NCBI GenBank assembly: GCA_036873135.1
Contig: JAPTYO010000017.1
Span: forward strand, 15,810,001 to 15,874,000
Direction: 5' to 3'
Source of the DNA: Clarkia xantiana subsp. parviflora
Lineage: Eukaryota > Streptophyta > Magnoliopsida > Myrtales > Onagraceae
Length of the DNA: 64,000 bases
Position 1 is the stretch's first letter. The number at the start of each line of letters is the position of its first letter. The translations under genes were made by a program, and so were the position numbers. The notes below the pieces were generated by a model. The model worked only from the letters and a program-made list of their open reading frames with translations. It was not told the DNA's origin and searched no databases. Positions 1-64,000 of this stretch are shown here, piece by piece.

Positions 1-360
1 AATCGTCTTCCCACTACTCTATCTAGTAGGCGGGTTTCCCGGTCTTATCCTCTGATCCCAAGTCTCGACTTCCGTCGGGGACTCCAGAGTTATCTCATTC
101 TAGGTCACCACCCAGGACCCTTTGTCTCACGAGACAGGTCCAGCCTCTGCGGGGCTTTATTATCGGGGCCTTTACTAAGGCGTATCGGGGCCTGCTCAGA
201 GGTTTCTCGTCGGGAGCATCCAGCTCATATATCGGGACCGCTGAAGTCGGGACCCTTCGTACTGGGCCTCTGAGCCTTCCAGGCTTTTCAGGAGGCCCAC
301 TGGACCTACTCGCCGTCCATTGGCTGATAACGGGGCTAACGATCACATCGGAACACATCA
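1..360 (-). repeat. Partial LTR of the element C family (minus strand)
   Basis: Reverse complement of the 5' part of the element C LTR at 18620-19360: the shared text includes the ACCCAGGACCCTTTGTCTC block and the terminal ...CACATCA, the complement of the LTR start TGATG. The LTR 5' end is therefore at 360, and the rest lies left of the window. No internal sequence follows 360, so this is a solo or truncated LTR; the five bases after it (agcac) would be the target duplication but the other side is not visible. The following 361-502 is AT-rich with nothing recognisable. Confidence 0.85.
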
Positions 361-502
361 AGCACCACCTAAATAAAATAAATAAATTTTTAGATTTTAA
401 TGAAAAAGAAAGAATGAAGTAGTTGAAATTATATAAAGTCAAGAGAAGGAATTAATTAATTAGAAGAAAAAAGGGTACTGAACTGGTTATAGTGATATGA
501 AG

Positions 503-773
503 TGTTATAATATAATATAGTATGGGGAATGAGGCATTAGATTAGTCTAGGTGTTAAATAGTATTATGTAATAACTTGAGGGTGGAATGGTATTATAGAT
601 AATACTTTATATGTGTAAGATTACAGATGAAGGAAGGCAGAATAGAATGACGATGAATTGGCTCTTCTCCTACTATTTGTATCTTCTTTGACTTCATCTC
701 CGTTCTTGAGCTAACCCCATTCTTCAATCTCTATCTATCCATATTCTACTACTGATCGATTGAGATCGTATCA
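503..773 (+). repeat. Element A 5' LTR
   Basis: Direct repeat of 2083-2333. It carries a roughly 20-bp stretch (about 706-729, around aaccccattcttcaatc) that is missing from the 3' copy, plus scattered substitutions. This indicates an insertion old enough for the two LTRs to diverge. Confidence 0.9.
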
Positions 774-774
774 T

Positions 775-787
775 TGGTATCAGAGCC
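775..787 (+). promoter_or_regulatory. Primer-binding site of element A
   Basis: TGGTATCAGAGCC lies one base after the LTR. This is the standard plant Copia PBS, complementary to initiator tRNA-Met. Confidence 0.9.
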
Positions 788-1391
788 GTTCTTCTCGGCT
801 GTGGTAATTTTAATTCGATTGCACAACGACCACCATCCGCCCTCAACCACCTCTACCACCATTAGCTCTGATCAGCACCAGATTCCTACCACCATCACCT
901 TGGTCCAGCCACCATCATCTTGTTCAGTAATCTGCCATTGGGAATAGCTTGCATAAGGTGAACGCTTACGTCGGTTTCTCTGGTCACTTGATCCGTCCAT
1001 TCTCTCATCGATAAATTTCTTCTAAGCATCACATTTGTAGTTGGGTTGGATTATTGCTACTTGCCTATTGCGATTTTGTGTTGCTGCATAAATAATGGAT
1101 GATGCTGCAATTGGTGAGGGATTACTCATTATTTAGTCTGATTTGTCATGTTAGTGATTTGATTCAAGTCTTCATGCTGCTACAATTCTTCCGCCTATGA
1201 AATTCTCTTTATGTGGTATTGTTGCAAATTTTTGTGAAGATTAAACATCTTGCCCAGCAGGTGTTTGACAAAATGTGTATGAGAATTTTCTGAGAAAATT
1301 GTGCTTGCGATTCTAAGGTTTAGAATGGAAAATGCTGAATTTTTTCATACTTTGGACTTGATTCGGAAGGATGTACTAAAAATAAAGGGGG

Positions 1392-1747
1392 TTGTTAGAT
1401 GATGCTTCAAAGAAACTTACAAACTCATTGGACAAAATACGTCATCATCATCCTAAATTGCTTCCAATTGAGTTAACTGAAGATATTGCGGACACAATAG
1501 AAGAGTGTGACAACACAAGCAAATTGACTGTTTTTCGTGATTGTGCATATAAAGATGCTGACACAAAGGAAGAGGTTGCTAACACAAATGAAAGTGTGTC
1601 AGCACATCTAAGTTGAGTTCCTTTGTTGTAATTGCTGAAGAATATGCAGACACAATTGAAGATTTTGTTGCCACAAAGGAAGAGTGTGCTGACACAAGAA
1701 AAAAGTTTTCTGAGAAACTTCAGTCTACTGCTTCTGGAAGCCATCAA
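1392..1747 (+). repeat. Internal ACACAA-rich imperfect repeats of element A
   Basis: The segment GAAGAxxxxGxxGACACAA recurs four to five times at irregular spacing (around 1480, 1555, 1640 and 1680). The first part is open on the plus strand as a 74-residue frame (1392-1616) with repeated acidic ADTKEE-like units, which then stops. I do not recognise a protein family; it could be a decayed coding repeat or a simple expansion. Confidence 0.5.
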
Positions 1748-2082
1748 GTGATTGCTTACACAAACCCAAAGTCATAATATGCTCGAGTATGATCCATTTT
1801 GGATTGCCAATCTCGAATCCGCAATCAAAGCTCGGGAGCGCCTTATACTTTTGCACTTGGTTTTCACTGGCATCAGTGACTTGTTTTGGATTTGATTCAT
1901 GAACGACATTTTCAGTTTATAACCAAGGGTGGACATATCCTCGTGAAGCAAACTATGGTTCGAGACTATGATGGCTTCAACGGCCTAGGTTTTGATTTTG
2001 TTTTGGCTCTTATTCGGGATTATGATGGATTAAATGGTCCCGGACACACCTTGAGGACAAAGTGTCTTTAAGGGGAAGGCTA

Positions 2083-2333
2083 TGTTATGGTATAATATAG
2101 TATGGGGATCTATGAGGCATTAGAATAGTCTAGGGTTTAAATAGTATTATGTAATAACTTGGGGGTATAATGGTATTATAGATAATACTTTATATGTGTA
2201 AGATTACAAATGAAGGAAGCCAGAATAGAATGACGATGAATTGGCTCTTCTCCTATTATCTGTATCTTCTTCGATCTTCATCTCCGTTCTTGAGCTATCC
2301 ATATTCTACTACTGATCGATTGAGATCGTATCA
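2083..2333 (+). repeat. Element A 3' LTR
   Basis: Direct repeat of 503-773 with the same TG...CA ends. It is followed by the TGAAG target duplication and preceded by the polypurine tract. Confidence 0.9.
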
Positions 2334-2660
2334 TGAAGGATGGGTATTGAGGAGGGAATTAGAGGACCTGGATGCTGAAACACAGCAAACTGATGTTTAA
2401 ATGCAGAAGTAATTCCGGCGAGCAATCAATACATACATACATAATGTAAATTAACTCCAGTTAATTAATTAATATGCATATAAATAAAAATATTAAATTA
2501 TATGATGAATTAACTGATGGAAATGATTTCTATTGATGAGTAATTAGTTAGAGTGAAAAGAAGGATAGTGCATAAAAAGATGGGATTGAATTATTCACCA
2601 TATTATATATATGCGAAATGTATGAATGAATGAAGAAGAAGATATATAGTGAGGTGAGGG

Positions 2661-2692
2661 GGTATATATATATATATAGAGAGAGAGAGATA
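2661..2692. repeat. (TA)n(GA)n microsatellite in the SOFL intron
   Basis: Uninterrupted TATATA followed by GAGAGA just downstream of the splice donor at 2700. Confidence 0.8.
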
Positions 2693-2700
2693 GGACTTAC

Positions 2701-3117
2701 GTCGAGGAGGAGATTAGGGAAGATAGGAGAGGTAGCTGTGTCGTCGGGGTTGTCCAGAAATGAAAATGGGTGCTGCTCATGAATATGGTGGTGACGTGAA
2801 GACTTACTGGAATTAGTAGAAGAAGAAGAGTGGAGGGGTGGATAATGTGTTTTGCAGGTGCCTTGAATATTATTGTAGGAGTAATGATTAGTTGTTGGAT
2901 GTTGATGGTGCAGCAAGTGTGGAGGACCTGAAGATGCATCTGATACCATTGACATGTCTTCTTCATTATCTTCTTCATCTTGTGGGCGTGTGGAAGGAGG
3001 ATGGATAAAGGGTAATGGTAATGCAGGTAGTGGTGATGAATTACTACTCATATCCTCAAAGTAAACAGTCCAACCCGACTCACAACCACTGCTGCATTCT
3101 GATGACCATCCCAACAT
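2701..3117 (-). CDS. SOB FIVE-LIKE (SOFL) protein, first coding exon
   Basis: An open frame of 139 codons begins at the ATG at 3117 and ends at a consensus donor (GAC|GTAAGT) at 2701/2700 on the minus strand. Near residue 12 it has CESGWTVYFED, the SOFL-A motif, and near residue 60 SMVSDASSGP, the SOFL-B motif; an LDNPDDTATSP stretch near residue 127 also fits the family. SOFL proteins are small, plant-specific and largely nuclear; in Arabidopsis, SOB5 and its relatives act on cytokinin levels. The ATG at 3117 is preferred because MLGW directly precedes the A motif and the in-frame sequence further upstream has no ATG. The intron starts with a (TA)n(GA)n microsatellite. A possible acceptor (TTTGCTGTGTTTCAG) lies near 2373-2387, but no reading of the following exon resembles the family, so the gene's end is unresolved and may have been damaged by element A. 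Confidence 0.85.
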
Positions 3118-3663
3118 CTCTCTCTCTTTATTTCTTCTCAAGAACAACAAACAATAACTAGCTAGCTAGTAAGTGTAAGTGAATTGATTTTAGTTAGTTA
3201 GTCTTCTTAAAACAGATGACATCTTCTTTCTTATAGCAACCAAGGATTTCAAGATTTTGGCATCTCTCCAAATTATATTATATTATATTATTTATTTATT
3301 CATTCATTCATTTGGGGTGCAGTGGACCAACTAAGTAAGGAAGAGGAAGGCGTCAAAGAAAACAAGCAAGCGTGCATTTTACTTGGGCGCTACAAATTAA
3401 TTGTCAATTCTTCTTACACACTCCCACGTTTCTTTTCTTTATATATAGATTATTATCTTAGCTGGCTAACTCACGCATTACAAATTTTTGAAATGTTACA
3501 AAAAAATCATATTTTTTTTATTAAGCGGAAATTTTATATATGATATTGATAGTTAATTTTCGTGATCTATATTATTTTAAATAATTTATTAAAGGCGAAC
3601 AAAACACTACTAAATATATTTAAGAGTATATATACTACTTGAATTTACATAATTCCAACATAA
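3118..3663 (-). promoter_or_regulatory. Putative 5' UTR and promoter region of the SOFL gene
   Basis: Sequence upstream of the SOFL ATG on the minus strand. An AT-rich run (ATTATATTATATTATA at about 3271-3290) could hold the TATA box about 150-170 bp before the ATG; CTTTATTTC and (GA)n lie immediately before the start codon. The region beyond 3300 is AT-rich with no supported gene: a 73-codon plus-strand frame at 3322-3543 shows no domain and is probably chance. Confidence 0.4.
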
Positions 3664-4094
3664 CTGATGGGACGTAGATATCAGGGCGGCTAGATGTCGA
3701 TCTGAATGTCTATCCCACAGGTAGAATTCTTCTCCTAACAATCTGTTTCCTTTCGCTCTTCTCTTAATTCGTTCCCTTGCTGACTTGCACGAGGGTAAGC
3801 CGGGGGTGGAATCGGTGAACCCTCTGATGCTAAAGTAAGTACAGTATTCTAGAGAGAGAAACTAGAGAGAAGGTAGAGCTCAAGTATGCAAAAGTTCATA
3901 ATGTGTAGAATGAGAAATCTTGAGCCCTATATATAGGCCTCAAGAGGGATTAAGGCGGCTAACAATGTCATTAACCCCTTAACATGACTCATTAATAGAT
4001 AATGAAGGGTTTAATCCCTTGTAAGCATGGGAGAGTTCGTAGTATTATATAAGGGTCGTGCGCGTAAGGCGTAATCGGGTCTCCGCGTGGCGTG
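3664..4094 (-). repeat. LTR J, left part (old, minus strand, diverged D/E-type)
   Basis: Matches the minus-strand LTR fragment at 16406-16905 from the block CATAATGTGTAGAATG onward, and resembles the element E LTR in layout: a GAACCCTCTGATGC motif, an AGAGAGAAAC(T)AGAGAGAAGG stretch, and the reversed TATA region CCCTATATATAGGCC at about 3921-3935. The match resumes at 6731, showing that 4095-6722 was inserted later. Confidence 0.7.
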
Positions 4095-6722
4095 CAGGCA
4101 CGAAGCTAGAAAAAATAGTTAGAGGGGGCAAAATTTAAATATAATCAATAATATTTGTTAAGTGCTTGCAAGTTGCAATTACTCTTTTAGGAATTAATCA
4201 AGATTATTTGGGTGAAATTCTTGATTCTTTTAGTTAACCCAGAATCGATGAAAGATCATCTATATTGAATTTGTTGTTTCAAGTGATCCACGTTAATTTT
4301 AACTGAAACCACTTACACTACAAGAAAACATATATTTAGTGATAAACATTATGTGATAAAAATATAAATAGTCACTAAAGAATAAATAATTAATGACAAA
4401 ATAAAAAATGTAGTCACTAACATACACTAGTGTCTAATTAAGAAGTGACCAGTAAATGTTGGTCACTTATTCCACATATTCTGTGACAAAACTGAAAAAC
4501 ACAAATAATTTATTGCTTATTAGTAAATTACTACAATTCGTTTTCTATTTTTTGTTCTATCTAACCAATATTTAAAATTAGACAAACATGCTTTCATAAA
4601 TTTATTTCTTTTACATTTCCTCGACAAATAATTTCAACACCCAAAAAATTAGGACTAAGATATATTTTTATGTATCTTTTTTAAATAATATCTAAATAGG
4701 CAATAACTAATATAATACATTTTTATAATAAATTAATAATTAAATATGTTATTATATAGTTGTTTTGCCATATTTTATTATATAGTTTTCTATTAAATAA
4801 TTGTAGTAGATATTAAAACTAAGGAAACAATTATTAATAAACTACTAATGAATTACGATAATTAAGTTTCGTAAAAAGTAAATGAGAATCAAGTTATTAG
4901 CTTAGTGATTTAATAATTAATAATATAAATACAAACTTCCATTTTTCCTCGGATAACTAACAAACTGATGTCCTTCCTATACACTATGTATCCCATGTAC
5001 ATCTTAATCTCACGGTGCGGTGATCTCCATTTTAATTTACACCAAAATTTATATGTTTTTATTAACGATTTTTTCCTTAAATATCTCCAGATAAACTATC
5101 TCCAATAAACTTCTACGAACGGTTATCTCCATATCTTCCTTAAATTTCTCACAGAATCCCGCAATAAGTGGAGGACACGATACAAGATGAAAATTTCTAA
5201 TTTTTCAGCATTTTAAGTCATGCTACTCGTAGATTTAGAATAGAGAAATGACGTATGAGGTCTCGTCCATCTTCCTCTGCAAGTCAAAACACCTGTCCTC
5301 CCATAAATCACTAGAAGTTTTAGTCATTCTCCACCGGCCACCATGTGTTTCCACGGTACTATCTTTCTCATACACATATTTTCTTCCTTTTCCCATTTCT
5401 TTTTACTTTAATTACCATTTCAAGGAACATATATTGTATAGCTTTTTGATCATAGGGTAAATGCCTTTTGTGTTTATATTGCAGGACTTGATATTTTATC
5501 AAGTAAAAGGCATATAGATTGAAGATAGATATAAAGAAACGTTTCTACTTATTGAAGAAGGGAGGAAGAAGTTTTTTCTAGATAGTTGTTTCATTCTTCA
5601 ATTTCTTACAATTTTTATATATTTTGTACCTTTTATTGGAGTTATATATTGTAAGATGCATGATATGTGAGTTTTGGGAATTATCTCTTATTCATATGCA
5701 TACCAATATACATGTATATATGCATATATATATTTATGTATAATCCAAAACTAAATGTATATTGATTCGATCACTAGTAATTTGTGAGCCATTAACGATT
5801 TGATAATTTATTTAATCTTTTTAATTTAAAAATTAAGAAATATTAAAAATATAATATAAAATTCAAAAATATATTATATATATATATGCATAAAATGATA
5901 TACTAATGCATCTCATATTAGTTAGTGGTTGTTCGTATTTAGTCACAAATTTCATTAATATTTAGTGATTGATCTCGCATGTAGTCACTAAAACATTTAG
6001 CAACTTAGTCTATTGTGACTACTTGTGACAATTATTATTTTGCTCACTAGTTCATTTGGTGACTATTTTCTGAACTTTTGTGACTATTATAAATGTCACA
6101 AAAGACATGTTCTTGTGTAGTGTTATTTTATTTGCTTTCTTTTGATGATAAATTTCTCAATATTTATTAAAATCACAACAATGTTTTAATTTTTGAAACG
6201 TTAAAAATAATTAAAACGTAAAAAATAATTGAAGTATAATTAACAAATATTTAAAAAAAAGAAAACTAAAATTACTACTAATTTAGCATCAACGAGAAAA
6301 AAATTACTAAAATGTATAACTTCAAAAAAATTTAACTTTCATAAACTATTTAAACCACTTCAATTCTCATCATGCAATTACAGAGTCCATAAGTTAATAA
6401 ATATATGGTAACAATAATAATAAAATGAAAATAGCACTTCCTGAGTTTAATACATAAATCATCATATCTTACTTAATTAATCCTTAATTTCTTTTTTGTT
6501 AATAAAAATTAATTAAAGTTGAATAAATCTATAATAATAGTATATGTTATTTGCTAAAAAAAAAATTGGGTTGAATTATTACTAAATTGGAGGGGGCAAA
6601 CTCTTCGCATACACTCTTTATATTTAGCATCACTATTCAAAACTTAGCAATATACCTTCATACAAATTAGAGACTCAGAGGGGACAATGGACCCCTCTTG
6701 TTACATCGTGGCCTCGTGCCTG
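4095..6722. mobile_element. hAT-like non-autonomous DNA transposon (interrupted by a CACTA element)
   Basis: The terminal inverted repeats are CAGGCACGAAGCTA at the left and, on the other strand, CAGGCACGAGGCCA at the right (12 of 14 identical). The flanking 8-bp duplication GTGGCGTG is exact (4087-4094 and 6723-6730). Both ends also carry a GAGGGGGCAAA block inside. An 8-bp duplication and CAGG-type ends fit the hAT superfamily. Without the inner CACTA insertion it is about 0.8 kb and has no readable transposase. Confidence 0.87.
4316..6122. mobile_element. CACTA (En/Spm-type) non-autonomous DNA transposon
   Basis: It begins CACTACAAGAAAACA and ends with the complement of CACTACACAAGAACA. 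The 3-bp target duplication TTA is exact (4313-4315 and 6123-6125). Many subterminal TAGTCAC / GTGACTA motifs occur within about 200 bp of each end, as expected for transposase-binding repeats. The AT-rich middle has only short frames (for example 70 codons at 5248-5460) with no transposase similarity, so it is a deletion derivative. Confidence 0.92.
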
Positions 6723-6730
6723 GTGGCGTG

Positions 6731-6840
6731 ACCCAGGTGACAGTTTTTCGGGTGTCGCGTACGCTTCTTAGTCGGACACGTTAATTCGACTAGAGGCGGT
6801 GTCAAGGTCGAACTGGCTGGTCCAACCTCCAAGGGCTGAG
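6731..6840 (-). repeat. LTR J, right part
   Basis: Continues LTR J after the hAT insertion: ACCCAGGTGACAG at 6731 corresponds to ACCCAGATGACAG at 16605 in LTR K. Similarity fades at about 6840; 6841-7002 shows nothing recognisable and directly abuts element B. Confidence 0.65.
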
Positions 6841-7002
6841 CTCGGACCAGCTGGTAAAGTGAATGTTTGGAGGGAGTTTCATGTAGGTACGTATATACGT
6901 CGCTCCAAAACAAAGTTGCACAGCTCGAAATGAGCTGCTCAACTATATATAATACGCATATGCGCGTAATATGTATACAACATCTCTCTTCTTTTATTCA
7001 CC

Positions 7003-7720
7003 TGATGGGTTCCGCTATGGCCGTTAGGCCCTTTAACGGCGAGGAAACGGCGAATAGGCCCACTGGGCCCTAAATGGAGATCAAGATGACCCAGGCGAAG
7101 GGTCCCGACAGAGGGAGTCCCGATGATGAAAGGTCCCGACAGAGTCGGTCCCGATAGGTGAGCTGGAAGCTCCCGATGAGAAGCCTTTAAGTAGGCCCCG
7201 ATGACGAATCCCTGAGAATGACTGGCCCTGTCACGATGACGAGGGGCCCCGAGCGGTGACACAACAAGATAACTCTGGAGTCCCCGATGTTAGTCGAGAC
7301 TTGCTATCAGAGGTTAAGGCCGAGATACGCGGGGCGTGGCCGAGATAACGCGGAGCGTAGCTAAGATACGCGGAGCGTGGCCGAGATACGCGGGGCGTGG
7401 CCGAGATAAGCGAGATCATGGCCTAGATAGGCGGGATCGTGCCCGAGATACCCGGAATACGGGCTAACCACCCCCAACGGTTCACCAGGTAACTGAGGTA
7501 CCTCTCCGCCTATAAAAGGGCAGAGGCTACCTCAGATCAATTACGTTTTGAGATACGTTACTTGAGATTACTGCTTGCCAGTCCACACGAGATACTCATT
7601 TAAGCATCGGAGAGGGATTCTGGGTCACCGCTCGGTCTATCCCCTCTTGCAGGATTGCGTGGAGCGAAGGAACTAGGATCGCCGTCAAATATCGTACCGG
7701 AGTTCCACCGTGATCCAACA
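7003..7720 (+). repeat. Element B 5' LTR
   Basis: TG...CA ends. The U3 part holds five imperfect 20-21-bp units built on CCGAGATACGCGGGGCGTGG (7318-7420), then a TATA box (TATAAAA, 7511-7517). The R/U5 part has GCATCGGAGAGGG and CCCCTCTTGCAGG, a block also seen in the LTRs of C, D, E, F and I. It has one more 20-bp U3 unit than the 3' LTR. Confidence 0.93.
7511..7517 (+). promoter_or_regulatory. TATA box of the element B LTR promoter
   Basis: TATAAAA in a CCGCCTATAAAAGGGCAG context, with the same site in the 3' LTR at 15477-15483. It lies downstream of the U3 tandem repeats. Confidence 0.75.
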
Positions 7721-7739
7721 TAGGCGCCGTCTGTGGGAA
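7721..7739 (+). promoter_or_regulatory. Primer-binding site of element B
   Basis: TAGGCGCCGTCTGTGGGAA directly follows the 5' LTR. C and D have TTGGCGCCGTCTGTGGG at the same place, so B has one substitution. This PBS is typical of Tat-type elements; I did not match it to a tRNA. Confidence 0.8.
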
Positions 7740-7756
7740 CGTAACAAAAAGCTGAT

Positions 7757-10018
7757 ATGTCTTCTACTCGTTCAATGGTGGCTGGCAAGCAAAGAAGACA
7801 AGGACAATCTGGTGGTTCCTGTCATCCTGCTGCGACGACTTTGAATTCACCACCGGAGCGCGAGGAGGACCAGAATCTTCCTGCTGCTGAGGTCTCCCAG
7901 ACAGTGGGGCATAATGAAGGTCCCGAAGAAGCTGCTGATCAAAACCAGGGGAACAGGGAGCAGGTGGCTCCTACAGCTGCGGACCTGACGAGGGCTGTGG
8001 CGGAAGCCATGCCAATGTTTTTGGCAGCTGTGGAGGCCCTCTTAGATCGGAGAGAAGCTGCGAGGAGGCAAGAGGAGATGCCTCCGCTAGAAGAGGAAGC
8101 GCCCCCGCTAGCGGAGGTTCAAAATGCTCGGGAGGTCCAGCCCCGAAGCCAGGGCAGGAATAGGGAGTCCATTCAGCCAGAGCGATTCGTGGTCAATGGG
8201 CCAGGACCAGTGCAACACAGGAGCATTCCCCTTAATGGTCCCATCACCCCCGATCAGGTGGTGAAGATCGTGAACATCTGCATGGGAGAGCAGAAGCCGC
8301 TGGTGTCGGAGCTGAGGGATCGGTCCACCCATCCCTTCGTTCCTCGACTCATAGACACCCTCGCCCCGCCAGGACTGGGTATCCCCACGATTAAGGAGTA
8401 TGATGGCGAGGGAGATCCGGTTCGTCATGTCCAGAAGCACCTCATGGCGTGTCTGGGCAGAGCCCCGAATGAGGATATTGTGTGTACGTTGTTCCCGAAC
8501 ACACTGGGCGAGAGAGCCCTAACCTGGTTCTTCAGTCTGCCCCCAGGCTGCATCACTTACTGGGCTGATATGCACGACCGCTTCATTCAGCAGTACCAAG
8601 GTCGCAGACGTTTGCTGAAGAGTGTGAGGTCCCTGACCCAGGTGGTACAGAGGCCCGATGAGTCGCTGGCGCACTATTACCAGCGATACACTGCTAGCGT
8701 GGCGGAGATTGACGAGGAGATTTCGGAGGGTGAAACTATCCGCACCTTCATTCGGAACCTAACAGCCCCCTACGGTTCCGACTTGATGAACAGCGTGGCT
8801 GAGAAGGCTGTGTGGAATATGGAGGCACTGTAGAAGAGAGTGAAGCGGCAAATCGATATCCAGGAATCGAAGATAGCCGCTGGAGAGCTCGAGCCCCCGA
8901 AGTCGAATAAGGGAAAGCAGTCGGTCAAATCCTTAGATGAGCGTAAGTCGAAGGATAAAGCCGAGGTCAGTCGAGGTCGAAGTCGCTCCGATCGGAGGGA
9001 TGATAGGCGTTCCTCGAACAAGGACAGGCGGGAGGATCATGACATTCCTCTCAATAGCTCTATGGCGGAGGTGTTGACGGTCATGGAGCGACATGGTATC
9101 TCTAGGTACCCCCCGAAGAAGAAAGGAGAGTTTTTGGGATCCCACACTAACCGCTACTGTCGATTCTATCGCGCGAATGGCCACGACACCAATTATTGTC
9201 GGGAGCTGAAGAAGGAGATCGAAAAGCTGATCCAGAAGGGGAAGCTTAAGGAGTTTGTCGGGGATAAGCGGTGTCGATCCCGCTCTCGATCCCGATCACG
9301 GTCCCGTTCCCGATCCCGCGATCGGTCACCAAAGAAGAAGAGGTCCGACCCGGAGTCTTCCGGTGCCCGTAAGGAGAAGCGAGGCACAATCAATGTGATT
9401 CACGGAGGGTTTGCCGCGGGGGGTGATACCTCGTCCTCCCGAGAGGTTTATGCCTCTAGAATTCCTACTGCTGTGGTGCTGGGTAAGAGGTCCCGATCCT
9501 GGACCCTGAAGGAAGAGATGGTGATCTCCTTTTCGTCGGAGGATCTCATAGGCGTGGAGACTCCACACGATGACGCTCTGGTCGTGACCTTGGATGTGAA
9601 CGGGTACGAGATGAAGCGAATTCTGATCGATGGAGGGAGCTCTTCCGATATTCTATTTATGGATGCGCTGGAGGCCATGGGGAAAACGAAGAAAGGCCTA
9701 AAGGAGGCGAACTTCCCGATGGTCGGATTCTCTGGTTTCACCTCCTATCCGCTAGGAGTGATCACCTTACCAGTGGAGTTTGGTAGCGGGTGGAAATCAG
9801 AAAGGAGGAACGTGGAGTTTGTGGTAGTCGAGTCCGCGGGGACCTACAACGCGATTATCGGGAGAACTACCATCAACCCCCTGATGGCAGTTGCCTCGAC
9901 CGTTCACCAGAAGATGAAGTTCCCGACCGACCATGGAGTCGGAGAGGTCAAGGGCGACCAGGTGGCTTCCAGGAATGTTATGTTAACGCCACCCGAAGGA
10001 GAAGACGGGAGGCTATGA
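7757..10018 (+). pseudogene. Element B gag-protease, interrupted by a stop codon
   Basis: One reading frame from the ATG at 7757 to 10018, broken by an in-frame TAG at 8831-8833 where F has CAG. The N-terminal part is acidic and P/E-rich. The capsid-like gag domain (about residues 150-350) contains GEGDPVRHVQKH and LGERALTWFFSLP. A long basic region follows, then a zinc-knuckle-like YCRFYRANGHDTNYC (about 9157-9200) and an arginine/serine repeat (9277-9330). The retropepsin-like protease has LIDGGSSSDILFMDAL near 9620-9670. The frame shifts near 9975, so the C-terminus to 10018 is out of register with RT. Gag would form the particle and protease would cleave Gag-Pol. Confidence 0.9.
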
Positions 10019-11884
10019 CTGTCCTCCAGACAGATGCTGATCCTAGAGAAGAGTTCGGGCGTCCCGCCCCCATGGAGGATTTAAAGGAGGTCGAGATTGA
10101 TGGGCCTCAGAGAAAGGTGAAAATCGGGTCTGCTCTGACCGAGGAGACAGCCCGAAAATTGATTGAGCTGCTGAAGGAGTTCAAGGAGCTGTTTGCTTGG
10201 TCCCCGAGTGACATACCAGGAATCAGCCCCGACGTGATTGTGCACGAGCTGAAGATTGATTCCGCGATCAAGCCTATCGCACAGAAGAGGCGTCCAATGG
10301 GCACAGCAAGCGGATCGCGATCCAGCAGGAGGTGGGCAGATTGCTCGATGCTGGGTTTATCAAGGAGCTCCGATTCCAGACCTGGGTTGCTAATCCGGTA
10401 CTGGTGAAGAAGAGCAACGGGAAGTGGCGAATGTGCGTTGATTTCCGCGACCTAAATAAGGCTTGCCCGAAGGACTGTTACCCGCTCCCGAGAATCGACC
10501 AGCTGGTGGATGCCACGTCGGGACATGAGCTGTTAAGCTTTATGGATGCATATTCGGGCTACAACCAGATCAAGATGGCTAAGGAAGACGCCCCTCACAC
10601 ATCATTCTATGCAGACAGTGACATCTATCACTACGATGTCATGCCTTTCGGGTTGATCAATGCCGGGGCAACCTACCAGCGGATGGTCTGTTCGGAGATA
10701 TGCTAGGGGAGACCATGGAAGCTTACGTGGATGACATGCTGGTAAAATCCCGACAAGCTGAGGATCATGTGCACAACCTAGTCATGGCGCTTGAGCGGAT
10801 GAGGCTTCATCAGGTTCGCTTAAACCCAACAAAATGCGCCTTCGGAGTCCACTCAGGGAAATTTTTGGGCTTTATGGTGAGCCAAAGAGGAATTGAGGTA
10901 AACCCCGAGAAGCAAAGGGCGATCGAGGAGATGCAGTCTCCGATAAACCATCGGGAAGTGCAAGTGCTGAATGGCCGACTAGCTGCAATGAATCGCTTCC
11001 TGTCCAAGGCGAGTGACCGATCAATGCCATTTTTTGAAGTCTTGAGGGCCAACAAGAAGTTTGAGTGGACCGCCAAGTGTGAAGAAGCGTTCCAAGCACT
11101 CAAGCAGCACCTTCGCACTCTCCCGCCGTTGGTGAAATTGGTTCCAGGCGAGCCGCTCTACCTTTATTTGGCTGTTTCTGAATTTGCCATTAGCTCTGTG
11201 TTAGTGAAGGTTGTCGAGGGTAATCAAGTCCCCGTTTATTATGTAAGCAAGGCGTTTGCCAAGTCTGAAATGAATTATCCCTCCGTTGAGAAGTATCTCT
11301 TTGCGTTGATTATTACTGCTCGGAAGTTGAGGCCTTACTTCCACGCGCACGAGATCACTGTGTTGACAAATCAGCCTCTGAAGCATTTTTTGAACCGACT
11401 TGATGCGTCGGGGAGATTAGTGAAATGGTTAGTCGAGCTTAGTGAGTTTCGCATACACTTTGCTCCGAGAACGGCTATTAAGGGCCAGGCGTTAGCGGAT
11501 TTCATAGCAGAGTCTACGACCCCCGATCTGGAAGAAGCGGGCCCTGTAGAGGGGGCAACCATGGAGGTCCCGATAGCAGAACAACCAGAGATGGCAGAGC
11601 AATCAGAACAGCCAAACGAGGAAAATACCTGGGAGATGTACACGGTTGGCTCCTCGAGTTTAGATGGATCACGAGCAGGGTTTGTATTAATACCACCAGG
11701 TGGAGGCGAACCGCTTCGGTATGCTTTGGCTCTAACATTTAGGCCACGAACAACGAAGCTGAGTATGAGGCTCTTATCACGGGCCTGAATTGCCAAAGGT
11801 ACGGGAGTTTCTCACTTGAGAGTGAAGTGTGACGCAGCCCTGATTGAAAATTAGGTTCAAGGGCGATACGAGGCGAAGAGCCCG
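9975..11884 (+). pseudogene. Element B reverse transcriptase and RNase H domains, multiply frameshifted
   Basis: Fragments lie in three frames: about 9975-10300 (protease-RT linker), 10332-10706 and 10700-11788. RT motifs include KWRMCVDFRDLNKACPKD, FMDAYSGYNQIKM, MPFGLINAGATYQRM and the catalytic YVDDML at about 10727. The first RNase H follows (YYVSKAFAKSEMNYP, LTNQPLKHFL). The second, archaeal-type RNase H starts near 11635 but reads YTVGSS where C and F have YTDGSS, so its first catalytic aspartate is lost. Breaks occur near 10300, 10690 (a short deletion in the RT palm), 11750 and 11865. Confidence 0.9.
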
Positions 11885-13351
11885 ATGATGAGGAAGTACC
11901 TGCGCGAGGTGCAAGCCTTGAAGGAGAGCTTTAAAAGCTTCAACATCGAGGCGATCCCGAGGGAGGAAAACGTGGAGGCAGATGCCTTGAGCAAATTTGC
12001 CCTGGGGGCACCCTTGGAGGAAAATCGGAAGGTTCACTTCTTGGAGAAGGTGATCTTGTCGACAACCGACCCGACACAGGTGTGTGCTATTGAAGCAGGA
12101 TCGGAGGAGGAGCCCACTTGGATGACCCCGATAGTCGCGTACCTGACTACAGGGGCAGTCCCCGATGATAAAGTAGTAGCTGACAGGATACGTCGGATCG
12201 CTAATTACGTGATGCTGGACAATCAGCTATACAAGAAAGGCTGGTTCTCGACTCCGTACTTGAAGTGTGTGGCTGAGCCTGACACAAGTCGAATCCTGAA
12301 AGAGGTGCATGAAGGGGTCGCGGCTTGTCATGAAGGGTCCCGATCCACTATGAGGAAGGTGCTGAACTTGGGCTATTATTGGCCTACGATGAGCAAGGAG
12401 GCGACGACGTTGGTCCGGTCCTGTGACGCGTGCCAGAGGTACGCCCCGAGTATTGTGGCTCCGGCTGCTAATCTGACACCCATCAAGAGCGCTTGGCCCT
12501 TCGCGCAGTGGGGCATCGACTTGGTGGGACCTCTTCCACAAGCACAAGGTCAATGTAAGTATTTGCTTGTAGCTATCGATTATTTTTCAAAATGGATAGA
12601 GGCAAAGGCGTTGGCCAGAACGACGGGGAACCAGATCATCAAGTTCCTCCAGACGCATATTGTATCCAGATACGGGATTCCTAAGGTGGTGATCAGCGAC
12701 AAGGGTCCACCGTTTAACGGGTCTCAGGTGAAGGAGTATATGGAGGAGTTGAACATCGAGCATCGGACAGCCTCTGTCCGCCATGCTCAGACTAATGGCC
12801 AGGTAGAATCGGCCAACAAAATCGTGATGGATGGCCTGAAGAAAATGGTCTATGCCTTAAAGGGCAAATGGCTGAACGAGCTGGAAAACGTGCTTTGGGC
12901 TGTTAGAACGACGCCCAAACGATCAACTGGGGAGACTCCGTTTGGCCTTGTTTATGGCACGGAGGCTGTTGCTCCCGTGGAGGTGGCTGTGGCATCCCAT
13001 CGGATGAGATATTACGAGCCTCTGACGAATGATGAGATGAGACGTCTAGATTTGGACTTGCTCGAGGAGAAGAGGCGAGAAGCCGACGAAGTCCACGCTC
13101 GAATGCGTTTGGCGACGGCCAGGTATTACAATCGCCGAGTCAAGTCCCGACAATTTTTCGTCGGGGAGCTAGTTTGGCGTCGCAACGAGTTCACCCTTTT
13201 GGATCGAATCAGCAAGATGTCACCAAAATGGGAAGGACCTTACAAGGTCGTGGGGATGCCAGCTCCAAATGCGTACAAGTTGGAGGACCTCGATGGCAGA
13301 GCGTTAAAGCATTCTTTTAGTGGCGAACACTTGAAGAAACACCATGCTTGA
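11885..13351 (+). pseudogene. Element B second RNase H end plus integrase (open frame, no own start)
   Basis: A 488-codon open frame. It starts inside the second RNase H (last catalytic region EADALSKFAL) and continues into integrase: an HHCC zinc finger (VHEGVAACHEG ... SCDACQ, about 12305-12435), the DDE core with D in GIDLVGP, D in VISDKGPPFNG and E in NGQVES (35 residues between the last two), and a C-terminal GPY module (WEGPYKVVG) near 13230. The integrase looks intact and ends in a normal stop, but upstream breaks cut it off from Gag-Pol. The first ATG is not a natural start. Confidence 0.92.
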
Positions 13352-13540
13352 TGAAAAGTCGCCTTAAGTGGTGCCCGATGAAAAGTCGCCTTAAGTGGTG
13401 CCCGATGAAAAGTCGCCTTAAGTGGTGCCCGATGAAAAGTCGCCTTAAGTGGTGCCCGATGAAAAGTCTCCTTAAGTGGTGCCCGATGAAAAGTCGCCTT
13501 AAGTGGTGCCCGATGTAAAATCGCCTTAAGTGGTGTATGT
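13352..13540 (+). repeat. 27-bp tandem repeat after element B integrase
   Basis: About seven head-to-tail copies of a 27-bp unit centred on AGTCGCCTTAAGTGGTGCCC, starting right after the integrase stop. All copies are nearly identical, so the array expanded recently or is homogenised. Confidence 0.9.
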
Positions 13541-13639
13541 TATTTATCGTTTGATTCGATGTAAGCAAGTTTTTTGCCATCAATGAATAAAGAGGTTGCT
13601 TCCGATAAGAATTATTCTTAGATTTATTCTAAGCGTTAC

Positions 13640-13900
13640 TTAGTCGCCTTGAGTGGTGCACGAGAAAAGTCGCCTTGAGTGGTGCACTAGAAAAGTCGCC
13701 TTGAGTGGTGCACGAGAAAAGTCGCCTTGAGTGGTGCATGAGAAAAGTCGTCTTAAGTGATGCACGAGATTAAGCCGTCTTAAGTGACGCATGATACTTA
13801 GATTTACTCTAAGTGTTATTAAAGTCGTCTTAAGTGATGCACGAGATTAAATCGTCTTAAGTGATGTGTGAGAATGTCTTAAGTGTCGAGGCTTCGACTT
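13640..13900 (+). repeat. 26-bp tandem repeats, second array of element B
   Basis: Four to five copies of a related unit (AAGTCGCCTTGAGTGGTGCA), then decayed copies with GTCTTAAGTGATGCACGAGA. The unit is related to the first array and to the degenerate repeats after the element C integrase (25084-25930). Confidence 0.85.
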
Positions 13901-14037
13901 AAGTAAGTATAATAAAGTCACTTTGAGAAGTGCAATGAAAAATTGGAACTAAGAATGTCTGGTATTAATGGGGCTCAAAGGCCCGATGATTACAAGAATG
14001 AGGAGAATACAAAGACTCTAAAGATAAGCAGTTAAAC

Positions 14038-14451
14038 TTAGTCCTTGTTGACGGCATCAACTGGAGCAGGGTCCACGAGGTCTGTGACAGAAAGCTCCAC
14101 AGGGTCAGCCGCTAGAGGGTCGACCATCGGGGCCATGGGATCAAGGAGTTTTTGATGAAGAAGTAGCTCCTCTTCACTCTGAACTTGTGGTATGCATTTC
14201 CTGCCTTGAGCATCGGCTTCTCTGGTGGAGATGATCTATCCCTCCCGGAGAGCTGCATCGTAAGCGGTGCTAGAAATCTCGTTCAGAGCATAGTCGAAGT
14301 TGAAGGGTTTCCTTCCCTCGGAACCAGATTCACTGTCTGAAATTAGCCACGACAAGGAAAGGCACATTGGTTTTTTCCGAGAAACTACAAACGAACCAAG
14401 CAAAGATGAAGGTGATAGGTGAACAATAAAGAAGAAGCCCTTGCCAGACAT
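14038..14451 (-). pseudogene. Element B antisense additional ORF, shortened
   Basis: Antisense to pol. The 7-nt first coding exon ATGTCTG (14451-14445) is followed by a probable intron to an acceptor TTTCAG at about 14337, then an exon from 14336. The encoded text DSESGSEGRKPFNFDYALN aligns with the element C antisense ORF (DEASSGARIPFTFEYAVN). The donor is GC instead of GT. An in-frame TAG sits at 14236-14238; the same frame then stays open to a TAA at 14038, ending VNKD, like the C copy's NKDQA end. The central domain is missing, so this is an internal deletion derivative. Confidence 0.7.
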
Positions 14452-14608
14452 GATGATTGGAGGTTGTAAGAACGAACTTGACGTTGCCGGAAAGGTGATC
14501 GGAGGAACACCAAGGTCTTCGGAGGTGCAGAGTTTGAAATTGCAAAGAAGTTGCAGAGAGCTTTTGAAAATTCGGAGATGGAAAAAGGAAACTGTACCCT
14601 GGGTGAGG

Positions 14609-14615
14609 TTTTATA
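14609..14615 (-). promoter_or_regulatory. TATA box for the element B antisense ORF
   Basis: TATAAAA on the minus strand, 164 bp upstream of the antisense ATG. C (39251-39257) and I (44912-44918) have the same motif at 155-172 bp. Confidence 0.6.
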
Positions 14616-14974
14616 GGCGAAGAAGACAGTCGAAGGGGCGCTTTGATTTGAATCGTCGAAGTTGAAGCGTTCTGATCTGGACCGTTGAGATGAGACGTGC
14701 AGAATGGTAACAGGTGCAATGATGAAATAGCCTGAAAAGCACTTTTCAGAAAAAGCAGGCGCGAAAAATCAGGTACAGGTACTGAGGACGTCATCTGCTG
14801 CATTTAATGGCTGGGGAACCGAGGAGTCCTTTCGAATTTGGCAGTTATCCACAAGGTATTGAGGAAATGTGAACGAGAAGACTTGTACTAAGTGACTATG
14901 CCGAGGGAAAGATCCTCGACTTCGACGTCGGGAGGTCGGAAGTTGAAAGACACGACGAACTGTAAGTACCTCAT

Positions 14975-14988
14975 GTCTTGGGGGAAAA
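14975..14988 (+). promoter_or_regulatory. Polypurine tract of element B
   Basis: GTCTTGGGGGAAAA directly before the 3' LTR. It corresponds to TCTTGGGGGGCAAA in element C. Confidence 0.85.
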
Positions 14989-15686
14989 TGATGGGTTGCG
15001 CTATGGCCGTTAGGCCCTTTAACGACGAGGAAACGGCGAACAGGCCCACTGGGCCCTAAATGGAGATCAAGATGACCCAGGCGAAGGGTCCCGACAGAGG
15101 GAGTCCCGATGATGAAAGGTCCCGACAGAGTCGGTCCCGATAGGTGAGCTGGAAGTTCCCGATGAGAAGCCTTTAAGTAGGCCCCGATGACGAATCCCTG
15201 AGAATGACTGGCCCTGTCACGATGACGAGGGGCCCCGAGCGGTGACACAACGAGATAACTCTGGAGTCCCCGATGTTAGTCGGGACTTGCTATCAGAGGT
15301 TAAGGCCGAGATACGCGGGGCGTGGCCGAGATAACGCGGAGCGTAGCTAAGATACGCGGGGCGTGGCCGAGATAAGCGAGATCATGACCTAGATAGGCGG
15401 GATCGTGCCCGAGATACCCGGAATACGGGCTAACCACCCCCAACGGTTCACCAGGTAACTGAGGTACCTCTCCGCCTATAAAAGGGCAGAGGCTACCTCA
15501 GATCAATTACGTTTTGAGATACGTTACTTGAGATTACTGCTTGCCAGTCCACACGAGATACTCATTTAAGCATCGGAGAGGGATTCTGGGTCACCGCCCG
15601 GTCTATCCCCTCTTGCAGGATTGCGTGGAGCGAAGGAGCTAGGATCGCCGTCAAAGATCGTACCGGAGTTCCACCGTGATCCAACA
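14989..15686 (+). repeat. Element B 3' LTR
   Basis: Direct repeat of 7003-7720, 20 bp shorter because one U3 unit is missing. It is followed by the target duplication TCACC. TATA box at 15477-15483. Confidence 0.93.
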
Positions 15687-15691
15687 TCACC

Positions 15692-16405
15692 CATGTGAAG
15701 TGCTTAGTCAAATGGAGCCCGAGTACTTGGAAAAGGAGGGGGATGGTGGTGTCCAATTATTTTAAACTATATATATATATATATAATTATATATCACTAA
15801 TATTAAGCTGGATCGACCTCATCTGATGAGTCACGACAACTTATTAATGCTTCCACAATTAACACTTCTTTTTAATTTCCTTGTAATAGCTAGCTATCAT
15901 TTTGGCTAGCTTATTCTTCTTCCATATATATTTCATTCTTTATATCCAACAATTTATCAGTCAGAATAGTCTAAAAGAAAGCCTCATTTAATGCCATATC
16001 TAATTTTATTTTATTTTATTTTGAGAATGTAGTAGTAGTAGCTAGCTAGGTCATATATTGAAGACAGAGCATAGGAAATTTTTCTTGGGGATGAAGAGTT
16101 TGAATTATTGTCGCAAAGCTAGCTAGGTTCGTTGATTGTTCCTCTATTGAGGGTGAATACGCTATCGTTACCGAGCCCACTTCCGGACTTTCTTATATTT
16201 GTGTCTACTCAAGGAGATTAAATGGATTTGGCCGTCGCCCACTCTGCAACAATTAAAACTCCACTTACATCTGTTCGAATCCATTCCCAGATGAAACACA
16301 TTTGTTTAATTTTCACTTTATCCGAAATCTTGGGAACAACAATTTTCAAATCAATCAAGTTTTCACAACTGATCAAATAATTAATTTAACTGGCGAAGTC
16401 TCTTC
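15692..16405. other. Unassigned host or ancient repeat sequence right of element B
   Basis: AT-rich, with an (AT)n microsatellite at about 15764-15783. A short plus-strand frame continues across the B insertion site and ends TAA near 15766 (HPCEVLSQMEPEYLEKEG), but it has no recognised family and no splice site. Nothing else is supported. Confidence 0.4.
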
Positions 16406-16905
16406 ATAATGTGTAGAATGGGAAAACTTGACCCATATATATAGGCCTCAATGAGGATTAAGGCAGCTAATGACGTCATTAATCCCTAAACATGTCTTAT
16501 TAGTAGATAATGAAGGGCTTAAACCCTTGTAAGCATGTGAGAGTTCGTAGTATTGTGTAAGGGTCGTGTGCGTAGGCGTAATCGGGTCTTCGCGTGGTGT
16601 GACCCAGATGACAGTCTTTCGGACGTCGTGTAAACCCTTTAGTCGGAAGCTAATTCGATTAAGGGCGGTGTCGAGATCAGACCAGTTGGTCTGATCTCAG
16701 ATGCCAGAGATCGGACAAGCTTGTCTGATTTTAGGGGCTTGAGATCAGACCAGTTATGGCCCGGGCAGGTTTTTTTTTCCCATCCGAGCTGTTTCTAATA
16801 TGGATGATGTGTTCGCGTCAATGTTTCGATTTGCAATCGTGTGTGGGGTTATCGTGGCAATTAAATCCGAACTAAAATAGGTTCAAATCGGGCGTATATC
16901 CATCA
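16406..16905 (-). repeat. LTR K, fragment of a D/E/J-type LTR (minus strand)
   Basis: Shares the block from CATAATGTGTAGAATG with LTR J and ends GGGCGTATATCCATCA at 16905, the complement of the LTR start TGATGGATATACGCCC seen in D and E. The R/U5 half is missing, so it is truncated at the left. It holds short inverted motifs (AGATCAGACCAG / CTGGTCTGATCT) near 16673-16700. Confidence 0.75.
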
Positions 16906-17443
16906 AGAGAGATAGCAATATTACCCTTTAATGATGGTATGAGAGCTCTACTTATATAGTTCCTTGAGAATCCCTCCGGTTCCGGGCTATTCGGGTCCGG
17001 TTATTGCGGTTTGATGGGTGTAAACCGGAATAAACCGAAAATAAAATAAGTTTGGCCCTTGTTTTGCAACAGGTGGGCCAACATGGTTTAGGTGTCGCAA
17101 AATGGCCTCTAAGGGCATGTCCCGGGCGAGGGATACTCGCCAGGTAGGAAGGGGTACCCGAATGGGGTTTTCCACTCGAGCACCCCGGGGAGCTACTCGG
17201 GTTACCTGAGCAGAGCTTCCGCTCGGGTACTCTGAGTAGTTTTTACCACTCGGAGTATCCCGAGTGGACTTCTCTACTCAGGATGGTTTTTGGCCTTAGT
17301 ATTTTGGGCCTCGGACGAGCTTCTTGGGTTACGTCTTGAGCTTCGGGATGTCCGTTATCAAAGTCTCGTATTATAACCGAGTATGGATAGATACAGTCGT
17401 GATACCGAGTCTAGTTTAAGATAGCTTAAACGTATATCCAACA
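16906..17443 (-). repeat. LTR L, older diverged LTR fragment (minus strand)
   Basis: Ends CGTATATCCAACA at 17443, resembling the complement of an LTR start (TGTTGGATATACG). It contains a reversed TATA region (CTTATATAG, about 16952-16960) and a cluster of ACTCGGG / CCCGAGT inverted motifs at 17160-17285, in the same place as the palindromic array of the D LTR. K appears to have landed in it. The family is inferred. Confidence 0.45.
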
Positions 17444-18619
17444 CCGCAGGTTGATTCTGCTGAAAGCTTCATAAATCCAGACAGGTGATACTAAAATCCT
17501 ATTGAAATTTATGTGAAAATCAAGTGAATTATATGAAAATTGATGTCTATATATAGGGTCCAATTAATCTGTATCACGTGAGTGATTATTACTGATTGCT
17601 TATTCGAAATATTCTAAACTAGCTGATTATAATTAAATTCAGATAGGGTTTATGCTTTTCATATATATATATATATATATATATATTAAACTAATAATAG
17701 GTAAATTAAGATTGAGATTTTGACATTAGAGGTAGGTATTCGGGAGGATCAGAATGGATAGTTGCACGTGCAGACATGTGTTTGAATATGTGGAATCCCG
17801 CATTTACCATACGCACACGTGCCCACATGCGTGCGTTTTGTTTTGTTTAGTTTAATCTCGTTTATAGAGAACTACGTAAAAGAGTTTGTCTAATTCTACA
17901 TTTTGTCGCCTCTTTATTTATTCTAGTTATACGAACCGAACCGTCTGTATTGCACTCGGTTTTTTAAATATTAGTAATTTAGTATTTTATAAGTGAAAAA
18001 ATAAATATATTTAAAAAAAAGGGTATTACATATTTATAATTTGAGTTAAGAAAATAATAGTGTGTATAACATTCAAATTACAAACTTAATATATTACTTT
18101 AAAAAATGTGACAAGATTATTATAGTATTTTTCGAGCTAATTTTCTTACATAGTTGGACTTTTATAGGCGCGGAAATGTTATAGACGGACATCCAGCTAA
18201 AGGAGAAGCAAAAATGCAAATGAAGTCAACTATTGCCGTTACTGGAACTGCAACTGCCATCACAACTACCAGTCTTGGCTCGCCGCTATCGTTTAGACCT
18301 GGCGAAAGGATCGTCGCTGACCGAAACCGTCGCCGACCGAAAATTGCCGTAATCCTAAAACCGTCTAGTTCAAGTGACACATATGCCTCTAAAGCAAACA
18401 AGAGGTCTCATTGATAGACGTGAATGAGTGCTACTCTAGAGCACTACGATATAACATACCAAAAAATGGCAAAACAGTCAGAGTGGAAGCAGTTTGACAT
18501 CACGCTCGTCATACAAGAGGTCAATCAATACAAGGAGTGATTTCAAGAAGCAGCAATAGTCTTTTCAACCCAGGGTAAGCGAAGCTCCTGACTGGCAAAC
18601 TCCCGCGACCGATACATGG
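17444..18619. other. Unassigned AT-rich interval left of element C
   Basis: Contains an (AT)n microsatellite at about 17661-17688 and no supported gene. An 86-codon plus-strand frame at 18154-18414 lacks any known domain and has an equally long antisense shadow, so I do not call it. Confidence 0.4.
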
Positions 18620-19360
18620 TGATGGGTTTCGATGTAATCGTTAGCCCCGTTAAACAGTCAATGGACGGCGAGTAGGTCCAGTGGGCTTCGCGAAAGGCCG
18701 GGAAGGCCCAAAAAGCCCAGTACGAAGGGCTCCGACCCTAGTAGTCCCGATGTATGAGCTGAATGCTCCCGACAAGAAGCCTCTGAGTAGGCCCTGATAT
18801 GCCTTAGTAAAGGCTCCGATAATAATGCCCCGCGGAGGCTGGACCTGTCTCGTGAGACAAAGGGTCCTGGGTGGTGACCTAGAATGAGATAACTCTGGAG
18901 TCCTCGACGAGAGTTGGGACTTGTGATCAGAGGATAAGGCCGAGAAACCCGCCTACTAGATAAGAGTAGTGGGAAACGGTTGAGATATAGATAACTTCCC
19001 CCTGAGATACGCAGGGCGTGCCCAAGATACGCGGAGTATGGGCGAGATACGCGGAGCGTGGGGCGAGATACACGGAATCCCGAACGAGATATACGGAATC
19101 ATGGGCAAAACGGCCAGCCACGGCCACAGGTAACTGAGTGACCTCTCCTCCTATATAAAGGAGGAAGTTACCTCAGAAAACACATTCTCTAATACGAACT
19201 TAGACTATTGCTTACCACCCCATTGATCACATACTCATTTAAGCATCGGAGAGGGATTCTGGGTCACCACCCAGCTCATCCCCTTTTGCAGGATTACGCG
19301 GAGCCCAGGAGTTCAAGCTTTCCGTCAAGAACGTAACGGAGCTTCGCCCGTAATCCAACA
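18620..19360 (+). repeat. Element C 5' LTR
   Basis: TG...CA ends. U3 has GAGATACGCGGAGCGTGGG-type repeats (19005-19100), then a TATA box TATATAAA at about 19152. R/U5 has GCATCGGAGAGGG and CCCCTTTTGCAGG. The PBS follows at 19361 (TTGGCGCCGTCTGTGGG). Confidence 0.94.
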
Positions 19361-19378
19361 TTGGCGCCGTCTGTGGGA
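19361..19378 (+). promoter_or_regulatory. Primer-binding site of element C
   Basis: TTGGCGCCGTCTGTGGGA directly after the 5' LTR; identical over 17 bp to that of element D. Confidence 0.85.
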
Positions 19379-19414
19379 AGCTAACAAAAAGCCAAGATAG
19401 TTTCTACCAGATCA

Positions 19415-22090
19415 ATGGCCGGCGGTGGCAAGAAGAAGCAAGTTCAGGCCGGCAGTTCTAGCCCCGCTGGAACTGTGAATTCCCCGTTGTTGGAACATGT
19501 TGCTGAACAAGGTGAGTACCCTGCTGTTTCTCAGACAGGGGGGCATTGTGATGATGAGGTCTCAGTCCGAGACACGACGCTGAACAGGCAAGATATCCCG
19601 CGAAGGGAGGTGGATGCTCCCCCAAATCCGGTGGGGTACAGAGAGGAAATCCCGCGAAGGGAAGTAGGCTCTTCTTCAAACTCAGAGTTGGCCAAGGCAG
19701 TGGCAGATGCCATGCCTATGTTTTTGGCGGCCATGGAGGCTCTGTTGGACAAGAGGGAGGCTGCCAGGAGGGCAGAGGAGCTGCCTCCGCGAGAAGAGCT
19801 GCCTCCACCCCCTCCGAGGGTGGTTCCAGAGGAACAGGAGGTTCAGGAGACTCAGCCCAGGACTAAGGGTAAGGAGCCCGCGCACTCGGAGAAGTTCGTG
19901 GTGGATGGTCCCGGACCAGTTCAACATAGAACCATTCCCCTGAATGGCCCCATCAACCCCGATCAGGTGGTGAAAATTGTCAGCATCTGCATGGGTGACC
20001 AGAAGCAAATGACATCGGAGCTGAGGGATCGATCCAGTCATCCTTTCGTTCCACGGCTGCTAGATACTGTTGCCCCGCCAGGGCTAGGCATTCCGACCAT
20101 CAAGGAGTACGATGGTGAAGGAGACCCGGTCCGCCATGTTCAGAGGCATGTCCAGGCTTATATGGGTAGGACCTCGAATGATGATCTCGTGTGTTCACTG
20201 TTCCCGATCACTTTGGGAGAAAGGGCCATGTAATTGTTTTTCAGCCTACCGCCAGGAAGCATTACGTGCTGGGCTGATATGCACGATCGCTTCATCAAGC
20301 AATATCAAGGTCGGAGGCGTCTCTTGAAGAGCGTGAGGTCTTTGACCCAGGTGGTGCAGAGATCCGATGAATCGTTGGCATACTACTACCAGCGGTTCAC
20401 GGCGAGTGCCGCGGAGATTGATGAGGAGATATCGGAGGGTGAGACCATCCGCACTTTCCTGCGGAACCTAACTGCTCCATATGGTTCCGATCTGATGCAC
20501 AGCGTAGCCGCGAAGGCTGTGTGGAGCATGGAGGCCCTGCAAGCAAGGGTGAAGCAGCAAATCGACGTCCAGGAGTCGAAGATTGCTGCCGGAGAGCTTG
20601 ATCCTCCGAAATCAGGAAGAGGAAAGACATCGGCCAAGCTGTCGGACGATCGTAAAGGAAGCGACAAATCGGAGGGAAGTAGGAGCCGTGGTCGCCCTGA
20701 GAGAAGGGAGGACAAGCGTCCTCCGAGGAAGGAAAATCGCGAGGGTCGTAGTGTTCCCATCAACAGCTCGATTACCTCCGTGCTAGCTGTGATGGATCGG
20801 CAGGGTCTCGCTCGATACCCCCCGAGGAAGGAAGGAGAGTTCTTGGGAGGTCGCTCTGATCGTTACTGTCGGTACCATCGAGCCAGTGGTCACGACACGG
20901 ATAACTGTCGGGAGCTGAAGAAGGAGATAGAGAAGCTGATCCAGAAGGGGAAGCTGAAGGAGTTCGTTGGAAGAGGACGGTGCCGATCCTGCTCCAAAAG
21001 TCGGTCGCGGTCCCGTTCCAAGTCCCGTGATCGATCCCCGAAGACGAAGAAGGTTGAGTCAGAGCCCTCTGGTTCCGGTGCCCGTAAGGAGAGACGGGGG
21101 ACCATTAACGTCATTCACGGAGGAATGGCAGCGGGAGGTGACACCACCGCTTCTCGGGAGAATTATGCTTCTCGCATCTCCGCTGTGGTGGTGCTAGGCA
21201 AGAGGTCCCAGTCGTGGACTCTAAAGGAGGAAATTGTGATTTCTTTCTCAGCGGAGGATTTGATAGGCGTGGAGAGCCCCCACGATGACGCCTTGGTTGT
21301 AACCCTGGACGTGGACGGATTCGAGATGAAGCGGATCCTGATAGACGAAGGGAGCTCCTCCGACATTCTTTTTATGGATGCCCTGGAGGCCATGGGAAAG
21401 AAGAAGAAGGACCTGACGCAGGTGAACTTCCTGATGGTGGGATTCTCTGGATCGACTTCCTATCCGTTGGGGATGATTACCTTACCGGTGGAGTTTGGTA
21501 GTGGCTGGAAGATGGAACGGCGGAACGTGGACTTCGTCATGGTAGAATCCGCGGGAACATACAACGCTATTATCGGGAGGACCACCATCAACCCTCTCAT
21601 GGCAGTTGCTTCAACCGTCCACCAGAAGATGAAGTTCCCGACTGACAATGGAGTCGGAGAGGTCAAGGGTGACCAGGTGGCATCGCGAAAGTGTTATGTT
21701 AATGCCACCCGAAGGAGAAGAAGGGAAGCCATGGCTGTCCTGCAAACTGATGACGATCCTCGAGAGGAGTTTGGGCGTCCCGCCCCCATGGAGGATCTAA
21801 AGGAAGTCGAGATTGATGGACCTCGAAGGAAGGTGAAGATCGGGTCTGCTTTATCGGAGGAAAGAGCCCGAGAGCTGATCAAGCTCCCGAAGGAGTTCAA
21901 GGAGATGTTTGACTGGTCCCTGAGTGATATGCCAGGAATCAGCCCCGACGTGATAGTGCACGAGCTGAAGATCGATCCCGCGATCAAGCCTATCGCGCAG
22001 AGGAGGCGTCCGATGGGTGCAGATAAGAGGATCGCGATCCAGCAGGAGGTGGGCAGACTGCTCGACGCTGGATTCATCAAGGAGCTCTGA
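19415..22090 (+). pseudogene. Element C gag-protease and start of RT, two nonsense mutations
   Basis: A single frame from the ATG at 19415, broken by TAA at 20231-20233 (in the capsid region, where B and F encode LTWFFSLP) and closing with TGA at 22088-22090 at the start of RT, where B and F have an arginine codon. The domains run as in B: acidic N-terminus, capsid (EGDPVRHVQRHVQ), basic region, knuckle-like YCRYHRASGHDTDNC (about 20863-20907), RS-rich repeat (20980-21040), protease near 21340. The protease active site reads IDEGSSSDIL where B and F have IDGGSSS, a change likely to inactivate it. The RT linker (KEVEIDGPRRKVKIGSAL) follows. Confidence 0.9.
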
Positions 22091-24256
22091 TTCCAGACTT
22101 GGGTCGCTAACCCAGTCCTGGTGAGAAAGAGTAATGGGAAGTGGCGGATGTGTGTCGATTTCCGCGACTTGAACAAGGCCTGCCCGAAGGATTGCTACCC
22201 GCTCCCGAGGATTGACCAGTTGGTGGATGCCACATCGGGACACGAGCTGCTGAGCTTCATGGATGCCTATTCTGGTTTCAACCAGATCAAGATGGCGAAG
22301 GAGGATGCCCCCCATACAGTCTTCTACGCTGATAGTGACGTCTATCACTACGACGTGATGCCCTTCGGATTGATCAATGCCGGAGCAACTTACCAGCGGA
22401 TGGTGAACAAGTTGTTCGGGGACATGCTGGGAAAGACGATGGAGGCGTATGTGGATGACATGCTCGTGAAGTCTCGACAGGCAGGAGACCATGTCCAAAA
22501 CTTGGCGGCGGCGTTTGAGCGGATGAAGTTTCATCAGGTTCGGTTGGACCCAGACAAGTGCGCTTTCGGGGTGAACTCGGGGAAATTCCTAGGGTTCATG
22601 GTAAGCCAGAGAGGAATCGAGGTGAATCCCGAGAAGCTGCGAGCAATCGAGGAGATGCAGTCCCCGAAAACTCATCGGGAGGTTCAGGTGTTGAATGGCC
22701 GGTTGGCCACGATGAATCGATTCCTATCCAAGGCGAGCGACAGAGCCATGCCATTTTTTGATGTGCTGAGGGCCCACAAGAAGTTTGAATGGTCAGACAA
22801 GTGCGAGGAGGCATTCCAAGCACTCAAGCAGCACCTCCGTACCCTCCCGCCGTTGGCGAAACCGGTTCCAGGCGAGCCGCTTTATCTCGATTTGGCTGTT
22901 TCTGAAGTTGCTGTTAGTTCTGTTTTGGTTAAGATTGTCAAGGGCAACCAAGTGCCTGTCTATTACGTAAGCAAGGCATTTGCCAAATCAGAAATGAAGT
23001 ATCCCGCTATTGAGAAGTATCTCTTTGCGTTGATTGTTGCTGCTCGAAAGCTACGACCGTACTTCCATGCCCACGAGGTTACGGTGTTAACTAATCAGCC
23101 CTTGAAGCACTTTTTGAACCGACCGGAGGCGTCGGGGAGACTGGTGAAATGGGCCATCGAGCTTACGGAGTTCCGTATTCATTTTGCTCCGCGAACCGCT
23201 ATTAAGGGCCAGGCATTGGCGGATTTTATAGCTGAGTCTACGGCACCCGATCTGGAAGTAACGGGTCTCGCAGAGGGGGCAACTATAGAGGTCCCGATAG
23301 AAGAACAGGGTCCGATAGCAGAACAGCCAGAACAGCCAAATGAGGAGAACACTTGGGAGATGTACACTGATGGTTCATCAAGTGTAGAAGGATCGGGGGC
23401 AGGATTCGTATTGATACCGCCCGGTGGAGGCGAACCCCTGCGATATGCCTTGGTCTTAACGTTTAGGGCCACCAACAATGAAGCGGAGTATGAGGCTCTC
23501 ATCACGGGCCTTAAAATTGCCAAGGGTACGGGAGTCGATCATTTGAAAGTGAAGTGTGATGCCAGCTTGATCGTGAATCAAGTCCAGGGGAACTATGAAG
23601 CCAAGAGCTCGACAATGAGGAAGTATTTGCACGAAGTGCAGACTTTGAAGGGAAGCTTCAAAAGCTTCGATATCAAGGCGATCCCGAGGGAAGAAAACGC
23701 GGAGGCAGATGCCTTAAGCAAATTTGCTCTGGGAGTGTCCCCCGAGGAGAATCGGAAGGTGCACTTTCTGGAGAGAGTGATTATCTCAACCATCGATCCG
23801 ACGGAGGTTTGCGCTATTGAAGCACGATCGGAGGAAGAAGAGAAACCCACCTGGATGACCCCGATGGTCACATACCTGACTATGGGGGCACTCCCCGATG
23901 ATGAAGTGGCAGCTGTCAGGTTGCGTCGAATCGCGAACGACTATGTGATGGTGGACAACCAGTTATACAAGACGGGGCATGTCAAGCCTTTTCTGAAATG
24001 CGTGGCGGAGCCTGATACAAATCGGATCCTAAGAGAGCTGCACGAAGGAGTTGCGGCCTGTCATGAAGGGGCCCGATCCATCGTGAGGAAGGCGTTGAAT
24101 CTAGGCTACTATTGGCCTTCGATGAACCAGGAGGCAACAGCGATGGTCCAATCCTGTGATGCATGCCAGAGGTACGCTCCAAATATAGTGGCTCCCGCCG
24201 CGGACTTGATGCCCATCAGGAGTGCTTGGCCCTTGCGCAGTGGGGGATTGATCTAG
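22091..24256 (+). pseudogene. Element C RT, RNase H and second RNase H (long open stretch)
   Basis: In the same frame as the preceding ORF. Open for over 700 codons: RT with KWRMCVDFRDLNKACPKD, FMDAYSGFNQIKM, MPFGLINAGATYQRM and YVDDMLVKS (about 22448). The gypsy-type RNase H follows (YYVSKAFAKSEMKYP), then the archaeal-type RNase H with all four acidic positions present: YTDGSS, NNEAEYEAL, KCDASL and EADALS. This dual RNase H is diagnostic of plant Tat elements. The frame runs into the integrase zinc finger (HEGVAACHEG, SCDACQRY) and is lost near 24230 by a frameshift. Confidence 0.92.
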
Positions 24257-25083
24257 TGGGACCTATTCCACAAGCAAAAGGTCAGTGCAAATATTTACTC
24301 GTTGCCATGGATTACTTCTCGAAGTGGATAGAGGCTAAGGCATTGGCCAAGACAACGGGGCAGCAGATCCTCAAGTTCCTTCAAACTCAGATCATATCCC
24401 GGTATGGGGTTCCTCGAGTGTTGATCAGCGATAATGGCCCTCCGTTCAATGGGGCTCAGTTGAAGGAGTACCTGGAGGAGTTGAATATTGAGCATCAGAC
24501 AGCTTCCGTCCGCCATGCTCAGACTAATGGCCAAGTCGAATCAGCCAACAAGATCGTGATGGATGGCTTGAAGAAGAGAGTCTACGCCTTGTAAGGTCAT
24601 TGGCTGGATGAGCTTGAAAACGTGCTGTGGGCTGTTAGAACAACACCCAAGCAGTCAACAGGGGAGACTCCGTTTGGCCTTGTCTATGGCACGGAGGCAG
24701 TTGCCCCCGTGGAGATAGCGGTGGCGTCCCATCGCAGGAGGTATTATGAATCTCTAACAAACGAGGAATTGAGACGTCTAGACTTAGACTTGCTCGAGGA
24801 GAAAAGGTGGAAGGCTGATGAAGTTCAGGCTAGGATGCGCCTGGCAACAGCCCGATATTATAATCGGCGTGTCAAGTCCCGACAATTCTTCGTGGGAGAA
24901 CTTGTCTGGCGGAGGAACGAGTTCGTTCATTAAGATCGGATCAACAAGCTATCACCGAAATAGGAGGGACCTTACAAGATCGTAGGGATGCCATCCCCGA
25001 ATGCATACAAGCTAGAGGACCTTGATGGCAAGACGTTGAAACATTCCTTCAGTGGCGAACACTTGAAGAAGTATCATGTTTGA
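24232..25083 (+). pseudogene. Element C integrase core and C-terminus, broken
   Basis: After the frameshift near 24230 the next frame reads WGIDLVGPIPQA, then VLISDNGPPFNG and NGQVESANK, giving D, D and E. A TAA interrupts at about 24592-24594, a second stop at 24931-24933 and a further TAG near 24962 in the GPY region. The natural end is at 25081-25083 (FSGEHLKKYHV). DNA joining would be lost in this copy. Confidence 0.88.
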
Positions 25084-26040
25084 CATTAAGTCGCCGCGAA
25101 TGGCGCAAGTTATCTATCAATCCGATGTAAGCAAAGCTTTGAGTTATTAATAAAAGAAGTTGCTTCCGATCAAATTGCTTCTAGATTTATTCTAACTGTT
25201 AGTAAGACGTCCTGAAGGGCACGATAAAAAGCCTTCCGAGGTACGATTAAAAGCCTTACGAGGTACGAGTAAGTCGCCTTTATGGCGCGACAAAAAGCCT
25301 TCCGAGGTTCGGACAAAAGCCTTACGGGGTATGAGTAAGTCGTCTTTATGATGCAACCAAAAGCCTAGGTACGAAAAAGCCCTAACGGGTCCACGTAAGT
25401 CGTCTATATGATGCGGCAAAAAGCCTTAAAGGGTACGAAAAAGCCTAACGGGTCCGCGTAAGTCGTCTATATGATGCGGCAAAAAGCCTTAAAGGGTACG
25501 ATAAGTCGTCGGGAATGACGCGATAAAAGCCCTTAAGGGGTACGATTAAGTCGTCTATATGACGCGGCAAAAAGCCTTAAAGGGTACGATAAGTCGTCGG
25601 GAATGACGCGATAAAAGCCCTTAAGGGGTACGATTAAGTCGTCTAGATTGGCGCGGTAAAAGCCTTAAGGGGTGTGAGAAATCATCTTACGTGGTGTATA
25701 GAATTGCCTAGAAAGGCATGGATGAGAAACCTTAAGTGGTAAAGTCCCGAGGAAAATGTCACAAATTACGTTAAGTGACTTGGACGAGAAACCTTAAGTG
25801 GTGAAGTCCCGAGTAGACAAGAAACCTTAAGTGGTAAAATCTCGAGTAAAGCGTCGGAAGGACGTATGGAGTCATCTTAAATGGTGCATCGGAACGTTCT
25901 AAGTAACGAGTCCAAAGTCGCTTTAAATAGCGCAAACGATTATCGGGATCAAAACAGACAAAAGAAACTTCTTATAAAGGCTCTAAGGCCTTAAAGGTTC
26001 CGATACAAAAGACAAAGGAGGAAAAATTACAAGGACTAAA
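25084..26040 (+). repeat. Degenerate tandem repeats after element C integrase
   Basis: Repeats of 45-60 bp built from AAGTCGTCTATATGATGCGG, AAAAGCCTTAAAGGGTACGA and AAACCTTAAGTGG. The longest near-perfect pair is at about 25435-25640. They occupy the same place as the 26-27-bp arrays of element B. Confidence 0.8.
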
Positions 26041-26051
26041 AGAATAGGGCA

Positions 26052-28363
26052 TTAAGCTTGGTCCTTGTTGGAAGCTGGGTCCTCAGCAGCATCGGAGGGA
26101 GGAAGATTCGGAGGGGCCTGGGCAGAAGGCTCTGCAGTCCGTGGAGTCGGGTCCGCGGCATCAGTCTCTTCACTCTCCGCGGGGAGATTGAAGTACTTCT
26201 CTGCGATGGGGGCAAGGGTCTCGGACTTCTTGAAATCGATGGAGTCCTCGTATGCCGTGTAGAGCTCCTCGACGGCATTGAACAGAATGTTCTCCACCTC
26301 GGTTTTGCAGAACTTCACGGCATCCGCCTGGAAATCATCGGAGTTCCGATACTCCTCGCGACCCTGAGCCTTTGCCTCAGCCAGCTTGGCAGAAAATTCA
26401 GCCTTCTCGGCTTCAAATTTCGCCTTCTCGGCTTCAAATTTCGCCTTAGCCTCCGCGAGAGCTTCCACGAAAACGCCCTTCTCGTGGAGGAGCTGCCTCT
26501 TCTCCGACTCGTTCCGCCGATGATCCTCCTGGGCTATCCTCCGCTCCCGACGCAGGACAGTCTCGTAATCTTGAACCTGCTTGAGCAGGCTCCCAGCCTT
26601 CTCGTCAAGAAGGGTCCGCTCCTTGGTTATCTTCTCCCTGGCCGCCACAGCCTCGTCGAGGTCCGCTTGCAGCTTGGCCAAAGCGTCGGGGTCCGACCTA
26701 GCTTGAGCTTCCTCCAAAGCACCCTTGAGAGCCAGGATGAAGCCGAAGCAGCTCTGCTGGTTCGCGGTTTCCTAAGATGAAAGGGAAAAAAGATTAGAAT
26801 CCGATGGTCGAAGGCAAAGAACAATGAAGAAAACAAAGCAAAGGTAAAGTTTTACCTCCATCCGACGGATGGCCATAGCGCGGAGCTCCTCTTCAATGTC
26901 CTCCAGCGCCAAGGAGATTGGCCGCTTCAAGGCTGGAGGAATTGACCCTGCCAGCAGATGCAGGGCCAAATCAGACTGAAGGTCTCCCCGTTGCAGCGAG
27001 ATCCCTTGGAGAGACTCGATAGGTTTCCAGGGAACAGTCTCCTGGTCGGGGGTGAAAACCTTGTAAAGATTTTCATCCACCGGGAGAGGAGGAATGACCC
27101 TGGAAGCCTCAGCCGGAGGAGCCACCTCGGTCGGGGGCTCGGGAGTTGGACTGCGGAGCTCGGGGGGAGGACTCCGGGACACATCCTCCACGGTGGGCCT
27201 CAGGATGCTCCGGCCTGGCTTTCGGCGGAGCAGGCCACCTTCATTTGGCTCCTCGGAGGAAGGAGAAGCCTCCAAGTCGGTCACCTGACGGAACTGAGCT
27301 TCCGTCGGGGTCTCCTCCATCATCGGCGCCTGTGGAGTCGTGGCCCGTGCTGGAGTAGCAGCCTTCCTCGGAGTGACAGCCTCCGATGGACCTGCGGTTG
27401 CGGGACGAATGAAATCAGGAAGAGTATCATGGGGGCACCAGATGATTTGGCGTTCGAGATGCTGGTCCTTTCCGAAGAAGTTGTATTATCCCGCCTTGAG
27501 AACGCGGGGGGTTTCTCCTCGAAGGATGTATTTGATTTCTCGAACCCGCGATTCCCGATCAGCAGGGATAAACTCCTCGGGAACCAGTTTTCTATATCTT
27601 TTAATAGCACGACGGACACTCTTACCTTCCTCGGCGGTAGTAACCCCGAAGGCTTGGTCTATCTCCTCCCTCCGGGCCCGCTTGGCCTCGGTTCGCTCTT
27701 CGGTCGGAGGGGCAGCAGAAGAGGAAGCCCCCTTCTTCAGCGACTTCCGCTTTCTCTTAGAGCCACCGGGGACGGCATCAGTCTCACCCTGCTTCAACAT
27801 GAGATGAGTCAGCAGAGATGATTTCTTGGCTGCAAAAATGAAAAGACAAAGTGGTTAGAATTGTTACCCATATGACTAAATCCTTGGAAACGGAATCAAG
27901 GAGCCGGACTCCGATATGAATCAAGTCCTTCTCCACGAGCTTGTTGGCGTCAAGGGGAATGAAGGAGTCCCCCCAACGGTAAAGCTGGACCATCTGGAGA
28001 GTGTTGAGGTCATCCTCAGTGTAGACCTCGAGCTTGGGGGCAGGGTCCGCCTCAACCTCCCATCGGGGCCATGGGACAGAGCTGTTTTGGACGAAGAAGT
28101 AATACTTCTTCCATCCGCTATTGTCGGACCCCGAGTCACGAATCAGCACCCGATCCTTGTGGAACTTCCAGGTCTCGCTATCCCAGCCGAAACGTGAAAG
28201 TTGCTCCTTTGTCAACTTGGGGAGTCGGGGGGAGAAGGAGCAAACACCAGCCTTATTGCACTTCATTCCGTAGAATGTGCGGAAAAGCAGCAAACTGTAT
28301 GTCCACTGCTGGCGGAGGCACAGAAGCTGGAAAGCGTTCCACACGCGGATGGCGTGTGGAAAG
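26052..28363 (-). pseudogene. Element C antisense additional ORF, 3' part
   Basis: Antisense to pol. It covers the part 3' of the D insertion. The exon 28358 to about 27868 encodes HAIRVWNAFQLLCLRQQWTY, then GWKKYYFFVQN and PWPRWEVEADP, resembling the plant 'putative gypsy type transposon' domain (PF04195) by memory. The next exon (27829-26856) is basic (KRKRKSLKKG), then proline-rich, with an in-frame TAA at 27486-27488; it has a good donor (GAG|GTAAAA), an 84-bp intron and an acceptor TTAG at 26772. The last exon (26771-26052) is an alanine/glutamate coiled coil (KAKFEAEKAKFEAEKAEFSA) ending NKDQA. The donor of the middle intron is unclear: GT at 27867 would give a 38-bp intron out of phase. 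Function unknown; similar antisense ORFs are known in Tat elements such as Grande. Confidence 0.75.
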
Positions 28364-28532
28364 TGATGGATATACGCCCAATTTGAACCCGTTGACTTCC
28401 AAACCGTTGTATTTTTATCGTCCCATTTATGATTGCAAATCGAAACTTCAACCCGGACACTTCGCGAGAACATCGACGGCTCGGACGGGGCCGAAGCGCC
28501 CGTCCGACTTAGGCGAACTCACCTAGGTGAGG

Positions 28533-28850
28533 TTGGGTGGCCACACCCGACCTCCCCTAGGGGAGATCGGGTCAGCCGACCCGATCTCCCCTAGGGGAGA
28601 TCGGGTTGGCCAACCCGATCTCTCCTAGGAGAGATCGGGTCGGCCAACCCGATCTCTCCTAGGAGGGATCGGGTTGGCCAACCCGATCTCTCCTAGGAGA
28701 GATCGGGTCGGCCAACCCGATCTCTCCTAGGAGGGATCGGGTTGGCCAACCCGATCTCTCCTAGGAGAGATCGGGTCGGCCAACCCGATCCCTCCTAGGA
28801 GGGATGGGGTTGGCCAACCCCACCCTCCCTAGGAGGGGTTGGGTGTCCTC
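28533..28850. repeat. Palindromic 34-bp tandem array in the D 5' LTR
   Basis: About nine units, each made of alternating palindromic centres CCTAGG and TTGGCCAA joined by arms AGAGATCGGGT / ACCCGATCTCT. Every unit is its own near inverted repeat, so the array can fold into many hairpins. The 3' LTR (37735-37985) has two fewer units. Confidence 0.9.
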
Positions 28851-29040
28851 ACCCAACCCCTACCCTTAGGGGTCGGATTTCTCCCCCCCCAAGGGTCCCG
28901 ACACCACATTCGGACTCCCATGCTCGGTCCACTCCGCCTACCTCCTCCGAATCCTAAGGTCTTAATTATGTGCTTAAAGGTTAATTAATTGTGTTTAAAG
29001 GCTAACGATGTCATTAAGCCACATTAATGACACCGTTGCC

Positions 29041-29048
29041 TATAAATA
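29041..29048 (+). promoter_or_regulatory. TATA box of the D LTR promoter
   Basis: TATAAATA in CCTATAAATACCCC, with the same sequence in the 3' LTR (38180-38187). It sits 110 bp before the conserved GCATCGGAGAGGG block. Confidence 0.7.
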
Positions 29049-29562
29049 CCCCACCTTCACAACTCATTTGATCATCTTGGCAAGTTGCACAATTTTGCTC
29101 TGACATCTCTCTAGCTTTATCTCTCTAAAACCGTACTGACTTAGGCATCGGAGAGGGTTCATCAGGCACCACCCCCCCCCCTCTGTGCCTGGTATTGCCC
29201 CTCTTGCAGGGTGGCAAGGAGAGGAGAACCAAGGAAGCAGAAGAGCATAGAGCAGTAGGACAAGCCCCAGGGGTAAGAAGTACAAGCCTCAGGAGGTCAG
29301 AAGGAAAGGAGGTCAGAAGGAGAGAAGGAAAGGAGGTCAGAAGGAGAGAAGGAAAGGGGGTCAGAAGGAGAGAAGAGAAGGACACATATCAGAACGACTA
29401 CCCCAAGAGAGTATAAGGGCAGGGATCAGAACGACTACCCCAAGGGAGTATAAGGGCACGGATCAGAACGACTAGTCCTAGGAGCACTGAACCCGACATT
29501 TCATTAGTGGGAGATAAATTCTAGATTGACGACCCGTTGACCTAAACTTTATAACCTAACAC

Positions 29563-29579
29563 TTGGCGCCGTCTGTGGG
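29563..29579 (+). promoter_or_regulatory. Primer-binding site of element D
   Basis: TTGGCGCCGTCTGTGGG, one base after the LTR; identical to that of the coding element C. Confidence 0.87.
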
Positions 29580-30110
29580 CTTCGAGCAGAAAGCCTGACA
29601 ATCACGAGAGCGAAGACGAACAACTTAGTTTCTAGAGATAATCACCCACCTGGGGGCAATAGGCAAGAAAGACAGCCTATACCTCCAGCAAGGCTGCCTA
29701 ACCCAGAGAAACAGCCTGCACATCAGAACCTCAGGTAGCCCCACAGGCACCCCAGCCTAACAAGCAGGGAGGAGGCTTCCACAGCTCCAACTCCATTGAC
29801 TAGGAAGCCACAGGGACTGGGGGCAACAAGGAGTGCCATCCCAATACACGGCACCTCCACAGGGATACCACTATGAGGTACAACCTCAAGGGTACCCATA
29901 TGGAATACTGACTCAAAGGAACGACAATCGTGCCCACACAACCAACACAAGACCGGCATACACACAGGGAGCACATACAGTGACTCCAGGGCTGATGAGC
30001 GCCTCGGACGAGCTACTAGCTTACAGAGAGACCCTAAGGAATAGGCAGCAAAGGCAACACCGACAGGAAGGAGAAGAAGCTCATGAAGAGGAGCAAATTC
30101 CAACGTAAGA
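29580..30110 (+). pseudogene. Element D gag-like N-terminal remnant
   Basis: Downstream of the PBS, a proline/glutamine-rich reading (NNLVSRDNHPPGGNRQ) is soon stopped. A 91-codon frame at 29833-30108 (PPQGYHYEVQPQGYPYG ... EEAHEEEQ) looks like a decayed gag N-terminus. There is no capsid, knuckle, protease or RT after it. The assignment rests on position and composition only. Confidence 0.35.
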
Positions 30111-33100
30111 ACGCCACTCGCACCCTCGAACAAGGCAACGAGGAGAACAAAGGAGAGACAACCAAAGGCCACCCCCAGGGGGAAGGCAGCAGTCCGTGCC
30201 TCCAAGGCAGCAACAGACACAGTAGGATGCCAGGGCATACACCCCTCTGGGGGCAGATAGACAGGTAAGACCTCCAAGGAGGCATTTATTCAACCAAGTA
30301 CCCCAACAGGGACATACACCGCACTAAGGGAAGACATACATGACAGACCAATAAGGATATAGGAGTTCCAACATCCACCCTGGCAATGTACACATACAGT
30401 CCGTATCACCACAGACATGACTAAGGGACATACCAAGGAAAGCTCAAAGGGAGGGACATAGTCCCAACAACACAACAAGGCAACCACTTACCCATAATAC
30501 AGCACGACAGATCCAAACCCCTTGTGCATGAAAACCCTTGGCACACATCCCCCTAGGACAGGGGAGGAGTTGAAAAGACAAGGATTTGAACAGGAGACTC
30601 ATAGAGTACCACACCACGTCAGCACATAGCTACTACAATGGGAAGTCTCATGAAGAGACATAGTAGAGTGAGACCGCACATAGCATACATGAAGGATACA
30701 CCTCCACCTAGTCTGCCTTGCAAGGATGCGACCTCATATTCCTCAAGTGGAAGGAATACACACAGACTAATGGAGGAAGACAGTTACATTACCAAGGAAA
30801 AAGGGGATATCAACACCCCACACCCATATCCTTCCCATATCCTCTTATTTAATTTAACTGCATAACAAGTCAACTCCCTAAAAGGGGTAGATTTTGATAC
30901 TTGATATCAACATGTTTTCCAAGAATGACCATACCGGACGCCTTCGGGCTCCGTGATATATATATACACAGGTGGACCACTAGAAGAATCAGTAAAAGGT
31001 CGTCGCCAATCAAGAGATGCACAAGCAACGGATTCCTCAATCCCAAAGGACACCTATAAGGTCAAGTTTCTGGGAAGGATCACAAGATGGAAGGCTCACT
31101 TACAAAAATAAGTTAAGCACCCCCAACATCCTATAGAGGAACTACCATGAAGGTCACAAAAGATTACCCCCACCATAACCTTCCACTAAGCATCCTAGGG
31201 CCAAGTCCGTCAAAGGATCCCATCGGGCATTGGTATGCAAGGGGGGCACCAGTTACAACATGCCCTCCCCACAAGCGCCCATTAGCATAAGAGGGGGTAG
31301 CCGCGAACACATCCCTCCAAAAATGGAGGAAACCATATCACATGGGTAACGCCCACCATCAAAGGCAAACACCTCCAGCGGATCTTTATGATTTCACAAA
31401 ATAGCCAGGAGACACAACCACATTTAGAAAGCTCATCCAAAATAATGGAATACACTTCCATCAAAAACCCTCAAGGACACCAAGCCTAGCAAAGGAAGAA
31501 CGGTGACACCATCATCAAGCTTTTAAAAAGGGATATGGAAAACATAGTATTTCCACACAATGATATGTTAGTCATAAGAGAGGGAGTCACCAACTTTGAC
31601 ATGAAGAGAACCATAGTACATGAAAGGAGTCCGTCAGACATCTCCCATGACCAACCATTGATGATACTAGAGAAGAGTCAGGCATACCTAATACCAAGGG
31701 ACCCCCTACTAGTAAAGGTGGTCAGAACATCAACACACCCATTAGGGACACGGCACTGCAAATGAACCAGGAAAAGGATGGAACACATATCCTTACAAGT
31801 ATCCTTACAAGTATCCTTACAAGTATACTTACAAGTATCCTTGCATTTATCCTTGCAAAAATAAACTCCGTAGATAAAGAAGTCATCTAATAGATGACTA
31901 TGTCTCTGTTCCCAAAATATGATCCTAACCCGGAGATACTTGGCCTCCGCATCATATATGCAATGAATAACATGGTCATCAAAGATAGGTACACGAAGAT
32001 TCAAGACAGCGCCATAAAGATTAGGCGCATACCTCTACCAAGTACGACACATTTGAGTGTTCATAAACACTCCCTCGCCATCGCACAAGAAAGAAAGGCA
32101 GCCAAGGATATAAGTACTAATAAAACAAACATCGGTAGAAAATCCGGTCATTGAAGTCATGCACCAAGAGAGAAACTCTAAGGATGCAAGATTAGCAAAA
32201 GAGATAGTCCAACAACTAGAGTATGAAAAAGGAGATACATCTCCTACCAAGAGCCTTAGGGCAGGATAATAGCTCTACAAGATCAACCAAAGAAGAGCTC
32301 TAAAGCTTGGGGAGTAAGGTTTCAAGATCGACCCTCGCACTAGACGCACATCCCGATCAACCACCTTGTCTGCAAATGATAAGACATTTGACCTTGGCAT
32401 CCCATCAAGAGGAGAACCCCGATAAAAGGGGCACTAGAAAAATATCCCGCCTCTAAGGCCATACACCAAATACATGATGAATGAAGGTTATGACAAAACA
32501 AAAGAGGAGGGACTTGTCAGCTCAACACACCTCAAACACGTATACGTACGCAATACAAATGCAGCCTCTAATGAAGTTATCCAACAAGGAATAGCCAATA
32601 CGGGAACAAACCCAGGGAAAATCAGGGAGCATCACCTGCAAACCTAAAGGAAAACGCCCTTTTTAGATTCAAGTCCTAATTCGAAGGAAGTCTACAATCA
32701 ACATTCAAGGTGGGAGGAGCATGACCAATGGGACACCCCCTAAGGGCAGTGAAGAATACTCCAGTGTGAAGGAAAAGGCAAGGCACACTAAGTGCCACAA
32801 CACTCCAAGAAGATACAGCCCGGTCAGACCCCCCCCCCCCCCCCCCCCCCCATGCACGAGCAAAGAGCATGGGTCAGATTGACTAGTCTGAAACACACCT
32901 ACAAGATTAACAACTCAAGACACCATTCTATGAGAGAGCTCTTCAACCTACACAAGGAAAGGGGGGAAAAATTTACAAGCACCCCTAGGATACAAACATT
33001 GCCACATCCTAGTTATCAAGAGAATGAAATTCACCCCCACCCACCCAAAGCAAAAGCTCTTCCACCCAACTTCAAAAGACACATCCGACAAAGGCATCAT

Positions 33101-33596
33101 TCAAACCATGCCTATGACCGAAACAAGCAAGCATGAGAAAGAGTAAATCCTACAAGGGACACTCATCACATTCAAACAAGCAGACAAGGGAGCCCCGAGC
33201 ATAAGGGACACCCAACCAAGAAAGTGAACGAGGGGCCTTCAACGGCCAAATATGAAAGGCGGTGTGACCACCAAGCAACTTGGGGGGCACCAAACGAATA
33301 AGTGCTTGGTAGTCCACCTAAGTGTAAGAGAAGAGATTAGAGGCAGAAGATCACAATCACATGCAATACCACTCCTCCTAGAAGAGGTCACATAGAGGAA
33401 AACATCCTCAACTCCCTATACGAACTCGTCCTAAGTTGGCAACACACAAACATCGCCCTCGAGAGGTGATCTCCCATACTGAAGGAAAAGCGTGATAGCA
33501 TGCAATATCATAAAAGGAAAAGTCAAGTAAAGACTCGAAAAGCATACCAAAGATGCACCCTACATGAGAAAGGACACAAGGTAAGGTAATATTATG
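30111..33596 (+). other. Element D interior without recognisable genes
   Basis: A-rich, CCACC-rich sequence with many stops in all frames. It contains a 12-bp tandem repeat (AAGTATCCTTAC, about 31796-31850) and an uninterrupted run of 23 C at 32829-32851. No protein domain is readable; it may be scrambled former coding sequence. Confidence 0.5.
32829..32851 (+). repeat. Poly-C run of 23
   Basis: Uninterrupted C homopolymer on the plus strand; very unusual in plant DNA and a possible assembly weak point. Confidence 0.95.
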
Positions 33597-33630
33597 AGCC
33601 CTCCGGGAGCCTATCCCGCGAACAGATTTC

Positions 33631-34340
33631 GACGCCCCCAAGAGCGTATCTTGAGAGTAGTTTTCATACTACGACATTCGACGCCCCCAAGAGCGTATCT
33701 TGAGAGTAGTGTTCATACTACGACCTTCGACGCCCCCAAGAGCGTATCTTGAGAGTAGTTTTCATACTACGACATTCGACGCCCCCAAGAGCGTATCTTG
33801 AGAGTAGTGTTCATACTACGACCTTCGACGCCCCCAAGAGCGTATCTTGAGAGTAGTTTATATACTACGACATTCGACGCCCCCAAGAGCGTATCTTGAG
33901 AGTAGTGTTCATACTACGACCTTCGACGCCCCCAAGAGCGTATCTTGAGAGTAGTTTATACACTACGACCTTCGACGCACCAAGAGCGTATCTTGAGAGT
34001 GGTTTCCAAAAACTACGAATTTCGACGCCCCCAAGAGCGTATCTTGAGAGTAGTGTTCATACTACGACCTTCGACGCCCCCAAGAGCGTATCTTGAGAGT
34101 AGTTTATACACTACGACCTTCGACGCACCAAGAGCGTATCTTGAGAGTGGTTTCCAAAAACTACGAATTCGACGCCCCCAAGAGCGTATCTTGAGGTAGA
34201 TTTGCAACCTACCAGATTCGACGCCCCCAAGAGCGTATCTTGAGGTAGAAAAAACACTACCAGTTCGACGCCCCCAAGAGCGTATCTTGAGGTAGATTTC
34301 AAACTACCAGTTCGACGCCCACCAGGAGCGTATCTTTGGT
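33631..34340 (+). repeat. 49-bp tandem array in element D
   Basis: About fourteen units beginning GACGCCCCCAAGAGCGTATC. Each has a short inverted pair (GAGAGTAGT ... ACTACGA) around a variable 6-8-bp loop. Later units switch to GAGGTAGA...CTACCAG, keeping the pairing. The first unit follows GCCCTCCGGGAGCCTATCC, the motif of the next array. Confidence 0.9.
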
Positions 34341-34344
34341 CTAA

Positions 34345-34650
34345 CCTGAGCCCTCCGGGAGCCTATCCTGCGAAACGTTAAGTGCCGTCCGAGAGCCTGT
34401 CTCGTGAACAGATTTGACGCCCGTCAAGAAGGTATCGGTGGACTAACCTGTGCCCTCCGGGAGCCTATCCTGCGAAACGTTAAGTGCCGTCCGAGAGCCT
34501 GTCTCGTGAACAGATTTGACGCCCGTCAAGAAGGTATCGGTGGACTAACCTGCGCCCTCCGGGAGCCTATCCTGCGAAACGTTAAGTGCCATCCGAGAGC
34601 CTGTCTCGTGAACAGTTTTCGACGCCCACCAAGAGCGTATCTTTGGTCTA
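34345..34650 (+). repeat. About 103-bp tandem array in element D
   Basis: Three long units with GCCCTCCGGGAGCCTATCC, GTCCGAGAGCCTGTCTCGTG and GACGCCCGTCAAGAAGGTAT. The unit looks like a mixture of the 49-bp unit and other segments, suggesting the arrays arose from each other. Confidence 0.85.
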
Positions 34651-35224
34651 ACAGTACAACGTATACCGTGTAAGGGTATCAGAAGAGATCATCACACCAT
34701 GCTCAGAAGGATCCCATGAGAAAGTAATCTTAAAATAAGGTTGTATAAAGAACACATAATGTTTTTTCTTGATAAGATGGCAGGTATGGCATGAAGGAAA
34801 ACACAAAAGAAAGATAAGGAAAGGAAAGCATATACAAGGTACAAGTCCATGACCAAAGGATCATATACAGAAGCACAAGAGGTTATCATGAAAAGTAACG
34901 AGATATCCTACCATCCATATCACAAGTCAAAAGAAGTATCTCAAAGGAACCCAACCACACCAAGAAGGATAGCAAAGACGTGAAATCCAAAGTTCAAGGC
35001 TCCCAAAGTAAACTCGACCCATCAAGAAGAGGAATTGCCTTACAGACTTAAACACCGTCAAGCACAACTCATGAAGGAGACATCTAAAGAGCATAAAGGA
35101 TACAACATCCGACAAGACGAGACATCGGGACCTAACCCAACAAACATAGCCTACACAAAAGGCAACTATAGCAATGAAGGCTTTCCAATGTGAAAGGAAT
35201 ACTAAAGCACAACTCCATACATCG

Positions 35225-35475
35225 TGATGTGGCTATCATGTCCACATACCCTGAAGTGGCTATCATGTCCACATACCCTGAAGTGGCTATCATGTCCACA
35301 TACCCTGAAGTGGCTATCATGTCCACATACCCCGAAGTGGCTATCATGTCCACATATCTTGAAGTGGCTATCATGTCCACATACCCTGAAGTGGCTATCA
35401 TGTCCACACACTACAGAAGGGCTATCACTCCGACACATTACGAAGTGGCTATCACGCCCACATACCCCGAAGTGA
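35225..35475 (+). repeat. 27-bp tandem array encoding a nine-residue repeat (element D)
   Basis: About nine copies of a 27-bp unit with GTGGCTATCATGTCCACATA. Because 27 is a multiple of three, the array is open in several frames, for example as VAIMSTYPE repeats in a frame spanning 35190-35681. A homologous 27-bp array sits in element E (59940-60215, opposite strand). Confidence 0.9.
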
Positions 35476-35797
35476 TTATCATGGCAGCACACCATAAAAC
35501 ATCTGTCAAAGACATGCATTGTAAAGACACCATCCCGACCACGAACATCAAAAGGCTACGCCTAGCCTTAGGAGGAGGTTCAAGAAAAAGGAAAAACAAC
35601 ACCCTTCGTACGCTCATCAAAGGCAGGCACTTATATTTCAACCCACTGGGTGACACCAGGAAGGAGACGTCCTCATTATGAAGACAACCTCCATATCCCA
35701 CGAAATCAACCATGAAGTAAAGAATCACGACAAGCACTATTGAGGGCATATAACAAAACGATCCCCACAACGATCACAACTACGATACTAGTAGAGG

Positions 35798-36543
35798 CTA
35801 ACTCAAGAGCAGTCTCCACCAAACTCCAAAGCAAGAATTTGCTATCTTAATCAGAGCCATGGCAAGAGAGGGGAACCTCAATGTAGGATGATGATCACAC
35901 CCGTCACCAAAAGAAAAATCTTCAACGCAGGGGTTAATAACATAACCCATAGGAAAGACAAAGACACCTTCAAAAGTCGTCAAATCCATATGAAGATGAA
36001 ATAAACTTAAGACTCGGCCCCTCGGCTGGGGGGCAGGGGATAGAGAAGAGACATCAAGACCTATGATCACCCCATCGCCAGCCACAGGTCGTTCCCTTTT
36101 GTCAAGCAAAGAGGGCGCCTCTTCAACCACTACCTCCTTATCATGGGAGGGAGTCAGCAAGGGGGCACTTGAAGGAGAGCCTCTCGCGGTTTCCTTCTCC
36201 TTGGCAGCCGAGGGCCCGACCTCAGAGTCAGGTTTCCGTGCCTTGGATTTAGATTGACTTGAACTCTCACCCACCACAAGAACCATATGGTAACCAGGGA
36301 AGAACGCTCTAACAACAAGAAGGAAGCAGCATGAGAATAATCATAAATATATCACAAAGAAAAGAGAGGGGAAAAAGAACATACTGGAAGCATTAGCAGC
36401 CACCTCTGACTTAGAAAATTTCTTGGTCTGATAAGCAGAACTAGAGGGTCCTTCCCTCTCATCTGATTCAACGGTCTCCCTGTCTGAAGAAGAAAGCTTC
36501 CCAAAAGTGAGTCATCTATACAAGCAACCAACACAAAGATCAA
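35798..36543 (-). pseudogene. Element D antisense ORF remnant
   Basis: A 162-codon minus-strand frame (36286-35798) with a basic, serine-rich start (SKSKARKPDSEVGPSAAKEK) and a hydrophobic C-terminal half, preceded by a short frame at 36543-36352. By position and strand it corresponds to the antisense ORF of element C, but I see no clear alignment. Probably decayed. Confidence 0.35.
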
Positions 36544-37569
36544 CCCTTACTCATGGAGGGGCGAGATACGCCTACTACGGGGGCAACCTTAACACCAAGG
36601 GAAGAGGGCGAACTTTTAGTTTCCCCAAATGGAGCAACGCTCCAGCACATCCGAAGGAAGGGTCAACCCTTAACACATGTCAATAGACCCCTTCGCTCGC
36701 GGCGGTAAGAAGAAAGCTTGTAAGCTTTTTCACCCTCACTTTTATGGGGAACAAATTGCAGGGTAAAGGTCAAGAGCTATACACACGCTCCAACGAATGA
36801 AGGAAAAATGATACACATGCCGAAGGTCGAGGTTAATGGACAATGCTCATGCTAGTACAAGGGAGGCGGAACGTTATGTCCCATTGAGTGGCAGAGTCCC
36901 CACCCTCAGGTAAAGGAGAGGTCTATGCTCTCACCTTTGCACTTATGCTCATACTCATGATTAACATCTACAGGTACATCAATGTCATCACTCATGCTCA
37001 TACTCACAACCCGCCCATACATACATACATATTCATGCATACATTCATGACTACAATCGCAGCATGTCTCCACTCACTCTCGTCCTTATGTTCCTATTTG
37101 CATGTATGCTAGTACACATCCTCATGTTCATGATATGTCCATGTTCACTCCTAGTTAACATCCTACAGGCATATTTTCTAGTATCCCATACTTAGAAAAA
37201 ATTTCGGACCAAAATTGAAATTTTCCCTCACTTAGATGAAATCCCGACACGAAATTGAAGCGTAAGTTATTAGTTACATTCGTATCACACCCCTGTGCAA
37301 GTTTGTATTTTTTGAGTATGCACCTGTAGCAGAGATAAGTTTATTACTCCCACCTCAGACGGACGCGTGCCTAGGCACACGTCCGTGCTACTCTAACGTT
37401 TACAATTCCTCTATCTCAGTAGACAGGGGGGCAGAGTCAGAGGCACGTATCCACGGGTAAGCAAGCATTCAGACAAAGAAGGTAAAACCCCGGTTTCAAA
37501 TTGCGCGTGTCATACCATCCTAAAATAGAGTCAATCAAGGGTTAGGCCATTGGTTGACTCGGGGGCATG
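36544..37569 (+). other. Element D 3' interior, no gene seen
   Basis: A/T/C-rich with no supported frame; contains scattered CATAC/CATTC microsatellite-like text at 37010-37140. The segment 37141-37230 is recognisable, reversed, in element E beside the G insertion (58960-59040), which ties E to the D family. Ends in the purine tract before the 3' LTR. Confidence 0.5.
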
Positions 37570-38702
37570 TGATGGATATACGCCCAATTTGAACCCGTTG
37601 ACTTCCAAACCGTTGTATTTTTATCGTCCCATTTATGATTGCAAATCGAAACTTCAACCCGGACACTTCGCGAGAACATCGACGGCTCGGACGGGGCCGA
37701 AGCGCCCGTCCGACTTAGGCGAACTCACCTAGGTGAGGTTGGGTGGCCACACCCGACCTCCCCTAGGGGAGATCGGGTCAGCCGACCCGATCTCCCCTAG
37801 GGGAGATCGGGTTGGCCAACCCGATCTCTCCTAGGAGAGATCGGGTCGGCCAACCCGATCTCTCCTAGGAGGGATCGGGTTGGCCAACCCGATCTCTCCT
37901 AGGAGAGATCGGGTCGGCCAACCCGATCCCTCCTAGGAGGGATGGGGTTGGCCAACCCCACCCTCCCTAGGAGGGGTTGGGTGTCCTCACCCAACCCCTA
38001 CCCTTAGGGGTCGGATTTCTCCCCCCCCAAGGGTCCCGACACCACATTCGGACTCCCATGCTCGGTCCACTCCGCCTACCTCCTCCGAATCCTAAGGTCT
38101 TAATTATGTGCTTAAAGGTTAATTAATTGTGTTTAAAGGCTAACGATGTCATTAAGCCACATTAATGACACCGTTGCCTATAAATACCCCACCTTCACAA
38201 CTCATTTGATCATCTTGGCAAGTTGCACAATTTTGCTCTGACATCTCTCTAGCTTTATCTCTCTAAAACCGTACTGACTTAGGCATCGGAGAGGGTTCAT
38301 CAGGCACCACCCCCCCCCCCCCTCTGTGCCTGGTATTGCCCCTCTTGCAGGGTGGCAAGGAGAGGAGAACCAAGGAAGCAGAAGAGCATAGAGCAGTAGG
38401 ACAAGCCCCAGGGGTAAGAAGTACAAGCCTCAGGAGGTCAGAAGGAAAGGAGGTCAGAAGGAGAGAAGGAAAGGAGGTCAGAAGGAGAGAAGGAAAGGGG
38501 GTCAGAAGGAGAGAAGAGAAGGACACATATCAGAACGACTACCCCAAGAGAGTATAAGGGCAGGGATCAGAACGACTACCCCAAGGGAGTATAAGGGCAC
38601 GGATCAGAACGACTAGTCCTAGGAGCACTGAACCCGACATTTCATTAGTGGGAGATAAATTCTAGATTGACGACCCGTTGACCTAAACTTTATAACCTAA
38701 CA
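37570..38702 (+). repeat. Element D 3' LTR
   Basis: Direct repeat of 28364-29561, 65 bp shorter: two palindromic 34-bp units fewer and three more C in the poly-C run (C13 versus C10). Followed by the GAAAG duplication. Confidence 0.94.
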
Positions 38703-39085
38703 GAAAGAAGGTCCATGGGTGCGTTTTGTAGAAGTTGCACATCTCCACCAGGTTCCCGCAGAAGGGAATCGAATCCCAACACTTATCTGCCCGGCGGAGA
38801 CGATCACTTCGCCCTCTCGAGGACGCGTGACGATATGCTTCCTCCTGGTGGTGGGCTGAGTCTCGTATGGGAAGCGGGGTTCCCAGTCCGAGGTTATACA
38901 GCCTTCTCGGAGTGCAACCTCATACGAGGTCTCAGAGATCTCGTTAACAGCATACTCAAAAGTAAAAGGGATCCTGGCCCCAGAACTAGCCTCGTCTAAA
39001 AACGGTTACAAACAAGAAAATTTGAGAAAAGAAGAGCAAACATAAGTAAATCATGAAAACAGAGAAGGAAATCCTTACCAGACAT
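38703..39085 (-). pseudogene. Element C antisense additional ORF, 5' part
   Basis: Starts at ATG (39085) with a 7-nt coding exon ATGTCTG ending at donor GTAAGG, then an 83-bp intron to acceptor TTTTTAG (38996). Exon 2 starts at 38995 and reads DEASSGARIPFTFEYAVN, EISETSYEVALREG and so on. A frame change occurs near 38761-38770. The exon is cut by element D at 38703; the text continues on the other side of D from 28358 (HAIRVWNAF). The split falls inside what looks like the core domain, so C's antisense protein is lost. Confidence 0.75.
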
Positions 39086-39250
39086 GGTTGATGATTACTG
39101 AAAGAAGATGAAGAAGGATCGGGAGAGTTGAAGGCCTTGGATCACTTGAACAGCAGAAGGAACTCAGAGGAGAAACTTCGAGTGCAAGAATGGCAGAACT
39201 TCTGGAAATTGAGAGGATGAAGAAGAAGTGAATAATGCCAGGATTTTAGC

Positions 39251-39257
39251 TTTTATA
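39251..39257 (-). promoter_or_regulatory. TATA box for the element C antisense ORF
   Basis: TATAAAA on the minus strand (GCTTATAAAAGC), 172 bp upstream of the antisense ATG; matching sites are in B and I. Confidence 0.6.
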
Positions 39258-39721
39258 AGCAAAGGGACAAACAGGACGGACTTAATCTGGACCGTTGAAG
39301 ACGAAACGATTTAATCTTGATTGTCGAGATGGAGGGACGGTACGGAAGAGACGTGGTGACGTAATGAGTGCTTTTTCAGAAAGCAACAGTCACGCCAATT
39401 TAAGCGTCGTTTCATAATCCCCAGCATTTAATGCTGCAGTAACCGAGGAGTTTCCTCGGATTTGGCAACTTCCCATAGAGTCCAGTGGGCCCAAGGTAGT
39501 CATGAGTGAGAAACTCTGTCATTCGACAATCACGCGTAAGGTAAAAGCCTCCGATCAAGACATCAAGAGGTCTAAAAATAAAAGCCCCCGACAGCAGTAT
39601 CGGGAGGTGTGAAGATAAAAGCCTCCGACGGCGGTATCGGGGGGTATAGAGACAAAAGCCTCCGACGATGAGGTCAAGAGGTCTGGAATTGAAAGACAAG
39701 ACGAACTAAAAGTCCGCCATG

Positions 39722-39735
39722 TCTTGGGGGGCAAA
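39722..39735 (+). promoter_or_regulatory. Polypurine tract of element C
   Basis: TCTTGGGGGGCAAA directly before the 3' LTR. Confidence 0.85.
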
Positions 39736-40475
39736 TGATGGGTTCCGATGTAATCGTTAGCCCCGTTAAACAGCCAATGGACGGCGAGTAGGTCCAGTGG
39801 GCCTCGCGAATGTCCGGGAAGGCCCAAAAAGCCCAGTACGAAGGGCTCCGACCCTAGCAGTCCCGATGTATGAGCTGAATGCTCCCGACAAGAAGCTTCT
39901 GAGTAGGCCCCGATATGCCTTAGTAAAGGCTCCGATTATAAAGCCCCGCGGAGGCTGGACCTGTCTCGTGAGACAAAGGGTCCTGGGTGGTGACCTAGAA
40001 TGAGATAACTCTGGAGTCCTCGACGAGAGTTGGGACTTGTTATCAGAGGATAAGGCCGAGAAACCCGCCTACTAGATAAGAGTAGTGGGAAACAGTTAAG
40101 ATATAGATAACTTCCCCCGAGATACGCAGGGCGTGCCCAAGATACGCGGAGTATGGGCGAGATACGCGGAGCGTGGGGCGAGATACACGGAATCCCGAAC
40201 GAGATATACGGAATCATGGGCAAAACGGCCAGCCACGGCCACAGGTAACTGAGTGACCTCTCCTCCTATATAAAGGAGGAAGTTACCTCAGAAAACACAT
40301 TCTCTAATACGAACTAAGACTATTGCTTACCACCCCATTGATCACATACTCATTTAAGCATCGGAGAGGGATTCTGGGTCACAACCCAGGTCATCCCCTT
40401 TTGCAGGATTACGCGGAGCCCAGGAGTTCAAGCTTTCCGTCAAGAACGTAACGGAGCTTCGCCCGTGATCCAACA
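39736..40475 (+). repeat. Element C 3' LTR
   Basis: Near-identical direct repeat of 18620-19360, followed by the CATGG target duplication. TATA box TATATAAA at about 40267. Confidence 0.95.
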
Positions 40476-40480
40476 CATGG

Positions 40481-40901
40481 AATAATCTTTCACTACACAT
40501 TCAATTATCTAAATACTTTGATGTTACAATGCATTGCAAACTCCTATCTTATGACACGGAAAAATAGGAAATGAGAGAAAACACAAATGAAGAAGGATCG
40601 AACATTTTAGGAAAACTCTTTTCGACTCAGAGAACCGAATTGATTCTTAGTCATTGTGATTTGCCGGAATAGCCGCCGTCGATCACCCGAGCTCTCACTA
40701 ATAATTGCATCGGTCAACATTGTCGTGCTCCGTCAAACGGGCCGCGCCAATGAACCTATCTCGTCGCCCAACTACCATCTACCAAGAGTGCACACTTTCA
40801 AAGTGCGTGCACCCAAATAAAGGGTATTTAAGAGTTCATCCCCGGGTTACACACAAATAATGGATCAAACTTAAACACCCCCTAAAATCGGTGACCGATT
40901 A
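40481..40901. other. Unassigned interval between element C and element H2
   Basis: About 420 bp with no gene. A 12-bp inverted pair, CACTTTCAAAGTGCGTGCA around 40795, is the only structure noted. It is the only DNA between the two large element blocks and may be old host sequence. Confidence 0.4.
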
Positions 40902-42451
40902 TGTCGGACCTAAAATATGACCTAAGGCGATTACGTTTTGAAAAACGTGCAACTTAGAAAGAGTCGCCACTAGTTAATTATTAGGCTAATTAGAATCCTA
41001 AATTTCCTAGGGAATAACGAATTAAACACCTAGGTATCAAATCGGTCTACGATCAGAAATTCGAATTCGGGGGTTCTATTACGAATTTAAAAAAAATATT
41101 TTTAACTACGCCCTATCAGTACTTAATTCACTAAATTGCCACTACTAATTAATTATCAACTACAAACTCATTCTATATAAAAACAAAACAAAAACCTAAA
41201 AGCTCTAAAAAGTACAAATATCAATAAAAAAACCTAATATATTCAATACATAATTTATGCAAATAATTTTGTACTTAGTTAATTAAACTAAACTAATTAA
41301 ATTCAAACTAATTGATTAAGCCTAATATAATAAAAATAATAATAATACAAAAACAAAAAAAAAAACAAAAAACGTACTTTACCTGCAACAAAGGACATCA
41401 ACAGAGAAGTCCAGCGGTGGAATGTGTTTGACAGCAAGTAGCGGACCAAATTTCAGTCGGAATCAGAGCTGGACGGTGAGGAGTCGACGGGCGGTGCAGA
41501 CGATCGACCAGGGCCGGGGCGGAGCACCGGACGAGCGGACGACCGGAGCTCCTGGGGACGACGGCTTCGCATGAAGGACAAGAACAGCAGCAGGCAAATC
41601 TAGTATCAATTCCGGCGACGAACATTGCGGCGTGGTTGTAGCGGGCGAGCTGGAAGCAGCGGAAACGACGGTGGTTACGAATCGACTCTGGCAGGGATGG
41701 GCAGTCCGGAGAGCGGGCATCTTTCAGGGCAGGAGCAGGGCGAAATCCGGCGGAGGTCGACGCACGGGCAGGGACGGGCAGCGGAGTGTAGCGGCGGAGG
41801 GACGGCGAAGCTTCGGGCGGTAGCCCCGGCGAGGAAGGCGGTCTGGTGACGATGCAATTGCAGGTCACTGGTCTGACCGGAGCGGAGTCGACTGGGACTG
41901 GTCGACGGAGGTCACAGGTTGGCTGCTGGATATTGATGGTTTGCCGGTGGTTGCCGCGGGATGTTGGAAGGCTTGGGCGACAGGGCGGTCCAGCGAGTCG
42001 TGGTAGTCCTTGACGGAAGTTGGAGATGGGCACTCCGGCGAGAGGTCTACGCGCAGGGGCTGAACTCCGAAGAAACAGCGAGGAGAGGGAGAGAGCATGA
42101 GGAGAGAGGAAGAGAAAAAAAAAAGTTTTTTTCAAGCAAATCTAGGTTTTTTATTCATTTTCTGTTGTGTCCCTTTACATATAAATAAAAAATCTATTTA
42201 TACTAATCTAAGGCTAAGCTAACTAGGAAATAAATATTACATATTTATTCTAACCATAAATGCTAAATATTCAGAAAATATACTCTAAATATTCAACAAA
42301 TATTCTCTGCAATAAATACAAATAACTATCCTAATTTATACCAGTCCTATCTTTAGAAACTTCGCGACCATATTTAAATACTTCCTTTTTTTGACGCGTC
42401 ACATATGACATTTTGAACGTGCTGTGTGCGGACTAAAATTAGGTGTTTACA
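40902..42451 (-). repeat. Element H2 3' LTR
   Basis: Diverged, inverted copy of the element H LTR. It keeps the GC-rich block (41400-42100, reversed) and the CGCCATAGG-like end block. A 245-codon minus frame (42135-41398) crosses the GC-rich block but is arginine/proline-rich with no domain, so I treat it as leader sequence rather than a gene. Confidence 0.85.
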
Positions 42452-43945
42452 GCTTGCCCCTCTTTGGGCGAATTCCCGTAGAACAAGTTCGAGGGGATTT
42501 GTCCAAAGACGAGTAAACACTAATTTTTCTTGGGAAGTATATCTTCTTTCGAGTCTTCGAAACTTCAAGGAAACTCCTGGCTTATTTCGGAAAGTCCAAA
42601 AAAAAGTAGAGCCTCTGTCGGCGGTGCCCCTGTTGGCAGTTCCTCTGTTGGCGTGCGGAAAATAGAACCTCCGTTGGCGGTGCCCCTGTTGGCGGTGCCT
42701 CCATTGGTAGCACAGAAAATAGAACCTCCGTCGGCCGTGCCCCTGTTGGCGGTGCATCCATTGGTTGTGCAGAAAATAGAACCTCCGTCGGCGGTGCCCC
42801 TGTAGGCAGTGCCTCCATTGGTAATGCAAAAAATAGAACCTCCGTCGGCGGTGCCCCTGTTGGCGGTGCCTCCATTGGTAGTGCTGAAAATAAAGCCTCG
42901 GTTGGCGGTGCCCCTGTTGGCGGTGCTTCCGTTGGCGGTGCAGAAAGTAAAGCCTCCAGTGGCGTGCGGAAAAGTAAAGCCTCCAGTGGCGTGCAGTAAA
43001 GTAAAATCTTGATCGATGATGCCTCCAGTGGCAAGCGGAAAAGTAAAGCCTCCAGTGGCGTGCAGTAAAGTAAAACCCCAATCGACGTTGCCTCCAGTGG
43101 CGAGCGACAAGGAAAATCCTCCAGTGGCGAGCAATAAAGTAAAACCTTTGGTGATGATTGGTAACAGAAGACCACTACGTCAGATAGTACCAACAACCTC
43201 TGGTGACGCCTCTAGTGGCGAGTGGTAACTGAAAAACCTCTATGTCAGACCGTACCGGAAAACCTCTGGTGATATCTCTGGTGGCGAAAGATCTCTACGT
43301 CAGACCGTACCAGAGACCCTTTGGCGATGCCTCTAGCGGCGTATGTCGGAGAAGAGCCTCTAGTGGCGTCCGTTGGAGAAGTGCCTCTAATGGCGTGACT
43401 TGCGAGGGATGAATACTAATACTTCGTTCGTCGGGGGTGACTCTCAGAAAGCTGGACCACTTCAGATCCCGATTATTGGTTGATTTGTAGGAACAGACTG
43501 TAACAGTCCTACTCATCTTTGAATGGTGACTCGCGAGATCAGACTGTAACCGTCCCGTTTTCCGTGAAATGGACTTGTAGGAACAGACTGTAACTGTCCT
43601 ACTCATCCTTGAATGGTGACTCGCGAGAGCAGATTGTAACCGTCCCGCCTGTCATGAAGTTGACTCGTAGGAACAGACTGTAACTGTCCTACTTATCCTT
43701 GAATGGTGACTCGCGAGAGCAGACTGTAACCGTCCCTCTTGCCGTGATGTTGACTTGGAAAACGATGTACCGTTAGATAATACACAGGCGCACGAATGTT
43801 TGTCCCTAATTTTTGCCTAATTGCGCATGGTGCGACAACATAGCGGAATCTTTCTCTTTTTATTTTTATTTTTATTTATTTTGAGAATCTCTCTCTTTTC
43901 TCTCCTTTTGCCACGACCGATTGAGAGATTTCCGACCGTGCCCCT
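42452..43945 (-). repeat. Element H2 internal tandem repeats
   Basis: Holds five or six 57-bp units (42605-42960) with CCTCCGTCGGCGGTGCCCCT and CCTCCATTGGTAGTGC, then ~29-bp GCCTCCAGTGGCGTGCGG units, then ~65-bp CTACGTCAGACCGTACC units, then ~109-bp GGAACAGACTGTAACTGTCC units (43485-43740). The same blocks, opposite strand, lie in element H at 55600-56600. No pol is seen. Confidence 0.85.
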
Positions 43946-44911
43946 TGTTGGATCACGGTTGGAACTCCGGTACGTTCTTGACGGAAGTCCGAACTCCTTT
44001 GCTCCAAGTAATCCTGCAAGAAGGGGATAGACCGGGCGGTGACCCAGAATCCCTCTTCGATGCTTAAATGAGTATCTCGATGTAGGCTAGCAAGTATCAG
44101 TATGTGAAAGTCAATGTGTTGATCCTGAGGTAACTCCTTCCTTTATATAGGGGAGGAGTTACCCCAGTTACCTGTTGTGATAACTGCTGGGGGCAGTTAG
44201 CCCACGTTCCGTTTATCTCGGCCACTTGCCCACGTTCCGTCTTTTCAGGCCACTTCCCCACTATGTCGATAGTGGGCGTGTTTCTCGGCCTCGTTCTCTG
44301 GTGGCAAGTCCCGACGGATGTTGGGGACTCCAGAGTTATCTCCTTTGGTCACCGCTCGGGACCCCTCGTCATCGGGACAGGGCCAGTCTTCTCAGGGATT
44401 TAATATCGGGGCCTACTCAAAGGCATATCATCGGGGCCTACTCAAAGGCATATCATCGGAGCCTACACAAAGGCATATCATCGGGGCCTACTCAAAGGCA
44501 TATCATCGGGAGCGTTCAGCTCGTATGTCGAGACCGACCCTGTCGGGTCCTCTCGTATTGGTCTTCTAAGCCTCTTTTGGGGCCCAGTGGACCTACTTCG
44601 CCGTTTAGTCGTCGTTAATGGGCCTAACGGCTATATCGAAACCCATCATTTGCCCCCAAGACACGAGGGACTTATAGTTCGTCGTGTCTTCCAACTTCGG
44701 ACCTCTCGATATTCCGAGGATAACCACCGAATCCGAAAAGATTTCTCGATTACTCAACTATTAAATGCGATGGGTGATGAAGCGACGGCTTGGGTGCCCG
44801 TGCCTGCTTTTCTGAAAAAGTACTTTTTAGCTATTTTGTCGCTAGCGTCTCAACGAAGCGTTTCATCTTCAACAGTCCGGATTGCAACGTCTCTTTGGCT
44901 ACCATCTCTCC

Positions 44912-44918
44912 TATAAAA
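44912..44918 (+). promoter_or_regulatory. TATA box for the element I antisense gene
   Basis: TATAAAA in CTCCTATAAAACCCC, 155 bp upstream of the ATG at 45067. Equivalent to the sites in B and C. Confidence 0.6.
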
Positions 44919-45066
44919 CCCCAAATCTTGGCACTATTCAGTTCTCCTCTACCGTTTCATCCTCTTGTGATTTCAAAAGCTCAAGCTCTCCTTTCTAATT
45001 TTCGACCAGCACTCCGGCAGTTAGGATCTCCGGCCATCAAGATCATCTTCTCTTCTCCGCTTCAAC

Positions 45067-45074
45067 ATGTCTGG
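45067..45074 (+). pseudogene. Start of the element I antisense ORF, cut by element F
   Basis: ATGTCTGG, identical to the first coding exon plus the first donor base of the B and C antisense genes. Element F follows at 45075; TCTGG (45070-45074) should be its target duplication. Confidence 0.6.
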
Positions 45075-45739
45075 TGATGGGTTTCGGTATAGCCGTTAGG
45101 CCCATTAACGGCGACTAAACGGCGAAGTAGGCCCACTGGGCCCCAAAAGAGGCTTAGAAGACCAATACGAGGGGACCCGACAAGGTCGGTCCCGATATAT
45201 GAGCTGAAAGCTCCCGATCATATGCCTTTAAGTAGGCCTCGATGATATGCCTTTAAGTAGGCCCCGATGATATGCCTTTAAGTAGGCCTCGATATTGAAT
45301 CCCTGAGAATGCTGGCCTTGTCCCGATGACGAGGGGCCCCGAGCGGTGACCAAAGGAGATAACTCTAGGGTCCTCGACATCCGTCGGGACTTGCCACCAG
45401 AGGAGGAGGCCGAGAAACACGCCCACTATCAGTGTAGTGGGAAAGTGGCCTGAAAAGACGGAACGTGGGCTACTGGCCGAGATAAACGGAACGTGGCAGT
45501 TATCTCAACAGGTAACTGAGGTAACCCCTCCCCTATATAAAGGAAGGAGTTACCTTATTATTGATACATTCACACACTTACATACTGATCCTTGCTTGCC
45601 TGCATCGAGATACTCATTTAAGCATCGGAGAGGGATTCTGGGTCACCGCCCGGTCTATCCCCTTCTTGCAGGATTAGTTGGAGCGAAGGAGTTCGGACTT
45701 CCGTCAAGAACGTACCGGAGTTCCAACTGTGATCCAACA
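45075..45739 (+). repeat. Element F 5' LTR
   Basis: TGATGGGTTTCGG start, GATCCAACA end. It has three copies of a ~29-bp unit with ATATGCCTTTAAGTAGGCC (45219-45295), a TATA box TATATAAA at about 45534, and the GCATCGGAGAGGG / CCCCTTCTTGCAGG block. The element I LTR (43946-44648, opposite strand) carries the same repeat. Confidence 0.9.
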
Positions 45740-45757
45740 TTGGCGCCTTCTGTGGGA
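45740..45757 (+). promoter_or_regulatory. Primer-binding site of element F
   Basis: TTGGCGCCTTCTGTGGGA directly after the 5' LTR; one base differs from the C and D site. Confidence 0.8.
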
Positions 45758-45794
45758 AACGAAACGAAAAGAAAAAATAGATTCTACCCAATCG

Positions 45795-47607
45795 ATGGCT
45801 GGCAAGCAAAAGAAGAGACAAGGACAATCTGGCGGTTCCCGCACCCTGCTGGAACTCTGAATTCAGGGCCGCCGGAGCGCACTGTTGATCGGAATGATCC
45901 TCCCCCTGCAGTTTCCCAAACAGGGGGGCATCATGATGATCGCGAAGATTCGATTCGAAACTCGTCGGAGAGCCGGGAGAGGTCCCGAGGAGGGACCAGG
46001 ATGCTCCTACAAAGGTGGACCTGGCGAAGGCTATGCTGGATGCCATGCCGATATTCCTGGAGAGTATGGAGTCTCTCCTGGACCGAAGAGAGGCTGCTAA
46101 GAAGAAGGAGGAGGAGTTGCCTCCGCCCCCACCGAGAGAGAATCGGGACGGGCAGGAGGCCCAACCCAAGCACCGGGACAAGGGCAAGGAGCCTGCCCTA
46201 TCGGAGCAGTTCGTGGTCGATGGGCCTGGACCGGTGCAGCATAGAACCATCCCTCTCAATGGCCCTATCACCCCCGACCAAGTGGTGAAGATCGTGAACA
46301 TCTGTATGGGGGACCAGAAGAAGATGATGTCGGAGCTGAGGGATCGATCCACTCATCCCTTTGTTCCCCGATTTGTGAACACTACTGCCCCGCCAGGACT
46401 GTGTATCCCGACAATCAAGGAGTATGATGGCGAGGGAGATCCAGTTCGTCATGTCCAGAAGCATGTCATGGCTTGTTTAGGCAGAGCCCCGAATGACGAT
46501 ATAGTGTGCGTTCTGTTCCCAGGCACACTTGGTGAGAGGGCCCTGACGTGGTTCTTCAGCCTTCCCCCAGGGTGCATCTCTAGCTGGACCCAGATGCATG
46601 ATCGCTTCATCCAGCAGTACCAGGGCCTTCGACGTCTCCTGAAAAGCACGAGGTCCCTGGCTGAAGTGGTACAGAGGCCCGACGAGTCGCTGGCGCATTA
46701 CTATCAAAGGTACACTGCCAGCGTGGCCGAGATTGATGAGGAGATGTCGGAGGGAGAGACCATCCGCACCTTCATTCGGAACCTGACAGCACCATATGGT
46801 TCCGACCTGATGCACAGCGTGGCTAAGAAGCCTTTGTGGAACATGGAGGCGCTGCAGAAGAGGGTGAAGCAGCAAATCGACGTCCATGAGTCGAAGATAG
46901 CTGTCGGAGACCTCGATCCTCCAAAATCAAACAAGGGGAAGCAGTCGTTCAAACCCTCGGACGATCGCAGGAGGAAAGATAAACCCGAGAGTAGTCGGGG
47001 TCGAGGCCGTCCCGATCGGAGGGAAGACAAGCGTCCCTCGAAGTCGGACAAGCGCGAGGACCGTTACACTCCTCTCATTTGCTCTATGGGCGCCGTGTTG
47101 GCGGTGATGGACCGACAGGGTATCACCAGCTACCCCCCGAAGAAGGAAGAGAGAGTTCATGGGAGCCCACACCGATCGTTATTTTCGTTTCCATCGCGCC
47201 AGCGATCACGACACTAACCATTGTCGGGAGCTGAAGAAGGAGATTGAGAAGCTGATCCAGAAGGGGAAGCTCAAGGAATTTGTGGCTGGACAACAGGGCC
47301 GATCCCGTTCCCGGTCCCGATCGCGGTCTCGCTCCTGATCCCACGATCGGTCCCCGAAGAAGGATAAGCCCGAGTCTTCCAATGCCCGCAGGGAGAAGCG
47401 GGGAACCATTAATGTGATTCATGGAGGACTTGCTGCAGGAGGAGATACCACGGCATCTCGGGAGGTCTATGCTTCTCGGATTCCCATTGCTGTGGTGCTG
47501 GGCAAGAGGGCCCGAACTTGGACTCCGAAAGAAGAAATGGTGATTCCCTTCTCAGCAGAGGACCTGATAGGTGTGGAGGCCCCGCACGATGATGCTTTGG
47601 TCCTGAC
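45795..47607 (+). pseudogene. Element F gag and start of protease, broken
   Basis: ATG at 45795 (MAGKQKKRQGQSGG) with a frameshift and stop by 45860. The capsid region is open from about 46015 to 47150 in another frame: NGPITPDQVVKIVNIC, EGDPVRHVQKHV, LGERALTWFFSLP. A further frameshift near 47150 precedes the knuckle-like HRASDHDTNHC. An RS-rich stretch (47300-47350) contains a TGA near 47337. The protease begins (AVVLGKRARTWTPKEEMV) and is cut by element E at 47608, before its active site. Confidence 0.88.
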
Positions 47608-48330
47608 TGTTAGGTTCTAAGCCTTCGGTCAACGGGTTGTCGGTTTAAGGCTTATTCCTCACTGGTGAACTGACGGATTCAGAACTCTCGGGGCTAGTCG
47701 CTCTGATGCTTGTCCTTCTGTCCTCCTCCTTCTCTTCTCCACGTTACCCTGCAACAGGGGTAATATCAAGCACGGAGGGGAGGGTGGTGCTTGATGAACC
47801 CTCTCCGATGCTTAAGACAGAACGTCGTTTTTAGAGAGATAAAGCTAGAGAGAAGTCAGAGCTAAATTGCACACTTAGCCAAGATTCCCAAATGAATGGT
47901 GGAAGGGTTGTATTTATAGGCAACGGTGTCATTAAGGTGGCTTAATGACATCGTTAACCTTTAAACACAATTAATTAGTCCTTGATCACATAATTAAAAC
48001 CTTAAAGCATGGAGAGGTTGGCGGAAATAATCTAAGTGCGGGAGTCGGGAAACGGTGCCAGGGCCCTTGGGGGCGGGGAGAAAATCTGACCCCCAAGGGT
48101 AGGGGTTGGGTGTGGCCACCCAACCCCTCCCTAGGGGAGATCGGGTTGGCTGACCCGACCTCGCCTAGGTGAGTTCGTCGCGCGGCCCAGACGAGCATTT
48201 TCGCCTCGCCCGGACCGTTGGCTTTTCGGCGGGGTGTTTGGGTCGAAGTTTCGATTTATAATTATTGACGGGGTGATCAAAATAAAACGATTCGGAAGTC
48301 AACGGGTTCAAATTGGGCGTATATCCATCA
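47608..48330 (-). repeat. Element E 3' LTR
   Basis: Matches 60411-61165. It has about one palindromic unit (CCTAGGGGAGATCGGGTT, at 48130-48175), against two in the 5' LTR and seven to nine in element D. Confidence 0.9.
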
Positions 48331-48678
48331 TATGCCCCCGAGTCAACCAATGGCCTGACCCTTGATTGACTCTATTTTAGGATGGTATGACACGCGCAAT
48401 TTGAAGCCGGAATCTTACCTTTTGTCGGAATCCTTACTTACCCATGGGTGTGTGTCTTTGACTCTGCCCCCTGTCTTATAAGATAGAGGAATTGCAAACG
48501 TCAGAATAGCACGGACACGTGTCCAAGCACGTGTCCGTCTGAGATGGAAATAATAAATCCAATACCGTCACGAGCTTACACTCGGAAAATATACGCATAT
48601 GTGGGGATGCAACATGAATATGGTTAAGCGAGTTTATAGTTCAATTTCATGACGGGGTAAGCCTATGTGGGGAAAAAT

Positions 48679-48917
48679 TATTAACGTTTATAATTGTAGA
48701 TGGGTTGGAGAGTATGAAAAGAGCAATCCTTTCATTATACTAAACATGATATGAGAAAGTTGCTTAACCATTACAATAGTGGAGGCTCATTTATATAGGA
48801 GACCTCTTGGGCTAATATGAAAAACCTAGTAAACATTAGGGACTAGAATGTAAATACTAGAACTAAGACAACTTAGCATAATTAGATATTAGTCCCCATA
48901 CATATAATATCCCAATA
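48679..48917 (-). repeat. Element G 3' LTR
   Basis: Direct repeat partner of 58743-58959. It retains about 22 bp (GGGCTAATATGAAAAACCTA, about 48810-48832) missing from the other LTR. Confidence 0.9.
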
Positions 48918-49741
48918 TTCCCCCATCTTTTCCTTCTTCTTCCTTCTTCAATCCAAAACGCATCACCAATCTTCAACAATTGAATCCCAAAAATCAATCT
49001 TCAAAACGGAGCTTCCAAACTCCAATCATCAACAAACAAAAAATGAAGCCACATGCTCCAATCTTCAAACTTCAAGGCCACTGTGCTCTCAGAGGTGAAC
49101 ACCCACTTGTAGCAATAACACATGCTCTCAGAGGTGGTGAAAATTCACGTGTACCAACAATCGGGGTCTTCATCAAGCTCTCAGAGGTGAACACCCACTT
49201 GTAGCAATAACACATGCTCTCAGAGGTGGTGAAAATTCACGTGTAGTGATGACAGTTGCCACCTATGGTCCTTGAACTCCAATCCTCAACAATATGAGGT
49301 CCATCAAAATCCAACAAACAAAAGACGAAGCTCCAATGCTTCAATCTTCAACAACCCAAACAAAAGAGCAACACAATGCTCCAACATCTTTCCAATCAAA
49401 AGAACAACATAATGCTCCACCACAATAAACCAAGGTACATTTAAACCCGGTCTTCACAAAAACGGCCCCCGAAAATCCAATTTCGGAGATCCCCAAACTT
49501 CAAAACTGTCATCAAAACAGCAAATCTTCAACAAATTCAACTGTAATCCAGTTGAAATCCAACAATCAAGCTATCGATAGCTCGAATCCATCATAATATC
49601 ATCAAAACCACAGCATATCCATCACGGCACATGAAATTTCAGCAATTTCAGCTAAAAACATCAAATTTCTGCACATTTCTGCATTTTCCAGCAATTTCCA
49701 GCCGATTTCCAGCAATTTCAGCAGAATTTCAGCATTTACAG
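48918..49741 (-). repeat. Element G interior, left part with CTCTCAGAGGTG repeats
   Basis: A ~100-bp segment, AGCTCTCAGAGGTGAACACC and CTCTCAGAGGTGGTGAAAAT, is repeated at 49088-49150 and 49179-49245. The rest is A/C-rich with AATTTCAGCA repeats near 49640-49735. No gene. Confidence 0.75.
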
Positions 49742-51172
49742 TGTAAACACCTAATTTTGGTACGCGCGACACGTATATAACACGTTCAAAAATGTTATGT
49801 GTAATGCGTTTAAAAAGGGAAGTATTTAAATATGGAAGGTCACGGGGTTGCCAAAAATAGGCTCAGCTTAAATTAGGACAATACATATGCAATAAATGAT
49901 GTAATCATCAGAAAATATATAGTATATATTTATGGAAAAAATCATAAATATATATATATATAATTTTCGGATTTATTGAGTGTATATTAGAGAAATATGT
50001 GTTTTCCTAATTTTTGGTGTCAATTTACCTATAAATAGGTACCTATTACATGTAAAAAGGAGGAGACCACAATTAATAATAATTCATCAGTTTTTGAGAA
50101 CCGCACTGTTTTGTCTCGTAGTGAAAAAGTTTTTTTTTTTTTGGTTTTCTCCTTCCTGCTGCTGAAGACCTCCTTCCCTCCGGTCACCTCCGGCCAGCCA
50201 TAGCCACCGGCGCCGCTCCCAGCCGCGTCCGACCACCTCAGAGTTCCTGGAAGACCTTCCGCCGCCCAGAGCCACCGGACCGCGCCGCGCCGCCCTCTGC
50301 CGTCCCGGTCAGATCAGCCGCGTCCGTCCAGCCCACCGAGTCGCTGCTGCGAGGACAACTCCGGCCACCGTGGTGCGCTCCAGCCATTACCGTCGCCAGA
50401 TCCAGTTTCCCGTCGGAGGTCCACCACGCCGCCCGGAATCTTCGAGACCAGCACCACCGGGATCGGGTCGCTCCACCGCGTCGTTGCCCTCCCAGTCCGT
50501 CCGTCCCTCTGCCGGTGTTGCTGTCCTGCCGGTGCTGCCATCCTCCTGTTGCAGGTAATCCCGCTGTTCAATTTTTTTTTTTTTTTGTTAATATTATTTT
50601 CTGTTAATTTTCGGTTTTTTTTTATTTATTATTTTTTATTATCATTATTATTATTGTTATTAGGACATGTTAATTATTTAATTTAGATGTAGATTAATTA
50701 GGTAACGTGTTTTATTGTATGTATATATGTGTAGGACGTATTATTATATTATGATTTTGAGCATGATTGATTTTATTATATTTTATCTCAATTAGGAGTT
50801 TTAGATGTGTAATAGTTTTTTTTAGAATTTATATTTTTCGTTAATAGTTTTTTTTTTGCATGAAGGTTAGTTTAGTTTTTTGATATCGTTAGATTAATTA
50901 GTCATAACGCATAATTAAATTTTAAAATTGGCAAATAGGTTAATTAAGTACCGAAAGGGCGCAATTAGAAAATAATTTTTCTTAATTCGTAATAGAACCC
51001 CCGAACTTGGATTTCTGATCGTGGACCGATTTTAGACCTAGCGTTTAATTCGTTATTCGTTTAGGTAATTTAGGATTCTAGATAGCCTAATAATTAACTA
51101 GTGGCGACTCTTTTCAAAATTGCACGTTTTCAAAACGTAATTCGCCATAGGTCGGATTTTTAGGGTCCGACA
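49742..51172 (+). repeat. Element H 5' LTR
   Basis: TATA box TATAAATA at 50030-50037. About 90 bp further begins a very GC-rich stretch (50150-50555) ending at CAG|GTAATC, a good splice donor. The 3' LTR is 30 bp longer through a longer (AT)n run and an extra 21-bp CTGCTGAAGACCTCCTTCC unit. Confidence 0.92.
50030..50037 (+). promoter_or_regulatory. TATA box of the element H LTR
   Basis: TATAAATA in ACCTATAAATAGGTACC; same site at 57027-57034 in the 3' LTR. Confidence 0.7.
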
Positions 51173-52202
51173 ATTTGGCGATTCTGCTGGGGACGACTTA
51201 GAGGGTTCGGGCTTTGTATATTTTCTTATTTTCCTTTTTTTAGTTTATTTGTGTGTAACTCTGGTATTCTAACTTTGGGTTTTTATGTGATAGGTGCGGA
51301 ACTTTTTATTTTACTAACTTATGTTCCTTGTTGAACCCACACACACACCACTTTAGAATAATCACCAAAACGCCTAAAACCAAGGGCGACTATGAACCCC
51401 GGAGGTTTAGTACGGTACGACCGGAGCGGCTGGGCCGCCGGTACGGCTCGGGAAAACTCTACTCGCTTGTGAAGGTCCTATGATCCCTATGATGGGGTGA
51501 GTAAACCACCTTGTCGGGAACCTATCAGTGGAGCCTACCTTATAGAACAAAGCAAAAACACACACCTGAAGCTTCGATCCTGCCGCTATGCTTACTTGCG
51601 TGTGTTCTTATTCTAATTGTTCTCGACCCCTAGAAATTTTCATGTATAGGACATGGGTCTCGATGTAAACTTTATTTTTTATACCGTATGTGATTGTACA
51701 ACGCGCATTAATTGAGATTTACGTTACAAGCATGCATCATATTTTCAAAAAATGTGTCATTCGAATCGTCGTTTCTGAAACGCTTTACACGCCATTTTCG
51801 GTAAGAATGGCACAACTACTTAACTTCACTCATATCACGGCCCTACAATTTTTCAAGACTGGCGTTGACCAGGTTCGGACCAGCATGACGGATGCAGTGC
51901 GAAGCTATTGAAGAAATACTGTGTAAATAGAAACGTCAGGGTTAAGTGCGTGTTCCAAAATCCGAACAAGTGGTAAAACTCAGATCCATTTTGAAAAACC
52001 TTGTCGCATTACCATCGCTCGGATTATGGGGCAAGTACTCGATGCTCATTGACCGAGTTCTGAGTTGTGTAAAGTGTCTTAGAAACATATTTTACAAAGC
52101 ATTTAAAAAAAAAAATGAGGAGTTGAACGACACATTACTTTCAAAATGATCATGCATGACATCTTGTGTTCCATATTCTGAATATCACATTTTTCGCTGC
52201 AG
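50555..52202 (+). other. Putative leader intron of element H
   Basis: Donor CAG|GTAATC at the end of the GC-rich LTR exon, acceptor TTTTTCGCTGCAG at 52190-52202, 33 bp before the gag ATG at 52236. Splicing would remove U5, the PBS and the A/T-rich leader. This rests on splice-site appearance only. Confidence 0.4.
51174..51193 (+). promoter_or_regulatory. Primer-binding site of element H
   Basis: TTTGGCGATTCTGCTGGGGA just after the LTR, different from the PBS of C and D. The tRNA was not identified. Confidence 0.75.
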
Positions 52203-52235
52203 GTATTACTGGCCATCACGCGACAAACCACTAGC

Positions 52236-53677
52236 ATGGAGGACACTCAGAAGATCCAGCAACAAGAGGAACGAATAGCCGAGATCGAGACGGCTAATGC
52301 TAAAATGCATCAGGTTATGGCATCCATGTCTGCAAACATGGAGCGCATCATGGAACTCCTCGGGACTCGATCAACCAACGATACTCTAAAACCGGCCTTG
52401 CTGACAGCGACCTCGAGTCCAGAATCCTCCACAACCCCTGTGGCAAACACTGGACCTCCAATGCCAGTTACAACCGTGCTTCCCGACGCCACGGTAGAAC
52501 CCCCTCATGACCAACCCCCTGTTTTTGTCATTCCTGATCAATCTGCATCAAAGCCGCGTGTCTTTCCGAAACCGACGGTAATGTATGGGGATGTTAACCA
52601 AGGAGGTGCAATCGGCACAAAGGCAGCCACATCGTCACCTGTCATCGACTCCGAACAGGATCGCGGCTTGAAGAAAATGGAGGAAAAGATGAAATTGGCT
52701 ACTCTGACCTATGCCTTTTCCCCAACATGTCAAGACCAGAGAAGTTCAAAGTCCCCGACTTTGAGAAGTATGATGGCACCGGTAATCCCATTGTCCACCT
52801 GAGGATTTACCTTGCAAAGATGGCCCCTTATCGGCAGTATGAGAAGTTCTTGATCTAGACGTTCCAGGAGAGCTTGAAAGGAGCAGCTTTGGTTTGGTTC
52901 GTCAGCTTGAAGGCCGGTGATATCTCAACGTGGGAAGACATGGCTAACGCTTTTGTTCGCCAATACAAGTTCAACCTGGACACTGCTCCGACTCGTATGG
53001 ATCTTCAAAGCATGCAGATGACTGGCAGACAATCATTCAGAGACTATATGCAGGCGTGGAGAGAGAAGGCTGCCGGAGTCCGACCACCACTGGAAGACGC
53101 AGAAGCGGTGTCCATGTTCATCGGCACTCTTAAAGGGGCGTATTACTCTCATTTGTTAGGGCATGTTTCAGCCAACTTCGCTGATTTGGTGAAATCCGGA
53201 GAAATGGTAGAGCATGGCATTCGGACTGGAAAACTTGAAGATCCCTCCAGGAGTCAACAAGAGGATATAACCAAAAAGGGAGGCTCCAAGAACTAGTCAT
53301 CCAAAGACGCAGCCGTAGGTGCAGTCTACCAGACACAAGCTCCGCAAACCCCCGCTATAGGTGGACCTGAAAATCGGACTGTGAACAAGATGCGGGAGTC
53401 TAGAAAATTCACACCTTTACCAGTGTCGGCCACCGAAGTATATCAGAAAGCACTTGCTCAGGGTCTCATTGGTCCTGAGGTTTGGAAGACTACTTCAAGG
53501 ATACCCAACAATGATCCAAACTCGAAGTGTGAGTTTCACATGGGGATAATTGGTCATCCAACCGAGGATTGCTCGCGTCTGAGGCACAGGATCCAGGATC
53601 TCATTGACCATAAGCTTTTGATTCTTAACGCAGATCCGTCGGCTGGCACCAACACCCCTTCGGCCTCGTCCACATAA
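52236..53677 (+). pseudogene. Element H gag with zinc knuckle, frameshifted
   Basis: ATG at 52236 opens a coiled-coil start (QQQEERIAEIETANAK), with a frame change near 52700-52740. The capsid region (Retrotrans_gag-like) is in another frame at about 52735-53296: ESLKGAALVWFVSLKAGD, WEDMANAFVRQYKFNLD, FRDYMQAWREKAAGV. A TAG at about 52857 and the stop at 53294-53296 interrupt it. The final part (53297-53677) has CEFHMGIIGHPTEDCSRLR, a knuckle-like motif. Gag would form the particle; no pol follows. Confidence 0.85.
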
Positions 53678-54600
53678 TTTCTATCGAAAAACCTCCTAGT
53701 GTTGCATCCGTTTTTTTTTAGCGTTGAATAAACTTTTCAGTTATGTTCTCCTTGCGCGGCAAGATCATGAGCTCCGCATAGGAAAGAGGGATATTGTCAT
53801 GATCTAATCAATATAAATAAATCCCTCTATTTGAGTTTATTTAATTGGCTTTCCTTTTTTAGGAATGATGCAAGTCGATTGACAATTCAGCCTTTTCTTG
53901 AGTCGACGTTCCTAACAAAGTACTCAAAAAAGTCATGGATTACCAAGCCCATCAAGGCGGCCGATGAAGGATTCAAATCACCCAGTGGTCATAGTCTCCA
54001 TACAGGGAATGCATGCGCCTTCCCGAACCAAGCCGTACATTCATTTTACGGCGACATCTAAACTGGTCAGTGGCAACCAAATGGCATATCCCCGTTCAGA
54101 TCGAGCACAACCGCCATATGAAGAAAAAGACGGAAGATGCAACAGATCCATTCATATATGGAGTAAATTTCCATTAAAGATGTCGGGCACCCAGGTAAGG
54201 GAATTCGTGATCAATTATACCCCCGAAATTTGATTTTTTTTCCTTACCCATTTTTCAGCTCGAATAAACATCCAATTCAAGGCCCCTGAAAGAGCACATC
54301 TCGTGCACGGCCCTTTGCTCGCCAACCATTTTTGCGCCCCAATACGGACTACTCCACGTCACCCATGTGTGTTCGTTGACCAGGCCATTCACCCTGTATG
54401 CGACGAGCCTAACCCGGTAGGTGCTAGCCATTGGGCATCCCCAGACGAGATTGAGCAATAACCGGGGCACTTGAGAAACCGAGATTAGAAATCACTGTCT
54501 ACGTCATCCATTGGTTGTAAGGTCCATTTCAGATTTGCCGCTAGGGGCATGTACATAATTATTGTTGATTATTTTCGTTAAATTTTCGTTTTCAAAAAAA
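53678..54600 (+). other. Element H interior after gag, no pol seen
   Basis: Short frames only (76 and 89 codons at 53831-54061 and 53964-54233) without a recognised domain. Protease, RT and integrase motifs are absent, so this is a deletion or a natural gag-only design. Confidence 0.6.
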
Positions 54601-55340
54601 AAAAATCATTTTCTTTAGGGTCACAGCCGCCCTTTAATTGGCTACCGATAAAAATAAAGAGAGTGCTCATGCATATTTTGTGAGAGCAGTGAAGAAATAG
54701 AAGGGTCACAATTGTCCCTAAATCAACTACAAATAAAAAGGGCCTCAGTCGTCCCTAAAGCGACTACAAAAAAAGGGCCACAGCCACCCTTCAAATGACA
54801 ACAGATAAAGAGCGCTCCTGCAACATCAAAAGCGGGAAATAGGTGAAAGGGCCACAGCCACCCTCCAAACGGCTACGAATAAAAGAGTTACCCCGCGAAC
54901 CCTGTGAGGGCGGTAGAATAAAAAGAGCCACAGCCACCCTTTAAAATGGCTACACAAAAAGAGTGATCTCGCGAAACCGGTGAGGGCGGGAACATAAAAG
55001 AAAGGGTCACAGTCGTCCCTCATACGACTACAGTCAAAAAAGCAATCTCGGAACATCGATGGCGGGTATTAAGTGAAAGGGTCACAACCACCCTCGAAAT
55101 GGGTACGTACAAAAAGTGTCTCCCGGATCAGAGACGAGGAATGAAGGGCCACAACCACCCTCCAAATGGCTACAATCAAAAGAGCTCCTGCAACAATGAA
55201 GACGGTGAAGAAAAGGTCACAGTCACCCTTCAAAGGGCTACAAATACTCCCGCATCGAGGCGGAAAACAAAGATAGGGCCATAGCCACCCTTTAAACGGC
55301 TACCGAATAAAGAGCGCTTCCGCTAGGTTTAAAACCCGAA
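54600..55340 (+). repeat. Element H degenerate 60-70-bp repeats
   Basis: About ten imperfect units with GGGCCACAGCCACCCT, TTTAAATGGCTAC and AAAGAG. GCCAC and GTGGC / GGCTAC motifs lie in inverted pairs within units. Confidence 0.8.
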
Positions 55341-55589
55341 AGGGCGGCCTAGGCAAAATCAGGAAATGAGAGGCATGGTTGCAAGTTCAGAAATTGCAAT
55401 CATGGCAAAAGGAGAGAAAATAACAAAAACCGAGGGGCACGGTCGAGAATCTCTCAATCGGCCGTGGCAAAAGGAGAGAAAAAAGAAAAAAAAAAGAAAA
55501 ATGAAAAAAGAAAAGAAAAAGGGAAAAAAAAAAAAGATCCCGCTAGGTTGTCGCACAATGCACAATTTAGGCAAAAAATAGGGACGAAC

Positions 55590-56600
55590 ACTCATGCGCA
55601 AGCGTATTTTTTACGACACAGCGTCTTCCAAACGGCAAGCGGGACGGTTACAGTCTGCTCTCGCAAGTCACCATTCAAGGATGAGTAGGACTGTTACAGT
55701 CTATTCCTAAAAGTCACAACCGACAATCGGGATCTGAAGTTTTCCAGCTTCCTGAGAGTCAACCCCGACGAACGAAGCATTAGTATTCAGCCTTCGCATG
55801 TCACGCCACTAGAGGCATTTCTCCAACGGACGCCACTAGAGGCTTTTCTCCGACATACGCCGCTAGAGGCATCGCCAAAGGGTCTCCGGTGCGGTCTGAC
55901 GTAGAGTTCTTCCGCCACCAGAGATATCACCCGAGGTTTTCCGGTACGGTCTGACGTAGAGGTCTTCCGTTACCACTCGCCACTAGAGGCATCACCAAAG
56001 GTTCTCCGGTACGGTCTGACGTAGAGGTCTTTCGCCACCAGAGATATCACCAGAGGTTTTCCGGTACGGTCTGACGTAGAGGTCTTCCGTTACCACTCGC
56101 CACTAGAGGCATCACCAAAGGTTCTCCGGAACGGTCTGACGTAGAGGTCTTTCGCCACCAGAGATATCACCAGAGGTTTTCCGGTACAGTTTGACGTAGA
56201 GGTTTTTCCGTTACCACTCGCCACTAGAGGCGCCACCAGAGGTTGTTGGTACTGTCTGACGTAGAGGTCTTCTATTACCAATCATCGCCAAAGGTTTTAC
56301 TTTCCGCACGCCACTGGAGGCTTTACTTTTTCGCACGCCACTGGAGGCTTTACTTTTCTGCACGCCACTGGAGGCTTTACTTTTTCGCACGCCACTGGAG
56401 GCTTTACTTTCTGCACTACCAATGGTGGCACCACCAACAGGGGCACCGCCAACAGAGGTTCTATTTTCCGCACGCCAACGGAGGCACCGCCAACAGGGGC
56501 ACCGCTGACCGAGGTTTTGCTTCTGCACGCTAATGGAGACACCGCCAACAGGGGCACCGCCGACAGAGGCTCTGTTTTTTTTCGCACCATCAATAAAAAG
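55590..56600 (+). repeat. Element H complex repeats before the 3' LTR
   Basis: A single GACTGTTACAGTCTATTCC block, then ~130-bp composite units with ACGGTCTGACGTAGAGGTCT and CGCCACTAGAGGCATCACCA (55850-56260), then ~29-bp units CGCCACTGGAGGCTTTACTT (56300-56410), then GGCACCGCCAACAGGGGCAC units to 56570. Inverted counterpart of 42452-43945 in H2. Confidence 0.88.
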
Positions 56601-56722
56601 GCCACCTTGGAAACTTGAAGACCCGGAGAAGATATACTTCCTAGCCAAAATTAGTGTTTACTCGTCTTTGGACAAACCCCCTCGAATGCATTCTACGGGA
56701 GTCCGTCCAAAGAGGGGCAAAC

Positions 56723-56924
56723 TGTAAACACCTAATTTTGGTACGCGCGACACGTATATAACACGTTCAAAAATGTTATGTGTAACGCGTTTAAAAAAGG
56801 AAGTATTTAAATATGGAAGGTCACGGGGTTGCCAAAAATAGGCTCAGCTTAAATTAGGACAATACATATGCAATAAATGATGTAATAATCAGAAAATATA
56901 TAGTATATATTTATGGCAAAAATC

Positions 56925-56965
<41 letters not shown>

Positions 56966-58183
56966 GGATTTATTGAGTGTATATTAGAGAAATATGTGTT
57001 TTCCTAATTTTTGGTGTCAATTTACCTATAAATAGGTACCTATTACATGTAAAAAGGAGGAGACCACAATTAATAATAATTCATCAGTTTTTGAGAACCG
57101 CACTGTTTTGTCTCGTAGTGAAAAAGTTTTTTTTTTTTTCTCTCCTTCCTGCTGCTGAAGACCTCCTTCCTGCTGCTGAAGACCTCCTTCCCTCCGGTCA
57201 CCTCCGGCCAGCCACAGCCACCGGCGCCGCTCCCAGCCGCGTCCGACCACCTCAGGGTTCCAGGAAGACCTTCCGCCGCCCAGAGCCACCGGACCGCGCC
57301 GCGCCGCCCTCTGCCGTCCCGGTCAGATCAGCCGCGTCCGTCCAGCCCACCGCGTTGCTGCTGCGAGGACAACTCCGGCCACCGTGGTGCGCTCCAGCCA
57401 TTACCGTCGCCAGATCCAGTTTCCTGTCGGAGGTCCACCACGCCGCCCGGAATCTTCGAGACCAGCACCACCGGGATCGGGTCGCTCCACCGCGTCGTCG
57501 CCCTCCCAATCCGTCTGTCCCTCTGTCGGTGCTGCTGTCCTGCCGGTGCTGCCATCCTCCTGGTGCAGGTAATCCCGCTGTTCAATTTTTTTTTTTTTTG
57601 TTAATATTATTTTCTGTTAATTTTTAGTTTTTTTTTATTTATTATTTTTTATTATCATTATTATTATTGTTATTAGGACATGTTAATTAGTTAATTTAGA
57701 TGTAGATTAATTAGGTAACGTGTTTTATTGTATGTATATATGTGTAGGACGTATTATTATATTATGATTTTGAGCATGTTTGATTTTATTAGATTTTATC
57801 TCAATTAGGAGTTTTAGATGTGTAATAGTTTTTTTAGAATTTATATTTGTCGTTAATAGTTTTTTTTCGCATGAAGGTTAGTTTAGTTTTTTTATATCGT
57901 TAGATTAATTAGTCATAACGCATATTTAAATTTTAAAATTGGCAAATAGGCTAATTAAGTACCGAAAGGGCGCAATTAGAAAATAATTTTTCTTAATTCG
58001 TAATAGAACCCCCGAACTTGGATTTCTGATCGTGGACCGATTTTAGACCTAGCGTTTAATTCGTTATTCGTTTAGGTAATTTAGGATTCTAGTTAGCCTA
58101 ATAATTAACTAGTGACGACTCTTTTCAAAATTGCACGTTTTCAAAACGTAATTCGCCATAGGTCGGATTTTTAGGGTCCGACA
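56723..58183 (+). repeat. Element H 3' LTR
   Basis: Direct repeat of 49742-51172, with a longer (AT)n run at 56929-56958. Followed by target duplication TACAG. A 216-codon frame (56977-57627) crosses the GC-rich leader; it is Pro/Arg-rich and is stopped early in the 5' LTR. Confidence 0.93.
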
Positions 58184-58742
58184 TACAGCAGCAAATCCAG
58201 CAAAAACAGCATCTAAACCGCAGCAAAAAAACGATTCCAGCCATAATACTCAACCCGGGACAGCAGATTTCAGCAATGATGAACAGATGCAAACAACAAC
58301 AGCAAAATCCAATGAAACAGTAGCAGAATTGCATCAATTCAGCTGAATTTTAACAGTAAGATTCAAACAACCAAATCACCTCGGAATTTGACGTATAATG
58401 TATCAATGAAATCGGGAGCTCGAGACGATTCCGAAAAACTAAAAATCGCGGCGATTGGACATCGGGAAGGTGGCGCGTGGCCTGCACGCGCCGGCGGGGC
58501 GCAACTCACGCGGCGGCGCGTGAGGGCGCGTGCGGTGGTTTCTGACGGCGCCGGAAACTGCAGAATGTTCGCCGGAGGTTGCTGGGTCGATTGGTTATGT
58601 CAATTTTGAAAGAAGAGGTGTAAATCAAATGGGTATTTTTCGGGGCTAGGGACTTAACTCACGGCAAGGAAAAATTTCAGGAAATAATTGAAAAAACGAA
58701 ATTGAAATCAAAACACCAAGATCGAAAATAGCTCTGATACCA
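58184..58742 (-). other. Element G interior, right part
   Basis: Continuation of element G after the H insertion; CAGCAAAT/AACAGCA-rich text, no gene. Ends with the PBS (complement GCTCTGATACCA) at 58731-58742. Confidence 0.7.
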
Positions 58743-58959
58743 TATTAACGTTTATAATTGTAGATGGGTTGGAGAGTATGAAGAGAGCAATCCTTTCATT
58801 ATACTAAACATGATATGAGAAAGTTGCTTAACCGTTACAATAGTGGAGGCTCCTTTATATAGGAGACCTCTTAAACATTAGGGACTAGAATGTAAATACT
58901 AGAACTAAGACAACTTAGCATAATTAGATATTAGTCCCTATACATATAATATCCCAATA
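58743..58959 (-). repeat. Element G 5' LTR
   Basis: 217-bp partner of 48679-48917. It abuts the PBS and carries the AAAAT duplication at its right edge. Confidence 0.9.
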
Positions 58960-58964
58960 AAAAT

Positions 58965-60390
58965 TCTGAATTTGGTCCAATTTTTTTCTAAGTATGGGAT
59001 ACTAGAAAATATGCCTATAGGATGTTACCTTGAGTGAACATGGATGTATCATGAACATGAAAGTGTGTACCTATATAAGGGAAAGTGTGTCGCGGACACG
59101 AGGGTCCTGGACTTGCGAGGTGCCATGCATCCGCCGCGTCGTTGATGAACATCTTACAACAAAAGTATGTTCTCAGTGTATATGCCGAGGGACATGACCC
59201 TTGTTGATATAGTATTGCCCCCAAGATCATTGAGGTGAATGCCCCCAGAGGGGGAGTATATGTAGTGACGTGGCCAAGTAGGGGCACTTGCCCCTTAGTC
59301 GCGAGGTGTTAGGCCTCCTGATATGTTTTCGATGAACATCTCATGATAAACATGTGTTGGGTAGCGCAAACGCGTGTAGTGCCATATAGGCTGTATAAAG
59401 TGTTGGGACGAGGCCTGTACTGACATAGAGTTGCCCCCGTATAGAGGATGTTCGCTATGTAGTAGTTGTGAACTTGTAAGTTCGTAGGTGTGGAGTTGCC
59501 CCCTTGTCGGGATGTTCGCACCGTAGTCGTTTCGAACACGAGGTGGCGACTATTGTATCGACTGCTACTTGGGTTTTCCAAAGTAGGGTGCATTCCACAG
59601 CTGCTACTTGGTTTTTCCCAAGGTAGGGTGCTCTCCGCGACAGATACTTGAAGTTTCCGAGGTAGGGAGAAGGCCAGAGGTCGGACGAGGTGACATACCC
59701 TTCCATGGCGTCGGTCAGAGGTCGGCGAGGCGACGTGCCTATCCCTGTTGTTGCCACAACCTGGCGTTTTCAAGGTAGTGCGCCTCCTGCACCGCTACTT
59801 GGTTTTCCCCAAGGTAGAGTGTGTCTTGCGACCCGTATTTGGTTTTTCCCAAGGTAGACTGTCTTCTTGGTACGTCTCCTGAACCTGTATATATTCCATT
59901 ACCTGTGAACACAATAATCGTTGGACAATATGTGGACATGATAGCCGCCTAGAGAGGGGTGGACATGACAGCCACTCCAAGATGTGCGGACACGATAGCC
60001 GTTTATCACTGCGTGGACATGATAGCCACTCCGAGAGGCGCGGACATGATAGCCGCCTAGAGTCACGTGTACATGATAGCCACTCCGAGGTGTGCGGACA
60101 TGATAGTTTCCCCTAGATACACGGACATGATAGCCGCTCCGAGTTGTGCGGACATGATAGCCGCTCCGAGATGCGCGGACATGATAGCCGCTCCGAGATG
60201 TGCGGACATGATAGTCTGCTTCTATTACACTTAGTTTCTGGACGAGAGGTGTTACTCTTCCTCTTAGACTGTCGACATATGTGTGTTTGGTAGGAGGTGT
60301 AGGAGGTGTACGCGCTTGGCGTGACTCTCCCGAATCTTGTAAAGTGGTGATCTTAGAATAACAGTGGTACGCCATGACTTGTTGTAGCAT
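58965..60390 (-). repeat. Element E interior with 27-bp tandem array
   Basis: 59940-60215 holds about ten 27-bp units (GATAGCCGCTCCGAGATGTG + CGGACAT), the reverse-strand homologue of the element D array (35225-35475). Units are open on the minus strand as a nine-residue GYHVRASRS repeat within a 178-codon frame (60435-59899) that begins in the LTR. Further ~46-bp degenerate repeats with CTACTTGGTTTTTCCCAAGG lie at 59560-59860. No pol. Confidence 0.85.
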
Positions 60391-60410
60391 TTCCCACAGA
60401 CGGCGCCAAG
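60391..60410 (-). promoter_or_regulatory. Primer-binding site of element E
   Basis: On the minus strand CTTGGCGCCGTCTGTGGGAA, directly beside the LTR; the same core as C and D. Confidence 0.85.
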
Positions 60411-61165
60411 TGTTAGGTTCTAAGCCTTCGGTCAACGGGTTGTCGGTTTAAGGCTTATTCCTCACTGGTGAACTGACGGATTCAGAACTCTCGGGGCTAG
60501 TCGCTCTGATGCTTGTCCTTCTGTCCTCCTCCTTCTCTTCTCCACGTTACCCTGCAACAGGGGCAAAATCAAGCACGGAGGGGAGGGTGGTGCTTTATGA
60601 ACCCTCTCCGATGCTTAAGTCAGTACGTCATTTTTAGAGAGATAAAGCTAGAGAGAAGTCAGAGCTAAATTGCACACTTAGCCAAGATTCCCAAATGAAT
60701 GGTGGAAGGGTTGTGTTTATAGGCAACGGTGTCATTAAGGTGGCTTAATGACATCGTTAACCTTTTAACACAATTAATTAGTCCTTGATCACATAATTAA
60801 AACCTTAAAGCATGGAGAGGTTGGCGGAAATAATCTAAGTGCGGGAGTCGGGAAACGGTGCCAGGGCCCTTGGGGGCGGGGAGAAAATCTGACCCCCAAG
60901 GGTAGGGTTTGGGTGTGGCCACCCAACCCTCCCTAGGGGAGATGGGTTGGCCAACCCTATCTCCCCTAGGGGAGATCGGGTTGGCTGACCCGACCTCGCC
61001 TAGGTAAGTTCGTCGCGCGGCCCGGACGAGCATTTTCGCCTCGCCCGGACCGTTGGCGTTTCGGCGGGGTGTTTGGGTTGAAGTTTCGATTTATAATTAT
61101 TAACGGGGTGATCAAAATAAAACGATTCGGAAGTCAACGGGTTCAAATTGGGCGTATATCCATCA
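60411..61165 (-). repeat. Element E 5' LTR
   Basis: Partner of 47608-48330, longer by about one palindromic unit (60920-61000). Ends GTATATCCATCA, then the F sequence resumes with GTGACCCTGAATGTG. Confidence 0.9.
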
Positions 61166-62137
61166 GTGACCCTGAATGTGGATGGGTACGAGATGAAGCG
61201 AATCTTGATAGATGGAGGGAGCTCCTCCGAAATTTTGTTCATGGATGCACTGAGGGCCATGGGAAAAACCAAGAAGGACTTGAAGCCTGCGGACTTCCCG
61301 ATGGTCGGATTTTATGGGTCTACCTCTTACCCTGTGGGGATGATTACTTTACCGGTTGAATTCGGTAGCGGTTGGAAGTCAGAAAAGAGGAACGTCGAAT
61401 TCGTGGTGGTCGAGTCCGCGGGGACCTACAATGCAATTATCGGGAGGACCACCATCAACCCGCTGGGGACAATTTCCTCAACTGTTCATCAGAAGATGAA
61501 GTTTCCGACCGACCACGGAGTCGGGGAGGTCCAAGGTGATCAGGTGGCCTCCAGAAGGTGCTACGTCAATGCCACTCGAAGGAGGAATCGGGAGGCTATG
61601 ACTGTTCTCCAGACTGACGCTGATCCCCGAGAGGAGTTTGGGCTTCCCGCCCAGATGGAAGATTTGAAGGAGGTCGAGATTGATGGACCTCAGAGGAAGG
61701 TGAAAATCGGGTCCACTCTAACTGAGGAGACGACCCGAGAATTGATCGATCTTTTGAAGGAATTCAAGGAGCTATTTTCCTGGTCCCCGAGTGACATGCC
61801 AGGAATCAGCCCCGATGTGATTACTCACGAGCTGAAGATTGATCCCGCGATCAAGCCGATTACACAGAGAAGGCGCCCGATGGGTGCCGACAAGAAGATC
61901 GCGATCCAGTAAGAGGTGGGCAGGTTGGTCGATGCTGGATTCATTAAGGAACTCCGATTCCAAACCTGGGTCGCCAACCTAGTCCTGGTGAAGAAGTGCA
62001 ATGTCAAATGGCGGATGTGTGTTGATTTCCGCGACCTGAACAAGGCATGCCCGAAGGATTGCTACCCGCTCCCGAGGATCGACCAGCTGGTGGATGCCAC
62101 ATCGGGACATGAGCTGCTGAGCTTTATGGATGCCTAA
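61166..62137 (+). pseudogene. Element F protease active site, linker and RT start, two stops
   Basis: Resumes the frame cut at 47608: LNVDGYEMKRILIDGGSSSE, with the retropepsin-like active site IDGGSSS intact near 61208. The linker (KEVEIDGPQRKVKIGS, WSPSDMPGISPDVI) follows; a TAA at 61910-61912 falls in the RT N-terminus and a second at 62135-62137 right after FMDA, in the YSGYNQIKM motif of RT. Confidence 0.9.
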
Positions 62138-64000
62138 TCTGGCTACAATCAGATCAAGATGTCCAAGGAGGATGCCCCCCACACCGCCTTTTATACTGAT
62201 AGTGACATCTATCATTATGATGTTATGCCCTTTGGATTGATCAGTGCAGACGCAACTTATCAGAGGATGGTGTACAAGCTGTTCGGAGATATGCTGGGGA
62301 AAACAATGGAGGCCTATGTGGATGATATGCTAGTGAAGTCCCGACAGGCCGAGGATCATGTTCACAACTTGGCCACGGCGTTCGAGCGGATGAGGCTTCA
62401 TCAAGTTCGCTTAAACCCGACCAAGTGTTTCTTCGGAGTGCACTCAGGGAAGTTTCTGGACTTCATGGTGAGCCAGAGGGGAATCGAGGTGAACCCTGAG
62501 AAGTTAAAGGCAATCGAGGAGATGAAGTCCCCGATGAACCATCGGGAGGTGCATGTGCTGAATGGCCGATTGGCCGCGATGAATCGCTTCCTGTCCAAGG
62601 CAAGTGATCGATCCATGCCGTTCTTTGATGTGCTGAGGGCCAACACGAAGTTTGAGTGGACTGCCAAGTGCGAAGAGGCGTTCCAGGTACTTAAGCAGCA
62701 CATTCGCACCCTCCCGCCATTGGCGAAGCCCATCCCAGGCGAGCCACTCTATCTGTATTTGGTTGTTTCTGAATTTGCTGTTAGCTCTGTCTTAGTGAAA
62801 GTTGTAGAGGGTAGCCAAATCCCTGTCTATTATGTAAGCAAGGAACTCGCCAAGTCTGAAATGAATTATCCCGTTGAGAAGTATCTTTATACGTTGATTG
62901 TTACTGCTCGGAAGCTGAGACCTTACTTCCATGTGCATGAGATTTTCGTTTTGACGAATCAGCCCTTGAAACATTTTTTGAACCGACCTGATGCATCGGG
63001 GAGATTAGTGAAATGGGCAGTCGAGCTTAGTGAGTTCCGCATTCACTTTGCTCCGAGAACGACTATTAAGGGCCAGGCGTTGGCGGATTTCATAGCAGAG
63101 TCTAGAGCCCCCGATCTAGAAGAAGCGGACCCTGTAGAGGGGGCAACTATGGAAGTCCCGATAACAGAGCAGTCAGAACAGCCCGACGCCAATAATACTT
63201 GGGAGATGTATACCGATGGCTCCTCATATTCAGAAGGATCGGGAGCTGGTTTCGTACTGATACCAACAGACGGAGGCGAGCCCCTCCGATATGCCTTGGC
63301 CTTGACATTTAGGGCCACCAACAATGAAGCTGAATATGAGGCTCTCATCACTGACCTCAAGATTGCTAAAGGAACGGGAGTTGGTCACTTAAAGGTGAAG
63401 TGTGATGCTAGCCTGATCGTGAACCAAGTCCAGGGGCGATACGAAGCAAAGAGCCCGATGATGAAAAAGTATCTTCGCGAGGTGCAAACCCTGAAGGAGA
63501 GTTTCAAGAGCTTCGATATTGAGGCGATCCCGAGGGAGGATAATGTGGAAGCAGATGCCTTGAGCAAGTTCGCCTTTGGGGCACCCCTCGATGAAAGTCG
63601 GAAGGTGCATTTCTTGGAGAAGGTGATCCTGTCAACCACTGATCAATCGGAGGTATGTGCCATTGAGATCGGATCGGAGGAGCCCACTTGGATGACCCCG
63701 ATAGCCGCGTATCTGAATACGGGGGCAGTCCCCGATGATGAAGTAGCAGCCGGCAAAATACGCCGAATCGCGCCCAATTATGTGATGGTGGACAATCAAC
63801 TGTACAAAAAGGGGTATTTAACTCCCTACTTGAAATGTGTGGCTGAGCCCGACACAGATCGGATCCTTAGGGTGGTGCACGAAGGACACTTGGCTTGTCA
63901 TGAGGGTGCCCGATCCATCGTGAGGAAAGTGCTGAACCTGGGCAATAACTGGCCCTCGATGAATAAGGAGGCAACGATGCTAGTCCGATCCTGTGACGCT
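62138..64000 (+). pseudogene. Element F RT, both RNase H domains and integrase start, open to window end
   Basis: Same frame as 61166-62137 and, as far as I can read, without a stop to 64000. RT: MPFGLISADATYQRM (B and C have NAGATY), YVDDMLVKS at about 62318. Gypsy RNase H: YYVSKELAKSEMNYP. Archaeal-type RNase H: YTDGSS (about 63210), NNEAEYEAL, KCDASL, EADALS, so all four acidic residues are present. The integrase zinc finger begins (CHEGARS, SCDA) and runs off the window. Confidence 0.9.

What the first reader, a model, noticed from the sequence alone, without database searches (positions are those of the whole stretch)
40902..64000. Six-level nested insertion of LTR elements
H2 contains I, which contains F, which contains E, which contains G, which contains H. 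The inner boundaries are fixed by target duplications (H: TACAG exact, G: AAAAT exact, E: CTGAC/GTGAC), and each host text resumes on the far side of the insert (E in F protease, G in E, H in G). The nest gives a strict order of insertion from H2 (oldest) to H (youngest), which can calibrate LTR-divergence dating.
Basis: partly seen in the sequence, partly recalled or inferred. Interest (0 to 1): 0.75.

Follow-up and report, generated by a model that had tools for sequence, protein, structure and literature searches.

The report
Six-deep nest of plant jumping genes
Six retrotransposons sit inside one another like Russian dolls, an ordinary kind of structure, with a bonus just outside the window: part of one of them has been copied five times in a row.

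Summary
The six-level nest is real. I's right LTR and its CCCCT were not found: I's body runs antisense to 132513 and then joins another element, so its 5' end was probably lost. Flanks joined across E, F, G, L and M align over the junction onto uninterrupted relatives. The whole nest is 108 kb and holds at least 12 LTR elements; of the six further ones (L, K, N, M, J, K2), four have exact TSDs. LTR divergences do not contradict the nesting (P=0.67) but resolve only two age classes, {H2,F} about 0.055-0.061 and {E,G,H} about 0.02, so the calibration value is small. Up to 8 layers are reported for wheat 3B, so this is a known kind. The unexpected feature is mostly outside the window: F carries five tandem copies of a 4.64-kb pol segment, bounded by a 7-bp microhomology, with a junction seen only here among the candidates scored and a mosaic that indicates unequal exchange; again a known kind.

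The parts
40902..64000 (-). H2, level 1 (outermost) antisense LTR element; left (3') LTR 40902-42451, internal 42452-43945; continues beyond the window to 149072
   Evidence: LTR pair 40902-42451/147521-149072, K2P 0.0545, TSD GATTA on both sides; PPT-like and PBS-like sites read antisense
43946..64000 (-). I, level 2 antisense element; left (3') LTR 43946-44648, PPT at 44649; body continues right of F in pieces to 132513; 5' LTR not found
   Evidence: CCCCT on the left only; collinear pieces 88132-89594, 98971-100904, 117504-118147, 127831-132513
45075..64000 (+). F, level 3 sense element; 5' LTR 45075-45739; gag ORF 45940-47214; runs to 88126
   Evidence: LTR pair 45075-45739/87462-88126, K2P 0.0613, TSD TCTGG on both sides; Retrotrans_gag 7e-13
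47608..61165 (-). E, level 4 antisense element, 3.27 kb net of insert; LTRs 47608-48330 and 60411-61165; no Pfam domain in the two ORFs scanned on its strand
   Evidence: K2P 0.0225; TSD CTGAC/GTGAC; PBS CTTGGCGCC read antisense and flanks aligning across on relatives; Pfam
48679..58959 (-). G, level 5 small non-autonomous element, 1.83 kb net of insert; LTRs 48679-48917 and 58743-58959 with TA..TA ends
   Evidence: K2P 0.0187; TSD AAAAT on both sides; antisense PBS TGGTATCAGAGC and PPT
49742..58183 (+). H, level 6 (innermost) sense element; LTRs 49742-51172 and 56723-58183; same family as H2; gag-like ORF at 52859-53293
   Evidence: K2P 0.0235; TSD TACAG on both sides; Retrotrans_gag 1.4e-12
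61710..64000 (+). First part of copy 1 of a five-copy tandem array of a 4.64-kb F pol segment; the array runs to 84875
   Evidence: 96.6-98.9% matches at a period of about 4641 bases

Best explanation
A six-level nest of LTR retrotransposons built by successive integrase-type insertions, each leaving a 5-bp target duplication, in the order H2, I, F, E, G, H. Most of it is Tat-like Ty3/gypsy material; G is a small non-autonomous element with a tRNA-Met-type primer site. The same host I later took L, K (which took N) and M, and H2 also took J (which took K2). The DNA was then reworked: a deletion or other illegitimate joining at 132513/132514 removed I's 5' end, and a 7-bp microhomology inside F seeded a tandem duplication that unequal exchange enlarged to five copies. 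Shown: edges, TSDs, containment, relative order, array mosaicism. Inferred: the deletion of I's end, the lineage names, the step from three to five copies, and any absolute time.
For: Edges and TSDs. Joined 150+150 bp flanks align onto uninterrupted relatives for E (293-300 of 300 bases on three relatives, 78-95%), F (300, 87%), L (300, 90%) and M (298, 82%), and across the junction for G (first 216 bases, 75%, onto L; bases 112-256, 82%, onto 28363-38702), K (bases 31-300, 71% with 45 gap columns, onto J) and N (bases 134-300, 99%, onto K's left LTR, whose start lies 17 bases before N's edge). LTR order test: LR 0.55, P=0.67; homogeneity of the five pairs rejected, p 1.1e-6. Array: five copies, GGTCCGC at the unit start and after the unit end, with one changed base in copy 1 that polarises as derived; a whole-junction match at only 4 places, all in this array, among the 40 candidates scored; derived bases shared by copies 2,3,4 lie in the first 2.7 kb (8 of 8) and those shared by copies 1,2,3 in the rest (8 of 8).
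Against: I's 5' LTR and right CCCCT not found. E's TSD has one mismatch. No uninterrupted relative was available for G around H, and H2 around I is shown on the left side only; on the right H2 matches H only in patches. Only 40 of 6426 first-look candidates were scored for the array junction. Two sites with derived bases in copies 3,4 conflict with the four of copies 2,3 in the same part of the unit, and single sites fit neither group. Relative L020 carries two unit ends with the following sequence, 3.6 kb apart on one strand, which I did not resolve.
Confidence: 0.93

Rival explanations
1. Apparent nest produced by misassembly: repeated LTRs joined wrongly, and the tandem copies duplicated by the assembler.
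For: All parts are repeats; the reads are not available here.
Against: TSDs pair up at the edges of nine elements of the nest, eight of them exactly; joined flanks run across on relatives; array copies differ pairwise by 22-84 substitutions with a structured mosaic, unlike assembler duplicates.
Confidence: 0.04
2. The nest arose partly by recombination between related elements rather than by insertion only.
For: I has lost its right end, and an open frame runs across 132513/132514, where an antisense gag-protease of a different family meets I's gag. F and I are related and oppositely oriented.
Against: TSDs on both sides of H2, F, E, G and H fit simple insertions; recombination is needed only at I's right end and in the array.
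Confidence: 0.1
3. The five-copy array came in with F (F inserted already carrying it) rather than forming in place.
For: Tat-lineage elements are reported to carry tandem repeats in their 3' UTR, thought to arise during replication (PMC7004042, passages). Relative L020 shows two unit ends 3.6 kb apart.
Against: The unit is mainly pol; copies differ by K2P 0.005-0.019 while F's LTRs differ by 0.061; the junction was not seen elsewhere among 40 scored candidates; two of five fetched relatives (L022, L023) show the flank before the unit, the unit once (L023 with an internal gap) and the sequence after it. Homogenisation of an older array is not excluded.
Confidence: 0.12

Closest known systems
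Nested LTR retrotransposon clusters of cereals (wheat chromosome 3B, PMC4290129, passages read)
   Same: Elements within elements; 30,199 nested insertions reconstructed, up to 8 layers, 320 clusters over 100 kb, up to 301 kb
   Different: Here the genome is about 696 Mb; depth 6 and 108 kb lie within the reported range
Nested versus host LTR ages in 15 plants (PMC7251063, passages including the abstract read)
   Same: Nesting used as an order of age against LTR divergence
   Different: About one fourth of nested elements there are more diverged than their hosts; here the two nominal reversals are within error
CRM1TR and CRM4TR, tandem repeats from maize centromeric retrotransposons (PMC3648361, passages read)
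   Same: Arrays initiated by illegitimate recombination at short homology, then grown
   Different: Units there join UTR and LTR, with CRM1TR monomers averaging 696 and 819 nt at its two loci; here a 4.64-kb segment without LTR, five copies, inside an element that keeps both LTRs
Ogre-derived satellites of Lathyrus sativus (PMC7004042, passages read)
   Same: Tandem arrays growing from within Tat-lineage elements
   Different: There from short tandem repeats of the 3' UTR
Tandem LTR-retrotransposons (PMC11899658, abstract read)
   Same: Retrotransposon sequence repeated in tandem at one locus
   Different: Those share internal LTRs and are thought to result from a single insertion; this unit contains no LTR

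Membership tests
Nested LTR retrotransposons | Paired direct LTRs at the edges of each element | tested here: met
   H2, F, E, G, H pairs; for I only one LTR found
Nested LTR retrotransposons | 5-bp target-site duplication on both sides | tested here: met
   Exact for H2, F, G, H; one mismatch for E; I one-sided
Nested LTR retrotransposons | Host sequence resumes across the insert | tested here: met
   E, F, G of the chain and L, M, K, N against relatives; H in G and I in H2 not shown this way
Nested LTR retrotransposons | Inner elements not more diverged in their LTRs than their hosts | tested here: met
   Order not rejected, P=0.67, low power; E less diverged than F, p 5e-4
Ty3/gypsy, Tat-like lineage (F, I, J) | Protease-RT-RNaseH-integrase order with a second RNase H-like domain (lineage criterion recalled) | tested here: met
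   RVT_1, RT_RNaseH, RVT_3, Integrase_H2C2 and rve in the array copy-2 ORF; RVT_1, RNase H types and RVT_3 in I and J pieces. No lineage tree made
TRIM-like non-autonomous element (G) | Short LTRs, tRNA-Met PBS, PPT, no coding capacity | tested here: met
   LTRs 239/217 bp, PBS TGGTATCAGAGC, PPT; no ORF of 90 aa or more on its own strand; the two opposite-strand ORFs scanned have no Pfam hit. Net length 1.83 kb is long for a TRIM (recalled)
Satellite DNA (F array) | Long arrays of many copies | tested here: not met
   Five copies at this locus; a tandem array, not a satellite

The most novel reading that the evidence does not exclude
The array in F is a satellite repeat caught at birth: a 4.64-kb pol segment duplicated in place at a 7-bp microhomology after F inserted, then grown from three to five copies by unequal exchange with a crossover near unit position 2.7 kb, all inside a nest whose insertions date it to about the time of E, G and H.
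Probability: 0.6. Interest if true: 0.42.

Novelty: new member of a known kind. Interest (0 to 1): 0.3.

Why it matters
It is a well-bounded example of nesting in which two far ends predicted from sequence alone were verified in flanking DNA, and a relatively dated setting for a young retrotransposon-derived tandem array whose seeding microhomology and growth steps can still be read. It does not change what is known about nesting or LTR dating.

Tried and rejected
Rejected: an inverted-LTR element at 43946-45740; it is I's antisense 3' LTR next to F's sense 5' LTR. Rejected: the F-type LTR ending at 145036 as I's far LTR; it has the opposite orientation and is followed by CCTGG, so it belongs to J. 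Considered: H2 sitting in another H-type LTR, because of a TAAACACC-like stretch at its left; no self match of 100 bases or more covers that flank, left open. Two genome-wide questions did not complete because the search machine was busy: whether the 132513/132514 junction occurs elsewhere, and whether an uninterrupted G copy exists.

One search used edges up to one base off for some LTRs of H2, F, E, G and H; one search repeats those five with exact edges and the values hardly change. The order test uses the counts. The 2.7-kb cut used for the array was chosen after seeing the sites; with it the shared patterns split 9:0 against 0:15 (p 7.6e-7) and the private sites of copies 1 and 5 split 17:1 against 30:16 (p 0.025).

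Full report
Setting. The window is C17:15810001-15874000 of an unnamed 695.6-Mb genome held in 59 contigs. Flanks were fetched to 154000 in window-extended coordinates (64001 = C17:15874001). Positions above 64000 below are in that scale.

Self-comparison, comparison with the flank and edge reading give H2 40902-149072 (antisense, GATTA/GATTA), I from 43946 (antisense, CCCCT on the left), F 45075-88126 (sense, TCTGG/TCTGG), E 47608-61165 (antisense, CTGAC/GTGAC), G 48679-58959 (antisense, AAAAT/AAAAT) and H 49742-58183 (sense, TACAG/TACAG). PBS- and PPT-like sites lie where the orientation predicts. F and H2 end on the right in the predicted order, with the predicted duplications. H and H2 are one family; F and I are related; E (3.27 kb net) is related to L, M, K and K2; G (1.83 kb net) has TA..TA LTR ends and a tRNA-Met-type PBS.

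Empty sites (eight insertions, eleven comparisons). Joined 150+150 bp flanks align onto uninterrupted relatives: E out of F onto the 7003-15687 element (296 of 300 bases, 81%), the 18620-40475 element (300, 78%) and I's own body (293, 95%); F out of I onto F's own 3' region (300, 87%); L out of I likewise (300, 90%); M out of I onto J (298, 82%); G out of E onto L (bases 1-216, 75%) and onto 28363-38702 (bases 112-256, 82%); K out of I onto J (bases 31-300, 71%, 45 gap columns, with weaker secondary matches); N out of K onto K's left LTR (bases 134-300, 99%; the LTR starts there). For H in G no match was expected or found; one search compared G with all loci held and found only itself. E interrupts F just before the protease motif IDGGSS; the frame is continuous in the relative.

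Element I. Right of F, antisense F-type sequence collinear with I's left part appears at 88132-89594, 98971-100904, 117504-118147 and 127831-132513. The gaps are L 89595-98970 (AGTTC exact), K 100905-117503 (GCGAC exact) with N 109361-116508 inside its right LTR (AAGTC exact), and M 118148-127830 (AGCAT exact). At 132513 I's gag joins antisense gag and protease-like sequence of another element (K2), whose 5' LTR (135717-136646) lies in the 5' LTR of J; J ends at 145036 followed by CCTGG, and H-type sequence of H2 resumes in patches up to its right LTR. I's 5' LTR and right CCCCT were not found. One deletion from I's gag into K2 would explain the loss of I's end, of the H2 stretch between I and J, and of J's left end; this is inference. 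The stretch of K2 next to the joint also looks gag-like on reading, so more than one joining is possible. The frame across the joint is open (895 aa within L015, running off its end); being in frame has a one-in-three chance.

Ages. K2P of LTR pairs: H2 0.0545, F 0.0613, E 0.0225, G 0.0187, H 0.0235 (standard errors 0.004-0.010); L 0.0056, K 0.0101, N 0.0101, M 0.0145, J part 0.0291. The order H2>=F>=E>=G>=H is not rejected (LR 0.55, P=0.67), but 12 of 120 orders fit as well or better; the clear signal is the split between {H2,F} and {E,G,H} (homogeneity p 1.1e-6; F versus E p 5e-4). So the nest bounds the ages but hardly calibrates the clock. PMC7251063 (passages, abstract included) reports that about a fourth of nested elements are more diverged than their hosts.

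The array in F. From 61710 to 84875 F holds five copies of a 4.64-kb segment (RT part, RNase H, integrase and beyond). Pairwise K2P is 0.005-0.019 against 0.061 for F's LTRs. The unit start and the sequence after the unit end share GGTCCGC; copy 1 differs at one of these bases, which polarises as derived. A 301-bp junction probe matched over its whole length at 4 of 40 scored places, all four in this array; 2 of the 40 are the array's own ends and the other 34 matched one side only (40 of 6426 first-look candidates were scored, so this is not exhaustive). Of five fetched relatives, L022 and L023 show the flank before the unit, the unit once (L023 with an internal gap) and the sequence after it; L021 starts inside the unit; L019 and L020 cover only its end, and L020 holds two such ends 3.6 kb apart. 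With L021, L022 and L023 as outgroups 125 sites were polarised (one search counted 135 variable sites): derived bases shared by copies 2,3,4 lie in the first 2.7 kb (8 of 8), by copies 1,2,3 in the remainder (8 of 8), by copies 1,2 in the remainder (6 of 6) and by copies 2,3 in the first part (4 of 4). Sites that do not help or conflict: copies 1,2,3,4 (10), 2,3,4,5 (3), 3,4 (2), 1,2,4,5 (1), 4,5 (1). The register shift is what unequal exchange near unit position 2.7 kb predicts; growth from three copies to five is my inference. Each copy keeps a long open frame (819, 818, 818, 733, 806 aa), which youth alone explains.

Known or new. Literature searches. Wheat 3B: up to 8 layers and clusters up to 301 kb (PMC4290129, passages). 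Tandem repeats from LTR retrotransposons by illegitimate recombination: CRM1TR and CRM4TR (PMC3648361, passages); Ogre-derived satellites (PMC7004042, passages). Both parts of this locus are therefore new members of known kinds.

Noticed in passing
61710-84875 (beyond the window from 64001; L009-L011): Five-copy tandem array of a 4.64-kb pol segment inside F, bounded by a 7-bp microhomology and showing unequal exchange.
   Followed up: yes
28363-38702: E-family element with no substitution in 1131 aligned LTR bases but 71 gap columns, TSD GAAAG; it lies inside the F-type element 18620-40475 (TSD CATGG).
   Followed up: partly
132513/132514 (L015:8513/8514): Open antisense frame running from gag and protease-like sequence of one element into the gag of I across a joint.
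   Followed up: partly
E-family LTRs, e.g. 136220-136490 (L016): Tandem, partly self-complementary units in the LTR; LTR pairs of this family differ by gap runs, whose position I did not check.
   Followed up: no
L020:155-1215 and L020:3767-6001: Two array-unit ends with the sequence that follows them, about 3.6 kb apart on one strand at another place in the genome.
   Followed up: no
48679-58959: G's LTRs begin TA and end TA instead of TG..CA, with a tRNA-Met-type PBS directly beside them.
   Followed up: partly
7003-15687: F-type element with TSD TCACC and LTR K2P 0.0145, used here as an uninterrupted relative.
   Followed up: partly
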